A stretch of DNA of 64,000 nucleotides, taken from IMG/VR virus record IMGVR_UViG_3300010885_037407, positions 1 to 64,000 of that record; one strand, written 5' to 3'. Positions 1 through 64,000 of the stretch are shown piece after piece (the stretch's first letter is position 1; every line of letters starts with the position of its first letter). The notes beneath the pieces are model-generated. The model was not told the DNA's origin and did no database searches. It was given only the letters and a program-made list of their open reading frames with translations. Position numbers and translations under genes: made by a program. The DNA is from a virus.

Positions 1-401
1 ATGTTTTCACTCTCCCAAGTTGAATATCCTTCCTTACCCTCACATGGTTCAAACCAATGTCTATCTTTTGCATAATCCATATGCTCTAGGTCGTAATAGT
101 TGTACTGGAGTTTTTGCATTAAGCTTATACATAGATTCATTCTTTGAGCATCGTACTGAGCTCTTGTGTGTCTGTCGTTGCTTCCAATGTATTTGGATTG
201 AGCTTTTAGTTTGTGTTGTAGGATGTCAAAAATGTAACCATGATCCCAGTTTCTATCTTTCCAGATAATTGGAAACCAATAGATAATATTTTTTATTCCG
301 TGTTTAAGGAACTTGTGGTAATATTTTCCATCAAATTTCCACCATAGAGATATTTTATCCCAAAGGTTTAGTTTTGGTCTGTCTTCAAAAAAATCTTTCA
401 T
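1..401 (-). CDS. Hypothetical protein, 3' end cut by window edge
   Basis: Open from an ATG at 401 to the left edge without a stop, 133 codons visible, so the C-terminus lies outside the window. The protein is very rich in Trp, Tyr, His and Lys (for example WDKISLWWKFDGKYYHKF near the N-terminus), with no signal peptide. I do not recognise a family. The start codon shares one base with the stop of the small membrane gene before it (TAATG), which suggests translational coupling and supports this start. Confidence 0.7.
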   Translation of the reverse strand, partial: MKDFFEDRPKLNLWDKISLWWKFDGKYYHKFLKHGIKNIIYWFPIIWKDRNWDHGYIFDILQHKLKAQSKYIGSNDRHTRAQYDAQRMNLCISLMQKLQYNYYDLEHMDYAKDRHWFEPCEGKEGYSTWESEN

Positions 402-520
402 TAGTATTCGTCTTTAATATATTTGTAAATCATATAACCTCCTGCTACTATTATAATAACTACCCCTAAGGTAGTTGCTGTCATTAGCGTTACTGCTAAA
501 AAATCTAAATATGTTTCCAT
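401..520 (-). CDS. Small single-pass membrane protein (39 aa)
   Basis: A 39-codon frame from ATG at 520 to TAA at 401-403. Residues 5-31 are almost wholly hydrophobic (LDFLAVTLMTATTLGVVIII) and form one transmembrane helix, followed by a charged tail ending KDEY. The stop overlaps the start of the next gene by one base. No function can be assigned; it belongs to a group of tiny membrane proteins in the first 4 kb. Confidence 0.55.
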   Translation of the reverse strand: METYLDFLAVTLMTATTLGVVIIIVAGGYMIYKYIKDEY

Positions 521-531
521 CTTATTTCTTT

Positions 532-717
532 TTAAATTTTTGGTTCACCACAATCTGAACAAGTCTTTACAATAATAAAGTAACCACCTTCATTGTATAA
601 CTTACAATATTCTTCTGGATTTTCTGGTTTAACGTATTTGGTTGGTCTTAAATAAGTTCTTCCAACTGGTTTTTCTATATGACAAAAATCACATTCATCA
701 AATTCTACTTCTCCCAT
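532..717 (-). CDS. Small zinc-binding protein (61 aa)
   Basis: Contains two knuckles, CDFC at residues 9-12 and CSDC near the C-terminus, as expected for a treble-clef or zinc-ribbon fold holding one zinc ion. The segment between is polar and aromatic. It sits 5 bases after the preceding gene, in the same orientation. Such mini zinc proteins are frequent in large phages; the function is not predictable from sequence. Confidence 0.6.
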   Translation of the reverse strand: MGEVEFDECDFCHIEKPVGRTYLRPTKYVKPENPEEYCKLYNEGGYFIIVKTCSDCGEPKI

Positions 718-722
718 AACTT

Positions 723-1028
723 TTATTTGTTTAGGTTCCCTCTATTAAAATGCACTTCCTTTTCCATTTGTTCATAATATGCATTTACTTCTAATACACC
801 TTTATACCATTCACTGAATTTTTCAATAGATTGTTTCAAAGATCTCTTACCTATAACAAGTTCTTCATAATGGAAAGGAGATGCAGTTTCGCCATCAGCA
901 TGACAAAGCCCACTTCTTATAGAACAAAATGATTCTCCTTGAGTTATCTCAAACCAATCTCTCATTGTTACTCTACCTTCTGCTAACTTGAATTCTGGAC
1001 GCAATTTTAAAATTTGTGATTTAGTCAT
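723..1028 (-). CDS. Hypothetical protein (101 aa)
   Basis: I place the start at the ATG at 1028, which begins two bases after the upstream stop (TAATATG). The frame stays open upstream to a TTG at 1046, but that would overlap the preceding gene. The protein is mixed alpha/beta, without membrane segment or recognisable motif; residues in MRDWFEITQGESF and HYEELVIGKRSL read like a small globular phage protein. Confidence 0.55.
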   Translation of the reverse strand: MTKSQILKLRPEFKLAEGRVTMRDWFEITQGESFCSIRSGLCHADGETASPFHYEELVIGKRSLKQSIEKFSEWYKGVLEVNAYYEQMEKEVHFNRGNLNK

Positions 1029-1029
1029 A

Positions 1030-1167
1030 TTACTCAGGAATTTCAATTAATAAATAAGGAACATTGTCTATTGCTTTAATAGTACCAGTGGCAACTAAAG
1101 CATTAACCTTTTCAACATTTTTTTCAGCCATTAAAGCTAATGTGCATTCCATGTAAATTAGTTTCAT
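1030..1167 (-). CDS. Small hypothetical protein (45 aa)
   Basis: A 45-codon frame between two closely packed genes. Its ATG overlaps the TGA of the upstream membrane gene (ATGA), and its TAA lies two bases before the next ATG. The sequence starts MKLIYMECTLALMAEKNVEK and ends with a hydrophobic strand. Support is positional coupling and protein-like composition; no family is recognised. Confidence 0.5.
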   Translation of the reverse strand: MKLIYMECTLALMAEKNVEKVNALVATGTIKAIDNVPYLLIEIPE

Positions 1168-1271
1168 TTTTTAAATAATTTTTTAAGATCTTCTACAATC
1201 ATTACTACTACTACCATGAAGCCTCCTAATACAAAGCCAGCTCCAATAATTCCTAAAAATAAATTTATCAT
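1164..1271 (-). CDS. Tiny membrane protein (35 aa)
   Basis: ATG at 1271, TGA at 1164-1166. Residues 2-26 form one strongly hydrophobic helix with a glycine-rich stretch (GIIGAGFVLGGF), followed by a basic cytoplasmic-type tail ending KKLFKK. It is the first gene after the promoter-like site at 1294-1325, 22 bases from that site's -7 element. Function unknown. Confidence 0.55.
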   Translation of the reverse strand: MINLFLGIIGAGFVLGGFMVVVVMIVEDLKKLFKK

Positions 1272-1293
1272 ATCTTTTATTAATTTCTATATA

Positions 1294-1325
1294 TAAAGAT
1301 AAGAATAACTATTCAAAGATCCTAA
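1294..1325 (-). promoter_or_regulatory. Promoter of the phage-specific Bacteroidota-type class
   Basis: Reading on the minus strand: TTAG (one mismatch to TTTG), exactly 20 bases, then TATCTTTA. Base 13 of the spacer is G, as in all 13 sites of this class. It lies 22 bases before the start at 1271 and after the stop at 1343. Confidence 0.5.
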
Positions 1326-1342
1326 TCTTTTGCAAAGTATTT

Positions 1343-1606
1343 TTATGATTTACCCCATGGGCCTGAGTATGGAATAGTAATCCTTCTGTCGTTTTGAGTT
1401 GACAAATATTCAGCAATATCATTAATAGCTCTAGCAGCTTTGTTGTTATGCTTAAATAAATCATTGATATCAGTATTTTGAGTATACTGTTCAATTGATA
1501 GCTGTTCAAGTTCGTTTTGAATTTTTTTAATGTGAATAATAGCAGATGCTAGAAATGCTATTGTTACTACAAGCAGTATAGATAATACGACAATAGATAT
1601 GATCAT
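1343..1606 (-). CDS. N-terminally anchored coiled-coil protein (87 aa)
   Basis: Residues 1-26 form a hydrophobic membrane anchor (MIISIVVLSILLVVTIAFLA), followed by a charged heptad-like segment (IKKIQNELEQLSIEQ) that should form a coiled coil facing the cytoplasm or periplasm. A good ribosome binding site (AAGGAA) lies six bases before the ATG, and a promoter-like site 22 bases before it. Function unknown; the build resembles small membrane-tethered phage proteins such as the one at 42184. Confidence 0.6.
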   Translation of the reverse strand: MIISIVVLSILLVVTIAFLASAIIHIKKIQNELEQLSIEQYTQNTDINDLFKHNNKAARAINDIAEYLSTQNDRRITIPYSGPWGKS

Positions 1607-1628
1607 AAATTCCTTTTTATTTATTACA

Positions 1629-1660
1629 TAAAAATAAGGAATTCATTTGAATGAACCAAA
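1629..1660 (-). promoter_or_regulatory. Promoter of the phage-specific Bacteroidota-type class
   Basis: Minus strand: TTTG, 20 bases, TATTTTTA. The spacer holds TTCAAATGAATT with G at position 13 and is itself nearly palindromic (TTCATTCAAATGAA). It precedes the anchored coiled-coil gene starting at 1606. Confidence 0.6.
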
Positions 1661-1675
1661 TAAATTTAATTGAAA

Positions 1676-1825
1676 TTATCTACCTTGACCTCGGTAAGCT
1701 TTTTTGTAATTCTTTCCAGATTTGCTAACAGAGTTTTTCTTTTTAGAATGAACCCCTGGTCTTTTTCTTTTGTTGGAATTTACTTTAGCTGAGGATGATG
1801 TCGTAGATTTTGCTTTTGCTGCCAT
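1676..1825 (-). CDS. Small highly basic protein (49 aa)
   Basis: A 49-codon frame with a very Lys/Arg/Ser-rich composition (NSNKRKRPGVHSKKKNS, then KNYKKAYRGQGR at the C-terminus). Its start is two bases after the stop of the upstream gene. The composition suggests binding to nucleic acid, perhaps inside the capsid or on the nucleoid. I have no firm family assignment. Confidence 0.6.
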   Translation of the reverse strand: MAAKAKSTTSSSAKVNSNKRKRPGVHSKKKNSVSKSGKNYKKAYRGQGR

Positions 1826-1827
1826 TG

Positions 1828-2115
1828 TTATGCGTAGATTGCTAATTCACTTGATTGTAAAACTTTACTATATGTTCCAAGTACATCTTGGTTAGGCATA
1901 ACTGCAATCCAATCATCTCCACGATCTTTTACAATGGCTCCTATTTGCATAGCAGTGATTTTCCATTTTTCTACATCATCAATATGTTGCATTCTTAATT
2001 GACCTGCAGGTCTTCTACCCACAGCATCTTGATAATATAAAGACTCACTGCCATCTTCTTTGATAGCTTTGCGAACCTCTTCTCTAATTAGTTTTCTGAA
2101 CTCAGATACTTTCAT
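1828..2115 (-). CDS. Small protein with shared N-terminal helix (95 aa)
   Basis: The first 18 residues (MKVSEFRKLIREEVRKAI) form an amphipathic charged helix that recurs in the genes at 2115 and 56153 of this window. The rest is a small alpha/beta domain (about residues 45-95, with DRGDDWIAVMPNQ). The start shares one base with the upstream stop (TAATG). The recurring leader may be a sorting or assembly tag; the domain is unassigned. Confidence 0.6.
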   Translation of the reverse strand: MKVSEFRKLIREEVRKAIKEDGSESLYYQDAVGRRPAGQLRMQHIDDVEKWKITAMQIGAIVKDRGDDWIAVMPNQDVLGTYSKVLQSSELAIYA

Positions 2116-2402
2116 TAGAAATTGTATTTTTGTCTTTGTTGTTTGATCATACCCATATACATAGTTATTTGGGTTCTGTCAAGGCCTAATGCCATGATGA
2201 TATCATTTAATATTGAAGCAATAGCTGTTTTATTAAGATTTGGCGTTTTTGCAATTACCGTAACTAAACTATCAACTTGCTTTCGCACAGTAGCACTATA
2301 TTTTATTTGTTCTAAATCATATACTTCATTTACTGCAGTTTTATTTGCCAATTCGTTAGCAATTTCTTCTTTGATAATTTGAATTATTTCTTCTTTTTTC
2401 AT
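2115..2402 (-). CDS. Small helical protein with shared N-terminal helix (95 aa)
   Basis: It begins with a charged helix (MKKEEIIQIIKEEIANEL) of the same type as those at 1828 and 56153. The remainder is predicted all-helical (TVRKQVDSLVTVIAKTPNLN, ALGLDRTQITMYMGM). It is one base coupled to the gene below. No enzyme motif; possibly a structural or scaffold-associated small protein. Confidence 0.6.
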   Translation of the reverse strand: MKKEEIIQIIKEEIANELANKTAVNEVYDLEQIKYSATVRKQVDSLVTVIAKTPNLNKTAIASILNDIIMALGLDRTQITMYMGMIKQQRQKYNF

Positions 2403-2443
2403 AATGTTGTATACTATCTGTGCGAAAGTGAGTTGTTTAGTTA

Positions 2444-2641
2444 TTAAATTGTACCGGTTTTGGTTTGCTCTACCGATGCTTTTTTATAATCTGTTACTTG
2501 TTTTTTGATTTCCTGTATTGCTTTTCTAGCTCTTGCTGCAGCGGCTTTGTTACCTTTATCTGCATAGATTTGATGGTTTTCTGTGAAATCTGTCCAAAGG
2601 GCATCTAAATCTGACTTAATGTCGAAAACTGACTTACTCAT
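2444..2641 (-). CDS. Histone H1-like (Hc1 family) nucleoid protein
   Basis: A 65-residue protein with the Hc1 pattern: two short helices around a basic core, here DKGNKAAAARARKAIQEI followed by KKQVTDYKKAS. In Bacteroidota and Chlamydiae this family binds DNA and compacts the nucleoid. The match rests on the GNKAA-x-RARKA core and length, judged from memory of the family. In a phage it could pack DNA, protect it, or silence host transcription. A host-type nucleoid protein here fits a Bacteroidota host. Confidence 0.6.
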   Translation of the reverse strand: MSKSVFDIKSDLDALWTDFTENHQIYADKGNKAAAARARKAIQEIKKQVTDYKKASVEQTKTGTI

Positions 2642-2662
2642 AAATTTTTGTTTTTATTATTA

Positions 2663-2920
2663 TTATTGATTAATTTGTTCAACTGTATATTGAAGATAAA
2701 AAATACTTTCCAATGCTTCATAGTCCATTACATTTGATTGAGCGAATGCTTCTTCGCCATCAAAGTATATAAATCCATTTCCCATTTCATCTATGTAAAA
2801 ATCAATAACTTCTACTCCTAATTGATCACCACGAATTATATCTGTTACTAATAAATAACCGCCTTCATTGGCATATAAATCATTACCGCCTTCATAGATG
2901 TCGTATGTTCCTGCTTCCAT
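2663..2920 (-). CDS. Acidic hypothetical protein (85 aa)
   Basis: Acidic, beta-rich small protein (GTYDIYEGGNDLYANEGGYL, then GVEVIDFYIDEMGNGFIYF), ending in a helix. It has no membrane segment, no Cys cluster and no recognised motif. An ATG start follows a TA-rich leader containing TATTTATA but lacking the full promoter-class spacer. Confidence 0.55.
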   Translation of the reverse strand: MEAGTYDIYEGGNDLYANEGGYLLVTDIIRGDQLGVEVIDFYIDEMGNGFIYFDGEEAFAQSNVMDYEALESIFYLQYTVEQINQ

Positions 2921-2953
2921 ATTCCAATTAATTTATATATAAATATCAGAAAA

Positions 2954-3526
2954 TTAAATTTTCGCGAAAATTTCTATAGCATCTGATAATTTATATATTC
3001 TGTTTGAGGCTAAACAATCTTGATTATAAGGTCTATCAAATAAGATATATTCTTTTTCATCTCTTCCTGCTGCAACCCATTTGTCATAATTTTTAGGCGA
3101 ATCATCAATTAAGAAATCAATGTCCACTTTGTGTTTGTAATTAGATACATACGTTTCAAGGAAATTGAAATAGTGTTTACCTAACCAATATAAAGTATGG
3201 CATGCATTATAAGGCATTTGTGCTGTTACACATAACCATTGAAATCCAGGTCGCTGAGTTCTTCCCCATTCCTTAAGAAGTTTAAATTCTTCTTTGACTC
3301 CAGGCATAAGGTCAGCTTCTCTATAGATCTCTTCACAATGAGTGTCTCTCCATATTTTTGATAGTTCTTCTATTGGTACATCTACATTAGGAAAATCCCA
3401 GCCATGAGTTGTTTCAGATAAAATTTTGTCTGGATAAAGCCGTTTGATAATTTCCATTGCTTTAGTATCAAAATCTCTTAATACTCCATCTACATCTATT
3501 CCTACACGTAACTTTCTTTTTGCCAT
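2954..3526 (-). CDS. HAD-superfamily phosphatase, 5'(3')-deoxyribonucleotidase-like
   Basis: Shows the HAD motifs in order: DVDGVLRDFD near residues 11-20 (nucleophile and acid/base Asp), CVTAQ near 98 (motif II Thr), a Lys in the HK following NYK, and IDDSP near 140 (metal-binding Asp pair). Length (190 aa) and spacing fit phage 5'(3')-deoxyribonucleotidase-like proteins, which dephosphorylate dNMPs and adjust nucleotide pools. The exact substrate cannot be read from sequence. It could support the unusual guanine chemistry coded elsewhere in the window. Confidence 0.75.
   Translation of the reverse strand: MAKRKLRVGIDVDGVLRDFDTKAMEIIKRLYPDKILSETTHGWDFPNVDVPIEELSKIWRDTHCEEIYREADLMPGVKEEFKLLKEWGRTQRPGFQWLCVTAQMPYNACHTLYWLGKHYFNFLETYVSNYKHKVDIDFLIDDSPKNYDKWVAAGRDEKEYILFDRPYNQDCLASNRIYKLSDAIEIFAKI
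2956..2973. repeat. 18-base perfect palindrome
   Basis: The sequence AAATTTTCGCGAAAATTT is its own reverse complement. It overlaps the last codons of the HAD phosphatase gene. It could form a hairpin at the end of that transcript or bind a dimeric protein. Confidence 0.5.
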
Positions 3527-3531
3527 AACTT

Positions 3532-3612
3532 TTATTTTTTAGAATTACCAATAGTGTGAACAAAGACCATGATTAGGCCAACTGTAACAAGTGTCATTAT
3601 TGCTGCGTCCAT
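3532..3612 (-). CDS. Tiny membrane peptide (26 aa)
   Basis: ATG at 3612, TAA at 3532-3534. About 18 consecutive hydrophobic residues (AAIMTLVTVGLIMVFVHT) precede a short polar tail, enough for one transmembrane helix. It fills an otherwise empty gap between two genes in the same orientation. Evidence is position and composition only. Confidence 0.4.
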   Translation of the reverse strand: MDAAIMTLVTVGLIMVFVHTIGNSKK

Positions 3613-3626
3613 AACTTATTTATTAA

Positions 3627-3887
3627 TTAATTAACTTCTTTTTTCTCTAAACCAATTTTTACTTTACGAGGTCTACCTCGCTTTCTTTTAGGTGGGTTAT
3701 TAACCAATTCTATTTTTTGTTGCAATATAGAACATTTTTCATATTCTTCTTGTTCCTCAAAGTACATCATAGCTTGTGTAAGCAATTCTACTTGTTGACA
3801 TTGAGTTAATTCATAAGGCCAATCAACATTGTCTGCAGCTAACAGCTCAAAGCCTTCAACCATCACATTGTTAAAATAATTTTTCAT
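3627..3887 (-). CDS. Small protein with C-terminal AT-hook
   Basis: An acidic helical part (residues 1-65, with YFEEQEEYEKCSILQQKIEL reminiscent of UvrB/C-type helical hairpins) is followed by PPKRKRGRPRKVK, a classical AT-hook (RGRPRK core) that binds the minor groove of AT-rich DNA. In this AT-rich genome it may act as a DNA-architecture or transcription factor. The promoter-like site is only four bases from the ATG, so the transcript may be leaderless. Confidence 0.6.
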   Translation of the reverse strand: MKNYFNNVMVEGFELLAADNVDWPYELTQCQQVELLTQAMMYFEEQEEYEKCSILQQKIELVNNPPKRKRGRPRKVKIGLEKKEVN

Positions 3888-3891
3888 AATA

Positions 3892-3923
3892 TAAAGATAA
3901 TAAATTCATTTGGTATTACCAAA
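3892..3923 (-). promoter_or_regulatory. Promoter of the phage-specific class, likely leaderless transcript
   Basis: Minus strand: TTTG, 20 bases (core CCAAATGAATT, G at position 13), TATCTTTA. The -7 element ends four bases before the ATG at 3887, so transcription should begin at or next to the start codon. Confidence 0.6.
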
Positions 3924-3925
3924 AC

Positions 3926-5032
3926 TTATTTCGTTTCTCCGACAAATACTTTTATCTTTGCTTTATACCCTTTTGGTAATCTATTTACATAGCCTTTGAA
4001 TTCTGATTGATCAGTATCCCATCTCATATGTAACTCTAAATCATTTAAGTTGTACATAATCTGCGAAGTGGTTTCCATATCATGCTTATTCTTTCTTCTA
4101 TATGGATTAAGAAAATTATCATCTACATGTTGATCAGCTAAGGTTGTTAATACTTCATTAGCATCTTTAACATTTGCTAATGCAGCTTTAGATATCTCCA
4201 TTCTAGATTCAGACGATTTTCTTTTTATGCCACTAGTATAACCTGTCTCTGGATGTTCAATACCATGATTGGTTCTTACTAAAATATCTTTGTTTTCTAT
4301 TTGATTTATAATAGGTAAATGTTTAGATGTCATTTCAATGATGAAAGAATATTTAGGAGTTGCTATAATAGTTTGACCCTTTACTCCTACATCATTTTTA
4401 TCATCTCCTACAAAATTAATAACAGATCTCATTGCTTCTGAAAGTTTCTTTTTAGACAATGCTGTTCTAATTTTTAAACCGTCTGCTGATATTTTAGGAG
4501 CTTTACCTTTATCTAATTCTCCTCGCGCTAGGTCACCTGCCTTTTCATCAAAGTCGACCATCAATGATGCATTGACAATTCCAATACCGAATTCATTTAA
4601 TCCTTCAGACCAATCTGTTAATGTATCATGTAAATAAGCTACTTCAACACCATTGATAAGTTCATGAATAATTTCAATATCAGCTTTGTAACCTCTGTCT
4701 CTGTTTTTAGCTAGAATAGTTTTGCCTCCTACTTCTAATCTAGCTACTACACATTCAGTAACTGAACCTGTTGGTCCAGGAGGAATGTTTGTATGTGTAA
4801 ATATCTTAATTAATTGTTTTGCTGATTTAGTTAGAAAATCTCCCGGTGTAAATGTAGCTCCTTGGTTATTTACTTTGTAAGTAATATTACCTTTGTCATC
4901 AATGCTAACTACATCGCCTGTTGATTTATAATGTACACAAGATTTATTTATGTTACGAACCTTGTCTCCTGGCATAATACCGTAAGGTTTAGATACATTA
5001 AGTAAATCAGTCTCTAACTTAAGTCTTTTCAT
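3926..5032 (-). CDS. Ntn-hydrolase (choloylglycine hydrolase / C45-like) with N-terminal KOW-like domain
   Basis: Residues 20-75 form a small beta domain (PGDKVRNINKSC..., ...TFTPGDFLTK) of a type I associate with hypothetical phage proteins. Residues from about 94 match linear-amide Ntn-hydrolases: Cys94 as nucleophile in TECVVARLE, an AKNRDRG motif at 108-114, GLNEFGIGIVNAS at 144-156, and a TNHG at 254-257. In this superfamily the Cys must become N-terminal by self-cleavage, so residues 1-93 may be a removable prodomain. Substrate unknown; amide-bond cleavage or acyl transfer is expected. Confidence 0.65.
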   Translation of the reverse strand: MKRLKLETDLLNVSKPYGIMPGDKVRNINKSCVHYKSTGDVVSIDDKGNITYKVNNQGATFTPGDFLTKSAKQLIKIFTHTNIPPGPTGSVTECVVARLEVGGKTILAKNRDRGYKADIEIIHELINGVEVAYLHDTLTDWSEGLNEFGIGIVNASLMVDFDEKAGDLARGELDKGKAPKISADGLKIRTALSKKKLSEAMRSVINFVGDDKNDVGVKGQTIIATPKYSFIIEMTSKHLPIINQIENKDILVRTNHGIEHPETGYTSGIKRKSSESRMEISKAALANVKDANEVLTTLADQHVDDNFLNPYRRKNKHDMETTSQIMYNLNDLELHMRWDTDQSEFKGYVNRLPKGYKAKIKVFVGETK

Positions 5033-5067
5033 TTGTCTTTAATTTATAATAAATATCTAATAATAAT

Positions 5068-5084
5068 ATAAGCACCTTAACTTA
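5068..5084. repeat. Right-hand (transcript 3') arm of inverted repeat A
   Basis: The 17 bases ATAAGCACCTTAACTTA are the reverse complement of 5980-5999, apart from a three-base insertion (GGT/ACC) there. The arm lies just after the stop of the gene at 5096. Confidence 0.6.
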
Positions 5085-5095
5085 GTTAGATTTTA

Positions 5096-5890
5096 TTACA
5101 ATGTATTGCCACAAGTAGGACAATATTTCCAAGATGACTTTCTGATTCTCACCCCACATTCGCCGCAGTAGGCTCGTATATCGCCTATATTAACGACTTT
5201 CAAAGACTCCGGCAATAATTGATATACAAACGTTTCTGTTGTATAATCATTGAATTTTCCGGCTGCCTTTTGTAGCTTTTGTTTAGACTTTCCTCCCTCT
5301 GCAACTCTGCCTGTTTCCACAGTGTCAATAGCCGTTTTAATATTAGGTCCTGCAAAGGTACTAACACCTGCATTATTAAATAAAGCATTGCCGCTTGATA
5401 CGTTAGAAGTAGCCGTTGAACATATTCCTTGACCATTGTTTGTAGTGTAAGTTACATTTCCAATATATGGAGTTCCTAATGTTAAAGTACTAGGATATGT
5501 TGTTACTGTGCTTGTTCCATTTCCAAATAACAATCCATTGAATTGTTCTCTGTAAAATGATATTGACACTACTCCATTGGTAACTCTAGCTTTTTTAGTT
5601 TCCTTAACATCATCTACTTCAAATATATTGAATTGGAATTTCTCAGGAGACTCTAAAAATCTTTCAAGGTAAACTCTTTCTCCTGCTGCAATGATAATAC
5701 CAGTCGCCATTTGTTTTCCATTCAATGAAATTTTAGCTAGTACTTTCTGGCTTGTAGGATTGAACAATTCAATCTCGAATTTAGATTTGTCTTTTAAATA
5801 ATGATTTTTTTCTTCGTAAAGTTTAAGTCTGTTTTTCTTTACGGTAATGTAAGCTTCAGGTCGAAGCGTGGTAAGGTTTGTTGTGTACAT
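5096..5890 (-). CDS. Beta-rich protein with C-terminal zinc ribbon (264 aa)
   Basis: Residues 1-110 are beta-rich, with FEIELFNPTSQKVLAKISLN and GERVYLERFLESPEKFQFNI, resembling a jelly-roll or decoration-type virion domain. A Gly/Thr/Ser/Asn-rich middle (about 120-185) follows. The C-terminus carries CGECGVRIR...YCPTCGNTL, a clear zinc ribbon. I do not recognise an exact family; a surface or virion-associated role is an inference. The gene is enclosed by inverted repeat A, which may mark it as a mobile cassette. Confidence 0.6.
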   Translation of the reverse strand: MYTTNLTTLRPEAYITVKKNRLKLYEEKNHYLKDKSKFEIELFNPTSQKVLAKISLNGKQMATGIIIAAGERVYLERFLESPEKFQFNIFEVDDVKETKKARVTNGVVSISFYREQFNGLLFGNGTSTVTTYPSTLTLGTPYIGNVTYTTNNGQGICSTATSNVSSGNALFNNAGVSTFAGPNIKTAIDTVETGRVAEGGKSKQKLQKAAGKFNDYTTETFVYQLLPESLKVVNIGDIRAYCGECGVRIRKSSWKYCPTCGNTL

Positions 5891-5908
5891 AATTTCCTTT
5901 TTGATAAA

Positions 5909-5980
5909 TTAATAATTTAGTAATGCTAATCTTTTTAGAGCCAATGACTCCTCGAAGGTATCTCTACCCAAGACTAACAT
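5909..5980 (-). CDS. Possible 23-residue peptide upstream of the zinc-ribbon gene
   Basis: A short frame from ATG at 5980, which overlaps the last base of inverted repeat A, to TAA at 5909-5911. It reads MLVLGRDTFEESLALKRLA and ends LLNY, which is more protein-like than random AT-rich sequence. It may be a leader peptide for the gene below. Evidence is weak because of its length. Confidence 0.3.
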   Translation of the reverse strand: MLVLGRDTFEESLALKRLALLNY

Positions 5981-5999
5981 AAGTTAAGGTGGTGCTTAT
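5980..5999. repeat. Left-hand (transcript 5') arm of inverted repeat A
   Basis: TAAGTTAAGGTGGTGCTTAT pairs with 5068-5084 except for an extra GGT. The two arms enclose the 23-residue frame and the zinc-ribbon gene, about 0.9 kb in total. Confidence 0.6.
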
Positions 6000-6012
6000 A
6001 GTAATAAATATG

Positions 6013-6486
6013 TTATTGGTCTAATTCTCCAAACATTTCAGCATCAATAACTTTCCAATCATCTTCAAATTCTGATTCGAATTGATCTTCAAATTCTGAA
6101 TAATCAATTCCATAATTAGTTTGAAGTCTTTCTTTTAAATATTCAGATGCTCTGTGATGTCCATCCATATCTAATAAAGTGATTGCAAACAAGTCTGCTT
6201 CTTTTTCTGATTGCTCATCTGTACCTGCTTCATGTTGCAATAATGAATGTGCAATTTCATGAGCCTCAAGAGCTAGTATTTGATCTCGATCAATATTATT
6301 ATCAATAATTGACTCTCCATCAATAAATATATTTGTTGTTCCTACCCATAGTGCTCCTACAGACTTAATAGAATCCAAAGATTCCTTTATATCTTTATAC
6401 CCAGGATTCTCTTTGTAAACTATGTGTACTGTATAATCTGAATTGATTATTGATTGATAAATTTTAATAGTGTTATCTTCTGTCAT
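6013..6486 (-). CDS. Zinc metallopeptidase of the ImmA/IrrE type
   Basis: Carries HEIAH at residues 76-80 (two zinc-binding His and the catalytic Glu) and a downstream EKEAD at 94-98 supplying the third ligand, the HExxH...ExxAD arrangement of ImmA/IrrE (DUF955) proteases. The C-terminus (115-157) is strongly acidic. Family members cleave repressors or regulators, so this may act on a host or phage transcription factor. It is the last gene of the long overlapping run starting near 25.4 kb; its start overlaps the stop of the gene above (ATGA). Confidence 0.7.
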   Translation of the reverse strand: MTEDNTIKIYQSIINSDYTVHIVYKENPGYKDIKESLDSIKSVGALWVGTTNIFIDGESIIDNNIDRDQILALEAHEIAHSLLQHEAGTDEQSEKEADLFAITLLDMDGHHRASEYLKERLQTNYGIDYSEFEDQFESEFEDDWKVIDAEMFGELDQ

Positions 6487-6722
6487 GATTTTACTTTTAA
6501 AGGTTGTATTTCAGTTAGAAATTGTTCTACTGTTAATGTTTGATTTCGGTCTGTCTTAATTCTTACGTCTTTTAATAACTCAGGACTTCTGTCTACCATA
6601 GTCATTAAAGCAACTAATCCTTGTCCCGCGTAAAACGTATTAAATGATGATTCGCCTAATAAGTTCGAATCGTAATCACAGTCTTGCTCTGTGTCGCCTG
6701 GGAGTAATATAAAATATTGCAT
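6483..6722 (-). CDS. Hypothetical protein (79 aa)
   Basis: Small alpha/beta protein beginning MQYFILLPGDTEQDCDYDSN, with a Trp-free helical C-terminus. It overlaps both neighbours by one to four bases, so it is translated as part of the glycan operon. Similar short proteins occur in large phages as I recall, without known role. Confidence 0.6.
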   Translation of the reverse strand: MQYFILLPGDTEQDCDYDSNLLGESSFNTFYAGQGLVALMTMVDRSPELLKDVRIKTDRNQTLTVEQFLTEIQPLKVKS

Positions 6723-7579
6723 TACTCTTCAGATACTGCTCTCCCTATTTGTTTTGTCCAGTCAAAATCAGTTCGAACATCATTATTTTTATATGCAGTG
6801 CCGGAAAGCACAATAGGATCTACTCCAATCGCTTTTGCCAAATAAGTTAAAGCAGCTACATCTTTAGGAAAGCAATGACCTCCATATCCAAAATCTCCAT
6901 CCGGGCCGGGTACTGACCAATGTGATTGTCCTAATCGCTCATCATATCTAGCATATTCAATTACTTTGTCATAATCAATATCCAATGCCTTTGAAATTTG
7001 ATACATTTCATTTGCAAATGAAACTTTAGTTGCTAGAAATGTATTAGTAACATATTTAACCATTTCTGCAATAGTTGAAGATGTTTTGATAATAGGCACT
7101 TTAGGAAAAGCTTTTGCAAATATTTGTTTGATTTGAGAAGTGTGTGGTCTTTCACCTCCTACAATAATTCTATTTTGATTTTTATAATCGTCATTGGCAT
7201 TTGCTTCTGTTAAGAATTCTGGATTGAATACTACATCTACATTGTAACTATATAATTCATTTAAGGTTTCAGTTGTTCCAGGCGGAACTGTAGATTTAAG
7301 TACTACAGTTACATGTTTTTTCAAGTCTCTGCATACAGATGATATTTCTTTCATTGCATTGTGTACTATAGATAAGTCACATGCTCCTGATTTGTACATT
7401 GGTGTAGGTACACACAAAAATACTATTTCAGTTTTATTAATTACATCATATAAAGATTTTTCTGTACATGATTTATTTGGATCTTTGTCATATGTTATCA
7501 TATCATAACAATGAGACATCCCTTCAGTGACAGCAGTTCCTACAAACCCTTGTCCTATAACTCCTAATTTGCTTTTCAT
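6722..7579 (-). CDS. Short UDP-glucose/GDP-mannose 6-dehydrogenase-like protein
   Basis: Rossmann motif GQGFVG at residues 9-14, FLCVPTPM near 54-61, FNPEFLTEANA near 118-128, and the catalytic Cys236 in YGGHCFPKD. These residues oxidise UDP-glucose (or a similar NDP-sugar) to the uronate with two NAD+. At 285 aa it stops after the central helical domain and lacks the C-terminal UDP-binding domain of usual enzymes (about 390-450 aa). It may be a naturally minimal enzyme, bind its sugar through dimerisation, or have changed specificity. It supplies precursors for the glycan cluster. Confidence 0.8.
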   Translation of the reverse strand: MKSKLGVIGQGFVGTAVTEGMSHCYDMITYDKDPNKSCTEKSLYDVINKTEIVFLCVPTPMYKSGACDLSIVHNAMKEISSVCRDLKKHVTVVLKSTVPPGTTETLNELYSYNVDVVFNPEFLTEANANDDYKNQNRIIVGGERPHTSQIKQIFAKAFPKVPIIKTSSTIAEMVKYVTNTFLATKVSFANEMYQISKALDIDYDKVIEYARYDERLGQSHWSVPGPDGDFGYGGHCFPKDVAALTYLAKAIGVDPIVLSGTAYKNNDVRTDFDWTKQIGRAVSEE

Positions 7580-8751
7580 TTTAAATGTATTAAATCGTTT
7601 TGGTATTCTTTTAAACTGTTTATTGTAATTTTTAAATTGTTGATTTGAAACGTACCTATTTCACCTGAGTCTTTAATTATTTCAGACAGCTGTTGTACGA
7701 TATTAAAATCTTCTTGATTAAATATATTAGCATCGAATTCAACTAATATATCATTATTCTTTTCGCTGTCAAAAGGTAATACTCTGTCAGCTAAACTATA
7801 TAATGTATTAGTCTGTTCCCTTGCAATATAACTACTAATTAAATTGTCTTTATCATGTATGTACACTGTCGTGCACCACGTTTCCAAGGCGCTCAAAGAT
7901 GCCATTGAAGCATTGTTTAAGATAAAACCTACATTGTATTTAGGCGGTATAATAGGCTTCATATGGGTATCATGTTTAACAAAGTGACCCCATTTGCGAA
8001 TAAACTCTTTACTATTTTTAGTAGTAGTATATGTCCATTCATCGCTATTCTTTCCTGCTCCGCCACCGGCATGTTTATTAAATCTGCTTCCCCTGGAAGT
8101 AAAATGATATACTAGTCCGTCCCATGACTGAATTACATTATATCCATTTAAAACAAACCTATTAAATAAATCTGAATCTTCTTTTGATTGCGGAGCAAAT
8201 ACTTCATCATGGCCGCCAATAGATAAATAATCTTTTTTATACATACACCATGGTGCGAAAATACCCTCAGTAGTCTTATTTTTATGTATTGATTCTAATT
8301 CTAAAAAATATTGAACACATTTATCATAATTATAATCTTCAACTTCATTGCCCCATGGAAGTGTAATTTTTTCCGGCCCAGGAGGATGCAAAGGCGGTTC
8401 AACTCGAGTAGCTGACACTACAGTTCCTTCAGTTAAATGTTTAAGTATATTAACATCTAAATTTGGAGCAGCTACCATATCTGCATGAAACGCAAATATA
8501 ATTTCTGTCTTAGCCATTTCAATTCCTTTATCAAACATTCCTACAATTCCTATTCTTTCTGGACCTGGATTACTATATACAATAAGGTCATCATCTTTAA
8601 GAGATTCAATCCAATGTAATGTTCCATCAATAGATGCATCATCTAATATAAGTACTTCATGTTTAGTACCTAAATTTCGAATTGATTTGTATGCTAATTT
8701 TAAAAATTCAAGATTGTTTCTTGAAGGTAAGACAAATGTTATTTTTTGCAT
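7576..8751 (-). CDS. Glycosyltransferase family 2
   Basis: The N-terminal GT-A domain starts with ITFVLPSRNNLEFLKLAYKS and continues with VLILDDASIDGT (nucleotide binding) and AFHADMVAAPN, whose HAD takes the DxD place. A C-terminal extension of about 130 residues is unassigned. GT2 enzymes transfer a sugar from an NDP-donor with inversion. Start and stop overlap both neighbouring genes, so it is translated with the dehydrogenase and epimerase. Confidence 0.8.
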   Translation of the reverse strand: MQKITFVLPSRNNLEFLKLAYKSIRNLGTKHEVLILDDASIDGTLHWIESLKDDDLIVYSNPGPERIGIVGMFDKGIEMAKTEIIFAFHADMVAAPNLDVNILKHLTEGTVVSATRVEPPLHPPGPEKITLPWGNEVEDYNYDKCVQYFLELESIHKNKTTEGIFAPWCMYKKDYLSIGGHDEVFAPQSKEDSDLFNRFVLNGYNVIQSWDGLVYHFTSRGSRFNKHAGGGAGKNSDEWTYTTTKNSKEFIRKWGHFVKHDTHMKPIIPPKYNVGFILNNASMASLSALETWCTTVYIHDKDNLISSYIAREQTNTLYSLADRVLPFDSEKNNDILVEFDANIFNQEDFNIVQQLSEIIKDSGEIGTFQINNLKITINSLKEYQNDLIHLK

Positions 8752-9590
8752 ACTAAATATTCTTTTATATAATCAATAATATCTTTTTTAGGGCTCCATC
8801 CTAGTATTTCTTTTGCTAATGTGTCCGTACAAAGAGTTATATCTGCTTCACCTGGCTTGTTCTTTTGATATTCTACTTCTATTCCAAATGCAGATGCTAT
8901 TTCATTTACTGAATAGTTTTGCCCTTTTCCTAATTCAAATATAAAATTCCAAGCTTGTTTAGTACTAACTAAAATCAATCCATTTACAATATCATCTACA
9001 TGTGTAAAGTCTCTGCGCTTTGTGCCATCTCCGAAAATAATAAGTGACATACCTTCTTCAACTCTCTTCTCCCATGCTCCTATTAAAGTAGTATATCCTC
9101 CTTCTTTTAATTGATACGGGCCATAAACATTATAAAATCTAACTATAGTAGCTTTTAAATTATAATGATTTTGAAATAATTGAATAATCTCTTCTCCTAT
9201 ATCTTTACTAAAGGTATACGGGTTTTTAAATTTACCTGAGTGGTGTGAACTACTTCCTGCATATACAAGCGGTATATTTTTTTCAGAACAATATTTTGCT
9301 AACTTCATAGTAGCATTGGCATTGGTCGTAAAATACTCTTCTGGATTCATAAAAGAAGGTTGTATTCTAGCAATTGCAGCTAAATGGTATATAATATCAA
9401 AATCGCCCCAAGCTGAATAGTCAGATATAGTTCGTATATCTCTATCTAGATAAAGGCATCCTTCTTGGTGATTACTTTTCAATCCTGTATTATAGTTATC
9501 TATTGATACAACTTTATGACCTTCTTCAAGCAGCTTTGCAATTAAATTTGTTCCTACAAATCCTGCTCCTCCTGTTATTAAAATTTTCAT
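8739..9590 (-). CDS. NAD-dependent nucleotide-sugar epimerase/dehydratase (SDR)
   Basis: Extended SDR: GGAGFVG at residues 7-13 binds NAD; Tyr125-x3-Lys129 (YTFSK) is the catalytic pair, with the SSS at 113-115 supplying the Ser. It resembles UDP-glucose 4-epimerase and related dehydratases; the precise sugar is not predictable. Length (283 aa) is slightly short of typical 310-330. It overlaps genes on both sides. Confidence 0.8.
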   Translation of the reverse strand: MKILITGGAGFVGTNLIAKLLEEGHKVVSIDNYNTGLKSNHQEGCLYLDRDIRTISDYSAWGDFDIIYHLAAIARIQPSFMNPEEYFTTNANATMKLAKYCSEKNIPLVYAGSSSHHSGKFKNPYTFSKDIGEEIIQLFQNHYNLKATIVRFYNVYGPYQLKEGGYTTLIGAWEKRVEEGMSLIIFGDGTKRRDFTHVDDIVNGLILVSTKQAWNFIFELGKGQNYSVNEIASAFGIEVEYQKNKPGEADITLCTDTLAKEILGWSPKKDIIDYIKEYLVCKK

Positions 9591-10585
9591 AATATATTAT
9601 TTATGTCTTGTTTAAATTTTTCTGTAACAACTGAGCTGCTATACATACTACTAACGTTTTCTAATGCCGTTTTACTTACTAAACTATAAAAATCAGCATC
9701 AGTTAATAAACGAGTTATGCATTCTTTAATTGCTTTGTAATCTGTATATTCAAATGATGTATAAGGATATAAATCTTTTTGGCAATCTAATTGTATATTG
9801 CCAATTAATGGAACACCTAATGATGCAAATTCAATTGAATTGTTACCGCATGAAAAATCTCTTTGTATATCTATTCCAAATTTGCAATTGTAAATATATG
9901 ATATCCATTCATCTACATGCATAAAATTTTGAAATTTCATATTACCTAATGAATATGAATCTGGAAATGATAATGACGTTAATCCTACTCCTTCAGGAGG
10001 TCTATTATATTTCATACATCTAACTTCAATATCGTTAGGTACGGTATCATAAATTAATTTATGCACTATCATTCCACGCTGATATCGTTTAAATGGGCCT
10101 GCAATTGATATATAGTTTCCACTTTCAATAGTTTTAATTTCATCTGAAATTAAATTAACACAGCCAGGATATTTGATAAATTTATTAGTAAATGCTTCCA
10201 TTACTTTTTTATCATGTTCATTATGGTAACAAAATGCTTTACACTTCGACAAACATTTTATGTATAGTTGCTGTGCATCTGCTGTCCAATCAAACCAATC
10301 AAATATATTTGTTTCTTGATTAATAAAAACTGTATTGCTGTCCATGATAGACAACAATGCAGTTAATTTATTTGATTCGTCTGACGTAGGCGTTTGTATA
10401 AATATTACATTACCGCTTCCAATTGTATGCAAATCTTGCCATTGCAATGAACTCCATGGCAATAATTCTATATATGCATGAGGGGTCCTATGTCTATCAA
10501 ACTTATAATATCCATTAGGAATGTTAAGATCATTAACGTAATAAATTTTATTGGTTAATCCAATCCCATTTGCTTCCATTATCAT
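9587..10585 (-). CDS. Putative GT-B glycosyltransferase
   Basis: The C-terminal half has the look of a retaining GT-B donor domain: GNYISIAGPFKRYQRGM, then GNNSIEFASLGVPLIGN, where Glu before the ASLGVP segment matches the donor-binding Glu of GT4-type enzymes. The N-terminal half is unassigned. The ATG overlaps the end of the upstream gene by 38 bases; I see no better start downstream. Confidence 0.55.
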   Translation of the reverse strand: MIMEANGIGLTNKIYYVNDLNIPNGYYKFDRHRTPHAYIELLPWSSLQWQDLHTIGSGNVIFIQTPTSDESNKLTALLSIMDSNTVFINQETNIFDWFDWTADAQQLYIKCLSKCKAFCYHNEHDKKVMEAFTNKFIKYPGCVNLISDEIKTIESGNYISIAGPFKRYQRGMIVHKLIYDTVPNDIEVRCMKYNRPPEGVGLTSLSFPDSYSLGNMKFQNFMHVDEWISYIYNCKFGIDIQRDFSCGNNSIEFASLGVPLIGNIQLDCQKDLYPYTSFEYTDYKAIKECITRLLTDADFYSLVSKTALENVSSMYSSSVVTEKFKQDINNIL

Positions 10586-11510
10586 AGAAATAGTTAATAG
10601 TTTTTTTCAAAGAGTCTTCTAGAGTTGTTGAATATCTCGCATCAATTACAGAATATAATTTTGTATTGTCTGATTGCAAGTGCCATATTTCCCATGGACG
10701 AACTTTGTCTTGATCAACATTAATTATAACTTCATCATGACCCATTAACTTACCAATTAAATGACCTAAATCATATATTTGAATTCCGTCTTCTGAGCCC
10801 ATATTATATACTTCACCGAATTGACCTTTTTCTAATAATTCAACTGACATTCTAACTGCATCTCCTGCATATAAGAAATCTCTAAAAGAATTATTTCCTA
10901 ATTTAAGTTGATTTGATTTTGATAATTGTGAAATAATTTCCGGTATTACATATTCATGTGTCTCACGTTCTCCAACACAATTAAATTGACGTAATGCTAT
11001 AGCAGGTACCCCAGCTTCCTTCCATCTTACTTGCACCAATCCGTCTGCTGCTAATTTAGAAACTCCATAAGTTGAATGAGGTTCAACAGGATCACTTTCT
11101 TTAATTTTACCTTTCATATCACCATAAATTTCAGCTGATGATACTTGCATCAAACCTTTGATGTTTGCTGCTTGACAAGCATTAAGTACTCTTAATACAG
11201 AAGTTGCATTAATATCAAAAAAGTGCATTGGTCTTTCAAAACACTCAGGAATATATGGTTCAGCTGCATAATTAAATACATACTCAATTTTATTGTCTAA
11301 TAAAATTTTAGTTAATTCATTTTCATTATCTCTAATATCATGCCAAATAAATTTAGCTTTAGAATTGATATTTTTATTGCGCCCTGTAATTAAATTGTCT
11401 AATACAATTACTTTACAATTTCTTTCGTCTGCTAGATAATCTACAAGGTGTGAGCCAATGAAACCAGCTCCGCCTATTACACACACATTTGTGTTTCTAA
11501 TACTTCTCAT
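10548..11510 (-). CDS. NAD-dependent nucleotide-sugar epimerase/dehydratase (SDR)
   Basis: GGAGFIG at residues 13-19 and YGVSK at 148-152 define an extended SDR, close in style to UDP-glucuronate decarboxylases, GDP-mannose dehydratases and 4-epimerases. The start chosen is ATG 11510, four bases after the upstream stop; a TTG at 11531 is in frame but overlaps that gene. It is the second of three such enzymes in the cluster and probably feeds a distinct NDP-sugar. Confidence 0.8.
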   Translation of the reverse strand: MRSIRNTNVCVIGGAGFIGSHLVDYLADERNCKVIVLDNLITGRNKNINSKAKFIWHDIRDNENELTKILLDNKIEYVFNYAAEPYIPECFERPMHFFDINATSVLRVLNACQAANIKGLMQVSSAEIYGDMKGKIKESDPVEPHSTYGVSKLAADGLVQVRWKEAGVPAIALRQFNCVGERETHEYVIPEIISQLSKSNQLKLGNNSFRDFLYAGDAVRMSVELLEKGQFGEVYNMGSEDGIQIYDLGHLIGKLMGHDEVIINVDQDKVRPWEIWHLQSDNTKLYSVIDARYSTTLEDSLKKTINYFYDNGSKWDWINQ

Positions 11511-11514
11511 ATTT

Positions 11515-12123
11515 TTATTTAAGTTTAACAATTATTTGCAATTCGTGGTGATAGAATCTATTAACATTTTCAAACAACCCTAATATTTCAAACCCATTGG
11601 CCATAAACAATTCAGCAAATGAATCTAATGAATCAATAGCTAAATAGTGAGCTCTATGTTCTGTGTTGTTTTCTTTAGGTATTACTACATATAATACTCC
11701 GTCTGGTTCCAATACTTCTTTAATATTAGTAAATACTGAATCTATATCATACATATGCTCAAATACATGAGACATAGATATAAATTTATATGTTTTACCA
11801 AAAGCAGATATTGATTTTTGTGCGTCCTCCAATGCTAAATGTGCACGCACATTTTCAGATAGTTTAGGCCATAAGTTTTCAAATGCAGCAACACTAATAT
11901 CAGTGCCATATACATTTTTATATCCTTTGTCATGCAACTGGCTAACAAAAATACCATTTCTAGTACCAATATCTAAAATATTATCATCAAACCCAATTTG
12001 ATGTTTATCAAATATAGTGTTTATAATATTATTGTAATGTAATGTACTATCATCTATGCCACCTCGATTATTTTGTGCTTCCACATAATCTTCATAGGAT
12101 TTTATTTCTTTTTTAACAATCAT
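11515..12123 (-). CDS. SAM-dependent methyltransferase (class I)
   Basis: Methyltransf_11/12-type Rossmann fold: motif I LDIGTRNGIFVSQL near residues 44-57, GTDIS acidic loop, and a motif like FISMSHVFEHM near 110-120 (the HVFEH post-I pattern of sugar and small-molecule methyltransferases). It probably methylates a sugar in the glycan. It follows its own promoter-class site by 15 bases, the only such site found inside the cluster. Confidence 0.75.
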   Translation of the reverse strand: MIVKKEIKSYEDYVEAQNNRGGIDDSTLHYNNIINTIFDKHQIGFDDNILDIGTRNGIFVSQLHDKGYKNVYGTDISVAAFENLWPKLSENVRAHLALEDAQKSISAFGKTYKFISMSHVFEHMYDIDSVFTNIKEVLEPDGVLYVVIPKENNTEHRAHYLAIDSLDSFAELFMANGFEILGLFENVNRFYHHELQIIVKLK

Positions 12124-12138
12124 TTTTTTATTTATAGG

Positions 12139-12170
12139 TTAATATAATGAAATCTTTTATATAAATCAAA
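12139..12170 (-). promoter_or_regulatory. Internal promoter of the glycan cluster
   Basis: Minus strand: TTTG, 20 bases (core TAAAAGATTT, G at position 13), TATATTAA. It sits in one of the few real gaps of the cluster and would drive the genes from 12123 down to 6013. Confidence 0.5.
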
Positions 12171-12681
12171 TTTTGTTGCCGGAAATAATAAAGTCTCGTT
12201 CTTTACTATGATACATAGCTTCGTAAATTGCAGTGTCTACAAACCCTACTTCATTGAATAATGGTATCAATGTTTCCGGACACCATGCCCACTTATGACC
12301 ATAAGTGTTTTCCCACCCAAATATTTGTTTCAACCCTTTACTGCTATGCAAATCCCAAGCATCGTTGCAATTTACTATAAATTCTGCTACTTTTTTTATG
12401 TTAGCAGTTTCCATTACTAAACGTCCACCTGGTTTCAGCCAACCTAACCATTTAGTAAGTTGCTGACGCATTTGGTTTGGGTTACTAGGCGAATCTTGCC
12501 CTCCTTTAATATACATTGCAAAGTGTGATACTATAATTTCGTCAATTGAGTTTTCATCAAATTCTAATTCAAATACATCTGCATTGATATCAACTCGAGT
12601 ATCTGGAAATTGTGATTGATTATCAATATTGATATATCCGTCTAAATATAAAGGCCCGCATGCTAAATTTAATTTCTTCAT
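12166..12681 (-). CDS. Methyltransferase-like protein (171 aa)
   Basis: Begins KLNLACGPLYLDGYINID, a degenerate SAM motif I typical of the small methyltransferases found beside polysaccharide genes, followed by DENSIDEIIVSHFAMYI and KWLGWLKPGGRLVMET (the LKPGG motif). It likely methylates a sugar or lipid-linked intermediate. The stop lies within the promoter site for the next unit. Confidence 0.65.
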   Translation of the reverse strand: MKKLNLACGPLYLDGYINIDNQSQFPDTRVDINADVFELEFDENSIDEIIVSHFAMYIKGGQDSPSNPNQMRQQLTKWLGWLKPGGRLVMETANIKKVAEFIVNCNDAWDLHSSKGLKQIFGWENTYGHKWAWCPETLIPLFNEVGFVDTAIYEAMYHSKERDFIISGNKI

Positions 12682-12682
12682 T

Positions 12683-13759
12683 TTATATAAATTTCAATAT
12701 TGTGTTTGCAATATAATCTATTTGGTCATTTGTCAGTTCAGAATATGTTGGTAATATTAAACCATGTTTACTAACATATTCTGAACTTGGTAGAGTTTCT
12801 TTAGAATTAATAAATGGCTGTTTATGTAACGGATAAAAAAAATGTCTATAATCTATTTCATTTTCTGTTAAAGCTTGTAATACAATGTCATAATTTGTTT
12901 TAACTAATATACTATAGTACCAATATACATTATTATATCCTTTAGGCTGTAATGGTATTTGTATCTTATCATTAGTTTCAAACCATTGATTATATCTAGA
13001 TGCAACTCGTTTTCTGTCACTAATAGTTTTATCTATGTTATGTAATTGTCCTAAACCGATACTAGCCTGCATATTTGTTAGTCTAAAATTAAACCCAATA
13101 TCAGAATGAATATATCTTTTACGCTCCGTAAAATTCAAATTTCGTAACATTAATAACTGGTTATAAGTATCAATATTATCTGTTAATATGCAGCCGCCTT
13201 CTCCCATTGTAATAATTTTATTTGAGTAGAATGAAAAAGTTGCTATATCACCAATACTACCTGCTATAATATTTTCATAGCTAGCTCCATGTGATTCTGA
13301 TGCGTCTTCTATTATTTTTATTTCAGGATACTTAGTTTTTAGAGTCATAACTTTATTAGGATCAACTACTAATCCATATGTATTAACTACAATTATAGCT
13401 GAAGTATTTTCAGTAATTTTAGATTCTATAGATTTAAAATCTACATTCCAAGTGTCAATATCAATATCACAAAAAACAGGAACTAACCCATTTTCAGTAA
13501 TAGATGTTAAACAAGATAAAATTGTCATTGAAGGAACTATAACTTCAGATCCTTTCGGCAAATTTAAAGCTTTAACTGCCATATATAAAGCTACAGTGCC
13601 ATTGCAACATGTTACTGCATATTTTCTATTACAAAATTTTGCAAACTCATTTTCAAATTGAATTATTTGCTCGCCATTTGCAATAAAATTATCATCAATA
13701 GCTTTTTTTGCTAAATCTTTATCTTCTTCGTATAACTTTGGTATTGATATTGGAATCAT
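12683..13759 (-). CDS. DegT/DnrJ/EryC1/StrS-family sugar aminotransferase
   Basis: PLP-dependent aminotransferase that makes amino-sugars from 3- or 4-keto NDP-sugars. Evidence is the family start (MIPISIPKLYEEDK), EDASESHGA at 151-159 with the PLP-contacting Asp, and the Schiff-base Lys181 in FSFYSNKIITMGEGG. Full length at 358 aa. With the epimerase/dehydratases it implies that the phage makes at least one aminated deoxysugar. It overlaps the gene below by four bases. Confidence 0.85.
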   Translation of the reverse strand: MIPISIPKLYEEDKDLAKKAIDDNFIANGEQIIQFENEFAKFCNRKYAVTCCNGTVALYMAVKALNLPKGSEVIVPSMTILSCLTSITENGLVPVFCDIDIDTWNVDFKSIESKITENTSAIIVVNTYGLVVDPNKVMTLKTKYPEIKIIEDASESHGASYENIIAGSIGDIATFSFYSNKIITMGEGGCILTDNIDTYNQLLMLRNLNFTERKRYIHSDIGFNFRLTNMQASIGLGQLHNIDKTISDRKRVASRYNQWFETNDKIQIPLQPKGYNNVYWYYSILVKTNYDIVLQALTENEIDYRHFFYPLHKQPFINSKETLPSSEYVSKHGLILPTYSELTNDQIDYIANTILKFI

Positions 13760-14604
13760 AATTTATTTTTCTGATATAATATTGGGCCAATCGTTCCTTT
13801 ATGATGAATCATATATTCTCCCATTGCACTAGCTTCTAAAACTCTACTTCCAATTGGAGATATATCTCCGCAATGTGCACAAAGGTTATTATACTTTAAA
13901 TCCATTTCATTTTTAACTGCATCAAATGTATGACAATCAGTTTTAAATTGTAACGATAACACATTGCCAGTTATCCAATAGTTAAAGTTATTAAATATAA
14001 ATTCTTTAGTACCTTGAATTGACTTATTAAATGCTAAAAATCCCGTTTCAGTATGAGTATCTTTAATTGTAGCAGATACCTGATTAGTCATAATATAATT
14101 TCCATTGCTATCATATGCACCATGTCGCATCACTTTAAATAATTCTCTTCCTAAATAAGCTATGTTATAATTTTTTAGAATATTTAAAATATGAGAAGGT
14201 TCAATATACTTTATAAATAGACAATCAGAATCTATAGAACAAAAATCTTCATTAGTAATTTCATTCATATATTGCATTGCTGCGACAGGACGAAACCATT
14301 TAACGCTTCTTGGACTAGAGTATTCATCAGTAAATTCAATTTTGCTTTTTAAATTAGCATCTACATAATCTACAATTCTTTTATTATCATATTCATAAGT
14401 CATAATGTTTGCAATAACAATAGAAGGATTATCAATCCATTCTAATAACCAATCTGGATAGTATTCTGAATATAAATCATCTTCGTTTTCAAAAAATACA
14501 TATAATTTATGTGTTGTATCATTGCTAGTATTAATAAATGACTGTAATAATTTTTTACCGCAAATTTCGTATATTTCTTTAGTAAATGTAGTTATAAAAT
14601 TCAT
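13756..14604 (-). CDS. Putative GT-A glycosyltransferase
   Basis: Contains an SIDSDCLF segment near residue 122, resembling the DxD metal-binding motif of GT-A enzymes, and an EASAMGEYM near the C-terminus. Family assignment beyond that is uncertain. Context within overlapping glycosyltransferase genes supports the role. Confidence 0.5.
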   Translation of the reverse strand: MNFITTFTKEIYEICGKKLLQSFINTSNDTTHKLYVFFENEDDLYSEYYPDWLLEWIDNPSIVIANIMTYEYDNKRIVDYVDANLKSKIEFTDEYSSPRSVKWFRPVAAMQYMNEITNEDFCSIDSDCLFIKYIEPSHILNILKNYNIAYLGRELFKVMRHGAYDSNGNYIMTNQVSATIKDTHTETGFLAFNKSIQGTKEFIFNNFNYWITGNVLSLQFKTDCHTFDAVKNEMDLKYNNLCAHCGDISPIGSRVLEASAMGEYMIHHKGTIGPILYQKNKL

Positions 14605-15590
14605 ATTGTTTCAAATTTGTTTTGATTAGACCCGATCAGTGATAAGTTATAATTTGATTTTTTATGTATTACATCAAATACTGTATTTGCAGATCTTCTA
14701 TCTCTTACATTAGAGTTTGAATCCTCTCCTAATATATAATTTCGTTTAAATGGATGATTTCTATTATGTACTTTAAGTACATTCTTAACTACAAATTGTA
14801 CATAGCTGTTACCCATTATTGTATTAATTGAATTTTGAAAGGCAGTGTCCTCGCCAGTTCCTGATACCGCCGGCGGTATATTAACACCATTTAACAATAA
14901 GTCTTTTGATATAGTTAATAGTGAGCCATCGAATCTAGGATAATTAAGTATTGATATATCAAATTCATCATACTTACTATTAATTTGATTCATTTCATCT
15001 TCTTTCATATAATACCAAATGCTAGAAGGTGTTGTTGAGCATGCTTCATGAGTTGAAGGCAGGAATGTTTTATTTTGAAAATCTTTATGCTCTAAAACAC
15101 TCCAGCTAGCATCCCACATTTTTCTTACTGCAAAAGTAAGACAAAATCTATTAATATTGGATTGAGTTGCATACGCAGATATCTGCTCAACGGCTTCAAA
15201 GTATTGTTTAGGCATAAGACAATCAGACTCTCCCCATACAATATAATCAAAATTCAAACAATTAAAATAGTTTAAATCTCTTCTATAAGAGCCTATAGAA
15301 TATAAAGTATTATCATCTTCATATAATTTATAAGAAGTTTTAATTCCTATAGATAATAAAGGGTCTATACAATATTTTTTAAATTTATTAATTAAGTCTT
15401 CTCTAGAGATCTGTGTAGTATCTAATTTTTCAGTTAATTGAGACAAATTTAAAAGATATTCAACTTCTATATTTTCTTTATTTTGCAAATCTACACAAGC
15501 AGATTTAACCGAATTTGTAAAGTCTTTGGCAGCGTCTATTTCATAGAACATTACCATAGTTCCTATTTTATAAGTTTTATTTAATATCAT
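14601..15590 (-). CDS. Putative glycosyltransferase (GT2-like)
   Basis: I choose the ATG at 15590, which overlaps the upstream stop by 14 bases; an in-frame start at 15644 would overlap it by 68. A GT-A-like first strand (KIGTMVMFYEID) and YIVWGESDCLMP, with ESD in the DxD position, suggest nucleotide-sugar binding. The protein has long AT-rich, Asn/Lys-rich stretches. Acceptor unknown. Confidence 0.5.
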   Translation of the reverse strand: MILNKTYKIGTMVMFYEIDAAKDFTNSVKSACVDLQNKENIEVEYLLNLSQLTEKLDTTQISREDLINKFKKYCIDPLLSIGIKTSYKLYEDDNTLYSIGSYRRDLNYFNCLNFDYIVWGESDCLMPKQYFEAVEQISAYATQSNINRFCLTFAVRKMWDASWSVLEHKDFQNKTFLPSTHEACSTTPSSIWYYMKEDEMNQINSKYDEFDISILNYPRFDGSLLTISKDLLLNGVNIPPAVSGTGEDTAFQNSINTIMGNSYVQFVVKNVLKVHNRNHPFKRNYILGEDSNSNVRDRRSANTVFDVIHKKSNYNLSLIGSNQNKFETI

Positions 15591-16329
15591 TGTATAAGTA
15601 ATTATAAGTTTCTCGCATCCAAAATAAATCTTCACTTTCTTCACTATATTTAGGCAAATCGGAATTGAAATGAAAAATCCATCCTAATTTAGTAAATAAG
15701 AAATCTGTATGTATAATTTCTTTTTTGTTCATTTCCATCATATTATATGCGTATGGAAAATGCTTAATTGCTATATTCTTTTCAGCTAAAAAGAAATTCA
15801 AAGGAATTTGATCACTGCCAGTTTTAGAAAAATTTTGTACTTGCAAAAATAAATCTTTATTTGATAAATAAAAATCTGTAATGTATTTAAAAAATTCTTT
15901 ATGCGATTTGTTAACTATCTGAAATCCTCCATTAATAGTAGTATGCCATGGAATTGTATTACCAAATATAAATTTAGAATAATTTTCAATGCCTCTAATA
16001 GTCCATTCATAACTACCGTCATTTACTACCCCACAATATAATCCTTCAGTCTCATTAAAAAAATTAGGACAATCAGGATGAATAATAGTATCACAATCTA
16101 CCAATAATATTTGGTCATATTCAATATCAGAATTCTCTAACATTTCAAATACAAAATATCGTTGCCAAGTAATTTTCATGTCACTAACTGGCGTCAATGG
16201 TACATCAAAAATTACTAGTTCACAATCATTCTTTTTACACCAATACTCCCAACTTTTTATGCTATATCGATATCCAGCTGCCCTACCATCATTATTATCT
16301 ATAAATGGTATAAATACTATATTTTTCAT
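15577..16329 (-). CDS. GT-A glycosyltransferase, GT8/GMA12-like (copy 1)
   Basis: Starts at ATG 16329, overlapping the TGA of the upstream gene (ATGA). ILLVDCDTIIHPD near residue 75 is a clear DxD motif, and the HTTINGGFQIVN segment matches the acceptor region of GT8- or galactosyltransferase (GMA12/MNN10)-like enzymes. It is paralogous to the next gene upstream: the same MKN(I/L)V start, the same W(E/K)YWC(K/D)KN segment, and the DxD at the same place. Confidence 0.65.
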   Translation of the reverse strand: MKNIVFIPFIDNNDGRAAGYRYSIKSWEYWCKKNDCELVIFDVPLTPVSDMKITWQRYFVFEMLENSDIEYDQILLVDCDTIIHPDCPNFFNETEGLYCGVVNDGSYEWTIRGIENYSKFIFGNTIPWHTTINGGFQIVNKSHKEFFKYITDFYLSNKDLFLQVQNFSKTGSDQIPLNFFLAEKNIAIKHFPYAYNMMEMNKKEIIHTDFLFTKLGWIFHFNSDLPKYSEESEDLFWMRETYNYLYNDIK

Positions 16330-17090
16330 TGATAATTGTGTTTTACTATTGACCATGTTTGATCAATCAATGATTGTTTATTCTCAATCGAAATGCCTGT
16401 AAAGTGCCAAATATTTGAATAACTTATAAAGAATGGTATTTGCACTTCATTTAATTGCCAATTATAATCTAACATACCACGCTTTTGTATAGCTATTAAA
16501 TTCCATTCCGGAGACAAAAATTTCTTTTTTACATTTAATTTTTTCAACATTAAATTAAATATAGTTTGCTCTTTTCCTACTCCTCCTATGTTCCAATTAT
16601 CTAAAGTATCTTTATGTTTTAAATAAAAAGAAACTAATTCATCAAATATATACTTATGGCGTTTATTAAACATTAATACTCCTGCATTGATATATTCATG
16701 TAATGGCAATTCAATATCTTTAAATTCGGGAAAGTATTCTTTGTAAGTTTTAATACTATTATCTACCCATCTTAAATTGGCAGAATCTATTACTCCACAA
16801 AATTCATCTTCATACAAATCAAAGAAATTTGGAGCATCCCATTTAATCATAGTGTCAGAATCAACTACTGCAATTTTATCATATTTACCTTCTTCAAATT
16901 TATCAAATACAAATTCTTTATTCCAGATAGGCATTACTACTCTAGGGTCTGACTCATATTGTATTATGATATCAACATTGTTTTTATCACACCAATATTT
17001 CCAACTCTCAATGCAATTAACTGAAAAGTCAGAAAATTTATATCTTGAGCTTGTATGATCAATGGATACTATATATACTAAATTTTTCAT
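16326..17090 (-). CDS. GT-A glycosyltransferase, GT8/GMA12-like (copy 2)
   Basis: Begins at ATG 17090, one base after the upstream TAG, although the frame is open further up. IAVVDSDTMIKWDAPNFF carries the DxD; YINAGVLMFNKRHKYIFDEL is the acceptor-side segment. Clearly related to the adjacent downstream gene, so one arose by tandem duplication and may have gained a different donor or acceptor. Confidence 0.65.
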   Translation of the reverse strand: MKNLVYIVSIDHTSSRYKFSDFSVNCIESWKYWCDKNNVDIIIQYESDPRVVMPIWNKEFVFDKFEEGKYDKIAVVDSDTMIKWDAPNFFDLYEDEFCGVIDSANLRWVDNSIKTYKEYFPEFKDIELPLHEYINAGVLMFNKRHKYIFDELVSFYLKHKDTLDNWNIGGVGKEQTIFNLMLKKLNVKKKFLSPEWNLIAIQKRGMLDYNWQLNEVQIPFFISYSNIWHFTGISIENKQSLIDQTWSIVKHNYQ

Positions 17091-17091
17091 A

Positions 17092-17667
17092 CTACCAGTT
17101 ACTCCATTTAATATTATTATCAGAAAAATATTGTATAATAGAGTTGTACCTAGAATTATATTCATTTTGCAATTCTGGTTTTACAAATCTATTATGAAAC
17201 TCAACAAATATTTTTTCTATAGGTTTAATTAAATCTAATTTAATTAAATGCTCTAATACATCATACTCAGCTCCTTCAATATCCAATTTCAAATAAATTT
17301 CATAATTTTTATATGATTCAATTACAGTGGCTAAATCAATAGTATTAACTTCATATTGATCTACATATCCATATCCATTGGATATGTGATTACTAAAAAT
17401 TTCTTGACCTAAAAAAGTACTTCCTTGAGTATTATTATTTGTCCTAGGGTCTGGTATATTAAATGTCATTATTGCGTTTTTGTTCCATACACCACAATTA
17501 TTAATATCAATAAATTCTTTATATTTTTTAATTAAAAAATTATAACAGTCTTTATTTGGCTCATACATTATAACTTTCCAAGTATCATCAATTAATAATT
17601 TTTTTGATAACTCAGTAAACCCTTGTCCATAATTAGAACCGCAATCTATTAGTATTTTTTTATTCAT
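17092..17667 (-). CDS. FkbM-family methyltransferase
   Basis: SAM site LIDCGSNYGQGFTEL at residues 6-20, and the FkbM hallmark LKLDIEGAEYDVLEHL near 127-142, where the DIEGAE acidic residues contact substrate. FkbM enzymes O-methylate sugars and polyketides. The 191-residue length is on the short side but complete. It overlaps the upstream gene by eight bases. Confidence 0.8.
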   Translation of the reverse strand: MNKKILIDCGSNYGQGFTELSKKLLIDDTWKVIMYEPNKDCYNFLIKKYKEFIDINNCGVWNKNAIMTFNIPDPRTNNNTQGSTFLGQEIFSNHISNGYGYVDQYEVNTIDLATVIESYKNYEIYLKLDIEGAEYDVLEHLIKLDLIKPIEKIFVEFHNRFVKPELQNEYNSRYNSIIQYFSDNNIKWSNW

Positions 17668-18547
17668 TTCTTAAATATATGTAATTTGGATGATTAATTA
17701 TTTCTTTTGGATGCTGAATATCAATCTTACAAATATATCTTGCTGGATCTGATTCTGCTTTATTTGGCCTTACTACAATTGAAGCATCTTTACATTGTTT
17801 TGCTAATTCCAATCCAGCTAAAAAGTTATTATGATATTCAGTATCACGTTTCAATTGTGACACACGAAGTTGTTTATATTTTCCAGGTCTCCACCAAGCA
17901 TAATGAAATATATATTTAGGAAACATAGTCAATGGATATTGTTGACTCATAAAATTAACTACTATTGATTTATAATAGTCCCATGTGCCAAATTTAATTG
18001 CAATTCTTCTGTAATGTATTGTATTAGGGTTTAATGCATTACCTTCAACATAATATTGATTTTCCATAAAATCTACATATGGAGCTTGCAACCCTTCATT
18101 AGGTTTTAAATTTTCTAAATACTCATTTAATAACGCAACATCATTTTCATGAAAAAATACATCCCCTTCTAATGGAAATATAATATCACCTTCATTAATT
18201 TCAATTCCTAATTCTTTAAAATTGCTAACAGCTTCAACATAGCATATATTAGCGTCTGAAGTTTCATAATTCATTTGATTCCAAATAATTTTAGTATTTG
18301 GAAATAATTCTTGAGCTTCTTTAATTGAAGATTGAACTAATTTTGTATCCCAAGCTAAATTAGTATTTTCATAACAAAATTCAGTTTGAAAGTTTACGTC
18401 AATCCCTCCTTTATTTTCAGGTCCACTTGGAAATAAACCTTCATTGAATATAATATAATCTGGATTAATTGTATTAACTAAATTTTCAATTTGAAGTGTT
18501 GTAAAATGTCCTTCTCCGAAACAAGGTATTATAACTATTTTTTTCAT
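17660..18547 (-). CDS. Putative glycosyltransferase (295 aa)
   Basis: First strand KKIVIIPCFGEGHFTTLQIE and NEGLFPSGPENKGG resemble nucleotide-binding starts in GT2/GT17-like proteins; FPLEGDVFFHENDV near residue 140 could be a degenerate metal site (EGD). The assignment is mainly contextual. It is a conserved-looking globular protein without membrane segments. Confidence 0.45.
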   Translation of the reverse strand: MKKIVIIPCFGEGHFTTLQIENLVNTINPDYIIFNEGLFPSGPENKGGIDVNFQTEFCYENTNLAWDTKLVQSSIKEAQELFPNTKIIWNQMNYETSDANICYVEAVSNFKELGIEINEGDIIFPLEGDVFFHENDVALLNEYLENLKPNEGLQAPYVDFMENQYYVEGNALNPNTIHYRRIAIKFGTWDYYKSIVVNFMSQQYPLTMFPKYIFHYAWWRPGKYKQLRVSQLKRDTEYHNNFLAGLELAKQCKDASIVVRPNKAESDPARYICKIDIQHPKEIINHPNYIYLRNE

Positions 18548-18548
18548 T

Positions 18549-19550
18549 TTATTTTTTCCAAAAGCTATAAATTCCTTTTTCTAATTCATATGAAGGCCAT
18601 ACAAAACGTTCTCTTTTAGGTTGAGTTTGTACCCACTTCCACATTTCAGTTAATCCGTCTTTTAAATTTGTTTTATGCTCAAATCCTAAAATATCAACTG
18701 ACTTTTGCCAAGTCGGAATTGAATGTTTAACTTCATGACGACTTTCTAAATGAAGTACTTCACCAGCACCTATAACTTCATGAAGAATAGTTGCAGCTTC
18801 ATTAATTGAATGCTCTTCAACACCGCCGACATTGATAATTTGTTTAGATGCTTCGGGTAGTATAGCTGCATTCCATAAAGGTTCTAAACTATCATCAATA
18901 TAACTAAATGCTCTTGTCTGCTCGCCATTACCAAAGATAGTCATAGGCTCCCCATTCATATGTTGAAACATCCAAATGCCTAATACATTGCGATACTTGT
19001 CCCAAATATTTTGTTTAATACCATAAACATTATGAGGGCGTATAATACACCAATCCAATCCATGCTGTTCTCCGGCAATTTGAATATCCATTTCACATCC
19101 ATACTTTGCTACTCCATATGGATCAATAGGTTTTGGAGTTTGTGTTTCATTAAAATATCCTCCTTCTCCATGTCCATATACAGCAAGAGTTGACGTAAAT
19201 ACTAATCGTTTAACATCATGTTTAATACATTCATTAACGACATTAGCAGTTGCGACTAAATTGTTTTGATAATTATATCTTCTGATAAATGGAGACAATC
19301 CTTCAGCTGCATACGCTGCTAAATGAAATACATGCTCAGGTTTATACTTTTCAAATATATAAGATAATTTTGTTGGTTCTAATGTTAAGTCCATACAAAT
19401 AAATGTAACGGCCTTATTAACATTTTCGGTATATCCGCCAGATAAATTATCAATTCCAATTACATTGTATTCTGGATGATTTTCAATAATGTAATCAGCT
19501 AATCTAGATCCTAATAGTCCCGCTACTCCTGTTATTAATACTGTGTTCAT
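18549..19550 (-). CDS. NAD-dependent UDP-sugar 4-epimerase/dehydratase (SDR)
   Basis: Extended SDR with GVAGLLG at residues 8-14, the catalytic YGVAK at 145-149 and TSTLAVYG at 119-126. The closest look is to UDP-glucose/GalNAc 4-epimerases. Full length (333 aa). Third SDR of the cluster; together with the dehydrogenase and aminotransferase it implies several different NDP-sugars. Confidence 0.8.
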   Translation of the reverse strand: MNTVLITGVAGLLGSRLADYIIENHPEYNVIGIDNLSGGYTENVNKAVTFICMDLTLEPTKLSYIFEKYKPEHVFHLAAYAAEGLSPFIRRYNYQNNLVATANVVNECIKHDVKRLVFTSTLAVYGHGEGGYFNETQTPKPIDPYGVAKYGCEMDIQIAGEQHGLDWCIIRPHNVYGIKQNIWDKYRNVLGIWMFQHMNGEPMTIFGNGEQTRAFSYIDDSLEPLWNAAILPEASKQIINVGGVEEHSINEAATILHEVIGAGEVLHLESRHEVKHSIPTWQKSVDILGFEHKTNLKDGLTEMWKWVQTQPKRERFVWPSYELEKGIYSFWKK

Positions 19551-19558
19551 AAATTTGT

Positions 19559-20254
19559 TTAATTTTTGTCTTTATAATTTAATAAAACATTAGAAGCTAT
19601 AGGAGCTCCTAAATCTCCTTCAATATCAAATAAACAAATTGCATTTGATTGATTAAAAATAGATCCTGGGAACCCTTCTGCCCCATATCTGTTCATACCA
19701 AATTCTTTTTGGTATTCGTTAATTTCATTAATTTTATTTCGTAAAGATTCATTTTTAAGCCAATACATAGTACCTGAATAATGCCACTTTGATGATGGTA
19801 TTACACTTAAATTGCTTGTTCTTATAAATGGACCGCAGCTATCGTAAGATTTCATTATATTGTCTACTAATTCAATATTATCTAAATTAGATTCATATAA
19901 GTATTTAGTCCATAAAGTATGAATTTCTGAGTATGCTAGTGTTAATCTTTTATCACTATTACTTTTTGAATGCCCGAAAAAAGTAATACCTGGCTCATTA
20001 ATTATTTCAGGTAATAAAACTTGAAATAATGATTTAGTTTCTCTAGCGTCTTGATCATTTTCAATAGTAAAGATTTCAAAGTCACTGAATTTATCTTGTA
20101 TTTCATTTAACTTGTAAACTGTGTCTATGTTGTTTAACGAAAAACAAATTATTCTCCTTCCATTAAATAAATCTTTATACTTTATTAAAGTTTGATAATG
20201 AAAATCAAATTTAGTCTTTTCTGGATAGAAGTGATATATTAAATTATGCTGCAT
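19559..20254 (-). CDS. Glycan-cluster protein of unknown family (231 aa)
   Basis: No clear DxD or Rossmann motif. Segments such as TFFGHSKSNSDKR and SKWHYSGTMYWLKNES look like those in uncharacterised proteins found within phage and bacterial capsule clusters, possibly glycosyltransferases. It overlaps the upstream gene by eleven bases. Function is inferred only from location. Confidence 0.5.
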   Translation of the reverse strand: MQHNLIYHFYPEKTKFDFHYQTLIKYKDLFNGRRIICFSLNNIDTVYKLNEIQDKFSDFEIFTIENDQDARETKSLFQVLLPEIINEPGITFFGHSKSNSDKRLTLAYSEIHTLWTKYLYESNLDNIELVDNIMKSYDSCGPFIRTSNLSVIPSSKWHYSGTMYWLKNESLRNKINEINEYQKEFGMNRYGAEGFPGSIFNQSNAICLFDIEGDLGAPIASNVLLNYKDKN

Positions 20255-20876
20255 TATTAGTATTTTTTAATACAGTTAATCCAGGATTGTCTTTATAAAT
20301 TTCTTTAATCACCCAATTTGGGTTAGCAGCTATAAATTCTTCAATAGCTTTATTTTGCTCTGGAAATAATACAGTGTCATGAATTGCAATATACTTATTA
20401 ATTTTTGTTCCATGCAATGTTAATTCTTTTGATAAACAATTATAAGTATGAGTTGTATCTATAAACATCATATCAGCTGGCTCTATTTCAATTTTTGTAG
20501 TATCTTGTTCTAACACTACAAATTCAATATTTTCATATGCAGCTAATTTTATAGCTTTATCTAACCATGGATTGCATAACCACGGCGTTGTACTAGCTAA
20601 ATGCTTTCTATGATTTGTCTTTAATTCAAAATCTATACATGTTATTTTTTTCGGCCGCGTTATCATAAACGCCCATGTAGAGTTTACTTCATTCACTCCT
20701 AATTCTGTAATAGAATCACATTCAGAAGCTAAATCTTTTAAAACATGCATGTAATGTCCTATCCAATGAATAGAATTTTTTCCTTTTTGATCTTTAGGAG
20801 ACGAACTTACGAAGTCATACATTTCTTCTATAGTATCAAAAACTCCTAAATCTTTTTTTTCCTTTTCAGTTATCAT
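20244..20876 (-). CDS. Methyltransf_24-like SAM methyltransferase
   Basis: Motif I SITELGVNEVNSTWAFM near residues 54-70, an acidic strand IDFE near 81, MMFIDTTHTYNCLSKEL near 134-150 (the D-x3-H-x-Y pattern of Methyltransf_24) and IAIHDTV near 166. These enzymes methylate sugars or hydroxylate related substrates (the cephalosporin hydroxylase group shares the pattern), so the reaction is not certain. Confidence 0.65.
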   Translation of the reverse strand: MITEKEKKDLGVFDTIEEMYDFVSSSPKDQKGKNSIHWIGHYMHVLKDLASECDSITELGVNEVNSTWAFMITRPKKITCIDFELKTNHRKHLASTTPWLCNPWLDKAIKLAAYENIEFVVLEQDTTKIEIEPADMMFIDTTHTYNCLSKELTLHGTKINKYIAIHDTVLFPEQNKAIEEFIAANPNWVIKEIYKDNPGLTVLKNTNNAA

Positions 20877-21294
20877 ATTTATCTTTCATAAGTTTATCTA
20901 ATTTATTTTTATTTCTAGCACGTCCTTCATTTGCTTTGCGAAGTCGCTTTTCATTAATAATCATTCTTTCTAAATTAGGTTCTTCTTTTAAAGTTTCTTC
21001 TAATCTAGCTCTGTCAGCCTCTCCAATATTAATATCGTTTTGAATAAGCTCTTCTAATTCTTCTACAATAGCAGACTCATTAAATGTTCTATATTCTTCT
21101 ATGTAAATATAAGAGTTTCTTTCTATAGTTTCTAGTAAAAGCTCAGATATTTTTTGTTTAATTTCTTTAATAACAATATGTTGATGATCAACTTTATCTG
21201 TTAAATTATCTTTATTAAAAAAATACAATTTAATATTTTCAGTAATAAGCCTATCTAAATAAGCACTTAATGTATCAATATTAGTTACTCTCAT
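20866..21294 (-). CDS. Helical coiled-coil protein in the glycan cluster (142 aa)
   Basis: Almost entirely helical and highly charged, with a probable coiled coil from residue 65 onward (YRTFNESAIVEELEELIQND, RARLEETLKEEPNLERMI). No enzyme motif. It overlaps genes on both sides (11 and 14 bases), so it is co-translated with the glycosyltransferases and could scaffold them. Confidence 0.5.
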   Translation of the reverse strand: MRVTNIDTLSAYLDRLITENIKLYFFNKDNLTDKVDHQHIVIKEIKQKISELLLETIERNSYIYIEEYRTFNESAIVEELEELIQNDINIGEADRARLEETLKEEPNLERMIINEKRLRKANEGRARNKNKLDKLMKDKYDN

Positions 21295-22012
21295 TATTGA
21301 AATGTTTATTAATTATTATTTGAAATTCAGGATCTAATAAATGAGCAAGATCCTTTTGTTTTATTTTTTGATATATACCAACTTCGTCTGGTTTAAATGA
21401 TAATACTATTGCTGGTTTAATAGCATTAGCGTATCTTAATTCTGAATATGTCATTCCTACATTCCATCTAGAGTTTATAGAAACGAATTGTTCTTTATAT
21501 GGAGAATAGTTTCTTAAAAATCCAATAATAACCTCATCACTGCTTACATCAATATCTTTATTAATTTCCAATGCTTCTACAATATGACTTAAAATATCAA
21601 CACATCCTTTATTAAAATATATACTACCACAATTCCATTCTGAAGTCGCACCATACTCTACTCCTGCAACATATCCATTAAACTCAGGAAATTCCATTGG
21701 AGCAATTTGCCATGAATCATGATCATGTAACCAAAATTCTTCTTTTATAATTCCTTTTTGTACAAGCTCCAATGCACCATACCAAAAATTATGAAATCCG
21801 CTCCATTCACAAATATTTGTCAATGTGTGGCTTTTAATTCCATTATATTCAAAGTCAAAGTTAGTACCTAATATAATATCATCACTATCCCATCCTAATC
21901 TTATACTATTATCAATTTGACATTTTAAGTAGTTACTTACTCCATTATTGTCCCACCTTTCAGCGCCATGATATTTTGTATTTAATTGATTATATACGAT
22001 TACATTTTTCAT
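21281..22012 (-). CDS. Putative GT-A glycosyltransferase (243 aa)
   Basis: EEFWLHDHDSWQIAP near residue 91 has a D-H-D metal-binding look, and GYVAGVEYGATSEWNCGSIY resembles an acceptor segment of GT-A enzymes. Family uncertain. It overlaps the genes above and below, inside the run of glycan genes. Confidence 0.45.
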   Translation of the reverse strand: MKNVIVYNQLNTKYHGAERWDNNGVSNYLKCQIDNSIRLGWDSDDIILGTNFDFEYNGIKSHTLTNICEWSGFHNFWYGALELVQKGIIKEEFWLHDHDSWQIAPMEFPEFNGYVAGVEYGATSEWNCGSIYFNKGCVDILSHIVEALEINKDIDVSSDEVIIGFLRNYSPYKEQFVSINSRWNVGMTYSELRYANAIKPAIVLSFKPDEVGIYQKIKQKDLAHLLDPEFQIIINKHFNNESN

Positions 22013-22632
22013 AATGTATCATAATAATTATTTTGTTTCTCTTGCCTATCGATTGTCTTTGGATGATATAAACAGAATTCTTCTTCTGTAGGAAGGAATG
22101 TAACTGATTGGAATCCTTCTAATACTTCATGCACTTTATTCTTCCATTTTATATCAGAAGTGTTTTTATAAATTCTCCATTGATAGTCTGGAAAGTTTAC
22201 CCATCCTTTATCATCTACATTCCATCTCCACTTTTGGATATACTCTTGTGTTAAACCTTCTACCGTATTAATTCTAGGCACACGAAATACATCTATATCT
22301 TGATTGATTTCCAGAATATAAGGAAGTCCGTTTATAAGCTCTTCGTTGGGAAGTTCATCTGCATCTATTTGGAAGATATAATTTCCTGAACATACTTTTG
22401 TTAGTTTGTTCTTCCAATCAGCAAAGTGCCCTTCAAATTCAGATTCGATTAATAGTATCTGATTTATTGAAGCACATGCTCTTAAAAGTTCTTGTAAAGT
22501 CTGAGACATTTTAGGACTATCTGCTAGTACTACTATCTCGTCTTGTTCTCGTTTGTGAATGAGAAGGAAGTTGATTAGCATTGCTACCTCCTTCTCTTCA
22601 TTGCAAACTGTTATTGCATAACTAATTTTCAC
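22009..22632 (-). CDS. Glycosyltransferase family 2 (short)
   Basis: N-terminus KISYAITVCNEEKEVAML is a typical GT2 start; YIFQIDADELP carries the DxD at about 92-94; KWKNKVHEVLEG near 180 is the WxxxVHE motif of GT2 enzymes related to lipopolysaccharide core transferases. At 207 aa it is a minimal catalytic domain. ATGA overlap with the gene below. Confidence 0.75.
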   Translation of the reverse strand: MKISYAITVCNEEKEVAMLINFLLIHKREQDEIVVLADSPKMSQTLQELLRACASINQILLIESEFEGHFADWKNKLTKVCSGNYIFQIDADELPNEELINGLPYILEINQDIDVFRVPRINTVEGLTQEYIQKWRWNVDDKGWVNFPDYQWRIYKNTSDIKWKNKVHEVLEGFQSVTFLPTEEEFCLYHPKTIDRQEKQNNYYDTL

Positions 22633-24011
22633 TATTCTATTTTTTTAAGTTTAGGTAAAGTGATTTTAGGTGCTTCATTTGACTCTAACTTTTTAAGTTT
22701 AGGCAAAGTAATTTGTGGTGTGTTGGTACCATTTACTTTTTGTAACTGTGGTAATTTCAAAGCAACTTGTTTCGGAAAGTCAGGAAGTCTATTAGTTAGT
22801 ATACTATCTAATTTGTCTTTCATAGCATCAAACGAAAAATTTGTTTTAATATGATGATACGTTTTTCTAGACTTTTCTAAATATAATTTATAGTTTTTAA
22901 ATACATCTTTAAAATACGCTCCGGCAGCTGCATAATCAATAGTAAACCATTGTGATTCTTGAAGAATAACTCCTTTCCATGCAGCAGAATGATGTACATT
23001 TGTCATTTGACCAGGTACTAATACAGATGATTCTGAATTTAAAAAATCTAAATGCCCTGAGTAGTTAGTAGTGATAATAGGTTTTCCTGTTATAGCAGCT
23101 TCCATCAATGGTCTTCCAAATCCTTCTCCTTTTGTGAAAGATACATGTGCTTTTACTTTAGTATGATTATATAAATCATTTAATTCTATTTCTGTAAAGT
23201 CGCCATATGCTAAATATACATTAGGTAAATTTTTACTATCTATTGTAGATTTAATAAAATCAATTTTATTTAAAATATCATTAGCATCAACTTCTGATAT
23301 AGACCCTCCCGTTGTTTTAAGAACTAATGCCGGAGCATTTGTTTTATTTTTAAATGATTCAAAAAACGTTTTAATCATTCCGCCTACATTTTTTCTATCT
23401 TCTCCTAATGAACCAGGCAACCAATGACCTACAAATAAGAAACAAAAATCTTCTTTTATTTCATTAAATAATAGTTCAACATTTTTTGATGACGTATAAG
23501 CTTTTTGAAATTTATCTAATCTAATTCCTTCAAACAATACTTCAATTGGCTTTTCTAATCGAAGGGTGCCTACTAACTGCTGTGTATTTTGATCTTTTTT
23601 ATCATATGTAGTCTCTATAAATACTTTTTTAGCATGCTCTGATGATACTAAATTTAAGTCCATTCTATTACATCCCTCAATCCAAGATGCGTCACATGCA
23701 TTAGTTTCAATACCAGCCGTAACTCCTATATTGAATTTTCCTACTCTTTGAAATTCATTAGGAACTGTAACTTGCATAAAAATTTCAGGTTGCGCAGTAA
23801 GTTGCTGTGTTAATATTCTAGATATAATATCTGTATCATTATTAGTTAATGCGTTCATAGGAGTTGCGCCCCATCGCGTACTAACAATCTTAACATCATA
23901 TTTGTCTAAAGCAATAATTGCTCTTACTAAATCTCGACTACGTTCGCCATATCCTGATCTAGTTCCTACAGGCGCTTGAAATAATAATACTGGTTTTGTT
24001 TCGTTGCTCAT
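22632..24011 (-). CDS. GT4 glycosyltransferase with C-terminal tandem repeats
   Basis: The donor-binding motif GEGFGRPLMEAAITGKPII near residues 295-313 has the E-x7-E of retaining GT4 enzymes, and FLFVGHWLPGSLGEDRKN precedes it. After about residue 420 there are two to three copies of a short unit around LPKLKK (LPQLQK, ITLPKLKKLE, ITLPKLKKIE), probably an exposed basic tail for docking to a partner, membrane or DNA. It shares an end base with the upstream start of the next gene. Confidence 0.8.
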   Translation of the reverse strand: MSNETKPVLLFQAPVGTRSGYGERSRDLVRAIIALDKYDVKIVSTRWGATPMNALTNNDTDIISRILTQQLTAQPEIFMQVTVPNEFQRVGKFNIGVTAGIETNACDASWIEGCNRMDLNLVSSEHAKKVFIETTYDKKDQNTQQLVGTLRLEKPIEVLFEGIRLDKFQKAYTSSKNVELLFNEIKEDFCFLFVGHWLPGSLGEDRKNVGGMIKTFFESFKNKTNAPALVLKTTGGSISEVDANDILNKIDFIKSTIDSKNLPNVYLAYGDFTEIELNDLYNHTKVKAHVSFTKGEGFGRPLMEAAITGKPIITTNYSGHLDFLNSESSVLVPGQMTNVHHSAAWKGVILQESQWFTIDYAAAGAYFKDVFKNYKLYLEKSRKTYHHIKTNFSFDAMKDKLDSILTNRLPDFPKQVALKLPQLQKVNGTNTPQITLPKLKKLESNEAPKITLPKLKKIE

Positions 24012-24014
24012 AAC

Positions 24015-25394
24015 TTATGCTTTAATTAATTTTATTGTAGCTTTTGGTTTCCAATTTTCTAACAATGTATTGATATCTTTAATGACATTGCTACCCATTG
24101 ATTCAGCTGACAATCCATGCTCTGCTTTCATGAAATGATCTCTGCCTATATGACCAAATTCATTTCTTAAATGAGGATGGGTCATATACCAATCATATAA
24201 TTTATTTCCTGCGTCTTTGTAATCTGCAATATCATCAAATATATATGGAGTAGCTGGTGAGCCTTGTAAAGTTCTTACAGCTGGGAAGGTTGGTTTAGCC
24301 CAAACTCCACAATCTTTATAAGTACCTTCTGCATTGGTAGGGAAATCAATATTATAATCATCTGCCATTAAATATGAACCGTCTTCTTTCTTGAAGCCAC
24401 ATTGGTCTTGCATACCTCCTGTTACATTAACTACAATTGGAGTTCCAGCCATTACTGATTCTGCCGTTCCTAAACCAAATCCTTCATTTGAAGCTAAATT
24501 GGCAGTTACGTCTGCAATATTATAAAGGAAATTTAATTGTTTAGTATCTATAATTCTTGAAGGTGTGAATTGTACTCTATAAGGGCATAATTCTTTTATT
24601 ACTGCAATTAAATCTGTACCATTTTCGTCTACTTGTTCTGTATGTAATAGTAAAACACATTTACTTGATTTTTCTTTAGGTAATTTATCGCAGAATTCTT
24701 TATACGCTAATATTAAATCTGATGTATGTTTACGTCTAATGTTTCTAGAATTGTGAAATACTACAAATTCAGTATCTTTAGCTACTATAGTATCTTTATA
24801 TTCTAAATATTCTTTCCATTGTTCATGAGATTCATATATTGGAAAGAATTGTTTATCATTTATACCATGAGGTACATAAGTAATTTGCCAATCTTTATAA
24901 TCTTCTCCTTTAAGTACTTGTTTAACAATATTATGTGTTTGTTTGGAAATACACATTAACAAGTCACATGATTTATAAAATGGTTTGTTCCACATTGGAT
25001 ATGGAGTATCATCCCAAATTGTATAATATGCAATTGGTATGAACTGTCTTAATTCATGTTCCATTGCATACAACCAACCCCAAAATCTAGGATCTGTAAA
25101 GTGTAATATTACGTCTGGTCTTTCCATTTGGATCAACTCCCTTAAAATTTCTTGGTCACCGTAACCGCTATTGCAAAATATTTTGACGCTAGCATCTGCT
25201 ACGCCTGTAAGTTGTGCTACATCTTGAGACAAGTCAAACATCTTGCCTTGGTCAGGATGATTTAGCGCGGCTCCTAATTGAACCCAATCAAATTCTTTTA
25301 TTGAATTTAGTACGATTTCTCTCGACATTGTCGCAATGCCAGAATGCATTCTCAAATCGTCAGATAACAGAAGTATCTTTTTCTTTTTTGTCAT
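24015..25394 (-). CDS. GT4 glycosyltransferase
   Basis: Begins KKKILLLSDDLRMHSGIATM, the first strand and Gly-rich loop of GT-B enzymes; VFHNSRNIRRKHTSD is the phosphate-binding segment; NEGFGLGTAESVMAGTPIV near residue 300 is the E-x7-E donor motif. It is the first gene of the long glycan unit and follows a promoter-class site by 28 bases. Equal in length to its downstream neighbour but only distantly similar. Confidence 0.8.
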   Translation of the reverse strand: MTKKKKILLLSDDLRMHSGIATMSREIVLNSIKEFDWVQLGAALNHPDQGKMFDLSQDVAQLTGVADASVKIFCNSGYGDQEILRELIQMERPDVILHFTDPRFWGWLYAMEHELRQFIPIAYYTIWDDTPYPMWNKPFYKSCDLLMCISKQTHNIVKQVLKGEDYKDWQITYVPHGINDKQFFPIYESHEQWKEYLEYKDTIVAKDTEFVVFHNSRNIRRKHTSDLILAYKEFCDKLPKEKSSKCVLLLHTEQVDENGTDLIAVIKELCPYRVQFTPSRIIDTKQLNFLYNIADVTANLASNEGFGLGTAESVMAGTPIVVNVTGGMQDQCGFKKEDGSYLMADDYNIDFPTNAEGTYKDCGVWAKPTFPAVRTLQGSPATPYIFDDIADYKDAGNKLYDWYMTHPHLRNEFGHIGRDHFMKAEHGLSAESMGSNVIKDINTLLENWKPKATIKLIKA

Positions 25395-25422
25395 AACCTT
25401 AATTTAACCTTTATTAATTTAA

Positions 25423-25454
25423 TATAAATATGTAATTCTTTAATAAACACGCAT
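25423..25454 (-). promoter_or_regulatory. Promoter of the long glycan unit
   Basis: Minus strand: 20-base spacer with core TTAAAGAATTA (G at position 13) before TATTTATA. The upstream element reads ATGC, a poor match to TTTG, so an activator acting at the spacer may be essential. It lies just after the stop at 25456. Confidence 0.4.
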
Positions 25455-25455
25455 T

Positions 25456-25599
25456 TTATTTAACACAATGTTTACAATATTTTACAATAACAGAATAAAG
25501 CTTTTTTGAAGCTTGTTGTTTACAATAAGTGTGTCCACAATCTAAACATGTAAATGTTTTTTTAGTTGAAACTAATTTTGTAAGAGGTGATTTAGTCAT
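25456..25599 (-). CDS. Zinc-ribbon peptide (47 aa)
   Basis: ATG at 25599, two bases after the upstream stop. Contains CLDCGHTYC at residues 18-26 and CKHC at 42-45, ligands for one zinc-ribbon domain, with basic flanks. Such single-domain ribbons often bind nucleic acid or RNA polymerase. The function is unknown. Confidence 0.6.
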   Translation of the reverse strand: MTKSPLTKLVSTKKTFTCLDCGHTYCKQQASKKLYSVIVKYCKHCVK

Positions 25600-25600
25600 A

Positions 25601-26062
25601 TTATGATTTTTCATTTACAATTACTACTGGTTTATTATGTTTTTGTGCCATTGTCACTGCGTGGTATGCACCATTTGATTTAACATTGCCGTCTATGAAA
25701 GCAATCATCTTATCACAATATTTTGCAATTAATGTATTCCTATGAAAGAATTGTGAAGTATGATATGCTTTGGAATAATATCCGTCTGGCATAGCAGAGT
25801 ATAAATTCTTTACTGTATGTGCTGGATTGAATTCAATATACTTAACTCCTAATTCAATAGAATATTTTTTAGCATATTTGTCAGCTCCTGCTCCACAACC
25901 TCCTGATATTATTTCTAATTTATCTCCAAACGTTTGTTTGAGTTTGTAAATCATATCTCGTATCTTTCTTTTATTTTCATATTCACGTGATCCTATAATT
26001 GCAATTTTCATTTTATCAGGATCTGTTTCTATGGCATTCATAATATGATATTTGTTTAACAT
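25601..26062 (-). CDS. SLOG/YspA-like nucleotide-binding protein
   Basis: KIAIIGSREYENKRK at about residues 19-33 and IISGGCGAGADKYAKKY near 52-68 are the two signature loops of the SLOG (YspA/DprA-like Rossmann) fold, which binds nucleotides or nucleotide-derived signals. A further conserved-looking segment is FFHRNTLIAKYCDKMIAF. The start overlaps the upstream stop (ATGTTAA). Phage SLOG proteins are suspected to sense or remove nucleotide signals, but that is inference. Confidence 0.7.
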   Translation of the reverse strand: MLNKYHIMNAIETDPDKMKIAIIGSREYENKRKIRDMIYKLKQTFGDKLEIISGGCGAGADKYAKKYSIELGVKYIEFNPAHTVKNLYSAMPDGYYSKAYHTSQFFHRNTLIAKYCDKMIAFIDGNVKSNGAYHAVTMAQKHNKPVVIVNEKS

Positions 26063-27009
26063 GTAATTCTGTTTTGTTTAGGGCAACGTTCTTCATCCAT
26101 TGCAAATTCACAATACCTACAATTCTTCAAACCTTTTTCTCCTACTGCAGGAAATATACCATCTACCTTATAAGACCCATCTAAATTAAATCCAGCATCA
26201 ATAAATGTTTCAATGTCTTTCATTAATTTATTTCTAGTAGGCTTACCTGATGCAGGTACAAACTCTTGAACTCTCTTTTGTGGATACATAAAGCCTTCAA
26301 TAAGTTTTCTTTTAACAATGAAATATTTGATATCAATCTTTTCTTCATCATAGCCATATTGTTTTGCAAAATAAGACTTATACAATACCAATTGAGATGC
26401 TTTGGTTTTATCTGCTTTGGCATATTGATTCCATCCTTTGGTAGATGTCTTGATATCAATAATTATTATTCTATCTGTTTCAATATCTCGAAGTACAATA
26501 TCAAGAAACCCATTCATTATAACTTTTGGGTTTTTATCAGACGCTTGAATATATAATGGAGTTTCAATACCTATTAATTCAAATCCTTTATTAGTAAAAT
26601 ATGCACCTCGATTTCTTTTCAGCCAATCTAAGATTGCAACTCCATCTTCATAAAATTCATTTAATTCTATAGGATTTGAAAAGTGAACACCTTCCATATC
26701 TGATACAGCCATCATATAATTTTGTACAATTTGCTCTTGTAAGCATTCTGACAAATTTAATTTATCCGCTTCTTTAATAGACTTTGTAAACATTATATGA
26801 ATATAATATTGTAAAGTCTCGTGAAATGCAGTTCCGAATACTGTATGAATGGAAGGCCCTCCTGTTCTAATTCTATCTATGTAATTGAGTTTCCATTTTC
26901 TAGGGCACGTGCTCCATGAAGCATATTGACTATAAGAAATTGTTTTCTCACCTTCTTTCTTTTCTGGCGTGGTTGCTCTAAACAACTCACCTAACGGACT
27001 CATTCCCAT
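26056..27009 (-). CDS. PD-(D/E)XK nuclease, Cas4/RecB-like
   Basis: Shows the Cas4/RecB nuclease pattern: KTISYSQYASWSTCPRKWKL near residue 23 with the first iron-sulfur Cys, FGTAFHETLQYYI (conserved His), GFLDIVLRD and IIIIDIKTSTKGW near 180 (motifs II and III, D...D-x-K), a QLVLYKSYF helix, and CRYCEFAMDEERCP near the C-terminus completing a four-Cys cluster. It should process DNA ends or act in recombination or packaging. It follows its own promoter-class site. Confidence 0.8.
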   Translation of the reverse strand: MGMSPLGELFRATTPEKKEGEKTISYSQYASWSTCPRKWKLNYIDRIRTGGPSIHTVFGTAFHETLQYYIHIMFTKSIKEADKLNLSECLQEQIVQNYMMAVSDMEGVHFSNPIELNEFYEDGVAILDWLKRNRGAYFTNKGFELIGIETPLYIQASDKNPKVIMNGFLDIVLRDIETDRIIIIDIKTSTKGWNQYAKADKTKASQLVLYKSYFAKQYGYDEEKIDIKYFIVKRKLIEGFMYPQKRVQEFVPASGKPTRNKLMKDIETFIDAGFNLDGSYKVDGIFPAVGEKGLKNCRYCEFAMDEERCPKQNRITC

Positions 27010-27035
27010 AGATATTTTTTATTTATTATATTAGT

Positions 27036-27067
27036 TAAAGATAAGAAATTCTATTGTAGAAACCAAA
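27036..27067 (-). promoter_or_regulatory. Promoter of the phage-specific Bacteroidota-type class
   Basis: Minus strand: TTTG, 20 bases (core ACAATAGAATT, G at position 13), TATCTTTA. It is 26 bases before the nuclease start at 27009. Confidence 0.6.
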
Positions 27068-27706
27068 TTATTGACTAGCAAATACTAATAATCTTTCCGC
27101 TTCAAGTACTTCATATACTTTGTTTCTTAACTCATCTATATCTCCATCATTGGAAATAACATAGTCCCAATCAGTTACATTATTCAATGCGGTCTCTGAA
27201 GCATGTTGAGCTTGTTTTGCATCTGATTTACTTCCTGGTCTATGCACTTTAATAGATATTCCATTTCGAAATTTCACAGCGTCTAATTCATTTGGAAATC
27301 TAGTGTCTGTGATTATCCAATTTGGATAAGTATTTTCATCAAAAGATGTATCAACAAGACTAATCTGTTTTTCTTTTTTGTGGTATCCTTTATATTCTGA
27401 CATCAAAGCATTTACCCAGACATTCTCATGTAATCCATTTCGCATTGCTTCTGTGCCTAATAATTGAAGAAGATCTCGCACTGTCATTGGCTCTCCATCT
27501 TTGTCCCACATTGCTGGAAGATTAGTATATTTGAATTCTTGATCTTCAAATTTTTCTTTAGGAATTCCTGAAATAAGTTCTCCTATTGTTTTAAGTTTTC
27601 CTGCCCACTTTTGTATTTCCCATTTGTGATATGGAGTAATTTCTTGTATGATTTGAGCAATGGTATCTTTACCACTTCCTATTGGACCACTTACACTAAT
27701 TATCAT
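27068..27706 (-). CDS. Deoxynucleoside monophosphate kinase (T4 gp1-like)
   Basis: P-loop GPIGSGKDT at residues 7-15, RDLLQLLGTEAMRNGLHENVW near 79-99 (substrate-binding region typical of phage dNMP kinases), and the IITDTRFPNELDAVKF segment near 133. The enzyme phosphorylates dNMPs and can accept modified ones, which suits a phage that changes guanine. It ends one base after the promoter site for the next unit and starts two bases after the clamp-loader small subunit. Confidence 0.85.
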   Translation of the reverse strand: MIISVSGPIGSGKDTIAQIIQEITPYHKWEIQKWAGKLKTIGELISGIPKEKFEDQEFKYTNLPAMWDKDGEPMTVRDLLQLLGTEAMRNGLHENVWVNALMSEYKGYHKKEKQISLVDTSFDENTYPNWIITDTRFPNELDAVKFRNGISIKVHRPGSKSDAKQAQHASETALNNVTDWDYVISNDGDIDELRNKVYEVLEAERLLVFASQ

Positions 27707-27708
27707 AT

Positions 27709-28185
27709 CTATTTAGGTTTTTCTGATTTCATCAATGCGGTTACTTCTTTATCAGTCTTGCCGTATTTTTTAATAATTGATTTTAATTCTTCAGCATTGG
27801 TATCTAAATAGATATCAATATACTCCTTTGCTTCCTTTTCACTGACTAAGAAGTGCTGTGACAGTAATTCAACCAGGTTTTGATTGTATTTGTCAGACTT
27901 TGTTCCTTTGATATATTTGTTGAATTGCTTTTGTTTTGGTAATATATCAAAATACAGTTTATATGTTTCTGCAGGAGATACTTGTCCTATTGTATATCGT
28001 TGAAGTTCATTGACAATGTCAATGAAATCCATATTCATTGATAGCCATCTATTTACAATAAAAGGAGTAAATGATTTTTTATCAACTTCGTTAAGGTTAC
28101 CCCAAGGCTTCTTTTTATCTGTCAAACCAGACATATGGTCAAAGATAGAGGCTGCCCCAGTTGCAACTGCTTTTGGTTTAGACAT
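27709..28185 (-). CDS. Clamp-loader small subunit (T4 gp62-like)
   Basis: Recognised from the conserved N-terminal region of gp62-type proteins: SIFDHMSGLTDKKKPWGNL followed by FTPFIVNRWLSMNMDFIDI at about 38-56. In T4 this protein joins four gp44 ATPases to load the sliding clamp. Here it is separated from the gp44-like gene by a homing endonuclease and three small genes. Basic C-terminus. 158 aa, a little shorter than T4 gp62. Confidence 0.75.
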   Translation of the reverse strand: MSKPKAVATGAASIFDHMSGLTDKKKPWGNLNEVDKKSFTPFIVNRWLSMNMDFIDIVNELQRYTIGQVSPAETYKLYFDILPKQKQFNKYIKGTKSDKYNQNLVELLSQHFLVSEKEAKEYIDIYLDTNAEELKSIIKKYGKTDKEVTALMKSEKPK

Positions 28186-28759
28186 CTTGTTTATTTATTC
28201 GTTTTAATCTTGAGTCTCTCATTTTTTGTTTTGATTCTTCAGAATGGGATTTTCCGTACATTCCATTATTAGTGGCTTTACTAGAACCTTTTTCTTTTCT
28301 AGACAATGACATTTTTTCTTTTGATTCATTTGAATGTGGTTTGCCTAACCTAGGTTGCTTACCACTATTTTTTCCTTTATTACTTTCACTTATTTTCTGT
28401 CTAGTAACTTCGTCATGAGATTTTCCTAATCTTCCAATATTCTTTTTCTTATACTCTTCTAATTCAGCTTTAGTAAAGCCTAATCTAGTATTGCCGCCAG
28501 TACCACCTTTGGCGATATTATATCCTATCCTAATCGCATCTAATTTATTAATCCAATAAATTTCTCGCTCATTTAATAGTAACTTAGTATCACACTCTTC
28601 AAGAACTTCTTTTATAAAATTCTCCTTACCATATTTTTTGATTGCATGCCCTAATGCTTTACCTGATCCTATATAGTTAGAATTATTATGCGAGTCTTGG
28701 CCTACGTAAAATTTACCGTTAATTAGATTTGTCGTTTTGTACACTATTCCTTTTTTCAT
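28178..28759 (-). CDS. GIY-YIG homing endonuclease with NUMOD3 repeats
   Basis: GIVYKTTNLINGKFYVGQDS at residues 4-23 holds the GIY-YIG motif (here GIVY...FYVG), and Glu62-type residue lies in NEREIYWINK. NUMOD3 DNA-binding repeats follow (LGKSHDEVTRQKISES, LGKPHSNESKEKMSLS, YGKSHSEESKQKMRDS). It overlaps the clamp-loader gene by eight bases. Free-standing (seg-like) endonucleases cut related phages lacking the insertion and spread by recombination. Confidence 0.85.
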   Translation of the reverse strand: MKKGIVYKTTNLINGKFYVGQDSHNNSNYIGSGKALGHAIKKYGKENFIKEVLEECDTKLLLNEREIYWINKLDAIRIGYNIAKGGTGGNTRLGFTKAELEEYKKKNIGRLGKSHDEVTRQKISESNKGKNSGKQPRLGKPHSNESKEKMSLSRKEKGSSKATNNGMYGKSHSEESKQKMRDSRLKRINKQDV

Positions 28760-28880
28760 AGTATTTTTCCATTGAAGTTTTATTTAATCTTTCTTTGTTA
28801 CGTTCATAATACTCTTTTGCCCATTTATTTTGGGCATCACGTTTTTCTTGTTCTGTGATGTATTTTTTTTTACGTCCCAT
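28719..28880 (-). CDS. Small basic protein overlapping the homing endonuclease (53 aa)
   Basis: ATG at 28880; the frame runs MGRKKKYITEQEKRDAQNKW and then KEYYERNKERLNKTSMEKYY, ending inside the first codons of the endonuclease gene (41-base overlap). The GRKKKY plus YYERNKE pattern resembles small DNA-binding modules that accompany homing endonucleases. It may guide or regulate the nuclease. Confidence 0.55.
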   Translation of the reverse strand: MGRKKKYITEQEKRDAQNKWAKEYYERNKERLNKTSMEKYYEKRNSVQNDKSN

Positions 28881-28896
28881 TTAATATAAATATATA

Positions 28897-28923
28897 ACTA
28901 TAAGAAAAAAACTATAAGAAAAA
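28897..28923. repeat. Two tandem copies of a 14-base unit
   Basis: ACTATAAGAAAAA occurs at 28897-28909 and 28911-28923, one base apart. It lies directly before the small basic gene at 28880, together with a TATTTATA element, so it may be part of that gene's promoter. Confidence 0.5.
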
Positions 28924-28927
28924 TAAA

Positions 28928-29158
28928 TTAATTTTCTAAGTCAAACTCGCGATTCACGTTTCCGCATGCCGTACACATATACACTTCTACAGGAAGTATA
29001 CCATCTTGTTTCTGTCCTGTTAATAACTTTGAAACTTTTCTAAATTTCATTGCTTTCATGAACATATCATTTTCACATTCTGTATTATCACACAAAAGTG
29101 GTGTTGTTTTAGATATGTCAATTTGTGGTCCTTGACCAGGTTGTTGTTGATGTTTCAT
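28928..29158 (-). CDS. Zinc-finger-like protein (76 aa)
   Basis: Two Cys pairs, CDNTEC at residues 23-28 and CTAC near 62-65, would bind one zinc; a Gln/Pro-rich N-terminal tail precedes them (KHQQQPGQGPQ). The arrangement fits a zinc-ribbon nucleic-acid-binding protein. It is part of the insertion between the clamp-loader genes. Function unknown. Confidence 0.6.
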   Translation of the reverse strand: MKHQQQPGQGPQIDISKTTPLLCDNTECENDMFMKAMKFRKVSKLLTGQKQDGILPVEVYMCTACGNVNREFDLEN

Positions 29159-29172
29159 AATATTAAATTGTA

Positions 29173-29565
29173 TTATATTCTTTTATTTTGCTGAATAGCC
29201 TTTTTAATTTTTTCATTAGCATCAATTTGTCTTTCAATATCTGCTTTTGCAATATTTGCCATTTCAATTTGAGCTTCTCCCGTAACTCTGCTTAAACAAA
29301 TTCCATCCCATGCATCATTAACAGCTTTTCTTAATTTTACTGTTTCTGAATCTAAAACTTTTTCTTTAATCATTTTAGCTTGCACATACTCTCGCTGTTT
29401 CGGGTCTGCTTGATAAGTCATTAATTCTTTTAACCTATCTGTGCTTTCTAATATGTAATTTACATTAACACCTTCTTCAGAAGTATATATAGGCTCACGT
29501 ACAGGTTCTACTGTTTGTCGTTTTTTACTAAATAAATTAGTAAATAATTTGATTAGTTTTTTCAT
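29173..29565 (-). CDS. Hypothetical helical protein (130 aa)
   Basis: Basic N-terminus (KKLIKLFTNLFSKKRQ) that could be an amphipathic membrane-contact helix, followed by mostly helical sequence including VNDAWDGICLSRVTGEAQIE. No family recognised. It overlaps the upstream gene by four bases (ATGA type) and so belongs to the replication unit. Confidence 0.55.
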   Translation of the reverse strand: MKKLIKLFTNLFSKKRQTVEPVREPIYTSEEGVNVNYILESTDRLKELMTYQADPKQREYVQAKMIKEKVLDSETVKLRKAVNDAWDGICLSRVTGEAQIEMANIAKADIERQIDANEKIKKAIQQNKRI

Positions 29566-29957
29566 GGTTTTATTGTATCATGCCAAGCATCTATTGCTAA
29601 TCTTAATTCACGAACTTCATGGTCGAGCTCAGCTTTATTTTCCTGAAGTTGTTTTATGCCATAAGATAATTCTTTATTTTCTTTTTCCAGCATTGCACAT
29701 CGCATATTTGTAAATTCTGGAAGTTTATCTTTTAACCTTTTCAGAAATTCTTCTGAAGCATCTGTTGGAGTATATCCTTCTCCAATTCGAATTTCTCCTT
29801 CTTTAGTTATTTCAAAAATCATTTTTGATTCAGGCCCTTTGAATGTAATAATACTATTATCAAAGTTAGATATTTTAGGTTCATCTAAATAAACTACAGC
29901 TCCTGAATTTCCATTAAGGAACATAGGTTTATTTATTGGGCCTCCGTGTCGTGACAT
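29562..29957 (-). CDS. Hypothetical protein with C-terminal coiled coil (131 aa)
   Basis: A beta-rich first half (GAVVYLDEPKIS, MIFEITKEGEIRIGEGY) and a coiled coil from about residue 85 (MLEKENKELSYGIKQLQENK). The stop and start overlap those of neighbouring genes closely. No enzyme motif; a structural or accessory role is possible. Confidence 0.55.
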   Translation of the reverse strand: MSRHGGPINKPMFLNGNSGAVVYLDEPKISNFDNSIITFKGPESKMIFEITKEGEIRIGEGYTPTDASEEFLKRLKDKLPEFTNMRCAMLEKENKELSYGIKQLQENKAELDHEVRELRLAIDAWHDTIKP

Positions 29958-29959
29958 AA

Positions 29960-30889
29960 TTAATAAATTTCATTAAGTATTTTTACAAACATAGCACACA
30001 CATTGATTTCTTTATCAACTACAAATGTATCTTGATATTGAGCTTCTGCAACTATAATAATAATAGAAGCTATGTGACCTGTTGCAAATAATTCTAAATT
30101 ATCATAAAGATGTCTATACAAAGGAGTATAATCTTTTACTTGAGAATCTGCTAACAACTGGCGAATTGCTGTGAATAGTTGTTTTTTGTCCGGCTTAGAC
30201 GCTAACAATTCAATAACTTTGTCCATGTAATTAGACGCAATCAAAGATTGTTTATCAACTAACAATTCGCCATTAACTACTTGACGCTGGCAGGAATTTA
30301 GTATTCGACGAATGTCGGGATACCCTGCATTAATGATAGATACCAGATTCTCTGGCTTAAACGTAACCTTTTCTTCTTGAAGAATTTCATTAACGCGAAT
30401 TGCTACATCTTTCTTTGACGGAGGCGTAATTCCAAAAACTTGACAACGAGATTGAATCGGGTCAATTACCTTTTCAACATAGTTACATGTTAAAATGAAC
30501 CTAGTTGTTTTTGAAAACGTTTCCATTAAATTACGAAGTGCTGCTTGCGCGTTTGGAGTCAAGTAGTCGGCTTCATCAAGTATTACTAGTTTCCATTGAC
30601 GAAAGCCTATTGTGCTAGCAAAGCTTTTAATCTTTTCTCTTACTGTATCAACATTGTTTTCATCAGATGCATTAATATACATTAGATCACAATCAATATT
30701 ATTCGCAATCAATTTAGCTAGAGTAGTTTTACCAGTACCTGCTGTTCCGAAAAGCAGCAAGTGTGGCACATCTCCACTTTCTAGATAAATTTTTACTTTA
30801 TCAACAATTTGCTGATTACCTACGTAACCAGCTAATGTAGTGGGCCTCCATTTTTCTACCCAAAGTGTATGTTCTGCATTTCCAAACAT
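29960..30889 (-). CDS. Clamp-loader ATPase subunit (T4 gp44/RFC-like)
   Basis: AAA+ ATPase: Walker A GTAGTGKTT at residues 48-56, Walker B VILDEADYL near 105-113, sensor 1 TRFILTCNYV near 134-143 and the SRC arginine-finger motif (QSRCQ) near 152. The lid and C-terminal collar follow. With gp62-like and the sliding clamp it forms the processivity machinery of the family B polymerase. Its start overlaps the clamp gene's stop by one base. Confidence 0.9.
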   Translation of the reverse strand: MFGNAEHTLWVEKWRPTTLAGYVGNQQIVDKVKIYLESGDVPHLLLFGTAGTGKTTLAKLIANNIDCDLMYINASDENNVDTVREKIKSFASTIGFRQWKLVILDEADYLTPNAQAALRNLMETFSKTTRFILTCNYVEKVIDPIQSRCQVFGITPPSKKDVAIRVNEILQEEKVTFKPENLVSIINAGYPDIRRILNSCQRQVVNGELLVDKQSLIASNYMDKVIELLASKPDKKQLFTAIRQLLADSQVKDYTPLYRHLYDNLELFATGHIASIIIIVAEAQYQDTFVVDKEINVCAMFVKILNEIY

Positions 30890-31605
30890 TACGAGATAGT
30901 TAACTTCACCAAATAATAAGTAGCTGTATAATCTGTATTTGTGAAAGTTACCTTTGCCAAACCTTTAGATGACACTTCTAATAATCCTGTCGCGTCTGCA
31001 TTTGCATTAAGTATTTCCTTAAACAATTTTGCAGAGAAACAAACTACTGAATCCATTTTAGCGGCTTCGACAGTATTTGCTTTGAACACAATTCTATTTG
31101 TATTCACACTTGAATGGTTGATGATAATTTTAGTTTCTTCTCCATTACATTCAACACCAAAATTATCTGATTCTGGTAAGGCATTTGCTGCCTTCTTGAA
31201 GTTATTTGAGAAGTCTTTATTTAACTCAATCTTTACATCCCATTCAGGTAATGATTTAAGATTAGGCACTTGACGAATAACAGATAAATCTGCTAACATA
31301 TAAGTAATGTTAGTTGAAGCGTCTTCAAATTTCATTGAATAAATTTTACTGTCTACTTCCCCAAAGGTAATATCCATATCTTCATCAACGGCGCTTAACA
31401 TTTTTACTAATTGAGAAGTTGCATACACACCTAACTCAGCATCTTTTGCTTCAAAAGTATTAAGCACTACTTCACCAATTACATTTTGGTCAGCACTAAT
31501 AAATTTAGTTGACAATTTATTGTCGGCTACTACTAATTTGGCGCTGTCAGTGTTACCAGCTAAGAAATATCGGTTTACGAAACCTACTAAAAGTGATTTT
31601 TTCAT
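30889..31605 (-). CDS. Sliding clamp (T4 gp45-like)
   Basis: 238 residues of the beta-strand/helix repeat expected for a two-domain trimeric clamp of phage type (usual length about 220-230). No catalytic motif is expected. Recognition rests on length, the pattern of strands such as LEVSSKGLAKVTFTNTDYTA, and immediate coupling to the clamp-loader ATPase. Confidence 0.75.
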   Translation of the reverse strand: MKKSLLVGFVNRYFLAGNTDSAKLVVADNKLSTKFISADQNVIGEVVLNTFEAKDAELGVYATSQLVKMLSAVDEDMDITFGEVDSKIYSMKFEDASTNITYMLADLSVIRQVPNLKSLPEWDVKIELNKDFSNNFKKAANALPESDNFGVECNGEETKIIINHSSVNTNRIVFKANTVEAAKMDSVVCFSAKLFKEILNANADATGLLEVSSKGLAKVTFTNTDYTATYYLVKLTIS

Positions 31606-31621
31606 TGTTATTTATTTATTT

Positions 31622-33229
<1,608 letters not shown>

Positions 33230-34525
33230 TTAACTTACTGAATTGTTTTTAATTAATTTTTGTTCTTTTTTTAATTTTTTTACGTCTACTGCATCAAACT
33301 CTGTAAAATCAAAATATTCTTGAGATACTTCACGTGCAATATTCATAACATTTTCTCCGCCATACTTAACATAAAATTGTCTATATCTTTCATATACTGC
33401 AATTGGATCTGGAGAGTTAAACATTTCTTCCATAGATCTCAATACTTGAATTAAGTCATTTGGAATAATATCTATCATTGCTTCTAATGGACAAGTATCA
33501 ATTAGTTGCTCAACATGATCTCTGGTATAGATGTACATGTATAAGTTATGATACGTTGCTCTAGTTACTGCTTCAGTTGACCAATTTTTAGCAATGTCAT
33601 AAGTAAAATAAGGCACTCCTGGATGATTTACTAATGAAGGCAAATGACCGTGATCAGGATAACCCATATTAGAACCATCTTTTGGAAAATACAACATATT
33701 AAATACTTGATCTTTCCAATTAGGACTCCAAACCATTTGACCAAATATTGGATATTGACCTGGAGAAGAGCTATCTGTTGAAATAGTAATTCTGTTATCA
33801 GTATACTGATTCATCAATTTTTGTAATTGTGATAAAATGAAGAAGTCTGATACTTTAGATATTCCCAATAAATGGACCCAAGTGTTTTGAGGTTTCAAGA
33901 ATTCCTTTTCTTTAATCATCAAAGCCAAGATATACATAAAGTCTACTAGACGTCTAGAAGATCCAATACACCAACCACCAAATTCTAAATCTTTAACTGT
34001 TTTAAACCAATGGGCAAATTCAGCAGGATTAGAACCTTGAACTACATTTAAGAAATTAGTTTTACCAGATTGTTTCTTTTCAAAGTATTTGAAATTATCT
34101 AAACTAATATCTAATGCTTCTTGGAATCTACCTTCATAAGTAACACGAGGTGGAATATCTATATTTGCAGCAACATCTGAATTAGCTTCTAACCAATCAA
34201 ATATTTTATCACGCAATGCCATATCCCATTTCAAAGCTCCTGTTGCAATTTGGAATCCTCCCGAATCTCCGAACACTACAGCTCCTTTGTCTAGACCCCA
34301 TTTTTGTCTAATATCTTCTTTCTTATATAAATGACCAGCAGTCATAAGAAAGTATTTGTACCGCCATTCTTCAGGTACTCTATCATCCCAAAATCTATAA
34401 GGGACACCGGGTGCAACTTCTGCATCTTTTGTTAGTGGCGAACTATAAGCTCCACTACTTAAAGAAGGGAAATATACCATTTTTTTAGGTTGTCCATGAA
34501 CAGACCCATCTTGATTTAGTATCAT
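33230..34525 (-). CDS. dpdA: DpdA-like DNA guanine transglycosylase
   Basis: TGT-superfamily enzyme. DSGGFQ at residues 87-92 holds the substrate-binding Asp of the family; VVQGSNP near 161 matches the GIVQGG loop; ISTDSSSPG near 248-256 holds Asp251 at the position of the catalytic Asp nucleophile. The Cys-rich zinc site of tRNA-guanine transglycosylases is missing, as in DpdA. DpdA swaps guanine in DNA for a 7-deazaguanine. FolE, QueD and QueE in this window provide precursor synthesis, which supports a DNA rather than tRNA role. Which DpdA subfamily applies cannot be told by eye. Confidence 0.75.
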   Translation of the reverse strand: MILNQDGSVHGQPKKMVYFPSLSSGAYSSPLTKDAEVAPGVPYRFWDDRVPEEWRYKYFLMTAGHLYKKEDIRQKWGLDKGAVVFGDSGGFQIATGALKWDMALRDKIFDWLEANSDVAANIDIPPRVTYEGRFQEALDISLDNFKYFEKKQSGKTNFLNVVQGSNPAEFAHWFKTVKDLEFGGWCIGSSRRLVDFMYILALMIKEKEFLKPQNTWVHLLGISKVSDFFILSQLQKLMNQYTDNRITISTDSSSPGQYPIFGQMVWSPNWKDQVFNMLYFPKDGSNMGYPDHGHLPSLVNHPGVPYFTYDIAKNWSTEAVTRATYHNLYMYIYTRDHVEQLIDTCPLEAMIDIIPNDLIQVLRSMEEMFNSPDPIAVYERYRQFYVKYGGENVMNIAREVSQEYFDFTEFDAVDVKKLKKEQKLIKNNSVS

Positions 34526-34543
34526 ATTTTTTATTTATTAGTT

Positions 34544-34575
34544 TAAATATAAGAAATTCTTATGAAGATTCCAAA
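34544..34575 (-). promoter_or_regulatory. Promoter of the dpdA-groEL-clamp unit
   Basis: Minus strand: TTTG, 20 bases (core TTCATAAGAATT, G at position 13), TATATTTA. It lies 18 bases before the transglycosylase start and after the stop of the radical SAM gene. Confidence 0.65.
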
Positions 34576-34576
34576 T

Positions 34577-35596
34577 TTATTTATATTGCTCTGGTATACC
34601 ATACCATGATTTACTTATTCTCATATCAGGACCGCAGTTACATCTTAATTTGCCACAAATAAATGCTTTATTATTTAGTTTAACTCTTAAATCATTATTT
34701 TTTACTATATTACCAAAATTTCCTGACCAATTAGGTCCACAATGAGCTCCTGCAATACTTCCATCCCATTTCACAGATAAATTTGCTTTGCCCGCGTCAC
34801 ATAAATAACCTTTGAAATAATTCGTACCTTCTGACACTAATTTTTGTTGTTGAAATTTTTCTTCAGTGCCGTCTTCATATACGACCATGGTCGATTGTAC
34901 TTTATGTTCTGGATCATATCCATCTAAACCTCTATCAAATCTTTGATAGGTATTATCTCTTAAATAAGCTAACTGTTCTTCTGTGTATAAACCTGAGTAT
35001 TCACCTAAAAATAGTTTATCTCCTTTATTTGAAAAATTGCTTGAGTTTGATTTAGATAATACTCCTTTGTATGTAATTGGTATATTAATACTCTTAAAAT
35101 GTTCTACTGCCTCTAGAGTCCTTTCCCAATGCTCTGGGTCCATTACTACACCAACACCTATCATAGCATTTTTCTTAACTGCAATGTCTATAATTTGTGA
35201 AAATTTATTAAATTTAGAATACTTTGAATGAAAGCTTAATGAGGTATAATTTATATCTTCTAAAATCTCTTCCCATACAGAAAGAGCAGCACTTCCATTA
35301 CTAACCAATGTAATTTTAAAATTATACTCTTTGAAGAATTTAACTAACTTTTCTATACCTTTATACAAAGTAGGCTCTCCTCCTGTTAATGTTATATATT
35401 TACTAGGGTAGTTTTCTATTTCTGGATTATCTAAAAATAATTGCCTAAAGAATTTAAAGTATACTTCTACATCTAATACTGGCGTTGACCCGTCATGTAA
35501 TTGCTTTGGACAATATTCACACTTATAGTTACATAAATTTGTAACGCTTAGCGTAATATTAAATTCATCGCTAGTAATTGATTTAATTTTATTCAT
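34577..35596 (-). CDS. Radical SAM enzyme, SPASM-like C-terminus
   Basis: CNYKCEYC at residues 20-27 is the canonical CX3CX2C cluster motif; LTGGEPTLY near 69-77 is the SAM-binding GGE motif. The C-terminal third has extra Cys residues (YLCDAG, GAHCGP, FICGKLRCNC), suggesting auxiliary iron-sulfur clusters as in SPASM/twitch enzymes that modify peptides or sugars. The substrate is unknown. Its place between a glycosyltransferase and the DNA transglycosylase is compatible with either glycan or base modification. Confidence 0.7.
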   Translation of the reverse strand: MNKIKSITSDEFNITLSVTNLCNYKCEYCPKQLHDGSTPVLDVEVYFKFFRQLFLDNPEIENYPSKYITLTGGEPTLYKGIEKLVKFFKEYNFKITLVSNGSAALSVWEEILEDINYTSLSFHSKYSKFNKFSQIIDIAVKKNAMIGVGVVMDPEHWERTLEAVEHFKSINIPITYKGVLSKSNSSNFSNKGDKLFLGEYSGLYTEEQLAYLRDNTYQRFDRGLDGYDPEHKVQSTMVVYEDGTEEKFQQQKLVSEGTNYFKGYLCDAGKANLSVKWDGSIAGAHCGPNWSGNFGNIVKNNDLRVKLNNKAFICGKLRCNCGPDMRISKSWYGIPEQYK

Positions 35597-35607
35597 ACTT
35601 TAATATA

Positions 35608-36609
35608 TTAATTTCTTTTATTAGATACAAATATTTGATTGATTAATTTTTCTGAATCAAAATAATTTTCAAATAGCAATTCTTGAGTTAGTTTAATCAA
35701 TGGTCTATATGAATCATAGTTTCCAACTAACTCTTTTACTTTGCTAGTCATATCAGGAGCAAATTTACTATAATTGAAAATTGAAGATGTCCATTCTGCA
35801 GGATATCTAAATTCTTCTGGCACTAACTCTCTCAACCCTTCAATGTCTGGTATTAATGGAATTGTTCCTAACAAAATACATTCATAAATTTCAACTCCTA
35901 TATTTGGATTTGTATAAGGAAGTAATGATAATTTTGCTCTAGACAATTGCCTTAATAGTTGATGTCTTTCCAATGGCACATGCTCTTGAGCGAAGACAAT
36001 TTGGATACCTTTATGCACTCTTATAAAGTCGTACACAATAGCTTCTTGTAACTGAGTATACTGATTCCATGGGAAAACGATTAAATTCTGTTTATTGAAT
36101 AAACCATTGTACAATGACATTTCTAAATCTAAATAGTCTAAAGGAAACGGCATTATATGCAGCTTGTCCTCTGTGACTTTTTGAAGACTTTTGAACTTAT
36201 CTGCATAGAATTTTGATATGAAGAAGTTCTTATCTAAACAATCAAAACTTCCTTTTTCATAAAGCTTTCTCCAAGTTATTTCTGTCGTTGGTTTGTATTC
36301 TTTGTCATAATCAATATAACATCCATTGGTCCAAAATCCTAATAACTCTACATCTACTTGATTGGTTTCTGCCCAATGCTTAACATATCTTGTTGCTGAT
36401 GACCAAGCATTGGTAAATATAAATTTATCTTCATTAGATATTGATTTGGATTCAAACAATGCTTTGATATCTGCTATGTCTACAACTTCAACAACTTTGC
36501 AATCTTCATCTCCTTTTGCTTCTATATATCCTTGTAATAAAGAAGCTAAATGAGTCTCCCATGAATCGTCTTTGGCAATTAATGGGTCTACTACTACATA
36601 AACTGTCAT
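35608..36609 (-). CDS. GT4-like GT-B glycosyltransferase
   Basis: The C-terminal donor domain carries NIGVEIYECILLGTIPLIP near 250-268 (E-x7-type donor motif) and LSLLPYTNP. The N-terminal domain begins TVYVVVDPLIAKDD with a nonstandard first loop. It overlaps the preceding small gene by one base. One of three glycosyltransferases outside the main cluster. Confidence 0.65.
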   Translation of the reverse strand: MTVYVVVDPLIAKDDSWETHLASLLQGYIEAKGDEDCKVVEVVDIADIKALFESKSISNEDKFIFTNAWSSATRYVKHWAETNQVDVELLGFWTNGCYIDYDKEYKPTTEITWRKLYEKGSFDCLDKNFFISKFYADKFKSLQKVTEDKLHIMPFPLDYLDLEMSLYNGLFNKQNLIVFPWNQYTQLQEAIVYDFIRVHKGIQIVFAQEHVPLERHQLLRQLSRAKLSLLPYTNPNIGVEIYECILLGTIPLIPDIEGLRELVPEEFRYPAEWTSSIFNYSKFAPDMTSKVKELVGNYDSYRPLIKLTQELLFENYFDSEKLINQIFVSNKRN

Positions 36610-36779
36610 TATTTTCGAATTCGTTTATATCTTGCTAAACCATCATTTGATACACTCTTAAATCGAGCAAATTTTCTAATAGGATATTTGTCTTCATCTG
36701 TATCATATACATTTATTTCTCCATCAAATTCCCAATTGCTCCATTTTCTAGTCCACCATTTTAAAATTATATCTAACAT
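36609..36779 (-). CDS. Small basic hypothetical protein (56 aa)
   Basis: ATG at 36779 lies two bases after the upstream stop; the frame is open further up but would overlap that gene. MLDIILKWWTRKWSNWEF is an aromatic and basic N-terminus, and the C-terminus is strongly basic (LARYKRIRK). No family. Confidence 0.5.
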   Translation of the reverse strand: MLDIILKWWTRKWSNWEFDGEINVYDTDEDKYPIRKFARFKSVSNDGLARYKRIRK

Positions 36780-36781
36780 AA

Positions 36782-37141
36782 TTAATTGATTTTTTCTACA
36801 CGAGCACCATTTTCTTGATCTTCCCAACACTCAACCCATTCACAATCAAATCTTTCTAAAATTTCACGCGATAGCATTTCACAAGATTGAGAACCAAATT
36901 CATGAGTTCGAGTGCCATTGTCATAATACTTATACTCAAGATGACCTAATACATCTCTTTTAAACATTATAAACTCTACATCTCTATCATCATGATTAAC
37001 TGCTTTGCTAATTGTAAAGTGAAACATATGTCTATGCCTGTCAGCTAAAAACGCAACTTCAGGAAATAACTCTGCTGCCTTTGGAAAGTTGTGCATTGCA
37101 TCAACTGCCAATTTAACCATTACTGTTGTTTTTGTATTCAT
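36782..37141 (-). CDS. Conserved-looking phage protein of unknown function (119 aa)
   Basis: Compact alpha/beta protein with VKLAVDAMHNFPKA, DRDVEFIMFKRDVL, FGSQSCEMLSREILERF and a final WEDQENGA. The pattern is familiar from hypothetical proteins of T4-like phages as I remember them, without known role. It sits nine bases after the DNA polymerase gene, so a link to replication is possible. Confidence 0.6.
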   Translation of the reverse strand: MNTKTTVMVKLAVDAMHNFPKAAELFPEVAFLADRHRHMFHFTISKAVNHDDRDVEFIMFKRDVLGHLEYKYYDNGTRTHEFGSQSCEMLSREILERFDCEWVECWEDQENGARVEKIN

Positions 37142-37150
37142 ACTTTTAAT

Positions 37151-39727
37151 TTAGAAGCTGAAGAAATCAGCCATATTATCATTTTTAGGTATTCTGCCAT
37201 ATCTCAAAGCATCATAAAATCCTTGCAATTTATTCTCTAATGACGCTGTGAATATTCTATCATAATCAATGTATTGAGTTATGAAGTCAATAATTTCTTT
37301 AGGGTCATCAAAACCTTTTACTGCACAACTATCCAATCCAAATGGGTTTGCTTTTAAATAAGTCCACTTAATCTTTTCTCCATCTAATATAGGTTGAGAA
37401 GAAGTTATCTTATAGTACAACATTAAATCATTGTAGTTTAAAGCTGACTTTGTGTGTGCTGGAGTACCTTTAACTCTATCACCAAACATATTACTTTTGT
37501 CTGATTTTTTAGTTTTAACTTTGTACTTTTTCAATTCTTTAACACCTGTCGGAAACATAATATCAAACATTGGCTTTGATTTCATTTCTTCTCTAAATGC
37601 TAACACCTTATCATCAATTTGCTTTTGAGGAGATATGTTTAAAATATCAATTAAGATACCTGACATAAACTCTCTAAATGCTTTTGGGAAATTGGATCTT
37701 ACAACATCCATTCCTTTTACATCTAATTTCCATTCTTTTGCACCATTAGTCATTTGTGATATTAAGATGCCTTTCTCTGATATAATCTTTTGAGCATATC
37801 GTTTTTTGGCTATCCATAATCCAGACTCAGCTACATATTCTTGCTTGATGTTTAAGAAGTGAGTATCAGAGTTTAAGAAATGCTTGGCAAATGAATCCCA
37901 AGAATCATTGATATACTTTTCAACTACTTGAGAAGTTTTATAAGTAACATCAATTTTTTCTTGTTTAGTCATTGACTTATTCATTTTACTTTCCATTAAA
38001 TCAATAATTGGTTTAGCAGAAAAGTAATTTGAATCAGTATCCACATAAATTACATACTCTTTATCGACACCAGTTTGTTTAGTAAACCATTCATTACCTT
38101 TCATCATAGCATGCTTGATAACCTGTTGCCCTGTCAATGTAATAGACTCAGCATTATCTAAATCATGAAATCTAAAACCTGGAGCTCCTAATGCACCATA
38201 CAAAGAGTTATTTACAATCTTCATAGTATGCTGTCTAGAGTCAAAGAATTTAGACATATCAGCATTTCCTTCTTTACCATATTTTTTAGCAAGACCTCTA
38301 TACTCCTCTCTTTCATTCATCCAAGTTGCTAGAATAGAAGGAATTAGTCCACCTTTGTCTGCATTGTAAACTACTCCAATTGAAGATACGGTACATTTAT
38401 TATCTAATAGCCATTGACGAAATTCAATGTCTGGAATTAAATAATGTTTTGAGCCTGACTTCAACTTCATGTTTAAGTCTGCTGTCTTACCTGACCAAAA
38501 TGCTTCTTTCACTGCATCCCAATTCTCTACTCTACCAAATTTAGTTTCTGGAGATATGTTTAAAGTTCTAATGATAGAAGGATATAGAGATGCCATATCC
38601 TCATCAAATACCCATTCATAAACTCCTGGTATTGGATCTTTTACATAGGCTCCTGCAAAGTCATTAGATATTGCTTCTTCTCCTGCAGTCACAGCTTCAC
38701 GAAGCTTTTTATTAGGAGCTACAATATCTAAACGTTTCATATAGGTTATACATGCACCATCTAAATATCTAGTTGGAAAATATACATCTTCATAAGGCAC
38801 ATGACCTTTGTGACATATACCTCGAGCCAATGAAAGGAATTTAAGTTTTTCATCTAATTCCAATACCAATGTAACGTCATTAACGTTATACTCAATAAAC
38901 TTCTCAGGGTCTGTTTTATATAAATGATCTAGATTTCCTTCATATTCAATTTTACCTTTACCTAATTCCTTTTTACAAATATTGTCCAATGAATAAGATG
39001 ACTCTTCTGAATATGTAAATAATTTATAAAGTGCCATGTAATCTAAACAAGACACTCCCATAATTCTATATCGATTTCTGTGCTGTAAATAAATTACTTC
39101 ATTTACTGGAGAAAGCATATCAGCAAATTGCTTTCCGTGAACTTGAGTTATTCTATTATACAAATAAGGAATATCAAAAAAGTCAATGTTCCATCCTGTT
39201 ATAATTGTAGGTTTGATCTCAAGATAGTGAGTAAGGAATCTAGTAATTAATTCATCTTCAGTAGTTACTACTTCTAAAATTAAATCCTTATCTGTATATG
39301 GTTTTAAGTTTTTATCCTTATCTACAATAATTGCTACTGATTGATTCCCTGCTCTGTCATGAAATGCGATTGAAGTCATTGGTTGCCAAGCTTCGTCTGC
39401 CGATGAAAAACCTCCTACTGTTGAAACCTCAATATCTATAAATAATTCTTTATGACCCACTGAAGGATCATCAGATTCAAAATACATATCTATTAAGGTT
39501 CTAACTTCTGGATTGATATCAGACTCATATATCTGACCTTTTTGAATATCATGCTCATCCCAGTTAGTAACTTTCTCTACTTTGTTACCATCTAATGCAA
39601 CACATCTTCCATGTGCACTTTTCTTATAAGCATATTTTTTAAATGGAAATTGTAAATGTCCTAACTTGTCGTCCCAAACATGTACTAAATTTTTATTCTT
39701 TTGATATGCTATATTTTGATATGCCAT
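37151..39727 (-). CDS. DNA polymerase, family B (T4 gp43-like)
   Basis: 858 residues with both activities visible. 3'-5' exonuclease: DIE at 98-100, GWNIDFFDIPYL near 178-189, and YNVNDVTLVL near 280-289. Polymerase: motif A DMASLYPSI at 377-385, motif B KIVNNSLYGALG at 503-514, and motif C YVDTDS at 561-566 with Asp563 and Asp565. This is the replicative polymerase of the clamp system coded nearby. It starts directly after the glycosyltransferase gene at 39728. Confidence 0.95.
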   Translation of the reverse strand: MAYQNIAYQKNKNLVHVWDDKLGHLQFPFKKYAYKKSAHGRCVALDGNKVEKVTNWDEHDIQKGQIYESDINPEVRTLIDMYFESDDPSVGHKELFIDIEVSTVGGFSSADEAWQPMTSIAFHDRAGNQSVAIIVDKDKNLKPYTDKDLILEVVTTEDELITRFLTHYLEIKPTIITGWNIDFFDIPYLYNRITQVHGKQFADMLSPVNEVIYLQHRNRYRIMGVSCLDYMALYKLFTYSEESSYSLDNICKKELGKGKIEYEGNLDHLYKTDPEKFIEYNVNDVTLVLELDEKLKFLSLARGICHKGHVPYEDVYFPTRYLDGACITYMKRLDIVAPNKKLREAVTAGEEAISNDFAGAYVKDPIPGVYEWVFDEDMASLYPSIIRTLNISPETKFGRVENWDAVKEAFWSGKTADLNMKLKSGSKHYLIPDIEFRQWLLDNKCTVSSIGVVYNADKGGLIPSILATWMNEREEYRGLAKKYGKEGNADMSKFFDSRQHTMKIVNNSLYGALGAPGFRFHDLDNAESITLTGQQVIKHAMMKGNEWFTKQTGVDKEYVIYVDTDSNYFSAKPIIDLMESKMNKSMTKQEKIDVTYKTSQVVEKYINDSWDSFAKHFLNSDTHFLNIKQEYVAESGLWIAKKRYAQKIISEKGILISQMTNGAKEWKLDVKGMDVVRSNFPKAFREFMSGILIDILNISPQKQIDDKVLAFREEMKSKPMFDIMFPTGVKELKKYKVKTKKSDKSNMFGDRVKGTPAHTKSALNYNDLMLYYKITSSQPILDGEKIKWTYLKANPFGLDSCAVKGFDDPKEIIDFITQYIDYDRIFTASLENKLQGFYDALRYGRIPKNDNMADFFSF

Positions 39728-40732
39728 CTATTTACTTGTTTTAATAACGTCAATCATTATTTGTGCATTGTTATCCCATTTTTCTGTCCAAGACATTGGA
39801 ACTACTAAACCACCTTCATTGAATTTTGTTTCAATTTCATATACTGATTCATATACATTTTTAGCAGGTACCATTTCAGGGCAACAAGCTCTATTCGGAA
39901 CTAAAATTTCACAACCAAAATAAATTGCTTCTTGAATAGTGTAGCCAAACGTTTCTTGATAAGCAGTTGACAAATACCATTTTGCTCTTTTCATTAAATC
40001 AAAATACTCTGCTTTTGTCAATGAATGTCTATACTCAATATTTTTAGGAAGTTTACCTAAATCTTTTGCTGGGCCTGAAGAAGTAATAATAATTTTCTTA
40101 TCTGTGAATTTTGCAAATTCTATTAATTCAGCAATTCCTTTTTCTTTGGAAAATCTATGTGGCCAAATAACAAAATCTTCTTTGGCTCCTTCGTTTGGAA
40201 ATTGCTTCATATATTCCAAGTCCCATACTAATCCTGTTGTGTAAACAGTTGCTGGATTCAAATTGAAATGGTTACATACATTTTCTTTATGGTCATCACT
40301 GCCTACAAAAATTCCATCACATATAAAGTGATATCCTGCTTCTGAAGCATCTGCCCAATATGATAATTGTTGTACAAAGTCTGTCTTATCAGCTCTACCT
40401 GCATAATTAATTCCAAATACTTTTACATCCATGTCTTGTAACTCAGACATATATTTAATCATTTCAATTCCTGGAAAGAATATATCTCCAATTAAAAATG
40501 AATCTCCGTTTTCTACTTTGCCTTCATTGAATAAATCTGCAACCATTTGAAGTTGGGCTGCTTTGAATTTACATGTATTGACAATGTCTAGAAATTGACC
40601 TCTTTTAATTTCAGTATCAATTTCTACTTTTGGATACAATGAGATATCTACTTTTGGATAGATAGCTGCATTCATCATTTCGGTATATCTTTGTGGTAAT
40701 TCTTCTAATGGAAGATAAATAATTTTGCTCAT
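39728..40732 (-). CDS. GT4 glycosyltransferase
   Basis: FVIWPHRFSKEKGIAELIEF near 188-207 is the first strand and helix of the donor domain (HRFSKEKG-type loop). AYQETFGYTIQEAIYFGCEIL near 263-283 is the E-x7-E donor motif. Placed directly before the DNA polymerase gene in the same unit, which could hint at DNA glycosylation but is only positional. Confidence 0.75.
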   Translation of the reverse strand: MSKIIYLPLEELPQRYTEMMNAAIYPKVDISLYPKVEIDTEIKRGQFLDIVNTCKFKAAQLQMVADLFNEGKVENGDSFLIGDIFFPGIEMIKYMSELQDMDVKVFGINYAGRADKTDFVQQLSYWADASEAGYHFICDGIFVGSDDHKENVCNHFNLNPATVYTTGLVWDLEYMKQFPNEGAKEDFVIWPHRFSKEKGIAELIEFAKFTDKKIIITSSGPAKDLGKLPKNIEYRHSLTKAEYFDLMKRAKWYLSTAYQETFGYTIQEAIYFGCEILVPNRACCPEMVPAKNVYESVYEIETKFNEGGLVVPMSWTEKWDNNAQIMIDVIKTSK

Positions 40733-40750
40733 AAACTTTATTTTATTTTA

Positions 40751-40782
40751 ATAATATAAGTAATTCTATTGAAAGAAACTAG
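40751..40782 (-). promoter_or_regulatory. Promoter of the DNA polymerase unit
   Basis: Minus strand: CTAG in place of TTTG, 20 bases (core TCAATAGAATTA, G at position 13), TATATTAT. Eighteen bases before the start at 40732. Confidence 0.45.
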
Positions 40783-42157
40783 AGAAAGATTCAATTTCCT
40801 CCTCTACAACTTCTTTGTGATATAAGTTTCCTTCTGCATCCACTACACCTAAATATGTTTCTGTATTGGTATGTTTAACATTGTAATAATTGGCATTAGC
40901 ATAAATAGATTCAATATCACTCGTTAAATAAATAACTCCTTTGGTATTTTGTGTTTTGAAATATTCTGATAAAGCAATCCAAGTTCCTTCATTTTCCTTT
41001 AAATAAGTATAAAGTCTATTTCTAGGAATTGTTTTTGAATTAAGCACAGGGCCATTTTTTAATAAATTCAACAAGGCAGTTTCATATGCTAATTGATAAT
41101 CTTCAAATTCTTTAGCAACTACCTCTTCATTGTGAACATGATTGTTGTACAAGTTCCAAATTACATCTACACACTCTGCTTGATTAGCTACTGTTAAATT
41201 TGTCATATGATGAAAGTTGTAATGCCAATTATATTTGTCTAATACAACAGTTGGCATAAATCGTAATGCTTCCATTACTGCAATTCCGAATGATTCATTT
41301 TTATAAGGCATTAGAGCTACCTTTGCAGATTGAATCAAAGCTGCTTTTTCATGACCTACTACATCAGATACAATTTCATAATTAGTATGTCCTATAGCTG
41401 CAAAGTCAGCTTCAAACTTTTTAACATGAGCCTTTCTAGTTAAAACTTTTGCCTTTAATTCTACTCCATACTTTTCTTTAATACCTGCTAATGTCTTAAA
41501 GTATATTTCAGGATTTTTTCTATCTTCATGGCGTCCAATAAATAACAATCCTTCTTGATTTGTTAAATTTAAACTATCAGAATCAGTTATTGGATAAGGC
41601 TGAATGTATAAATTATGACCGGGATCTTTTTGAAGTTTGTCATAATTTTGTTGAGTTTGTATTAGTGTAGTAATTGGAAAATACATCATTTTCTCAATTA
41701 AATCATAATAACAATCTTTGAATACTCCTGCAGATAGTTCTGGATTAATAGATGCACATTCATGAGCATATGAAGCTATCTTAATACTTTTATGCAATTC
41801 CATTTGATAACAGGTAAAAGCTGATTCTGTGTCATTGCAAATAATTAAATCGTAAGTGTGATTGGAAAGTGCTTTGACAATAGCAGTTCTGAAATTTATT
41901 GCTTTTTCGAAATTGAAGCTATCTCCAAATTGAAATAAGTTAGAATGCTTTCCATAAGAATGGCGTTCTGCTTTGTCTGGCGTATATACATTAACTTCAT
42001 ATTCTTCTAGGAAATTTGCTTCTGGTTCCCCGTCACACACAATATCAATACAATGGCCGTTTTGAAGAAGTGTCTTGACTACACCTAACATGAAAATTCC
42101 GTGCCCTGAAGAGGGACGGAAATTCATTTTGTTTATTATAAATAATACTCTTTTCAT
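40766..42157 (-). CDS. GT4 glycosyltransferase (463 aa)
   Basis: N-terminal Gly-rich loop KMNFRPSSGHGIFMLGVV, LLFIGRHEDRKNPEIYFKTL near 207-226 (donor-domain start), and NESFGIAVMEALRFMPTVVL near 300-320 (E-x7-E). An extra C-terminal domain of about 90 residues ends in an acidic tail. Its start lies just after one arm of inverted repeat B. Confidence 0.75.
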   Translation of the reverse strand: MKRVLFIINKMNFRPSSGHGIFMLGVVKTLLQNGHCIDIVCDGEPEANFLEEYEVNVYTPDKAERHSYGKHSNLFQFGDSFNFEKAINFRTAIVKALSNHTYDLIICNDTESAFTCYQMELHKSIKIASYAHECASINPELSAGVFKDCYYDLIEKMMYFPITTLIQTQQNYDKLQKDPGHNLYIQPYPITDSDSLNLTNQEGLLFIGRHEDRKNPEIYFKTLAGIKEKYGVELKAKVLTRKAHVKKFEADFAAIGHTNYEIVSDVVGHEKAALIQSAKVALMPYKNESFGIAVMEALRFMPTVVLDKYNWHYNFHHMTNLTVANQAECVDVIWNLYNNHVHNEEVVAKEFEDYQLAYETALLNLLKNGPVLNSKTIPRNRLYTYLKENEGTWIALSEYFKTQNTKGVIYLTSDIESIYANANYYNVKHTNTETYLGVVDAEGNLYHKEVVEEEIESFSSFFQ

Positions 42158-42160
42158 AAA

Positions 42161-42177
42161 TAATTACTGTGCTAGCT
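42161..42177. repeat. Transcript 3' arm of inverted repeat B
   Basis: TAATTACTGTGCTAGCT is the reverse complement of 42580-42597 except for one extra base there. It lies between the stop at 42184 and the start at 42157. Confidence 0.6.
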
Positions 42178-42183
42178 TTTATT

Positions 42184-42555
42184 TTATCCGTTTAATATTT
42201 GTTTTTTACTTTCTTTTTTTGTTTTAAGCTTATGCTCAAAGTATTCTTCTAATGCTTTTAATCTTTCATTGAGATTCAAATTTGTTCTGCCTTCCAGCTT
42301 ATCAACTCTTGAATCTGTATGACTAATTGCTTCACTGAACATAGTATTTACTCGATCAATCTCTCGATCTATTCTTCTATTAACGCTTAAGTCATTGTCA
42401 TTAATTTGTTTTTCAATTGAATTAGCAAGTGCTGATTCAAGATTTGCAGCAAATACTTGCAACTTATTAACTTCTACAACTGTCTTAACCAATACCACAA
42501 CCCCTGCTATTCCAAGAACTGCACCTATGCCTAAAATAAATGATAATGTTTCCAT
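42184..42555 (-). CDS. Membrane-anchored coiled-coil protein (123 aa)
   Basis: Residues 4-27 are a membrane helix (LSFILGIGAVLGIAGVVVLV), followed by a long charged coiled coil (NRRIDREIDRVNTMFSEAI, VDKLEGRTNLNLNERLKAL) and a basic end. The build is like DUF948-type proteins and like the gene at 1343. It is alone between the two arms of inverted repeat B, so it may be a separately acquired gene. Confidence 0.6.
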   Translation of the reverse strand: METLSFILGIGAVLGIAGVVVLVKTVVEVNKLQVFAANLESALANSIEKQINDNDLSVNRRIDREIDRVNTMFSEAISHTDSRVDKLEGRTNLNLNERLKALEEYFEHKLKTKKESKKQILNG

Positions 42556-42579
42556 ATGTTTGATTTGTTAATGATAATT

Positions 42580-42597
42580 AGCTAGCACAGATAATTA
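42580..42597. repeat. Transcript 5' arm of inverted repeat B
   Basis: AGCTAGCACAGATAATTA, overlapping the stop codon of folE by three bases. With 42161-42177 it encloses one gene, about 0.44 kb. Confidence 0.6.
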
Positions 42598-43236
42598 CTT
42601 TTTAGCTTTTAAATAATCTATAAATTTATAAAATTCATTTCTAGTAGCTGGATCTTCTCTGAAAGCTCCTGAAAGTTTACTTGTAATCATAGTTGAGTCA
42701 TGTCTAACTCCTCTAACACAAGCACACATATGATTTGCTTCAATTACTACTGCTACTCCTTTATTTCCTTCACAAGTTGCATTTATAAATGATGCAATTT
42801 GTTCAGTTAAATTTTCTTGCACTTGAGGACGTCTTGCGAAATACTCTACAATTCTATTTAATTTAGACAATCCAATTACCTTACCATCTGGAGAAGGAAT
42901 ATAAGCTACGTGAGCAAATCCAATAAATGGTAAATGGTGATGTGAACAAAATGATTTCATATCAATATTACCTTGAAATACTACACCATCATACTTATCT
43001 AAATTATCAAATGCTGTGATTTTAGGAGCATCTACAAAACAACCTTGAGCTAAATCATTTACAAAGGCTTTTGCTACACGTCTAGGCGTATCAGATGAAT
43101 TAGGGTCATTTTCCCAATCAATTCCTAATGCTGTCATGTAATTACCATAATGAGTAGCAGCATGTTCAATCATTGCCAACTTCTCTTCTTCTGTTCTTGG
43201 AATAGAAGAATTTGCATATTTCAATAACTCTGTCAT
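42595..43236 (-). CDS. folE: GTP cyclohydrolase I
   Basis: Catalyses GTP to 7,8-dihydroneopterin triphosphate, the first step of the 7-deazaguanine pathway. [19 protein letters not shown] near 118-136 has the zinc-binding Cys and His; [20 protein letters not shown] near 144-163 is the classic signature; [15 protein letters not shown] near 183 gives the second zinc Cys. Full length (213 aa). It follows groES by one base. Confidence 0.9.
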
Positions 43237-43572
43237 TTACAAAGGTAATTCTAATTGTTCTTCATCTTCAAGTATAGCCAAGAATTCAGATTCTCTATAC
43301 AACATATAATCTACTCCACCTAATTTAATTAGCTGACCTTGACCATAAGGAGGTAATACTACTTCCATTCCTACTTTTGCAGTCATTGGAATTAATACTC
43401 CATTTTGAGTATACAATCCAGGCCCTACTGCTACTACTTTTGCTATTTTCACATCATCAGCTTTAACTGTTTCTGGAATTATAATTCCTGTTGATGTTCT
43501 TTTTTCTGATTTGCCTTTTTCTTCAAGTACTAAAACTCTGTCTCCTAAAGGTCTTATTTTCTTATCTGCCAT
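43237..43572 (-). CDS. groES: Co-chaperonin GroES
   Basis: MADKKIRPLGDRVLVLEEKG is the conserved start; KRTSTGIIIPETVKADD near 24-40 is the mobile loop (with GIII hydrophobic contact to GroEL); VGPGLYTQNG follows, and the DYMLYRESEFLAIL end is typical. An acidic extension (EDEEQLELPL) makes it 111 aa, longer than the usual 95-97. It caps the GroEL coded at 31622. Coupled to folE and the que genes. Confidence 0.9.
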   Translation of the reverse strand: MADKKIRPLGDRVLVLEEKGKSEKRTSTGIIIPETVKADDVKIAKVVAVGPGLYTQNGVLIPMTAKVGMEVVLPPYGQGQLIKLGGVDYMLYRESEFLAILEDEEQLELPL

Positions 43573-43575
43573 AAT

Positions 43576-43764
43576 TTATTTAATTGAATATTTTGTTCTT
43601 CCGTCTAACGACTCTGCTTTTATTAAATCTTTAGTAATATTTACTAATTTCATATCATGATGCCTTTTTAATATTTCTATTAATTCAACACGAGTAAGTC
43701 TTTTGTTTTGCCATAATGTATGCAAAGCTCTTAACATTTCAAATTCCGTAGCTTTATTTATCAT
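43576..43764 (-). CDS. Small helical protein, winged-helix-like (62 aa)
   Basis: LRALHTLWQNKRLTRVELIEILKR looks like the recognition half of a small helix-turn-helix or winged-helix domain, ending in the strand GRTKYSIK. It overlaps the upstream gene by 11 bases. Regulatory role possible, not shown. Confidence 0.45.
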   Translation of the reverse strand: MINKATEFEMLRALHTLWQNKRLTRVELIEILKRHHDMKLVNITKDLIKAESLDGRTKYSIK

Positions 43765-44050
43765 CTAATTTAATTTCATCTTCTTCTTTAACTATAGGTA
43801 TAAAGTTTTCTTCATCTTCATCAGTCAGACTAGTGCCTGATAATGTAAGTAACATTCTTTCTTTAATTTCTGAATTTACTGCTGCGTCCATTAACTTAAT
43901 TAAGTTAAGTGGATCTTTACCAAAGATATTAAAGAATCTTTCTAAACTCTCGTCTAATTGGAAACGAGTATCGCCTTGAGCCCAGCCTTTCTCGAAATCA
44001 AGATCAAGTACAAAGGCATTTTTCAATATTTTATCTAAATCTAAACGCAT
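43754..44050 (-). CDS. Acidic hypothetical protein (98 aa)
   Basis: Helical acidic protein beginning MRLDLDKILKNAFVLDLDFE and ending in a run of Asp/Glu residues. It overlaps queE by ten bases and the next gene by eleven. No family recognised. Confidence 0.5.
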   Translation of the reverse strand: MRLDLDKILKNAFVLDLDFEKGWAQGDTRFQLDESLERFFNIFGKDPLNLIKLMDAAVNSEIKERMLLTLSGTSLTDEDEENFIPIVKEEDEIKLDDK

Positions 44051-44814
44051 CTTTCTGTATCAAAAGCAATTATATGAGGTCTTCCTGTAAATCTAAATCC
44101 ATTATCTCTTACCCAATCCATTACTTTAGGATAGGTTTTCAATAGTGCTACTCTAGTATCACCTGCCGGCATAAAATAAACTTTATCTTCTGGAATGTCC
44201 ATCATATGAATAAATCCTAAAATTTCTTCTAATATTGATTCTTCTTCACCATCCCATACAGGTTTGATTTGATAATCTAAATGATACACAATTGATTTAG
44301 CTATAGCATCATAATTCAATCTTAACTTGTTATGCTGCTTGACCATCTTGTCGTCAACGATGTCGCCGCTCGGAGTGCTAACACCTGGTTTCGGAATACT
44401 ATTTGAAAACTTAGGGCTAATGCTAAGTAAATCAATCGGAAAGTCTGTTTCCAAGAAATGACTTCCTTCAGTTTCCATAGTAATAAAAATTCCTCTTTCA
44501 TTTGCTAAATGTGTTAATTCGTTTACTAATGCCGGATGCATTGTAGGAGATCCTCCTGTTAGCATCATTTCTGTGATGTGCGGATTTGCATCATACATAG
44601 CTACAATGTCATTGAAGCTAAATGTACCTTTTTCAGGATGAATAGAAGTGTACCAAGAATCACACCAACCACCATCTCCAAACCAACATCTGTGAGTACA
44701 GCCTGTCGTTCTAATTACTATAGTAGGATAACCTGCTCGAGAACCTTCTCCTTGAACTGCAGTGTATATTTCTACTATAGGAAGTGTTTTGTTATAATCT
44801 TCTATTCTTTTCAT
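44041..44814 (-). CDS. queE: 7-carboxy-7-deazaguanine synthase (QueE), unusual Cys spacing
   Basis: Radical SAM enzyme converting carboxytetrahydropterin to 7-carboxy-7-deazaguanine (CDG). YTAVQGEGSRAGYPTIVIRT at 17-36 is the QueE start; MLTGGSPTMHP holds the SAM-binding GG motif. The cluster Cys are C39, C43 and C51 in CTHRCWFGDGGWC, that is CX3CX7C instead of the usual CX3CX2C, so five residues are inserted within the cluster loop. Length 257 aa is in range. It overlaps genes on both sides. Confidence 0.8.
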   Translation of the reverse strand: MKRIEDYNKTLPIVEIYTAVQGEGSRAGYPTIVIRTTGCTHRCWFGDGGWCDSWYTSIHPEKGTFSFNDIVAMYDANPHITEMMLTGGSPTMHPALVNELTHLANERGIFITMETEGSHFLETDFPIDLLSISPKFSNSIPKPGVSTPSGDIVDDKMVKQHNKLRLNYDAIAKSIVYHLDYQIKPVWDGEEESILEEILGFIHMMDIPEDKVYFMPAGDTRVALLKTYPKVMDWVRDNGFRFTGRPHIIAFDTERCV

Positions 44815-44957
44815 TATTTAACTCCTTTAGATTTGTAATGGTCTGCTTTGGAAAATTTAGAAGAAGACTCTTCTTTCTTTGCAACAAATGGCTTTTTAAT
44901 TGTTGGTAACCAAGCCATAAATTGTTCGTAATTTGATTTTGCTGAATTCTTGCTCAT
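44814..44957 (-). CDS. Small basic protein between queD and queE (47 aa)
   Basis: ATG at 44957; TAA overlaps the queE ATG by one base (TAATG). The sequence KSNYEQFMAWLPTIKKPF is followed by a Lys/Ser-rich tail. Conserved position inside the que genes and coupling support a real gene, perhaps an accessory factor. No family. Confidence 0.55.
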   Translation of the reverse strand: MSKNSAKSNYEQFMAWLPTIKKPFVAKKEESSSKFSKADHYKSKGVK

Positions 44958-44980
44958 GTAATTTATATTTAGTTATTTGT

Positions 44981-45463
44981 TTATCCTCGATATGAATTGC
45001 ATATCTGATATGACGCTGCATTTCTTTCATGCTCATACACTTCTACTTTTACTGCTGATACTCTGCCTTCAGTCTCTTCTTTAAGAAAATTATTAATTTT
45101 ATTGAAAAGATACTCTGCAAATCTTTCACAGCCTGTTTCTGGAATTATTCTTAATTGAATAATACCTTCCGTGTTCATTTGCTTAAATAAAGGCAAATAA
45201 GGATCGTCTTCTGCTATGACAGTAGTATGATCTAATAAATTTTCAAAAAACTCTTTAGGAGTAAATCCGTCAATTTTATTGGTAGCTCTTTTCATTCCGC
45301 CAAAGTCCCATACCCAGTTTCTTTCATCTAGTTCACCTTCAAACCATACTCTAAAAGATATAGCATATCCGTGAAGAAACTTACAATGCGTGCCATCTGC
45401 TTTCCATTGACGAAAACAAGTAGAGTAGCCGTCAAATAACTTTGTTGATTGAAATTTTTTCAT
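44981..45463 (-). CDS. queD: 6-carboxy-tetrahydropterin synthase (QueD), altered metal ligands
   Basis: Converts dihydroneopterin triphosphate to 6-carboxy-5,6,7,8-tetrahydropterin. GTHCKFLHGYAISF at 24-37 holds the catalytic Cys27 and the His31 ligand; the C-terminal VYEHERNAASY is the E-x2-based end. Compared with the standard HX10+HGH zinc site, His16 appears as Cys16 (YSTCF) and the last His of HGH as Tyr33. A phage-type variant of the metal site is likely. The promoter is four bases from the ATG. Confidence 0.8.
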   Translation of the reverse strand: MKKFQSTKLFDGYSTCFRQWKADGTHCKFLHGYAISFRVWFEGELDERNWVWDFGGMKRATNKIDGFTPKEFFENLLDHTTVIAEDDPYLPLFKQMNTEGIIQLRIIPETGCERFAEYLFNKINNFLKEETEGRVSAVKVEVYEHERNAASYQICNSYRG

Positions 45464-45467
45464 ATTG

Positions 45468-45499
45468 TAAATATAAGAATTCCTTTTGAATTAAACAAG
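45468..45499 (-). promoter_or_regulatory. Promoter of the queD-folE unit, likely leaderless transcript
   Basis: Minus strand: CTTG, 20 bases (core TTCAAAAGGAATT, G at position 13), TATATTTA, ending four bases before the queD ATG at 45463. It overlaps the last codons of the gene at 45491. Confidence 0.6.
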
Positions 45500-45817
45500 G
45501 ATATTTAATTTACGAAGTGTATTAATTGCAATCTTCTCACCTAAAGACAAGAATTCTTCTTGTTTGTTAGCTGACAAAGCAATGTCAATTAATTGTTGAA
45601 CCCAGGCCTTTTGTTCAGGAGTAACTTTTTTATCGGTTAAGTAATCGCCAAGTTTGTCTAATTGAAGGAAGTTTTCTAAAACATGTTTTGGTTCTGGAGT
45701 TACTACATCCACAAATGATCCAAGGTTGTTGTTTTTAGGTTGTCTAGGTACTCTGGTAGTTTTAGTCTCTAATTTCGTAACTCCAGGAACACCTTTTTTT
45801 ATTACTGCTGTTGCCAT
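45491..45817 (-). CDS. Hypothetical protein (108 aa)
   Basis: A basic, probably disordered N-terminal third (KLETKTTRVPRQPKNNN) precedes a helical domain (NFLQLDKLGDYLTDKKVTPE, WVQQLIDIALSANKQEEFL). No motif. Its own promoter-class site lies 25 bases upstream, making it a short transcription unit of its own. Confidence 0.55.
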   Translation of the reverse strand: MATAVIKKGVPGVTKLETKTTRVPRQPKNNNLGSFVDVVTPEPKHVLENFLQLDKLGDYLTDKKVTPEQKAWVQQLIDIALSANKQEEFLSLGEKIAINTLRKLNILV

Positions 45818-45842
45818 AACTGATTTAATTTTTATTTGTATA

Positions 45843-45874
45843 TAAATATAGTAATTTCTTTTGATATTACCAAA
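45843..45874 (-). promoter_or_regulatory. Promoter of the phage-specific Bacteroidota-type class
   Basis: Minus strand: TTTG, 20 bases (core TATCAAAAGAAATT, G at position 13), TATATTTA. One of the best matches of the set; before the start at 45817. Confidence 0.65.
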
Positions 45875-45897
45875 TTTTATTTTTGATCGAATAGTTG

Positions 45898-45921
45898 AAT
45901 ACTCCCATGGAAGGGAGTATT
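45898..45921. terminator. Stem-loop terminator candidate
   Basis: AATACTCCC / GGGAGTATT stem of nine pairs with a six-base loop at 45907-45912. It follows the stop at 45927 and precedes the promoter at 45843-45874, as expected for the end of a unit. The T-rich run lies on the plus-strand side (45921-45940), so by the usual rule it would work best for plus-strand transcripts; on the minus strand it follows an A-rich tract. Confidence 0.5.
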
Positions 45922-45926
45922 TTATT

Positions 45927-47225
45927 TTATTTATTTTGATCTTGTATGTATTCTTTGTCTTTGTATCTGTCTACTAAACCAAATCTATATCCGTCTTGTG
46001 ATGATTCTATAGTTGCAAATTCACTCATATCACTTGATACATGAGTAATACCTTTAAAGAAATAAATCAATCCAGCTTTGTCACCAAAAAATGCTGCTTT
46101 TATTTCTTTCAATCCTGATGTGAAATTTTTCGGGTCTTTTACGAATGGATGATTAAATAAATCAGCTAATACAATTTTACCTTCTTTGGATTCGTCTGTT
46201 ACTGCAGAACCTACTTTGATATTAACATCTTGATTTTTTCCTGCTGCTGAAGCTAATGTTTTAGCATCTTCAGGTGTTATCCAATATTGAGAATCAATTG
46301 ATGAACCTTTTATAGAAATTCTAGAAGTAGTAACGTCTTTATTCAAAGAAGTACTTCCTACTTTATCATGAAATTGTAATATTGCTTTGTATGCTTGATC
46401 AAGCATTCCCATAGGTACATCTCCTGGAGTTATAGTAATTAAATCACCCGATGCTTTTTTTGTACTGACACTATCTATTATATCTACAATTATTTTCATA
46501 GCAGACGTTGATCCAAGTGACATTACATTTGCTCTAATATCCGGAGATTGTAACTCTTCAATCAATGTATAAAATTCCATTAATTGTTTAGTAAAATTAA
46601 ATCTAGATACTTTTCCTTCTGCTCCTGGACGAATATTACCAGCTTTTATTTTACCTGATTTGGAATCTAAAATATCTAATGATTTAACTTCATAATGTTC
46701 AGACCCTACACCAATATCAAATGATTCTGTTGAACCTTGAACTACTGCATCTTTGACAAAAAATGATATAAATAATTCACCTTTTCCAATTGCTTGGCCT
46801 ACAAAAGTATCCCATAATTTTTGATATGGCTTATAATCTTTTTTATTTAATTCAGCAACTGTTGCTAAAGATTTAAATGCATCTGAAAATAATACAATTT
46901 CTTGTTTAGACAAAGTACTCATTGTACCTTTAAACGAAATTAATAAATTACTTGGCATTGTACTAATAAAATCTTCAAATTCTATTTTTTTACTAGAATC
47001 TAAATTAGTATAGAATTTAGCTAATGCAGGATATTGTTTTGTGAAATCTGAATTTGTGTCAGTTATTTCATCATCTGCTTCTGCTAAAACTGTAAATGGA
47101 TTAGGCAAATTCATTTCTTTTAATACTTGTTTAAGTACCGCTAAATCTTTAGCTGTTTTTAAATCTGGATATCCTTTCTCACAGCGCCAGCTCCATTCTA
47201 AAAGTATTTTATCAATATCAACCAT
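45927..47225 (-). CDS. Hypothetical phage protein (432 aa)
   Basis: Begins MVDIDKILLEWSWRCEKGYP, a start I associate with hypothetical proteins of large aquatic phages. The middle contains SFDIGVGSEHYEVKSLDILD and GKIKAGNIRPGAEGKV, whose E-V-K resembles a PD-(D/E)XK nuclease core (E/D-x-K), so a nuclease is possible but unproven. It ends a unit, before the stem-loop at 45898. Confidence 0.55.
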   Translation of the reverse strand: MVDIDKILLEWSWRCEKGYPDLKTAKDLAVLKQVLKEMNLPNPFTVLAEADDEITDTNSDFTKQYPALAKFYTNLDSSKKIEFEDFISTMPSNLLISFKGTMSTLSKQEIVLFSDAFKSLATVAELNKKDYKPYQKLWDTFVGQAIGKGELFISFFVKDAVVQGSTESFDIGVGSEHYEVKSLDILDSKSGKIKAGNIRPGAEGKVSRFNFTKQLMEFYTLIEELQSPDIRANVMSLGSTSAMKIIVDIIDSVSTKKASGDLITITPGDVPMGMLDQAYKAILQFHDKVGSTSLNKDVTTSRISIKGSSIDSQYWITPEDAKTLASAAGKNQDVNIKVGSAVTDESKEGKIVLADLFNHPFVKDPKNFTSGLKEIKAAFFGDKAGLIYFFKGITHVSSDMSEFATIESSQDGYRFGLVDRYKDKEYIQDQNK

Positions 47226-47258
47226 TATGTTTTCGTTTTAAATAAATATCAATTTTTA

Positions 47259-47792
47259 TTAGTTTCCTGTTGACCCATAACCTCCAGTTCCTCTTTGAGA
47301 ATCTTCAAGGTCTTCAACTTCTTCAAATGTAATTTGTGGATAAGGTATGATAACTAATTGCCCTACTCTGTCTCCAATCTCGTAAGACGATTCATTAGCA
47401 ATCCAAATAGCATTTTCTACAGGGCCTGTTAGTAAAGGAAGCCCTTTTCTTTCTCTGTCTTCTTGAAGTGTTTTTAAGATTTCAGGTTCCATTGTTTTAC
47501 CTTTCATTCCTAAATCTTTAAATCGAAATTTAATTTCTCCTCGATAACCAGAATCTACTACACCTACATGATTTGCTAAAATCAATGTGGTTTTGGAAAC
47601 TGAACTTCTAGGAAATAAAAGTCCAACATAACCTTCTGGAATTTCAACTGCTAAACCAGTTCCATATTCAATGAACAACCCTGATTGATCAATTTGGCAA
47701 CTTACTGCTGTCAAATCTAATCCTGCATCACCATTGGTTGCATAGGTTGGAATTACAGCTGCATTGTCTAATTTTTTAATTTTTACTTTCAT
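47259..47792 (-). CDS. dut: dUTP diphosphatase
   Basis: Hydrolyses dUTP to dUMP, keeping uracil out of DNA and feeding dTMP synthesis. All five motifs are visible: GDAGLDLTA (I), PRSSVSKTTLILANHVGVV (II/III with the catalytic Asp in VVDSGYRGE), VGQLVIIPY (IV) and RGTGGYGSTG (V, C-terminal). Start taken at ATG 47792; an in-frame TTG at 47801 is less likely. It overlaps the thioredoxin gene. Confidence 0.9.
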   Translation of the reverse strand: MKVKIKKLDNAAVIPTYATNGDAGLDLTAVSCQIDQSGLFIEYGTGLAVEIPEGYVGLLFPRSSVSKTTLILANHVGVVDSGYRGEIKFRFKDLGMKGKTMEPEILKTLQEDRERKGLPLLTGPVENAIWIANESSYEIGDRVGQLVIIPYPQITFEEVEDLEDSQRGTGGYGSTGN

Positions 47793-48045
47793 ACTTCGCA
47801 ACTATTTCTTCTAATTTAATTAAGGATATTACTCCCACTACTTTTTCTACTACTTCTCCATCTTGCTCAAATATAAATGTTGGAATGTTTCTAACAGCAT
47901 ATTTTGCTAATAGTTCTTGATTCTCATCTGCATTTACAATTTCTGATGTTATTTTGTCACCTTGAGACTCAACGAATTTGTTGAAAATAGGTTTCATCAT
48001 TTTACAAGGCCCGCACCATGGTGCTGATACATAAATTATATTCAT
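47776..48045 (-). CDS. Thioredoxin
   Basis: Short thioredoxin (89 aa) with the active site WCGPCKMMKP at residues 10-19 and the cis-Pro in RNIPTFIF near 55. Its natural partner is the ribonucleotide reductase coded just upstream, whose C-terminal CxxC it would reduce. The start lies four bases after the upstream stop. Confidence 0.9.
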   Translation of the reverse strand: MNIIYVSAPWCGPCKMMKPIFNKFVESQGDKITSEIVNADENQELLAKYAVRNIPTFIFEQDGEVVEKVVGVISLIKLEEIVAKYESKN

Positions 48046-48049
48046 AACT

Positions 48050-48853
48050 TTAATATTTGCTAACTTCTTTAGCGTTTATAATTTCCAACGGTTTAACTAT
48101 TATTTCATTCCATAAATAAGTGGAATGGTCTGTGTCACTGCATAATGTAGCATTTGAGCATAAATTAGGTTCTTCTCCTTCTGGAAATCCTAATCTATAC
48201 ATATTTGCTGCTTTGTTACCTTTGTCAGTAACAATTGATTTTACATCAGATTTAAAAGCAGCTACTAATTTACCTTTGAGTTTAATTAGCACATTTGACT
48301 CTGGTCTAAAGAATTTTTTGTATTGTTTTGTAAAAGTAGATATTGCATAAATACCTCCATTGTCTATAGAGTCTTGCAAATTAGTAACGCCTTGCTCAGA
48401 CGTCCAATGCAATACTGTGACTGTATTATCTATGCTTCCATACACTTCTTTAGTAAATGTTTCATCTAATAATACAAATGGTTCTAAATCTCCCCGCGAA
48501 TAAAAATATGCTATTTTAATTGAATCAATATATGATTCTCCATGCTCATCAATGAAAAATGATTTAAACTCATCTCGCAATTGCCATGCTCTAGAATTCA
48601 CAAAATCTTCAATGAAATCTAATATATTCTTTTGAGTTAATAAATCATATCTTTGAGTTTCAACATAAAGTTGAAATTTGAAACAATCATTAATCAACTG
48701 CACTAATTCGTGATCATTGTCTATCACCCCACCTCTGGTATCAATACCTCGTTTTTCTAATTCAAGGAATTGTTTTGCTATTGCCTCCCATTCTGAAATG
48801 GTATGAAATGCTGATTCGGGGTGGACGTATCCTCTTACAGGGAAATTTTCCAT
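48050..48853 (-). CDS. Hypothetical protein, possible ADP-ribosyltransferase-like fold
   Basis: 267 residues. VLHWTS at 147-152, AISTF at 170-174 and WNEI at 249-252 together recall the H/R...S-T...E pattern of ADP-ribosyltransferase-fold enzymes, in the correct order. The stretch VLIKLKGKLVAAFKSDVKSI between them is beta-rich. The N-terminal 130 residues are helical. The assignment is speculative; no homologue can be searched here. Confidence 0.45.
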   Translation of the reverse strand: MENFPVRGYVHPESAFHTISEWEAIAKQFLELEKRGIDTRGGVIDNDHELVQLINDCFKFQLYVETQRYDLLTQKNILDFIEDFVNSRAWQLRDEFKSFFIDEHGESYIDSIKIAYFYSRGDLEPFVLLDETFTKEVYGSIDNTVTVLHWTSEQGVTNLQDSIDNGGIYAISTFTKQYKKFFRPESNVLIKLKGKLVAAFKSDVKSIVTDKGNKAANMYRLGFPEGEEPNLCSNATLCSDTDHSTYLWNEIIVKPLEIINAKEVSKY

Positions 48854-48889
48854 TTACTTTTCTTTTATATAAATATACAAAACAAAATC

Positions 48890-50515
48890 TTATCCTTCAC
48901 AGCTAACACACTCTAAAATATTTCTAGAAAATGATTGTGCTGAACTTTGGCTGAATTGATAATATAGTGTCTTAATGCCTTCTTCATGAGCATATAAATA
49001 TAACTGATTGATATCTTTTGCAGGAACACTTGGATGAATCATCAAATTTAAAGATTGAGATTGATCTATGAATTGCTGTCTTTGAGCTGCTTGTAATATA
49101 ATTTCTTTAGGAGATATTTCAATAAATGATTTGAAAACTTCTTTAGTTGGAAAATCTAAATGTTGCACAGATCCATCCTTTTTCAAAATGTCTTCCCATA
49201 CTTCTGGAGTATTCAATCCATACTTTTCAAGCTCTTGAATCAAATAAGGGTTTTTATAAATGGTTTTTGATTTAGCCAAATCCTTAATAAAGTAATTTGA
49301 TTTGATTGGCTCAATACCCATTGACACTTGACCTAAAATAAATGAACTTGATTTTGTAGGTGCTATTGCTACCAATGTAGTATTAGCATATCCATCTCTT
49401 AAAGATATATAACCTCTTCCATCATACAAACATTTTGATGCAGCCTCGCTTTTTTCTTTAATCGTTTTGAATATTTCATAATTCAAAGCTTTTGCTTGAA
49501 GCGATTCAAACGGAATTAGTTTTGATTGAAACAGTGAGTGATATCCTAAAACACCTAAACCTATTGCTCTATGCTGTTCGGCAAATCTATGTGCTCTAGA
49601 CATACCAGGCATCTTATAAGATTTATTAATGAACTCATCTATTACTGCATTTAAGAACTGTGTATATACTTCAATAGCATCAGTCTTTTTAAGTTCATCC
49701 CAATGTAATAAATTAATTGAACCTAAACAACATACAAATGAATTAAATGAATCTGTAGGTAATTGAATTTCGCTGCATAAATTAGATGCTGTAATGTCCA
49801 ATCCTAACTCTTTATATGGAGTATTTTTATTTGAATTGTCTTTGAACATTATATATGGAAATCCAAATTCATTTCGCTTTTGAATTATCTTTGCCCATAT
49901 TTTTCTTTTATCCGAATCCCCAGCTTTCATTTCTTCTAACCAAGCATCAGTTACTGTAATGCCATATTGCAAATTTTGAATAGGATTTCCTTCAGTGCCA
50001 ATATCTAAAAATTCTAGAATGTCGCCATGCTCTACAGGTAGCCATACTGCACAGGCTCCTCTTCTTGCCTCTGATTGTTTACATACATCTACTGTTGTAT
50101 CATATAATCTAGCATAATGCACAGGTCCGTCTGCGGTACCTCCCGTTGATATCTTTGCACCTCGTTCTCTAATGTTACCTAAATAAGCAGAAGTGCCTCC
50201 TCCATATTTAGACATCATTCCAATTTCACGACTTGCATTTAAAATACTGTTTAAAGTGTCATCTACATTTGACCCATAGCAGCTTATAGGTAACCCTTTG
50301 TCTTTTCCAAAATTTATCCAAACGGGAGTAGATAAACTATAAAATCCACGCGCCATATAATCTTCAAACTTCAAAGCAAAACCTTCAATTTTAAGATACT
50401 TTTCTGCTTTGTTAGCAATGTCTTTTATTCGTTGTTCTGGGGACTCTGTAATGTAACCTCTTGAAAGAAATGTTCGGCTATTTTCATTTAGCCAATCATA
50501 TTTTTTATATTCCAT
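48890..50515 (-). CDS. nrdA: Ribonucleotide reductase class I large subunit
   Basis: Reduces NDPs to dNDPs with NrdB. The catalytic core is visible: PISCYGSNVDD, MMSKYGGGTSAYLGNIRERG (specificity/substrate loop), SNLCSEIQLP (active-site Cys), GLGVLGYHSLFQSK, and the C-terminal CVSCEG, where the final Cys pair accepts electrons from thioredoxin. At 541 aa it lacks the N-terminal ATP-cone found in full-length NrdA (about 750 aa), so allosteric shut-off by dATP is probably lost, as usual for phage enzymes. Confidence 0.9.
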   Translation of the reverse strand: MEYKKYDWLNENSRTFLSRGYITESPEQRIKDIANKAEKYLKIEGFALKFEDYMARGFYSLSTPVWINFGKDKGLPISCYGSNVDDTLNSILNASREIGMMSKYGGGTSAYLGNIRERGAKISTGGTADGPVHYARLYDTTVDVCKQSEARRGACAVWLPVEHGDILEFLDIGTEGNPIQNLQYGITVTDAWLEEMKAGDSDKRKIWAKIIQKRNEFGFPYIMFKDNSNKNTPYKELGLDITASNLCSEIQLPTDSFNSFVCCLGSINLLHWDELKKTDAIEVYTQFLNAVIDEFINKSYKMPGMSRAHRFAEQHRAIGLGVLGYHSLFQSKLIPFESLQAKALNYEIFKTIKEKSEAASKCLYDGRGYISLRDGYANTTLVAIAPTKSSSFILGQVSMGIEPIKSNYFIKDLAKSKTIYKNPYLIQELEKYGLNTPEVWEDILKKDGSVQHLDFPTKEVFKSFIEISPKEIILQAAQRQQFIDQSQSLNLMIHPSVPAKDINQLYLYAHEEGIKTLYYQFSQSSAQSFSRNILECVSCEG

Positions 50516-50519
50516 ATTT

Positions 50520-51500
50520 TTAAAATAAATCGTCTTCTGTTATACTTTGGCTTTTTTTGTTGTAATCTATTGATTTTTTGTAAAAGAAATCTCCTTCTTT
50601 TGTAGAAGTAATTTCTACATCAAACCATAATGTTTTTTCAATCTCTTCAAAATCTACTTCAAAAATAGGTTTCATATCTATTTTTTGAAGTGAATTATTA
50701 AATCTGTTTTTAATAAAGTTTTTAATTGTATCTTTTGATAAAAACTCTAATTCGCCTTTTTCAAAAATCCAATCCAAGATTTTTACTTCTGCCTTATAAG
50801 CTTTTTTACATGCTGAATCAATTAATGTTTCAAATTCTTCATCAAACCATTCAGGATTTTCTTTTTTGATAATATTGATAATTTCAGCTCCGAAATTACC
50901 ATGAATTTCTTCTTCTTTAGATGTAGCTTCAACTACATTGGAAATTCCTTTAAATAAATTTCTTTCTTTATTGAAAGACATCATTGTTAAGAATTGACTG
51001 AATAGACTTACATGCTCTATAAATAAAGAAAATAACAATACTGATTTAGTGTACATTTTATTGTCTTTGCTTCTAGTACCATCTAAGTATTTAGTTAAAT
51101 AAGCTATTCTGTCTTTGATTGCTGGAATCTCTACTACATGTTGAAATTCTTCTTCTAATCCTAAAATTCTTAATAATTGAGCGTAAGCATCTTTATGCCT
51201 TACTTCAGATTCTGCAAATGTCATTCCTACATCTCCAATTTCTGTTATAGGCATTCTTTTGTAAAGATCTGCCCAAAATGTTTTTACGTTAACTTCAATT
51301 TGTGCTATTGCCAACATTGAACGTTTGATGACTTCTCTTTCGTCAGCTGTTATTTTTGTTTTGAAATCGTCAATATCAGTTGTGAAATTGAATTCAGTAT
51401 GAATCCAATATGAGTGACGAATAGCATCTTTATATGCTAACAAAGAAGGATACTCATAGGGTAAGATATTGACCCTAGGTATAAAAATGTTGTTGTTCAT
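50520..51500 (-). CDS. nrdB: Ribonucleotide reductase class I small subunit
   Basis: Carries the di-iron ligands: AIAQIEVNVKTF, FAESEVRHKDAY (E-x2-H plus the following Tyr, probably the radical site), EHVSLFSQFL, and KEEEIHGNFGAEI (E-x2-H). The tail (NKKSQSITEDDLF) ends in the hydrophobic peptide that docks on NrdA. Four bases separate it from nrdA. A 60-base leader upstream holds a GC-rich patch near 51517-51534. Confidence 0.9.
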   Translation of the reverse strand: MNNNIFIPRVNILPYEYPSLLAYKDAIRHSYWIHTEFNFTTDIDDFKTKITADEREVIKRSMLAIAQIEVNVKTFWADLYKRMPITEIGDVGMTFAESEVRHKDAYAQLLRILGLEEEFQHVVEIPAIKDRIAYLTKYLDGTRSKDNKMYTKSVLLFSLFIEHVSLFSQFLTMMSFNKERNLFKGISNVVEATSKEEEIHGNFGAEIINIIKKENPEWFDEEFETLIDSACKKAYKAEVKILDWIFEKGELEFLSKDTIKNFIKNRFNNSLQKIDMKPIFEVDFEEIEKTLWFDVEITSTKEGDFFYKKSIDYNKKSQSITEDDLF

Positions 51501-51560
51501 GTTGTGTGATTAGATTGGTTCGGTCCCTCCCTGGTATTATAATTATCAAATATTTTACTA

Positions 51561-52919
51561 TTATCCTAAATCATTTGACACTTCTTTGTATTTTTGTAAT
51601 AAACTTTTTCTTAATAATTCCTCTCCAGTTTGCATTTGTTTATTAGTATCTTTACCTTGAACAGAGGTCTCTTCATATATATGAATTTGCCCATTGCTCA
51701 TATTCATTTTCGACGGAAATGTAATTCCGTCAGGACCAAATCGATTTTTAATAATATGAAATCTACCTGTACCTGCTATTTTATCAGTTACCTTTCTTGA
51801 TAATGAAAGCACAAAATCTGCAATCATTACTTTGGAATAAGACTCTGATATCTTTCCTGCTTCAATAACATCATCTTCTAATGCACTTCTATTTGCTTGA
51901 GATGCTGTAAATAATGGAACTTCATACTCTCCTGCTACCCCACGTAAATCTTCATAAATAGATTCTAATTCATGACGCATTTCTTTTCTAGCTACTGCAC
52001 CTCTTAATAAATCTGCATAATCGACAATTAATAAATCTGGTTTTTTGCCAATTAAAATCATTTTTTCAATGTGAGCTCTAATGGTTGAGCATGAAGCTGT
52101 TTTGGTAGGATAGTATTTAATTACTAAATTACCTTTTAATTTTTCAACTGCAGCAGTAACTTCATCAATATTGTATTTTAAGTTTTGTGCTGCGATACCT
52201 GTTAGCACAGCATCATATCGCTGACCCACATAAGCATCATTTAACTCCAATGTATAATGTACTACATTTAATCCTGCTTTAATTGCATGAGCTCCTATGT
52301 TAATAAGACCCCATGATTTACCAATACCTGCTGGAGCTACGAATACAACTAATTCTCCTTTACCAAATCCTCCGTCTGCTAAATCATTAATAACAGGCCA
52401 TGGAGTAGGTATACATGCTCTTACATTATCCATATACCTTTCAGCAACAGATTCATTATATTCATGTCCTACTTCTTTATCAGCTCCTGCTTTCATTGCA
52501 GTATCAATAGCAGATTTAATTTCATCATATTGACCTTTTCGAAGAAGTTCAACTGAATCTAAAATTGCTCTTTTAATACATTGGTTCCTGCAGAAGTCGA
52601 CTGTTTCTAACTTAACAAATTCTAAATCATTGGATTCTAAATATCGATATGAATCTTTTAAAGTTTCAATAATAGATGTTTTGAGTACATCTCTATCAAC
52701 GTCATTCATTTTAATTTTAAATACATCTAGAGTTGGTGCACAAGCATACTCACTGAAATATTTAACTATAGTCTCTACAATCCATTGGTTGGCTTCTGAT
52801 TCAAAAAAGTCTGGCAATAAGATGTCAGCTACTTGTTGTAAAAATGCTTTGTCTGTTAACAAAGATGATACAATCTTAACTTGAAACCCGTGACCAAAAT
52901 TACTTAACTTATCAGACAT
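51561..52919 (-). CDS. Replicative DNA helicase (DnaB/T4 gp41-like)
   Basis: An N-terminal helical domain is followed by a RecA-like ATPase: Walker A APAGIGKSWG at 195-204 with Lys201, Walker B LLIVDYADLL near 299, and the TASQANRSAL motif near 340 (H3-type motor motif). It unwinds DNA ahead of the polymerase. No separate primase is seen in this window. Promoter-class site 15 bases upstream. Confidence 0.9.
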   Translation of the reverse strand: MSDKLSNFGHGFQVKIVSSLLTDKAFLQQVADILLPDFFESEANQWIVETIVKYFSEYACAPTLDVFKIKMNDVDRDVLKTSIIETLKDSYRYLESNDLEFVKLETVDFCRNQCIKRAILDSVELLRKGQYDEIKSAIDTAMKAGADKEVGHEYNESVAERYMDNVRACIPTPWPVINDLADGGFGKGELVVFVAPAGIGKSWGLINIGAHAIKAGLNVVHYTLELNDAYVGQRYDAVLTGIAAQNLKYNIDEVTAAVEKLKGNLVIKYYPTKTASCSTIRAHIEKMILIGKKPDLLIVDYADLLRGAVARKEMRHELESIYEDLRGVAGEYEVPLFTASQANRSALEDDVIEAGKISESYSKVMIADFVLSLSRKVTDKIAGTGRFHIIKNRFGPDGITFPSKMNMSNGQIHIYEETSVQGKDTNKQMQTGEELLRKSLLQKYKEVSNDLG

Positions 52920-52934
52920 ATTTTTTTATTTACC

Positions 52935-52966
52935 TAAATATATTATATTCATTTGTAACTAACAAT
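52935..52966 (-). promoter_or_regulatory. Promoter of the helicase-nrdBA unit
   Basis: Minus strand: ATTG, 20 bases (core TACAAATGAATA, G at position 13), TATATTTA. It touches the stop of the exonuclease gene. Confidence 0.55.
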
Positions 52967-54021
52967 TATTTTTGACTGAATGCGGCTAATGTTCCAAAAC
53001 TATTTGCTAGCCAAGAATCCACATTAGGAATAACTGCATATACTTTATCAGCCATAAACATTTGTTTAAAGTTAAAAGTATCCATTAATGGAATTTGTCG
53101 ATTTGCTATGTCAGCAATAATTCCTTTGTAATTAGCAGATATATCCAAATCTTCCAAAGACATTAGTGCCCAATTAAGTCTTAATTGAACTTCACAATCT
53201 ACTACAGTTTGATAAACTTTGTGAACTGCTTTGTTAGCTTTGCAATAATCTAAAATATCTTCTAATCCAATTGTATCATTACTTAATAACATTGGAAATT
53301 TAGACTGCATAGTCTTTATTCCAACACCTTTTATTCCTTTGATGTTATCTGAACCGTCGCCCATAAATACTTTATAATGAATAAAGTTATGAGAAGGAAT
53401 TCCAAATTTAGTAGCTACTTCATCTGGAGTATAGAACTTCTTTTCTACTGGTCTCCATACTGAAGTGTTTTTATCTACTAATTGAATAAAATCCTTATCA
53501 TCTGACATTATGATTACTTCACTTTGTTTAGGTCTGAATACTTCAGTTGCTAAATAAGCTATTGTATCGTCTGCTTCTATATTATCTATAGAAATAAGTG
53601 TCAATGGTAAACACTGTAAATATTCAGATAGCTTTGCCATTTGTTGTCGTAAGGATTGAATTTCCTGTTCTTGAGTTTGGTCTCCAACATCATCACGTCT
53701 ATTAAATCTAGTAGGTACTGACCTTCCTTCTTTATAGCCCGAGTGCATTTTCTTTCTTCTTGCAGAACCCCCTTTGCCATCAAATACAATTATACACCTT
53801 GTAGGTTTGAATTGTCTAATAATAGCAGCAATGGATCTTAAGAATCCTACATAACCTCCGATATGGTCACCATCGTCATTGACTAATGGTACCGCACTAA
53901 AACAACGAATAAAAGAATTCAGGCCGTCGACAATTAACACTTTACTGTCTTTGCCTAGGCCTGTTTCCTGTTTATCGTGGTCTTCGCGAATCTGTCTTAA
54001 TAAATCAGCGTAACCTTTCAT
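52966..54021 (-). CDS. 5'-3' exonuclease / RNase H (FEN-like, T4 Rnh type)
   Basis: VLIVDGLNSFIRCF near residue 28 and IIVFDGKGGSARRKKMHSGYK near 98 are the first metal-binding Asp clusters; VIIMSDDKDFIQLVD near 172 is the second; GDGSDNIKGIKGVGIKT near 222 is the H3TH DNA-binding loop. In T4 this protein removes RNA primers and processes Okazaki fragments. Length 351 aa fits. Follows recA by six bases. Confidence 0.85.
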   Translation of the reverse strand: MKGYADLLRQIREDHDKQETGLGKDSKVLIVDGLNSFIRCFSAVPLVNDDGDHIGGYVGFLRSIAAIIRQFKPTRCIIVFDGKGGSARRKKMHSGYKEGRSVPTRFNRRDDVGDQTQEQEIQSLRQQMAKLSEYLQCLPLTLISIDNIEADDTIAYLATEVFRPKQSEVIIMSDDKDFIQLVDKNTSVWRPVEKKFYTPDEVATKFGIPSHNFIHYKVFMGDGSDNIKGIKGVGIKTMQSKFPMLLSNDTIGLEDILDYCKANKAVHKVYQTVVDCEVQLRLNWALMSLEDLDISANYKGIIADIANRQIPLMDTFNFKQMFMADKVYAVIPNVDSWLANSFGTLAAFSQK

Positions 54022-54027
54022 AACTAT

Positions 54028-55194
54028 TTAAGAGTCTTCTCCTTCAAATTCTGTTTCGATTTCAATATCATCTACTCCAAAATGTTCTCCGGCTTTGTAA
54101 TTAATAATGTACTTTTCACAAATTGTTCTATATACTTGATCTTTCATCTCTGGATCATCCATTAATTTAGTTTGGAAATCCTTTGATTGAAATTTGATTA
54201 TCTCTCCTGTGTCAGAGTTAGTATATGTATACCAAGCACCTGCCTGAGTAACCAAACCATGATTTTTCAACATGGTCAACCAAGAACCATAATCATCTAT
54301 ACCAGAGTCAAAATAAATTTCATAATCTACAGATCGTAAAGGCGGGCCCATACGATTTTTAACTACCTGAGCTCTTGTTGTTATTCCTAACACTGCTTCT
54401 GGAGCATCTGAAGATTTTGCTAATTTAATTTGACCTACTGATTTAAGACGTAAACGAACTGATGAGTGAAATGCTATTGCTTTTCCACCTGACGTTGTCC
54501 ATTGGTCACCAAATGATACTCCTAATCGAGTACGTAACTGATTTGTAAATATTAAACAAATACGCTCTCTACCAATGAAATTGGTAATTTTACGCATTGC
54601 TTTTGATAGGATAATTGCTTTAGAAGTTGCCCAACCGTCTTTGTCATAATCTGATGACATTTCTTGTTTTGTTGAAGCTCCTGCTACAGAGTCTACTACA
54701 ATAGTAACTAATCTATTTTTTGCATTCTTCCTAACTGATTCCACAATTGTTTCAATAGACTCGAATATGTCTTCAACAGTATCCAAAGGAACATATAACA
54801 TATCCTTTAAATTGATACCTATTGCTTCAAGGAACTCTCTAGAGATAGCATTTTCAGTATCAATATATACTGCTAATCCACCTTTCTTTTGAGTATCAGC
54901 TAAAGCATGTGCCGCTAATAGTGATTTTCCTGAAGCTTCTAAACCTGTGATTTCACAAATTCTTCCTACTGGTAATCCACCATTTGGTCTATTAGCAATA
55001 GCTAAATCTAACATTGTAGAACCTGTCGATATCCATTCTGTGACGTCTGACGGTGAATCTGAATCTCCTTCTAAAAAATAAGCTACTTTATAGTTAGAGC
55101 TTTTAAATTTCTTATTAAGGTTATCAGCTAACACTGACGCCAAGTCATCTTCTAATGCCGATGCTTCTTCTACTGGTTTTGTTTTTTTCGCCAT
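54028..55194 (-). CDS. RecA/UvsX recombinase
   Basis: Walker A GLEASGKS at 84-91 with Lys90; Walker B VTIVVDSVAG near 164-173; FTNQLR near 215 (the L2-preceding NQxR); TTSGGKAIAFHSSVRLRL near 230-248, close in style to the RecA L2/SVR region. It promotes strand exchange in phage recombination and replication restart. It is translated directly after a hairpin that follows the ssb gene. Confidence 0.9.
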   Translation of the reverse strand: MAKKTKPVEEASALEDDLASVLADNLNKKFKSSNYKVAYFLEGDSDSPSDVTEWISTGSTMLDLAIANRPNGGLPVGRICEITGLEASGKSLLAAHALADTQKKGGLAVYIDTENAISREFLEAIGINLKDMLYVPLDTVEDIFESIETIVESVRKNAKNRLVTIVVDSVAGASTKQEMSSDYDKDGWATSKAIILSKAMRKITNFIGRERICLIFTNQLRTRLGVSFGDQWTTSGGKAIAFHSSVRLRLKSVGQIKLAKSSDAPEAVLGITTRAQVVKNRMGPPLRSVDYEIYFDSGIDDYGSWLTMLKNHGLVTQAGAWYTYTNSDTGEIIKFQSKDFQTKLMDDPEMKDQVYRTICEKYIINYKAGEHFGVDDIEIETEFEGEDS

Positions 55195-55202
55195 AATTCT
55201 CC

Positions 55203-55227
55203 TAGAGAAACCTTTCGGTTTTCTCTA
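55203..55227 (-). promoter_or_regulatory. Intercistronic hairpin between ssb and recA
   Basis: On the minus strand, TAGAGAAAACC, a GAAA loop, and GGTTTCTCTA pair into a stem of about ten pairs with one bulge and a stable GNRA-type tetraloop. It starts right after the ssb stop (55228-55230). The strong ribosome binding site of recA (AGGAG) overlaps the base of its 3' arm, so stem stability could limit recA translation or block 3' decay of the ssb message. Confidence 0.6.
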
Positions 55228-56010
55228 CTATTGATTAAATAAGTTGTCGAATGCTGAAGCTACATCATCTACTTTTGCAACTGGAGCTGCATCAGCGATT
55301 CCTGCTTGATTTGCATTAACTGCTTTTGGAGCAGGGGCAGCACTTTCTTCGGCAGCATTTTCAGGATCTAACCAATTGTGTAACAATTTAGTCATTTCAT
55401 CATATGTGTACTCTTTGAAAATGTCTGTCGCTTTAGGTTGGTTACCTAACTTCTCTAATACACCTTTATCAGATGTTACAGGAGTTTGATTAGGTTTAAC
55501 GCGAATAGATGTTTCTGGGTATGATTTACCAGTTTGGTCAGCAGCTTTGAACTCTACAGATACATCACGTCCAGCAACTGGATCTGTGATATCTCCATAA
55601 TCAGGATCTGAAATAAATCCTAAAAGTTCTTGATATACTGATTTACCGAATCCCCAAAACTTAACTCCTTCAGATTCTTTACCTCTTACAATAATAGGCA
55701 CATAACAACGCATTGTTGGCTCTAATTTCTTACCAGCTTTCCAATCGTCCGAATTTCCTGTTGATTTAAGTTTGTCTCCAAATTCCATAATTGGGTCAGG
55801 GCGACCAAATGACATTGGAGATAGTACAGATTTTCCACCAAAGTTATAATGGAAATAAAGTTCAATAAATGGGTTCTCTCTGTTGTGTTGATAAGGTACA
55901 ATACGAACTACTTGAGTGCCTGGTTCAGGCTTCCATAAATTGTTTTGTTTTTGTGTTACATTTTGTAACGAGTTTAATTTTTGCTTGATAGCGTCTAAAT
56001 TAATAGCCAT
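55228..56010 (-). CDS. Single-stranded DNA-binding protein (T4 gp32-like)
   Basis: 260 residues with a gp32-like layout: a short basic N-terminus (LDAIKQKLNSLQNVTQ), an OB-type core containing TQVVRIVPYQHNRENPF and YVPIIVRGKESEG, and a long Ala/Pro-rich linker ending in the acidic tip DDVASAFDNLFNQ, which recruits partner proteins. The zinc site of T4 gp32 is not visible. It has the longest 5' leader of the window (103 bases). Confidence 0.75.
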   Translation of the reverse strand: MAINLDAIKQKLNSLQNVTQKQNNLWKPEPGTQVVRIVPYQHNRENPFIELYFHYNFGGKSVLSPMSFGRPDPIMEFGDKLKSTGNSDDWKAGKKLEPTMRCYVPIIVRGKESEGVKFWGFGKSVYQELLGFISDPDYGDITDPVAGRDVSVEFKAADQTGKSYPETSIRVKPNQTPVTSDKGVLEKLGNQPKATDIFKEYTYDEMTKLLHNWLDPENAAEESAAPAPKAVNANQAGIADAAPVAKVDDVASAFDNLFNQ

Positions 56011-56113
56011 TTTGTTTAATTTTATTTGTTAATGAATAATTAATAATTAGCAATTGCTGATGTAACTCGAGTGTCTAGAATGTTCTACTTACATTTCAAT
56101 AACTAATATAACT
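56011..56113 (-). promoter_or_regulatory. Long structured leader of the ssb gene
   Basis: 103 bases between promoter and ATG, where other units have 4-28. It contains small self-complementary elements on the minus strand (TAGAACATTCTA near 56076, AGCAATTGCT near 56049, TAATTATTAATTA near 56036) in AT-rich surroundings. T4 gene 32 is autoregulated by binding its own leader; this could be a parallel. Confidence 0.4.
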
Positions 56114-56145
56114 TAAATATAAGGTAATCTTTTGATAGTACCTAA
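56114..56145 (-). promoter_or_regulatory. Promoter of the ssb-recA-exonuclease unit
   Basis: Minus strand: TTAG, 20 bases (core TATCAAAAGATTA, G at position 13), TATATTTA. Confidence 0.6.
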
Positions 56146-56152
56146 TATTTTT

Positions 56153-56641
56153 TTATTTATTGTTTTTAGCATCTGTATAAACGGTTTTTAGCCATTTAAC
56201 GAATCCCATTTTTTCGTCTTGTTTGATATTTGGATATTCTTTGAAGAACTCCATTGCAAATTGATTGAATGTTGAAGCGTCTTTTGCCATTTGGTCAACA
56301 TCACTCATTGCAGATTCACTTAACTTACTTTCTTTAATTCCTAATATTGCATTTAATTCAGAAAGAACTAATTTAAGTTTGGTTGGGCTCAAAGTTCTTA
56401 AATATGCTAATCTATTATCCATTCCTGAAGATCCTTCATATCCCGTAGCTATCTTAACAGTTAATGGATTGAATTGACTTTGAGTTTTGTGCATAACATT
56501 TAAAATCTTTCTCTTATTAGCTTCATTGCCTTCAATTGTATTATGAATTTTACTAGCTAAATCTTTTTGTATTGTAGAAGCTTCATTTAATGCTTTTTTT
56601 ACTTCCTCTTTGATAAGAGCTTTGAATTCAGATGCTTTCAT
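56153..56641 (-). CDS. Helical protein with shared N-terminal helix (162 aa)
   Basis: MKASEFKALIKEEVKKALNE is the third copy of the leader seen at 1828 and 2115. The rest is mostly helical with SSGMDNRLAYLRTLSPTKLK and a C-terminal VKWLKTVYTDA. Coupled to the gene above with a one-base gap. It lies next to recombination genes; function unknown. Confidence 0.55.
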   Translation of the reverse strand: MKASEFKALIKEEVKKALNEASTIQKDLASKIHNTIEGNEANKRKILNVMHKTQSQFNPLTVKIATGYEGSSGMDNRLAYLRTLSPTKLKLVLSELNAILGIKESKLSESAMSDVDQMAKDASTFNQFAMEFFKEYPNIKQDEKMGFVKWLKTVYTDAKNNK

Positions 56642-56642
56642 A

Positions 56643-57026
56643 TTATAAATTTATGATTTGATATACTTTGGTATGAAGTATTTTTAATTCGTTATTTGAT
56701 GTTACTAGTAGTGAATTAGAATATTTTGTCCAATCCACAGAAAATTTAGTATCTAGCACTCCATTGTTTTCTTGACGAATTAACGCATTCAATGAATTGA
56801 TAGTATACATAGTGTTAGTTTCTTTTTTACGATGTACTAACATTGCTGCAGGTAATTGTTTTCTTGTATTACCTTTCTCTACATTGAAACTACATATAAG
56901 CTCCGGGCTGTCTTCAATAGATAATATGAAAATTCTTTTATACACAACCTCATAAGTTTTATCGATCATTTCTATTGAATTATCGATTAAGTCCTCCGTA
57001 GAGAAAACGCAGATTAATTGTATCAA
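56643..57026 (-). CDS. Conserved-looking phage protein, uncertain start (127 aa)
   Basis: The frame opens with TTG at 57026 (IQLICVFSTEDLIDNS); the first in-frame ATG is 19 codons later. The segment RKKETNTMYTINSLNALIRQE followed by GVLDTKFSVDW is familiar from hypothetical proteins of T4-like phages, and homology memory favours the longer TTG start. A different 25-codon frame from ATG 57055 overlaps this start. Function unknown. Confidence 0.55.
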   Translation of the reverse strand: MIQLICVFSTEDLIDNSIEMIDKTYEVVYKRIFILSIEDSPELICSFNVEKGNTRKQLPAAMLVHRKKETNTMYTINSLNALIRQENNGVLDTKFSVDWTKYSNSLLVTSNNELKILHTKVYQIINL

Positions 57027-57069
57027 AGCTTGTATATATTATAAGTGATTTTGTCATATATAAATATCG

Positions 57070-58422
57070 TTAAAACTTTTTTTCTGCTAGAATCATATTA
57101 TGATAATCTGGACCTATCTCTAATTTTGTTGGAAACTTACCTTTTTGTTCTAATTCTTCTTTTATTATTTTTAATACTTTTGCACCATCTCTTTTGTCAA
57201 AATCAAACAAAAACGAATCATAGGTATATAATATCAACTTGGAAGAGTAGTTTGAAATACGTTGGAGTATATTATGAATAACGGCCATGTTTCTTTCGGT
57301 TTCATAAGACTGTAAAACATAGTTTAAAAGCTTTGCTGCATTCATATCACTGAAAAATGATTTGAACAATTTTCTTCCAAACATTGTTGTTTCAATATAA
57401 CCATCTTGTTTATATTGATTCCAAAGAAGCTGAGTATATTCATGTACTTTGGCAAAGAAAGGTATTTCCAAATACTCCTCTCCAATTCCTCCATATAATT
57501 GTTTAAATGAAATTGACTTTGTTTCAGAATATTCTGCAGGTGTTAAAGTCTCTTTACCAAAATAAAATTTACCTAAATATTCATGCACAGAACAATCTGC
57601 TGGAAATTGATAATCGACTAACTCTGCTAGTAGTCTTAAGTGATATGCATCATAATCAAAAGAAAGCATAAATCCATTTTCTCCAAATCTAGATACAAAA
57701 GATGCTCTTGCTCCATTGTCTTTGTTTAAAGCAGCATAGTTAATACCACCAAATCGATTTGAAGGTCTTCCTGTTGTAGTATAGATGTTATATTCTGTAT
57801 AAGCAAAGTTATCATATAAAGGTGCTTCATTGAATTTTGTTTTGAATTGTTCATAGTTTGTAAATAAACCATTTTGTTCTATTTGATAAAGTGAATCCAA
57901 TATCAAATTGTTGTATTTGTCAAATGCTGGATCTTCTTTGAAATAATCATATACATCTAAAAATCTTTGAGTAATAGATTGTGACTTTTCAATGTGCTTG
58001 GTAATTGGAATAATAGTATTTAAGTTGCTAAACTTTCCAAAATTTCTAGTAAAGAAATCATGTGCTGGTGTATCAAAGTCATCTTCAATAGGTTGATTCC
58101 TATGAAAATATTCTACCATATTAATATCAATTATATTGTCATGATCAAGAAACCGTTTAAATCGCTTCTTGCCATACACAAATAATTTTCTATCTAAAGG
58201 GAATTGTTTAAGAAGCTCTTCTGATAATGGTAAGCCTTCAGTATGGTTGAAAACTATCATAACTTCTTTGTCTAAATTAACAACATATATATAAATTACT
58301 GAAATTGAATCTGTATATACCGGTCTTTCTCCATTACAGTATGTTGGAACTACAATCCAATCATATGCGCTGCTTTGGTCTAGGAAGGAATCAAATTCTA
58401 ATTTGGTCTCTATTATTTTCAT
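57070..58422 (-). CDS. Family A DNA polymerase-like protein
   Basis: The C-terminal half shows family A polymerase motifs in order: TGRPSNRFGGINY at 217-229, motif A SFDYDAYHLRLLAEL at 254-268 (Asp256 metal ligand), the O-helix KSISFKQLYGG at 302-312, GYIETTMFGRKLF at 341-353, Gln371, and motif C YDS at 401-403 with Asp402 but Ser in place of the usual Glu. The N-terminal 190 residues lack clear exonuclease motifs. It may act in repair, gap filling or priming beside the family B replicase, or be reduced in activity. Confidence 0.75.
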   Translation of the reverse strand: MKIIETKLEFDSFLDQSSAYDWIVVPTYCNGERPVYTDSISVIYIYVVNLDKEVMIVFNHTEGLPLSEELLKQFPLDRKLFVYGKKRFKRFLDHDNIIDINMVEYFHRNQPIEDDFDTPAHDFFTRNFGKFSNLNTIIPITKHIEKSQSITQRFLDVYDYFKEDPAFDKYNNLILDSLYQIEQNGLFTNYEQFKTKFNEAPLYDNFAYTEYNIYTTTGRPSNRFGGINYAALNKDNGARASFVSRFGENGFMLSFDYDAYHLRLLAELVDYQFPADCSVHEYLGKFYFGKETLTPAEYSETKSISFKQLYGGIGEEYLEIPFFAKVHEYTQLLWNQYKQDGYIETTMFGRKLFKSFFSDMNAAKLLNYVLQSYETERNMAVIHNILQRISNYSSKLILYTYDSFLFDFDKRDGAKVLKIIKEELEQKGKFPTKLEIGPDYHNMILAEKKF

Positions 58423-58429
58423 ATCCTAG

Positions 58430-58461
58430 ACAATATAAGTAATTCTTTTAATCTATACAAA
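58430..58461 (-). promoter_or_regulatory. Promoter of the family A polymerase unit
   Basis: Minus strand: TTTG, 20 bases (core GATTAAAAGAATTA, G at position 13), TATATTGT, seven bases before the ATG at 58422. It overlaps the end of the upstream gene. Confidence 0.6.
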
Positions 58462-59091
58462 TAACTTTTTAATATTATCATCAACATATTTAGAATGTAC
58501 TGATAATTCTATATAATCGGTTATAAAGTCTTTTAATCCAGGAAATTCTCTATTCTTTAAAAGTGCCATTCTTTGATTAGTTGAATATACTCCAAAAATT
58601 GTATTATGCCCAGTTATTTCATCATAAAATGGACCTGTCAATTTCCAATCCAATGCAAGTACATTATACAATGACTTATCAATTCCATTTTTTGATTTGG
58701 ACCAAAGTTTAAATTGTGCTTTATCAATTTCAAAAATATCTTCAAAAGTACTTCTATTACGTCTTTGTATAAAATACCGCACTATTTTACCATTTTCATA
58801 ATCTTCTAAAGTAGGCAAATTAAATGCATAATAAGGAGCTTTATGTTCTTCACGTTTTTTTAATTGACTATATACATAATTATCAGGCTGAGCTATTGTA
58901 TTAACATATTTAATTAATATTTTTGATTCCATATTATGATATATGGGACCGGTCATATATATACCGTCTATATAACTATGATAATAGCCTATATATTCTG
59001 TACCATCTTCTAACATCCATTCTTTACCAATAGTGTAAAGATTGTTGATAATATGTGACGCTGGATAATATAATTTTTTTCTAGTTGCCAT
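58453..59091 (-). CDS. Putative virion-associated protein (212 aa)
   Basis: KLYYPASHIINNLYTIGKEW followed by LEDGTEYIGYYHSYIDGIYM, then NLPTLEDYENGKIVRYFIQRR, a compact aromatic-rich protein. It lies at the promoter-proximal end of the structural genes, which suggests a neck, tail or baseplate role. Recognition is by context and pattern memory, not a named family. Confidence 0.5.
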   Translation of the reverse strand: MATRKKLYYPASHIINNLYTIGKEWMLEDGTEYIGYYHSYIDGIYMTGPIYHNMESKILIKYVNTIAQPDNYVYSQLKKREEHKAPYYAFNLPTLEDYENGKIVRYFIQRRNRSTFEDIFEIDKAQFKLWSKSKNGIDKSLYNVLALDWKLTGPFYDEITGHNTIFGVYSTNQRMALLKNREFPGLKDFITDYIELSVHSKYVDDNIKKLFV

Positions 59092-59098
59092 AATTGTA

Positions 59099-60898
59099 TT
59101 AACTTAATAACCTACAAATAGTTTGTAATGATGTAGTCCAGTCATTTGCTGAAATAGTATGCTCTACTTTGGTAATAGTAAACGCTATTTTTGTTTTTTG
59201 ATATACAGTAGGTAAATAATTTGTAGAAATTACATTGCCAAATACAAATCCTTCAATACCATCTAAAGTACATGAAAAGTCTATTGGAAATGGAATTGCT
59301 TCATTTGAATTACTCGATCCAGAATTTTGTTCTGTATATACTCTTTTTAGAGCTTCTTGCAGTGCGGATACGTGTGCTGAAGTTGGACCTGCCGGGCCTT
59401 TATCACTTTTTGTATCTTTAGCATCCATTGGTTTTTTAGCTTCTTCTAAATCTTGCATTGCAGTCGGGTCAGTTTTTGCAGGTTCGTTTGATAACGCGCC
59501 ATAATTTGCTTTACCTGTAGCTGATGAATCAGTTCCTATAAATGCCGTGGCTGCCATTGCTGACGGAATTTTTGCTTGCAATGATATACTTCTAGCTATA
59601 CTATTATTAACAACTGCAGATATTACATAAGGTGTTATTTTGTCATCTATATAATTAGTATCTTGAATCCAAAATTCAGTTTCTTTTTTAGGATTTTGTA
59701 CAATAGATAATTTAAATCTAGTTCCACTGTTTTTATATATTGAATCAAAAATAATACCTAATAATTTTGATGTAGACGAATCTGTAGATTTCTGATTGTC
59801 ATCTTTTTTCGACCCCATATCTGAAATTTGTTTTGTAATCCAGTCTATATTAATCATAATTGCACTAGCGTCTCCTTTGCCCATTGCGCCTATAAATCCG
59901 CCATCACTAAATCCATAATCATGTTCCCCGCCATATTTTCCATATCCAGGAAATACTACTTCTAAAAAATTACCAGATACTAATTTTGCATTGTCAGTTA
60001 CTGGATTAACTTTAGTTACATTCGCGTCACATAGTATTTCCAAATCATCTAATGCCTTTCCTGATGCTGCTCTTAATCTATCTTTTAAAAGTATTATTAA
60101 ATATTGTAATGAAATATAAAAATGTGGAGTATCCGTTGATTCTATATCTGTTGATTCTGTAGATGCTTCAGCTGCTCCATAAGAACTTGGAAACACTAAA
60201 CATCCAATATGATTTGCAATTAATCCATGGGCTAAATCTTTGGCCTTTGCTTGAGCTATAGTTAATTGTCCAGTTAATGAATTTCCTATAATAGTATCAT
60301 TTAATGCATCAGTAACTTTTGCAGCTGATGCTGCAGCCGCATTAGCATGAGTACTTAATATAGCTATACCTTTACTCATTCCATAACACATACAATCAAA
60401 TCCTCCTATTGGCGTAACTTGATATGTAAAGTTATAGACAATACCTTTGAAATATCCACTTTTGCCTCCTGCTCCTCCAGCTTGATTCCATCCATAATTT
60501 ACTGTTAAATCTGCTGATAGATCAAAAAATGCTTGTGCTGCGTTTAAATCTACTAAATTATAAACTGTAAATGCTAATTCGCATTTTTTAATAGAACCAA
60601 AATCTCCTTCATTGTAAATTTTAACTGAAGTAATGTGAGGTTTCGGTAACCACTTTCCAGCAGATGATTGGCCTGGCTCGTATAATCCTCCACCAGAAAT
60701 ACCTCCGCCTGTCGGTAATTTAAGTGATGCTCCTCTGTTAGATAATTTATGATGTGCACTTGCCGACGCCCATGCCATTTTTCTTGTTAGCCATGCATGA
60801 GCATCAGATGTTCGTGAAGTAGCTCCATAATGTGCTTTACGTGCGTTAAGTGCTCCTACAACACCTCCATCTACTTGCGTATAAAATATAGTTTCCAC
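59099..60898 (-). CDS. Putative baseplate hub/structural protein (599 aa)
   Basis: A long virion-type protein, low in Cys, with beta-rich segments (KKCELAFTVYNLVDLNAAQ, GIVYNFTYQVTPIGGFDC, FRFKLSIVQNPKKETEFW-type strands) and an Ala/Ser/Lys-rich linker near 480-510. The end (FTITKVEHTISANDWTTSLQ) resembles tail-hub proteins in which a final domain contacts the spike. The gp53-type wedge gene adjacent to it, sharing one base, supports a baseplate location. Confidence 0.55.
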   Translation of the reverse strand: METIFYTQVDGGVVGALNARKAHYGATSRTSDAHAWLTRKMAWASASAHHKLSNRGASLKLPTGGGISGGGLYEPGQSSAGKWLPKPHITSVKIYNEGDFGSIKKCELAFTVYNLVDLNAAQAFFDLSADLTVNYGWNQAGGAGGKSGYFKGIVYNFTYQVTPIGGFDCMCYGMSKGIAILSTHANAAAASAAKVTDALNDTIIGNSLTGQLTIAQAKAKDLAHGLIANHIGCLVFPSSYGAAEASTESTDIESTDTPHFYISLQYLIILLKDRLRAASGKALDDLEILCDANVTKVNPVTDNAKLVSGNFLEVVFPGYGKYGGEHDYGFSDGGFIGAMGKGDASAIMINIDWITKQISDMGSKKDDNQKSTDSSTSKLLGIIFDSIYKNSGTRFKLSIVQNPKKETEFWIQDTNYIDDKITPYVISAVVNNSIARSISLQAKIPSAMAATAFIGTDSSATGKANYGALSNEPAKTDPTAMQDLEEAKKPMDAKDTKSDKGPAGPTSAHVSALQEALKRVYTEQNSGSSNSNEAIPFPIDFSCTLDGIEGFVFGNVISTNYLPTVYQKTKIAFTITKVEHTISANDWTTSLQTICRLLS

Positions 60899-61218
60899 TA
60901 TCTAGAAGTATTTTGTTCTTGTAACATTAATAAAACTTGTTGATAATCTGCAGGTACTCTTATTTGAGACTCTGGTTCTAAATATAATGAATCCTTTCGT
61001 AACTCTGGATTTGCAGCTGCTATTATCCACCATAAATCTACATTGGAATAATATTTCCATGCTAATAAATCCAATCGCTCTCCAAATGAAGTTATAACAT
61101 ATATATCATCATCTTGTTTTTCAATTACAGGATCGATTAATGAGTCATAATATCTTCTTTTGTTATCTAAATCTAGTTTGGCTGGCTGAGTAAATGCGTA
61201 ATTGTTATACCTGCTCAT
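60898..61218 (-). CDS. Baseplate wedge protein with LysM-like domain (gp53-like)
   Basis: FGERLDLLAWKYYSNVDLWW at about 48-67 is a LysM-like start, continuing IIAAANPELRKDS and ending with a strand like QIRVPADY. Phage wedge proteins of the T4 gp53 type have this architecture at 100-200 aa. It would bind the baseplate or peptidoglycan. Shares one base with the neighbouring gene. Confidence 0.75.
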   Translation of the reverse strand: MSRYNNYAFTQPAKLDLDNKRRYYDSLIDPVIEKQDDDIYVITSFGERLDLLAWKYYSNVDLWWIIAAANPELRKDSLYLEPESQIRVPADYQQVLLMLQEQNTSR

Positions 61219-61240
61219 ATTTCATTATATTTAAAATTAA

Positions 61241-63535
61241 TTAATCTTCGTCTTTAAAGACAGTTGCTCTTCTTCCACGAAGCCAATTTCCTGCTTCTTC
61301 ATCCGTTCCACTGCCGCCTCCTGTTGAAAGACTATATGCTCTACCCATTTGCTCTGGTCTATAATCTCCAATTATTTGAAATGACATTGCAACCTCAACT
61401 ATCATGGGAAGTTGCTTTGGAGTACGATTTCCAGCTGCATTGTCTTCTGCAATATCCCAAGTTGCGTCATCTGGAATAGTATATGACAATGAAGTTATGA
61501 ATCCAGGAGTTTCTTGAAATAAATCTCCAATCGTAATTCGCATCATAGGCCCAGAAGGTTTAGATCCTCCATTAATATCAGGCATAGTATATGAAGCTAA
61601 ATAATTTATTTTTCTCCACATAGGTATCATTTCAGATCTTGACATCGCTGCTGCAATAAAATTAAATGATACTGATCTTTCGAAAGATGAGTATAAATAT
61701 GCTCCGTCTGGTCGTCCCATAATATCTATCCTATTCCATGAAGGTGAGAATGAATCAGAGAATCCTGTCATTGTACACCGAAACGGCATTACATTTTGTC
61801 CTTGCACACCGTCTTGAAAATAAAATTTAATTAAGTCTTTTGCAGTATCCGGGTATATTTGTTCAAGTCCTACATTTGCTATATCCAACGCATTAACACG
61901 GTCACCACGAAAATCTTTATTTAATGCTAATATTGTTCTTTGTTTAGTATTAAAATTAGACTCATTTAATATAAATTTATTTGGATCGGATCTATCAACA
62001 TCTTTAGCACCTAGATTTCCAAATCCATACTTTTTTTCTAAATTGCTATTTTCATAATACTTCTCATCCTGTTTACCTAAAAACGACTTGGCTCCTTTGT
62101 CTCCACTTGGCTCTTTAACTTTATTTCTGAAATCTTGTGGTATTGTAGTAGTTGCTCTTGATAAATCATTATACGCTAATACAGCATAACTTTTAATATT
62201 CGTTTTTGGAAAGCTAGCTGGTCGGCCATCAATATTTTCTGCTTTTGATCTAATACCATCTTGAAGTGTTCCAGGTGCTTGATCATAATTATCTGCATAC
62301 TTACTAAATTTACTATTTAATGAATCTAAAGCATCATCAACAGCTTTTGCTGTTCGTGGACTTCCTTCAGGCCCTCCATATTTCGAACCGTCAGGACTTG
62401 CACTTGTTTTCCACGCATTAATAGATATTATTGACGCATATTGCGATTTAATATAATATTTAGTATTCCATTTTTGTCTATCAGCAGCCTCTATAGATGC
62501 ATCTTTTGAATTAGTATATCTTCTAATAGTAGTAGTTCCTATTCCATATACAGACCCTGGGCCTGCTAATCCTGAAAGTTCTTTGATGGGCGCTCCTTTG
62601 AATCCTGTAATAATACTATCAAAACCTAACATTTCACTTTTAAGTTTTATTAAACGGCTATATGGTTCTTTAGGAGATAATCTCTGTTTTTCTCTTAATA
62701 CATTTTCATAGCTAGATGCGTCATTTAAAAATGGAAGTCCATGTTTAGTAAAATGTAATCCAAATGCAGTGGTTGGCACTGATAGCAATGATGTTAAACC
62801 TGAATGTATTCTAGTTTGTCTAGTAAATGCACCTCCAACAGCTTCTACTTTTGGATTTGTTAAACCTAAACCTACTTGTTTAACTACCCATAATAAACCT
62901 TTTGGTGATGCCATCCATTTTGCTATTCTAACAGTATCTAATGCAGAACGTTCCAAAGCAGTTACCATACCACCTCGAATCAATCCATCATCAAATGTAC
63001 TACCCCATCGTTTTCCAATATCTCTTAACACTAATGGATGTTTCATATAACTAGGGTTATATGCATCATCACGTAAATTGAATTTTTTATATTCAGCGTC
63101 TAATGCCGAAGGAGAGTTTTTTTCTGTTGAGCGAGTATACAATAAACTTTTATTTGGTTGACCTGTAATCGATTGAATTACATTTCCGTATTTATTTTTA
63201 TCATTATATCCTTTTACAGAAAATTTCTTTGTTGCAGTTGCTCCTGATTTCAAATATCTAAATATTGAACCGTCAGGTAATTGATTGTCCAATGAAGCAT
63301 TTCCAACTTGTAACACAGATGTTGGTACTGCATGATTGTATGTAGAACCTTGAATACCTAATATATTAGATTTGTTTTTATCGCTAGCTTTACTTGTAAA
63401 ACCTTTTGCTCCAGATTTCTTATCATCGAAAAAATTAACTTCTCCTGGTATTGTTACTAGAGATGTTAATTTGCTTTCATGAGAAAAGTCGGAACGGAAA
63501 TTTGATAATATAGATTTTAAATCAATTAGTGCCAT
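61241..63535 (-). CDS. Large tail/baseplate structural protein (764 aa)
   Basis: N-terminal 450 residues are Gly/Lys/Ser-rich with many AT-coded loops. The C-terminal third carries a domain I associate with myovirus tail/baseplate proteins: FRCTMTGFSDSFSPSWNRID, RSVSFNFIAAAMSRSEMIPM, GPMMRITIGDLFQETPGFI, and PMIVEVAMSFQIIGDYRP. Exact equivalent in T4 not assigned. Followed by the wedge protein gene after 22 bases. Confidence 0.6.
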   Translation of the reverse strand: MALIDLKSILSNFRSDFSHESKLTSLVTIPGEVNFFDDKKSGAKGFTSKASDKNKSNILGIQGSTYNHAVPTSVLQVGNASLDNQLPDGSIFRYLKSGATATKKFSVKGYNDKNKYGNVIQSITGQPNKSLLYTRSTEKNSPSALDAEYKKFNLRDDAYNPSYMKHPLVLRDIGKRWGSTFDDGLIRGGMVTALERSALDTVRIAKWMASPKGLLWVVKQVGLGLTNPKVEAVGGAFTRQTRIHSGLTSLLSVPTTAFGLHFTKHGLPFLNDASSYENVLREKQRLSPKEPYSRLIKLKSEMLGFDSIITGFKGAPIKELSGLAGPGSVYGIGTTTIRRYTNSKDASIEAADRQKWNTKYYIKSQYASIISINAWKTSASPDGSKYGGPEGSPRTAKAVDDALDSLNSKFSKYADNYDQAPGTLQDGIRSKAENIDGRPASFPKTNIKSYAVLAYNDLSRATTTIPQDFRNKVKEPSGDKGAKSFLGKQDEKYYENSNLEKKYGFGNLGAKDVDRSDPNKFILNESNFNTKQRTILALNKDFRGDRVNALDIANVGLEQIYPDTAKDLIKFYFQDGVQGQNVMPFRCTMTGFSDSFSPSWNRIDIMGRPDGAYLYSSFERSVSFNFIAAAMSRSEMIPMWRKINYLASYTMPDINGGSKPSGPMMRITIGDLFQETPGFITSLSYTIPDDATWDIAEDNAAGNRTPKQLPMIVEVAMSFQIIGDYRPEQMGRAYSLSTGGGSGTDEEAGNWLRGRRATVFKDED

Positions 63536-63547
63536 ATATGTTATTTA

Positions 63548-64000
63548 TTATCCGTTAGTACCATAACCGCTATCCACTTTGGTATTATATGTTTTTCTCA
63601 ATGTAGTTTGCTTTTCTATTTCGTCAATAACTCTTCCGCCTATATTAATTTTTACTGGCTGAGAAGTTGCAGCAATTAATTGTTTTAATAAACTAGCAAT
63701 TTCTGTATTGTCTTGTTGCTGTGGACTTATTATATTACTTACTGCGGACATTGCTGAAGTTGCTAAATCTCCTAATCCACTTAAAAAATTTCCATTTTCA
63801 GGAGTACTTGATGTACTAGAAGTACCATCTAAATCAGTACCAGCTACAAGAGAATCATTTTTATTTAATTGAAATGAACCTTTTCGTCCTGAAACTACTA
63901 AACCTCCTGACGGGTCTATTTTAGCATCATCTTCATGCTTAACAGAAGCTTCCTCCATACTGCTTGAAGCTTCTTTAGATTTATCATTATCTAAATTTAA
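63548..64000 (-). CDS. C-terminal part of a virion protein, 5' end cut by window edge
   Basis: The frame has no stop up to the right edge, so the start lies outside; an internal Met at 63958 is not necessarily the start. The visible 150 residues are Ser/Asp-rich, with a helical stretch (SLLKQLIAATSQPVKIN) and a conserved-looking end (RVIDEIEKQTTLRKTYNTKV). It could be the tail of a tape-measure or hub-type protein. Confidence 0.6.
   Translation of the reverse strand, partial: LNLDNDKSKEASSSMEEASVKHEDDAKIDPSGGLVVSGRKGSFQLNKNDSLVAGTDLDGTSSTSSTPENGNFLSGLGDLATSAMSAVSNIISPQQQDNTEIASLLKQLIAATSQPVKINIGGRVIDEIEKQTTLRKTYNTKVDSGYGTNG

Follow-up and report, generated by a model that had tools for sequence, protein, structure and literature searches.

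The window, a 64,000-nucleotide stretch of viral DNA, belongs to a T4-like Bacteroidota myovirus; the 80.7-kb record from which it is taken is a fragment of an uncultured phage, with gene kinship pointing to a host among the Bacteroidota. On its minus strand, a recurrent motif precedes genes for a helicase, a single-stranded DNA-binding protein (SSB), polymerase, a nuclease, queuosine-type enzymes and glycosyltransferases. All promoters described here are predictions from sequence, as are the activity and timing ascribed to them. A preliminary description listed 13 sites in which TTTG (exact in seven, degenerate in six) is followed, after a gap of exactly 20 bases, by a second box, with G at spacer position 13 (G13) in all 13; these particulars hold throughout. 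The sites are given below together with one that had been overlooked; M denotes the class with G13, E type the group without it, and rank the place in a leave-one-out matrix scan.

1294-1325, minus strand: site of the preliminary description, fits the E type
1629-1660, minus strand: predicted M promoter, G13 at 1644, 5' of ORF 1343-1606 (87 aa); TTTG-GTTCATTCAAATGAATTCCT-TATTTTTA; rank 4
3892-3923, minus strand: predicted M promoter, G13 at 3907, 5' of ORF 3627-3887; TTTG-GTAATACCAAATGAATTTAT-TATCTTTA; rank 9
12139-12170, minus strand: predicted M promoter, G13 at 12154, 5' of a methyltransferase gene (11515-12123; Pfam) followed by glycan genes; rank 14
25423-25454, minus strand: site of the preliminary description, not a member; a late-type motif, CATATTTAT, starts at 25424
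27036-27067, minus strand: predicted M promoter, G13 at 27051, 5' of a PD-(D/E)XK nuclease gene (26056-27009; Pfam PDDEXK_1); rank 3
34544-34575, minus strand: predicted M promoter, G13 at 34559, 5' of ORF 33230-34525, then GroEL and gp45/gp44-type genes; rank 8
35600-35631, minus strand: predicted M promoter, previously overlooked, G13 at 35615, 5' of a radical-SAM ORF (34577-35596), 3 nt to the ATG; TTTG-TATCTAATAAAAGAAATTAA-TATATTAA; matrix score 24.7
40751-40782, minus strand: predicted M promoter, G13 at 40766, 5' of a glycosyltransferase gene (39728-40732), then the DNA polymerase gene (37151-39727); rank 12
45468-45499, minus strand: predicted M promoter, G13 at 45483, 5' of a QueD-like gene (44981-45463), 4 nt to the ATG; rank 9
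45843-45874, minus strand: predicted M promoter, G13 at 45858, 5' of ORF 45491-45817; rank 8
52935-52966, minus strand: predicted M promoter, G13 at 52950, 5' of a DnaB/gp41-like helicase gene (51561-52919); rank 14
56114-56145, minus strand: predicted M promoter, G13 at 56129, about 100 nt 5' of the SSB gene (55228-56010); rank 7
58430-58461, minus strand: predicted M promoter, G13 at 58445, 5' of a DNA-polymerase-A-like ORF (57070-58422); rank 15

When considered by its architecture, the motif comprises a two-box core, with TTTG spanning about -36 to -33 and, exactly 20 bases on, TATATTTA spanning -12 to -5, which is common to both groups, and, in the M class, a spacer element of the form C8-AAWW-G13-AA at about -25 to -18, between the intact boxes. 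After the corrections set out below, the M class has 12 members, with the consensus TTTGGTannTnCAAWWGAATnnCT-TATATTTA. The statement that G13 lies mostly inside AAWWGAATT was too strong, the string occurring letter for letter in five of the 13 sites (1629, 3892, 27036, 40751 and 58430). Most sites lie directly 5' of a gene start; 56114 stands about 100 nt off ssb, and the small ORF closest to 1294 is 127 nt away. Some M-class mRNAs are predicted to be leaderless, for instance that from 3892, where 4 nt separate the -7 box from the ATG.

Scans with a position weight matrix (PWM) covered both strands of the full 80.7-kb record. Under leave-one-out scoring, 12 of the 13 sites originally noted rank 3rd to 15th, and thus fall within the 15 best places of the record, all on the coding strand, and none of them is outscored by a plus-strand place. 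Scores above 15 are reached by 15 minus-strand sites and by no plus-strand site, against a chance expectation of 0.1 per dinucleotide-shuffled strand; shuffled intergenic DNA would yield 0.01 such sites, 1.1 occurrences of the core pattern and 0.1 of the core pattern with G13. The spacing is equally strict, since a TTG/TAG-type box stands 20 bases from TAHHTTTA at 10 intergenic places, and at 0-2 places for any other spacing between 16 and 24. The string AAWWGAATT alone is plentiful in coding DNA, with 47 copies (0.30 per kb per strand) versus five in intergenic DNA (0.73); the spacer string is unspecific by itself and becomes specific only in register with both boxes.

The 13-site class therefore stands as a real motif, although two of its members belong elsewhere and 35600 has to be added. 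Site 25423 was rejected because its leave-one-out score is only 0.1 bits (rank 75, with 42 better plus-strand places) and because it carries the late motif [GC]ATATTTAT. Site 1294 and a site at 69145, which lacks G13, have in common the spacer type, G8, TTATCTTTA and a downstream TATATAGAAA, and the G13 of 1294 is probably coincidental. Sense intergenic DNA (3.4 kb) contains 16 copies of the late motif and sense coding DNA (77 kb) a single one, and it is this third motif that the virion genes use: the virion block (59-80.7 kb) contains none of the 12 M sites versus 12 of the 18 late-motif sites (hypergeometric p about 2e-4). As M sites stand before genes for replication, nucleotides and sugars but at no point before the virion block, the M class looks like a middle class, in the broad T4-like sense of serving replication, recombination and nucleotide genes and not virion genes.

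In order to follow the element through the lineage, sites were sampled by the core only, with the spacer not used in selection, which yielded 125 non-redundant intergenic sites. G13 is present in 58 of these 125, versus 83 of the 511 controls drawn from coding DNA or the wrong strand, and C8 is linked to it (36 of 58 sites with G13 versus 7 of 67 without; Fisher p 1e-9). An invariant G, as first proposed, is thus untrue of core promoters at large, and orthologous promoters gain and lose it. Among orthologous promoters, those of the helicase, nuclease, QueD and glycosyltransferase genes keep the element: the footprint is present at helicase promoters of relatives, G13 is retained at the nuclease promoter (27036) in relatives G001, L027 and L017, at the QueD promoter (45468) in L101, L038 and L061 but not in L069 and L078, and at the glycosyltransferase promoter (40751) in G001 and L097 while missing in L078. 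The G001 site 38042, 5' of the homologue of the gene behind 34544, likewise has G13. In a site matching 45843, relative L050 carries GTAATTTCAAAAGAAATTAC, a perfect inverted repeat. The ssb promoters of relatives retain the core and some retain G13, whereas at 58430 most relatives have the core without G13 (2 of 15 have it). Because some orthologous promoters keep the core but have lost G13, the element would modulate these promoters and not be required. When viral contigs were scanned for the exact pattern AAAAGAATTNCTTATATTTA, 35 contigs matched, but the result is of limited use, as so AT-rich a pattern also arises by chance.

The core itself has the proposed Bacteroidota sigma-A-type -33/-7 layout, with two boxes about 20 bases apart (within the 19-21 typical of that type, and with a sharp intergenic peak at spacer 20) and a -7 box at -12 to -5, as in the TTTG / TAnnTTTG promoters of sigma-A (sigma-ABfr). 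The difference lies at the end of this box, which in Flavobacterium johnsoniae has a nearly invariant G at -5 (PMC6847099), whereas A ends it in 93% of M sites. TAHHTTTA is likewise in excess in the intergenic DNA of host loci, so that A at -5 may be tolerated; given the A, the core is called sigma-A-like, short of a proven sigma-A promoter. The spacer element is not a host-promoter feature: the AAWWGAA string occurs in one of 296 host -7 sites, and G at -20 in 11%. Nor is it a feature of all T4-like relatives. Flavobacterium phage immuto (Immutovirus) resembles the window in its exact 20-base spacing and TATATTTA, at about 40 such sites, many of them in a small-gene region, but differs in a -33 box that is mostly GTTG, in spacers many of which carry terminator-like hairpins, and in the lack of the G (G at -20 in 0 of 64 sites, G13 in 0 of 47 core sites). 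An intergenic spacing scan of G002 and Microcystis phage Mel-JY01 revealed no 20-base spacing peak.

Since the element is missing from host promoters and from this cultured relative, the virus probably brings a factor of its own that switches on the M gene set, and phage specificity combined with a T4-middle-like gene set makes a phage reader a reasonable assumption. On balance, then, we lean towards these being genuine promoters of a T4-like Bacteroidota phage whose spacer element would be read by a phage-encoded factor at the middle stage. In such a scheme, host-type RNA polymerase would recognise the core, and transcription would start 4-5 nt past the -7 box, as it does in F. johnsoniae (PMC6847099); a small phage DNA-binding factor, made early, would touch the spacer element beside the sigma-bearing polymerase and raise the M promoters at the middle stage. 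Both the existence of this factor and its acting by activation rather than repression are what we infer. The analogy with T4 middle promoters, drawn in the preliminary description, is apt as to the gene class and as to a phage element placed on a host-type promoter, but fails in geometry: the MotA box (TGCTTtA), centred at -30, replaces the -35 element in T4 (PMC2988021), whereas here TTTG is kept and the element sits between intact boxes. Searches for MotA and AsiA domains (PF09158, PF09114, PF09010) found none in six records, one of them a 181-kb relative, with distant homologues liable to be missed. Sigma region 4 Pfam models gave no reader candidate, the early-region proteins of the 181-kb relative no helix-turn-helix factor (Pfam), and the G001 early proteins no candidate (Pfam/PHROG); a protein search with T4 gp55 was also empty, which, with no positive control, shows little. 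MerR-type activators bind between the two boxes of a promoter and correct an over-long spacer. They share with the M class an activator site within the spacer, but here 20 bases is normal with or without the element, and no MerR-like protein was seen.

Another account dispenses with a phage factor: RNA polymerase itself would read the element, through sigma region 2.5/3.0, the beta' zipper or A-tract bending phased with the -7 box, and the phage would gain strong or differently timed promoters. The fixed register to the -7 box fits this, as do the A-richness of sampled host -7 sites at -22 to -18, the acquisition and loss of the element by single promoters and its overlap with the AT-rich motif centred at -18 in F. 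johnsoniae promoters, which have another at -28 (PMC6847099). We nevertheless hold it to be rather unlikely, because host promoters show no enrichment of the distinguishing G at -20, the element is next to absent there and absent from immuto, and curvature requires no invariant G. Less probable still is that the element is the operator of a phage repressor that closes these promoters, for instance at the onset of late transcription. Polymerase would be kept off a dimer-type site, TnC-N4-GnA, with its centre at -22.5, and C8 and G13 do co-occur; yet the dyad is weak, since several centres were tested and column-pair covariation at this one reaches only z = 2.3, which is kept as a weak hint, and operators are usually not locked to one exact register across all promoters. 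That the signal is a hairpin remnant, left where the upstream unit's terminator was joined to the promoter, has very little in its favour for the M class. Such fusion is clear in immuto, whose spacers contain long terminator-like stems, and L050 16917 and some relatives' ssb promoters show perfect inverted repeats with differing arms; M-class stems, however, barely exceed the null on average (11.3 versus 10.0) and lack a T-run, and G13 persists despite the loss of C8 in 22 of 58 sites. Finally, chance or composition, conceivable for examples picked by eye in an AT-rich phage where AAWWGAATT is common in coding DNA, can be dismissed for 12 of the 13 sites in view of the leave-one-out ranks, strand asymmetry, shuffles, exact spacing and orthologous retention.

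Little work has been done on how large Bacteroidota phages control transcription, and full-text searches within an open-access library yielded no description of such a promoter class. The T4 middle mode appears to be poorly conserved, since of the phages compared only T4, RB69 and 44RR are reported to have MotA promoters (PMC1524935). It is possible, and suggested here tentatively, that Bacteroidota T4-like phages have a middle mode of their own, unrelated to MotA/AsiA, in which an activator would sit in the spacer beside an intact sigma-A contact, with a TATATTTA box unlike that of the host at -5 and partly leaderless mRNAs. A separate middle class with a defined element offers a concrete way of tracking down its reader. 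Since E. coli promoters fail in Bacteroidota, the M class could also supply regulated promoters for these bacteria.

The genome, an 80,739-base virus fragment (IMG/VR record IMGVR_UViG_3300010885_037407, here G000), carries practically all of its genes on the minus strand. Its virion genes include those for a sheath and a tail-tube protein, its gp23-like capsid protein shares 57% identity with the counterpart in Flavobacterium phage vB_FspM_immuto, and its replication and recombination set comprises clamp loader subunits, a DnaB-like helicase, UvsX and SSB, in addition to genes for PhoH, ribonucleotide reductase, GroEL/ES and queuosine-type enzymes. The virus is a T4-like myovirus, and its kinship to immuto together with the promoter type points to a host among the Bacteroidota. 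A second IMG/VR contig, G001 (181,588 bases), is collinear with much of it. In G000 and G001, many small proteins share a MKxxEFKKLIREEVxxxL-type N-terminal stretch, perhaps a prohead- or virion-targeting N-terminus, and diverge afterwards. A GTP cyclohydrolase, a radical-SAM and a QueD-like gene suggest 7-deazaguanine modification of the phage DNA, and a DksA/TraR-like zinc-finger protein is a possible polymerase-binding regulator; the immuto annotation includes a DnaK suppressor protein.

Window 1828-2115, 2115-2402, 56153-56641: MKxxEFKKLIREEVxxxL-type proteins
Record 66420-66884, 68663-69022, 69188-69436, 69471-69839, 70513-70875: MKxxEFKKLIREEVxxxL-type proteins
Window 42595-43236, 44041-44814, 44981-45463: GTP cyclohydrolase, radical-SAM protein (BLAST match at immuto QueE), QueD-like protein
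G001 150723-151292; immuto 60988-61395: DksA/TraR-like zinc-finger protein (PHROG 54)

Thirteen minus-strand sites had been described as one promoter class with a TTTG-like -33 box, a 20-base spacer, a -7 box and a G at spacer position 13 (G13). Layout, spacing and G are literally correct when these sites are read from the sequence; AAWWGAATT, said to surround the G in most cases, is exact in only five. In a leave-one-out scan of both strands of the record, with the position matrix derived from twelve sites and applied to the thirteenth, 12 sites ranked 3rd to 15th and the plus strand held no better position, while 25423 failed (0.1 bits, rank 75). The full matrix finds 15 minus-strand sites above 15 bits and none on the plus strand, against 0.1 per dinucleotide-shuffled strand. 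When both boxes were counted mechanically at each spacing from 16 to 24, intergenic sites of G000 peaked at 20 only (10 sites), a peak that recurs in the 181-kb relative (22 sites) and in immuto (35 sites, with smaller peaks at 16 and 23). The class is genuine and, judging by the open-access papers searched, had not been described before; eleven of the thirteen sites belong to it, 25423 and 1294 fall outside, and a further member, 35600, had been missed.

Intergenic sites of G000 and G001, chosen by the two boxes alone and ignoring the spacer, form two groups, labelled M (with element) and E (without), names whose temporal meaning we infer. M sites have C or another base at spacer position 8 and G13, in strings such as CAAAAG, CAATAG, CATTAG and CAAATG followed by AAT, whereas E sites often have G at position 8 and never G13; many E sites of G001 stand before small genes of unknown function at 155-165 kb and have TGTATAGACAT downstream in common. 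Although G13 is present in all thirteen sites first described, it is not general to the core: across all relatives it occurs in 58 of 125 non-redundant sites, and in 83 of 511 control sites taken from coding DNA or the wrong strand. C at position 8 accompanies it in 36/58 sites, compared with 7/67 lacking G13 (p 1e-9, indicative since related sequences remain in the sample).

At the helicase promoter, the -7 box, the 20-base register and G13 are all preserved in most close relatives, including those whose -33 box has degenerated to TTTT. G13 is also retained at the promoters of the nuclease (3/3), QueD (3/5) and glycosyltransferase (2/3); at ssb the core persists in most close relatives and G13 only in some, and at the polA-like promoter G13 is found in only 2/15. 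The element is thus constrained, yet a single promoter can gain or lose it, which makes it auxiliary and places it outside the core. Among 296 intergenic TAHHTTTG sites in Bacteroidota loci below 45% G+C (from 80 genome loci), 11% have G at -20 and AAWWGAA occurs in register once. None of 64 immuto sites has G at -20 and none of its 47 core sites has G13, and even the 20-base peak is missing in two more distant relatives, contig G002 and Microcystis phage Mel-JY01. Judged by these comparisons, the element is phage- and lineage-specific.

A third motif, [GC]ATATTTAT, has 16 copies across 3.4 kb of sense intergenic DNA, whereas 77 kb of sense coding DNA hold a single copy; a looser form has 18 sites, 12 of them inside the virion block (59-80.7 kb), where none of twelve M sites lies. 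In G001 and immuto, too, it stands ahead of structural genes, and the T4 late consensus TATAAATA (PMC1524935) gives TATTTATA when reverse-complemented. Site 25423 was misfiled because it carries this motif; 1294 resembles 69145, an E-type promoter.

Window 2939, 5049, 6004, 25424, 47242, 57060: late-type motif upstream of structural genes
Record coordinates, many at 66906-79086: late-type motif upstream of structural genes

At window 3892, 35600 and 45468, the start codon lies only 3-4 nt from the -7 box, as at helicase promoters of relatives such as loci L055-L068, where that codon matches the conserved N-terminus of the helicase; leaderless messages are therefore predicted. In F. psychrophilum, 5.5% of mRNAs are leaderless (PMC9723704). 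The ssb gene has a leader of ~100 nt (window about 56011-56113), and many relatives carry a similar sequence directly past the -7 box; by analogy with T4 gene 32, this leader could be a site of autogenous translational control. In immuto (MW353175), about a third of 38 non-redundant core sites are fused terminator-promoters (e.g., 22068, 37294, 69566, 104390, 130542, 160362; loci L045-L048), whose terminator-like hairpins, with 9-13 base pairs in the stem and often a T-run behind it, overlap the -33 box and occupy the 20-base spacer just before TATATTTA.

As F. johnsoniae polymerase starts 4-5 nt past the -7 element (PMC6847099), M promoters are expected to be transcribed by the host polymerase carrying its primary sigma. 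The element, C8-AAWW-G13-AA at about -25 to -18, lies between the bases contacted by sigma region 2 and those contacted by region 4. Its absence from hosts and immuto makes a phage protein produced early the simplest candidate for its reader. A partial dyad (T6, C8/G13, A15; centre -22.5) would fit a small dimer, and in some relatives this position holds a perfect inverted repeat (GTAATTTC-AAAA-GAAATTAC), but the class as a whole shows only weak covariation (z 2.3). The main rivals to an early phage reader are recognition by the polymerase itself, with no phage factor, and a repressor site. Sequence searches, which would miss distant homologues, found no MotA, AsiA, sigma region 4 or gp55. The proposed analogy with T4 MotA promoters holds in part: the M class resembles the T4 middle set in gene content, yet its members are not MotA promoters.

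Follow-up and report, generated by a model that had tools for sequence, protein, structure and literature searches.

We analysed a stretch of viral DNA of 64,000 nucleotides, referred to here as the window, in which a single gene on the minus strand is enclosed by the two arms of an inverted repeat. Read directly from the sequence, positions 5068-5084 are ATAAGCACCTTAACTTA and positions 5980-5999 are TAAGTTAAGGTGGTGCTTAT; the reverse complement of the latter, ATAAGCACCACCTTAACTTA, is the 5068-5084 arm with three additional bases, exactly as the original prediction had described it. The minus strand carries, in this order, a promoter-like motif (ATATTTATT), the arm ATAAGCACCACCTTAACTTA, a structured stretch of 54 bases, an A/U-rich leader, a gene of 264 codons and the arm TAAGTTAAGGTGCTTAT (Table 1). 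The predicted helix between the two arms is called P1, and the helices of the structured stretch are called P2, P3 and P4.

Table 1. Positions of the features at the locus, in window coordinates
Feature	Position	Strand	Remarks
Promoter-like motif ATATTTATT	6003..6011	-	putative; just upstream of the 5' arm
P1, 5' arm of long-range stem	5980..5999	-	ATAAGCACCACCTTAACTTA in RNA; predicted to pair with 5068-5084; covaries in relatives
Three-way-junction RNA domain	5925..5978	-	covariance-model match 5921-5982, 61.6 bits, E 2.7e-11
P2	5978-5970/5933-5925	-	junction helix closing P3 and P4
P3	5969-5966/5959-5956	-	junction helix
Linker UCGA	5955-5952	-	between P3 and P4
P4	5951-5948/5940-5937	-	junction helix
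Linker AAA	5936-5934	-	after P4
Gene, 264-aa protein	5096..5890	-	relatives in IMG/VR and in huge phages including Lak; AlphaFold2 model; BFVD matches
P1, 3' arm	5068..5084	-	TAAGTTAAGGTGCTTAT in RNA; starts 12 nt past the stop codon

Elsewhere in the window, a long run of minus-strand genes resembling sugar-nucleotide and glycosyltransferase genes (epimerases, UDP-glucose dehydrogenase) occupies positions 6722-20254, and genes for GroEL, DNA polymerase, ribonucleotide reductase and a DnaB-like helicase are found further along.

The gene and its protein

The encoded protein is made up of an N-terminal beta-sandwich, a disordered stretch (residues 121-184), a core marked by ETGRxxxGxxSxQ and a C-terminal zinc ribbon. 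The earlier reading of the gene as a zinc-ribbon gene agrees with two CxxC motifs that are clear by eye, although the match to Zn_Ribbon_1 (PF13240) is below the Pfam cut-off (17.3 bits versus 25, E 0.004). The AlphaFold2 model, based on 55 sequences, has a pLDDT of 77, with confidence in a beta-rich N-terminal domain, further order around the ETGRxxxGxxSxQ core and disorder at the residues given above. A fold search of the PDB returned no significant match, the weak ones being MSP/Ig-like. Predicted structures in BFVD gave matches with E between 1e-19 and 1e-3, among them ranavirus ICP-18, wsv390-like proteins, pithovirus W5S497 and the phage SHOCT protein A0A8D9FQF2, and the fold also matches proteins of iridoviruses, nudiviruses, nimaviruses, pithoviruses and relatives of mimivirus. 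The likeness to proteins of large eukaryotic viruses is structural only, at about 10-21% identity; the modelled structures suggest that one protein family may be common to giant phages and large eukaryotic DNA viruses.

Relatives of the gene occur in at least 357 IMG/VR stretches and in 22 phage records, among them those of Lak phages and of metagenomic phages 0.46-0.74 Mb in size; its carriers are Lak and other phages of 0.25-0.73 Mb, and 84,980 bacterial and archaeal species genomes contain three matches only. Among the close relatives, L003-L005 have 58% identity and the same gene order, L006-L007 have 43% identity, different neighbours and, downstream, a gene identified by eye as GroES-like, and L008 is a further member. 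The protease-like gene upstream has no confirmed relatives in IMG/VR. No neighbour gene recurs across lineages, so that the RNA described below belongs to the family of the 264-codon gene. In L136 and L137 a SHOCT-like helical tail stands in place of the C-terminal zinc ribbon, and the arm pairing is kept. In one phage contig of 271 kb, an array of seven tRNAs (L158:732-1658) lies ~1.3 kb upstream of the gene, one of them scoring just above the Rfam threshold for selenocysteine tRNA.

Predicted pairing between the two ends of the message

Within a single genome the repeat is only marginally unusual. It is the top-scoring inverted repeat within 1.5 kb in the 64-kb window, and an equal score within 1.5 kb was reached in 76 of 300 shuffles of the window that keep local composition, which means that the repeat alone is not above chance once the search of the whole window is counted. 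When each leader is compared with the first bases after the stop codon of the same ORF, the locus ties for first among 78 ORFs (score 28; 0.12 ORFs expected). The whole-genome search for the arm sequence proposed with the original prediction found no second copy in the 80,739-base record, and blastn against annotated phages gave no match. An IMG/VR search with the arm sequence found the pattern once per contig among the matches listed, as expected of a short AT-rich pattern. The repeat is recognized as non-chance because its pairing is conserved with covariation in relatives.

In these relatives the arms are found at the same two places with different sequences that are still complementary. 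Examples are TATAGCGCCA/TGGCGCTATA in L003 (also TATAGCGCCAATAACTTTGTTAG with CTAACTTAGTTATTGCTGGCGCTATA after the stop codon) and, likewise with the second arm after the stop, AGAACACCCATAACTTTG with CAAAGTTATGGGTGTTTT in L006, TCTCACTTTGTT with AACAAAGTGAGA in L128, TTTATAGCTGTTCG with CGAACAGCTATAAA in L137 and GGGTGCCTTTCGTAC with GTACGAGAGGCACCC in L150. The original prediction had counted related genomes that keep the gene and lose the repeat as evidence against it; relatives have indeed lost the arm sequence, yet they retain the pairing, as is characteristic of RNA structure. Its other reservation, that such arms may arise at a similar rate in shuffled sequence, applies to the window taken by itself, whereas conserved and covarying pairing in the relatives excludes chance.

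The pairing was quantified in 43 representatives with less than 70% protein identity, anchored at the junction, by scoring the best uninterrupted helix between leader and tail and then re-pairing leaders and tails among loci. The mean native score is 24.8 versus 16.0 +- 0.6 for re-paired combinations, a difference of ~14 s.d., and none of 5000 permutations reached the native value (maximum 18.6). The native pair exceeded 95% of the swapped leader/tail pairs in 26 of the 43; in these 26 the 5' arm mostly ends 0-8 nt from the junction and the 3' arm begins 5-21 nt past the stop codon. RNAduplex energies of each leader with its own tail, obtained for 45 representatives below 70% protein identity, are -29.5 kcal/mol compared to -22.4 +- 0.63 kcal/mol with tails exchanged (0 of 2000 permutations reach the native value). 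P1 has 10-18 uninterrupted base pairs in most lineages that possess it. Minimum-free-energy folds of ~1-kb transcripts contain P1, with 12-27 pairs, in all 15 P1-type loci tried, and it is likewise present in the fold of the window's 958-nt transcript. In a huge-phage contig of 271 kb the family gene is the top outlier in leader/tail pairing among 296 ORFs, with a score of 32.5 where none is expected at 30 or above; the runner-up ORF scores 28, is pure A/T and compares with 0.5 expected. About 17 of the 43 representatives have no recognisable P1. As judged from these comparisons, each arm is one half of a long RNA stem by which the start and the end of the gene's mRNA would be joined, and the original suggestion of such a stem around the message is thus supported by both covariation and folding.

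The motif ATATTTATT occurs four times on the minus strand of the window and not at all on the plus strand, and similar motifs (TATATTTAT, TATATAATA, TAAATATTA) are found roughly ten bases upstream of the arm in almost every relative; transcription probably starts at or near the 5' arm. Terminator-like hairpins follow the 3' arm in L194, L199, L200, L201, L211, L218, L220, L136 and L137, and the transcript would end after the 3' arm. In the window, the 5' arm is ~90-110 nt upstream of the start codon, and the sequence CUAAC directly before the 3' arm is able to lengthen P1 by pairing with GUUAG of P2, in competition with P2 itself.

A second, unrelated gene of the window (42184-42555, minus strand; 123 aa with a hydrophobic N-terminus and a probable coiled coil) lies between the arms of a perfect 11-bp inverted repeat, CTGTGCTAGCT (42590-42580) and AGCTAGCACAG (42177-42167). 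Some 30 IMG/VR relatives of this gene (L266-L297) have a leader/tail helix of 11-22 bp with changing sequence, for example AAGTTACTGCTCTTTGAC / GTTGAAGAGCAGTAACTT and TTTGATATATTGGTAGT / ACTACCAATATATTAAG, and several of them appear directly after the 3' end of a tRNA.

A three-way junction tied to the gene

The structured stretch next to the 5' arm had been taken for a frame of 23 codons, and the junction formed there had been missed. The frame itself exists (5979-5908), but it is not conserved as an ORF: at this position relatives contain stop codons or lack a start, the peptide is not conserved and the stretch is a structured RNA. Among relatives, nearly all of which have the junction, the linker between P3 and P4 is UUGA, UAGA, UCGA or UGGA (UNGA) and the one after P4 is AAA, GAA, AAU or GAU; nine pairs were modelled for P2. 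In 14 hand-trimmed sequences 93% of cells pair and double changes are seen at 14 of 17 pairs. The covariance model built from these 14 matches the window and 71 of 83 relatives in the leader of the gene, with E down to 6e-14 and mostly in sequences outside the seed. Over 63 distinct sequences 92% of cells are paired, with double changes at all 17 pairs, and the covariation measure is 0.696 compared to 0.246 +- 0.012 after shuffling and at most 0.147 with slid partners; the 63-row alignment was fitted to the model and so favours it, and relatedness inflates the contrast with shuffles, whereas relatedness is retained in the slid controls. With a separate descriptor this shape was also recognized in two Lak loci, L129 and L134, and in L138, L194, L201, L211 and L221, with scores of 49-55 in these seven loci versus at most 43 in 270 shuffled leaders. 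A possible degenerate junction is seen by eye in L130, and none was found in L214. P2 starts 71-100 nt upstream of the start codon in most loci, and the junction persists even in loci without P1.

Rfam 15 has no match at the element in the window or in eight divergent loci at the gathering score, and relaxed thresholds gave chance or tRNA matches only. Searches of open-access papers found nothing relevant on such an RNA in huge phages. The element appears to be a new RNA family of unusual architecture, and the device apparently has not been described. It resembles a hammerhead ribozyme in that three helices meet with ...GA and GAA-like linkers; that candidate was rejected, as the linkers are UNGA (4 nt) and RAA/RAU-like with no CUGANGA core, and there is no fixed A-U closing pair or NUH cleavage site. 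The pRNA of phi29 is a phage-encoded RNA with a three-way junction; it is a separate packaging RNA, whereas the present junction is a cis element of an mRNA with other helices and linkers.

The link between junction and gene is near-exclusive. Matches to the junction model always lie in the leader of the gene, except for three weak ones in capsid genes (L155, L187 and L193; 19-25 bits), which we judged to be chance similarity in coding sequence. Whole-record scans found a single junction in most scoring huge-phage records; LR756501, a phage of 735 kb, has a second one (46.8 bits) directly upstream of a VWA-domain-like gene (L225:822-1563). When IMG/VR was scanned with two DNA patterns taken from the junction only, 12 contigs were found, five of them new, and a member of the gene family lies downstream in all 12, which indicates that RNA and gene travel as a pair. 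A VWA-like gene seems to lie downstream of the zinc-ribbon gene in L128.

The two ends could also be joined in another way. In a large clade without P1 (L145, L155, L193 and others), where the gene lies downstream of a gp23-like capsid gene (by eye), the P4 loop has the sequence UUCACGG(A), and CCGUGAG forms the loop of the terminator directly past the gene; the stem of this terminator varies in sequence and its loop does not. In L161 and L180 the P4 loop and the 3' UTR have the pair UCACGAG / CUCGUGA. These complementarities score at or above the 95th percentile of exchanged pairs; within the clade the loop-loop pairing hardly varies, and the covariation consequently rests on two states. With few independent changes, the pattern suggests a possible second way of joining the ends. 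For roughly ten of the ~17 representatives without P1 no replacement closure was found, and neither P1 nor the loop pairing is convincing in L008, L132, L138, L165-type loci, L221 and the Lak loci (L129, L134).

Possible roles of a predicted closed message

We consider it likely that the block is a closed-loop mRNA device in which closure between the 5' and 3' ends controls the decay and/or translation of the message for one phage protein. The block would be a single transcription unit producing an mRNA shaped to close on itself as a loop, with transcription starting at the 5' arm or immediately upstream of it. This arm would pair with the 3' arm a few bases past the stop codon to form P1, which would abut the three-way junction; the entire reading frame and the A/U-rich stretch for ribosome loading would remain in the loop. 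In the P1-less clade and two further contigs, pairing between the P4 loop and the 3' UTR would join the same two ends. If the message folds in this way in cells, closure may shield it from end-dependent decay and/or gate its translation, possibly by way of the encoded protein binding the junction, and the outcome would be that one conserved phage protein is produced in the right amount. The arms lie far from the start codon, and a tentative direction for the effect can be read from this: it would speak for protection of the 5' end or a platform over direct occlusion. In bacteria, translation begins while the 3' arm has yet to be transcribed, so that closure is unable to govern its first rounds.

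Several other explanations have to be considered. That the repeat arose by chance in AT-rich DNA fits the frequency with which local shuffles of the window reach its score, but the native versus re-paired helix test refutes it: the pairing is conserved and covaries across relatives and ranks high in the UTR-UTR comparisons, leaving chance a negligible probability. The original prediction had suggested that the arms may end a non-autonomous mobile unit, as its terminal inverted repeats, and the arms do bracket a single gene whose neighbourhoods differ between lineages. This too is very improbable, as the arms are single-copy, differ in sequence between copies while remaining complementary within each, and are fused to an RNA domain and expression signals. 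The block is kept in all three contigs with the same neighbours, and a search for loci with these flanks but without the block, the comparison by which the mobile unit was to be recognized, found none; the acyltransferase-like downstream neighbour, distant homologues of which occur elsewhere without the gene, is neutral on this point.

Explanations that retain the RNA structure deserve more weight. The message could be a reservoir mRNA inhibited by folding back, stable but silent when closed, or an RNase III substrate, and opened by processing or a trans-acting factor. The hok mRNA of hok/Sok is a short message that is inhibited when its 3' end folds back on its 5' region; the phage locus has no sequence, gene or junction similarity to hok, and unlike hok/Sok it has no visible toxin or antisense RNA, a longer P1 and an unmasked start. 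The best-studied bacterial case of 5'-3' UTR pairing is icaR of Staphylococcus aureus, where the 3' UTR pairs with the 5' UTR of the same message through a UCCCC motif that masks the Shine-Dalgarno sequence, blocks 30S loading and recruits RNase III, which cuts the duplex, so that the pairing represses rather than supports expression (PMC3868564). The phage loci share with icaR the complementary 5' and 3' UTR segments of one gene (26 of the 43 representatives), and in the window the CUAAC after the stop codon is able to continue P1 into the 5' strand of P2 and might act as a switch. However, the pairing does not cover the Shine-Dalgarno/start region: the arms lie near the extreme 5' end beside a conserved junction, covary over many lineages and leave the start codon and the A-rich stretch before it uncovered. 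In addition, P2 ends tens of bases short of the start codon, on its upstream side, L006, L128 and L158-type loci do not conserve the CUAAC extension, and loci without P1 still keep the junction. We regard a reservoir mRNA as possible but rather unlikely. A similarly tentative place belongs to an autoregulatory operator, in which the junction would be bound by the very protein that the mRNA encodes, with P1 as a scaffold. The near-exclusive one-to-one link between RNA and gene favours it, and zinc ribbons often bind nucleic acid. On the other hand, the loci with a SHOCT-like tail (L136, L137) keep P1, and L137 keeps the junction as well, so that the zinc ribbon is not an obligatory RNA binder, and the second junction of LR756501 precedes a VWA-domain-like gene. 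It is improbable that the closed mRNA is a functional RNA in a ribonucleoprotein with the encoded protein, for example a virion or assembly component, with junction and P1 as structural parts; if so, many different giant phages would use one transcript both to encode a protein and as an architectural RNA.

The locus combines a structured RNA with clear covariation, absent from Rfam, with a widespread uncharacterised gene of huge and related phages, one to one. It suggests that bacterial phages may use direct base pairing to join both ends of an mRNA, a form of end-joining documented in bacteria for a few single genes only; the known parallels, icaR and hok, are such single-gene cases. The natural compensatory variants make control of bacterial gene expression by mRNA end-closure directly testable. 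The second, unrelated gene of the window, which also has a conserved closing stem, is a hint that the habit may be more widespread. Across very distantly related giant phages the RNA shape has been preserved with its letters changed, so that it is to be taken as a real RNA device and not as a mobile element.
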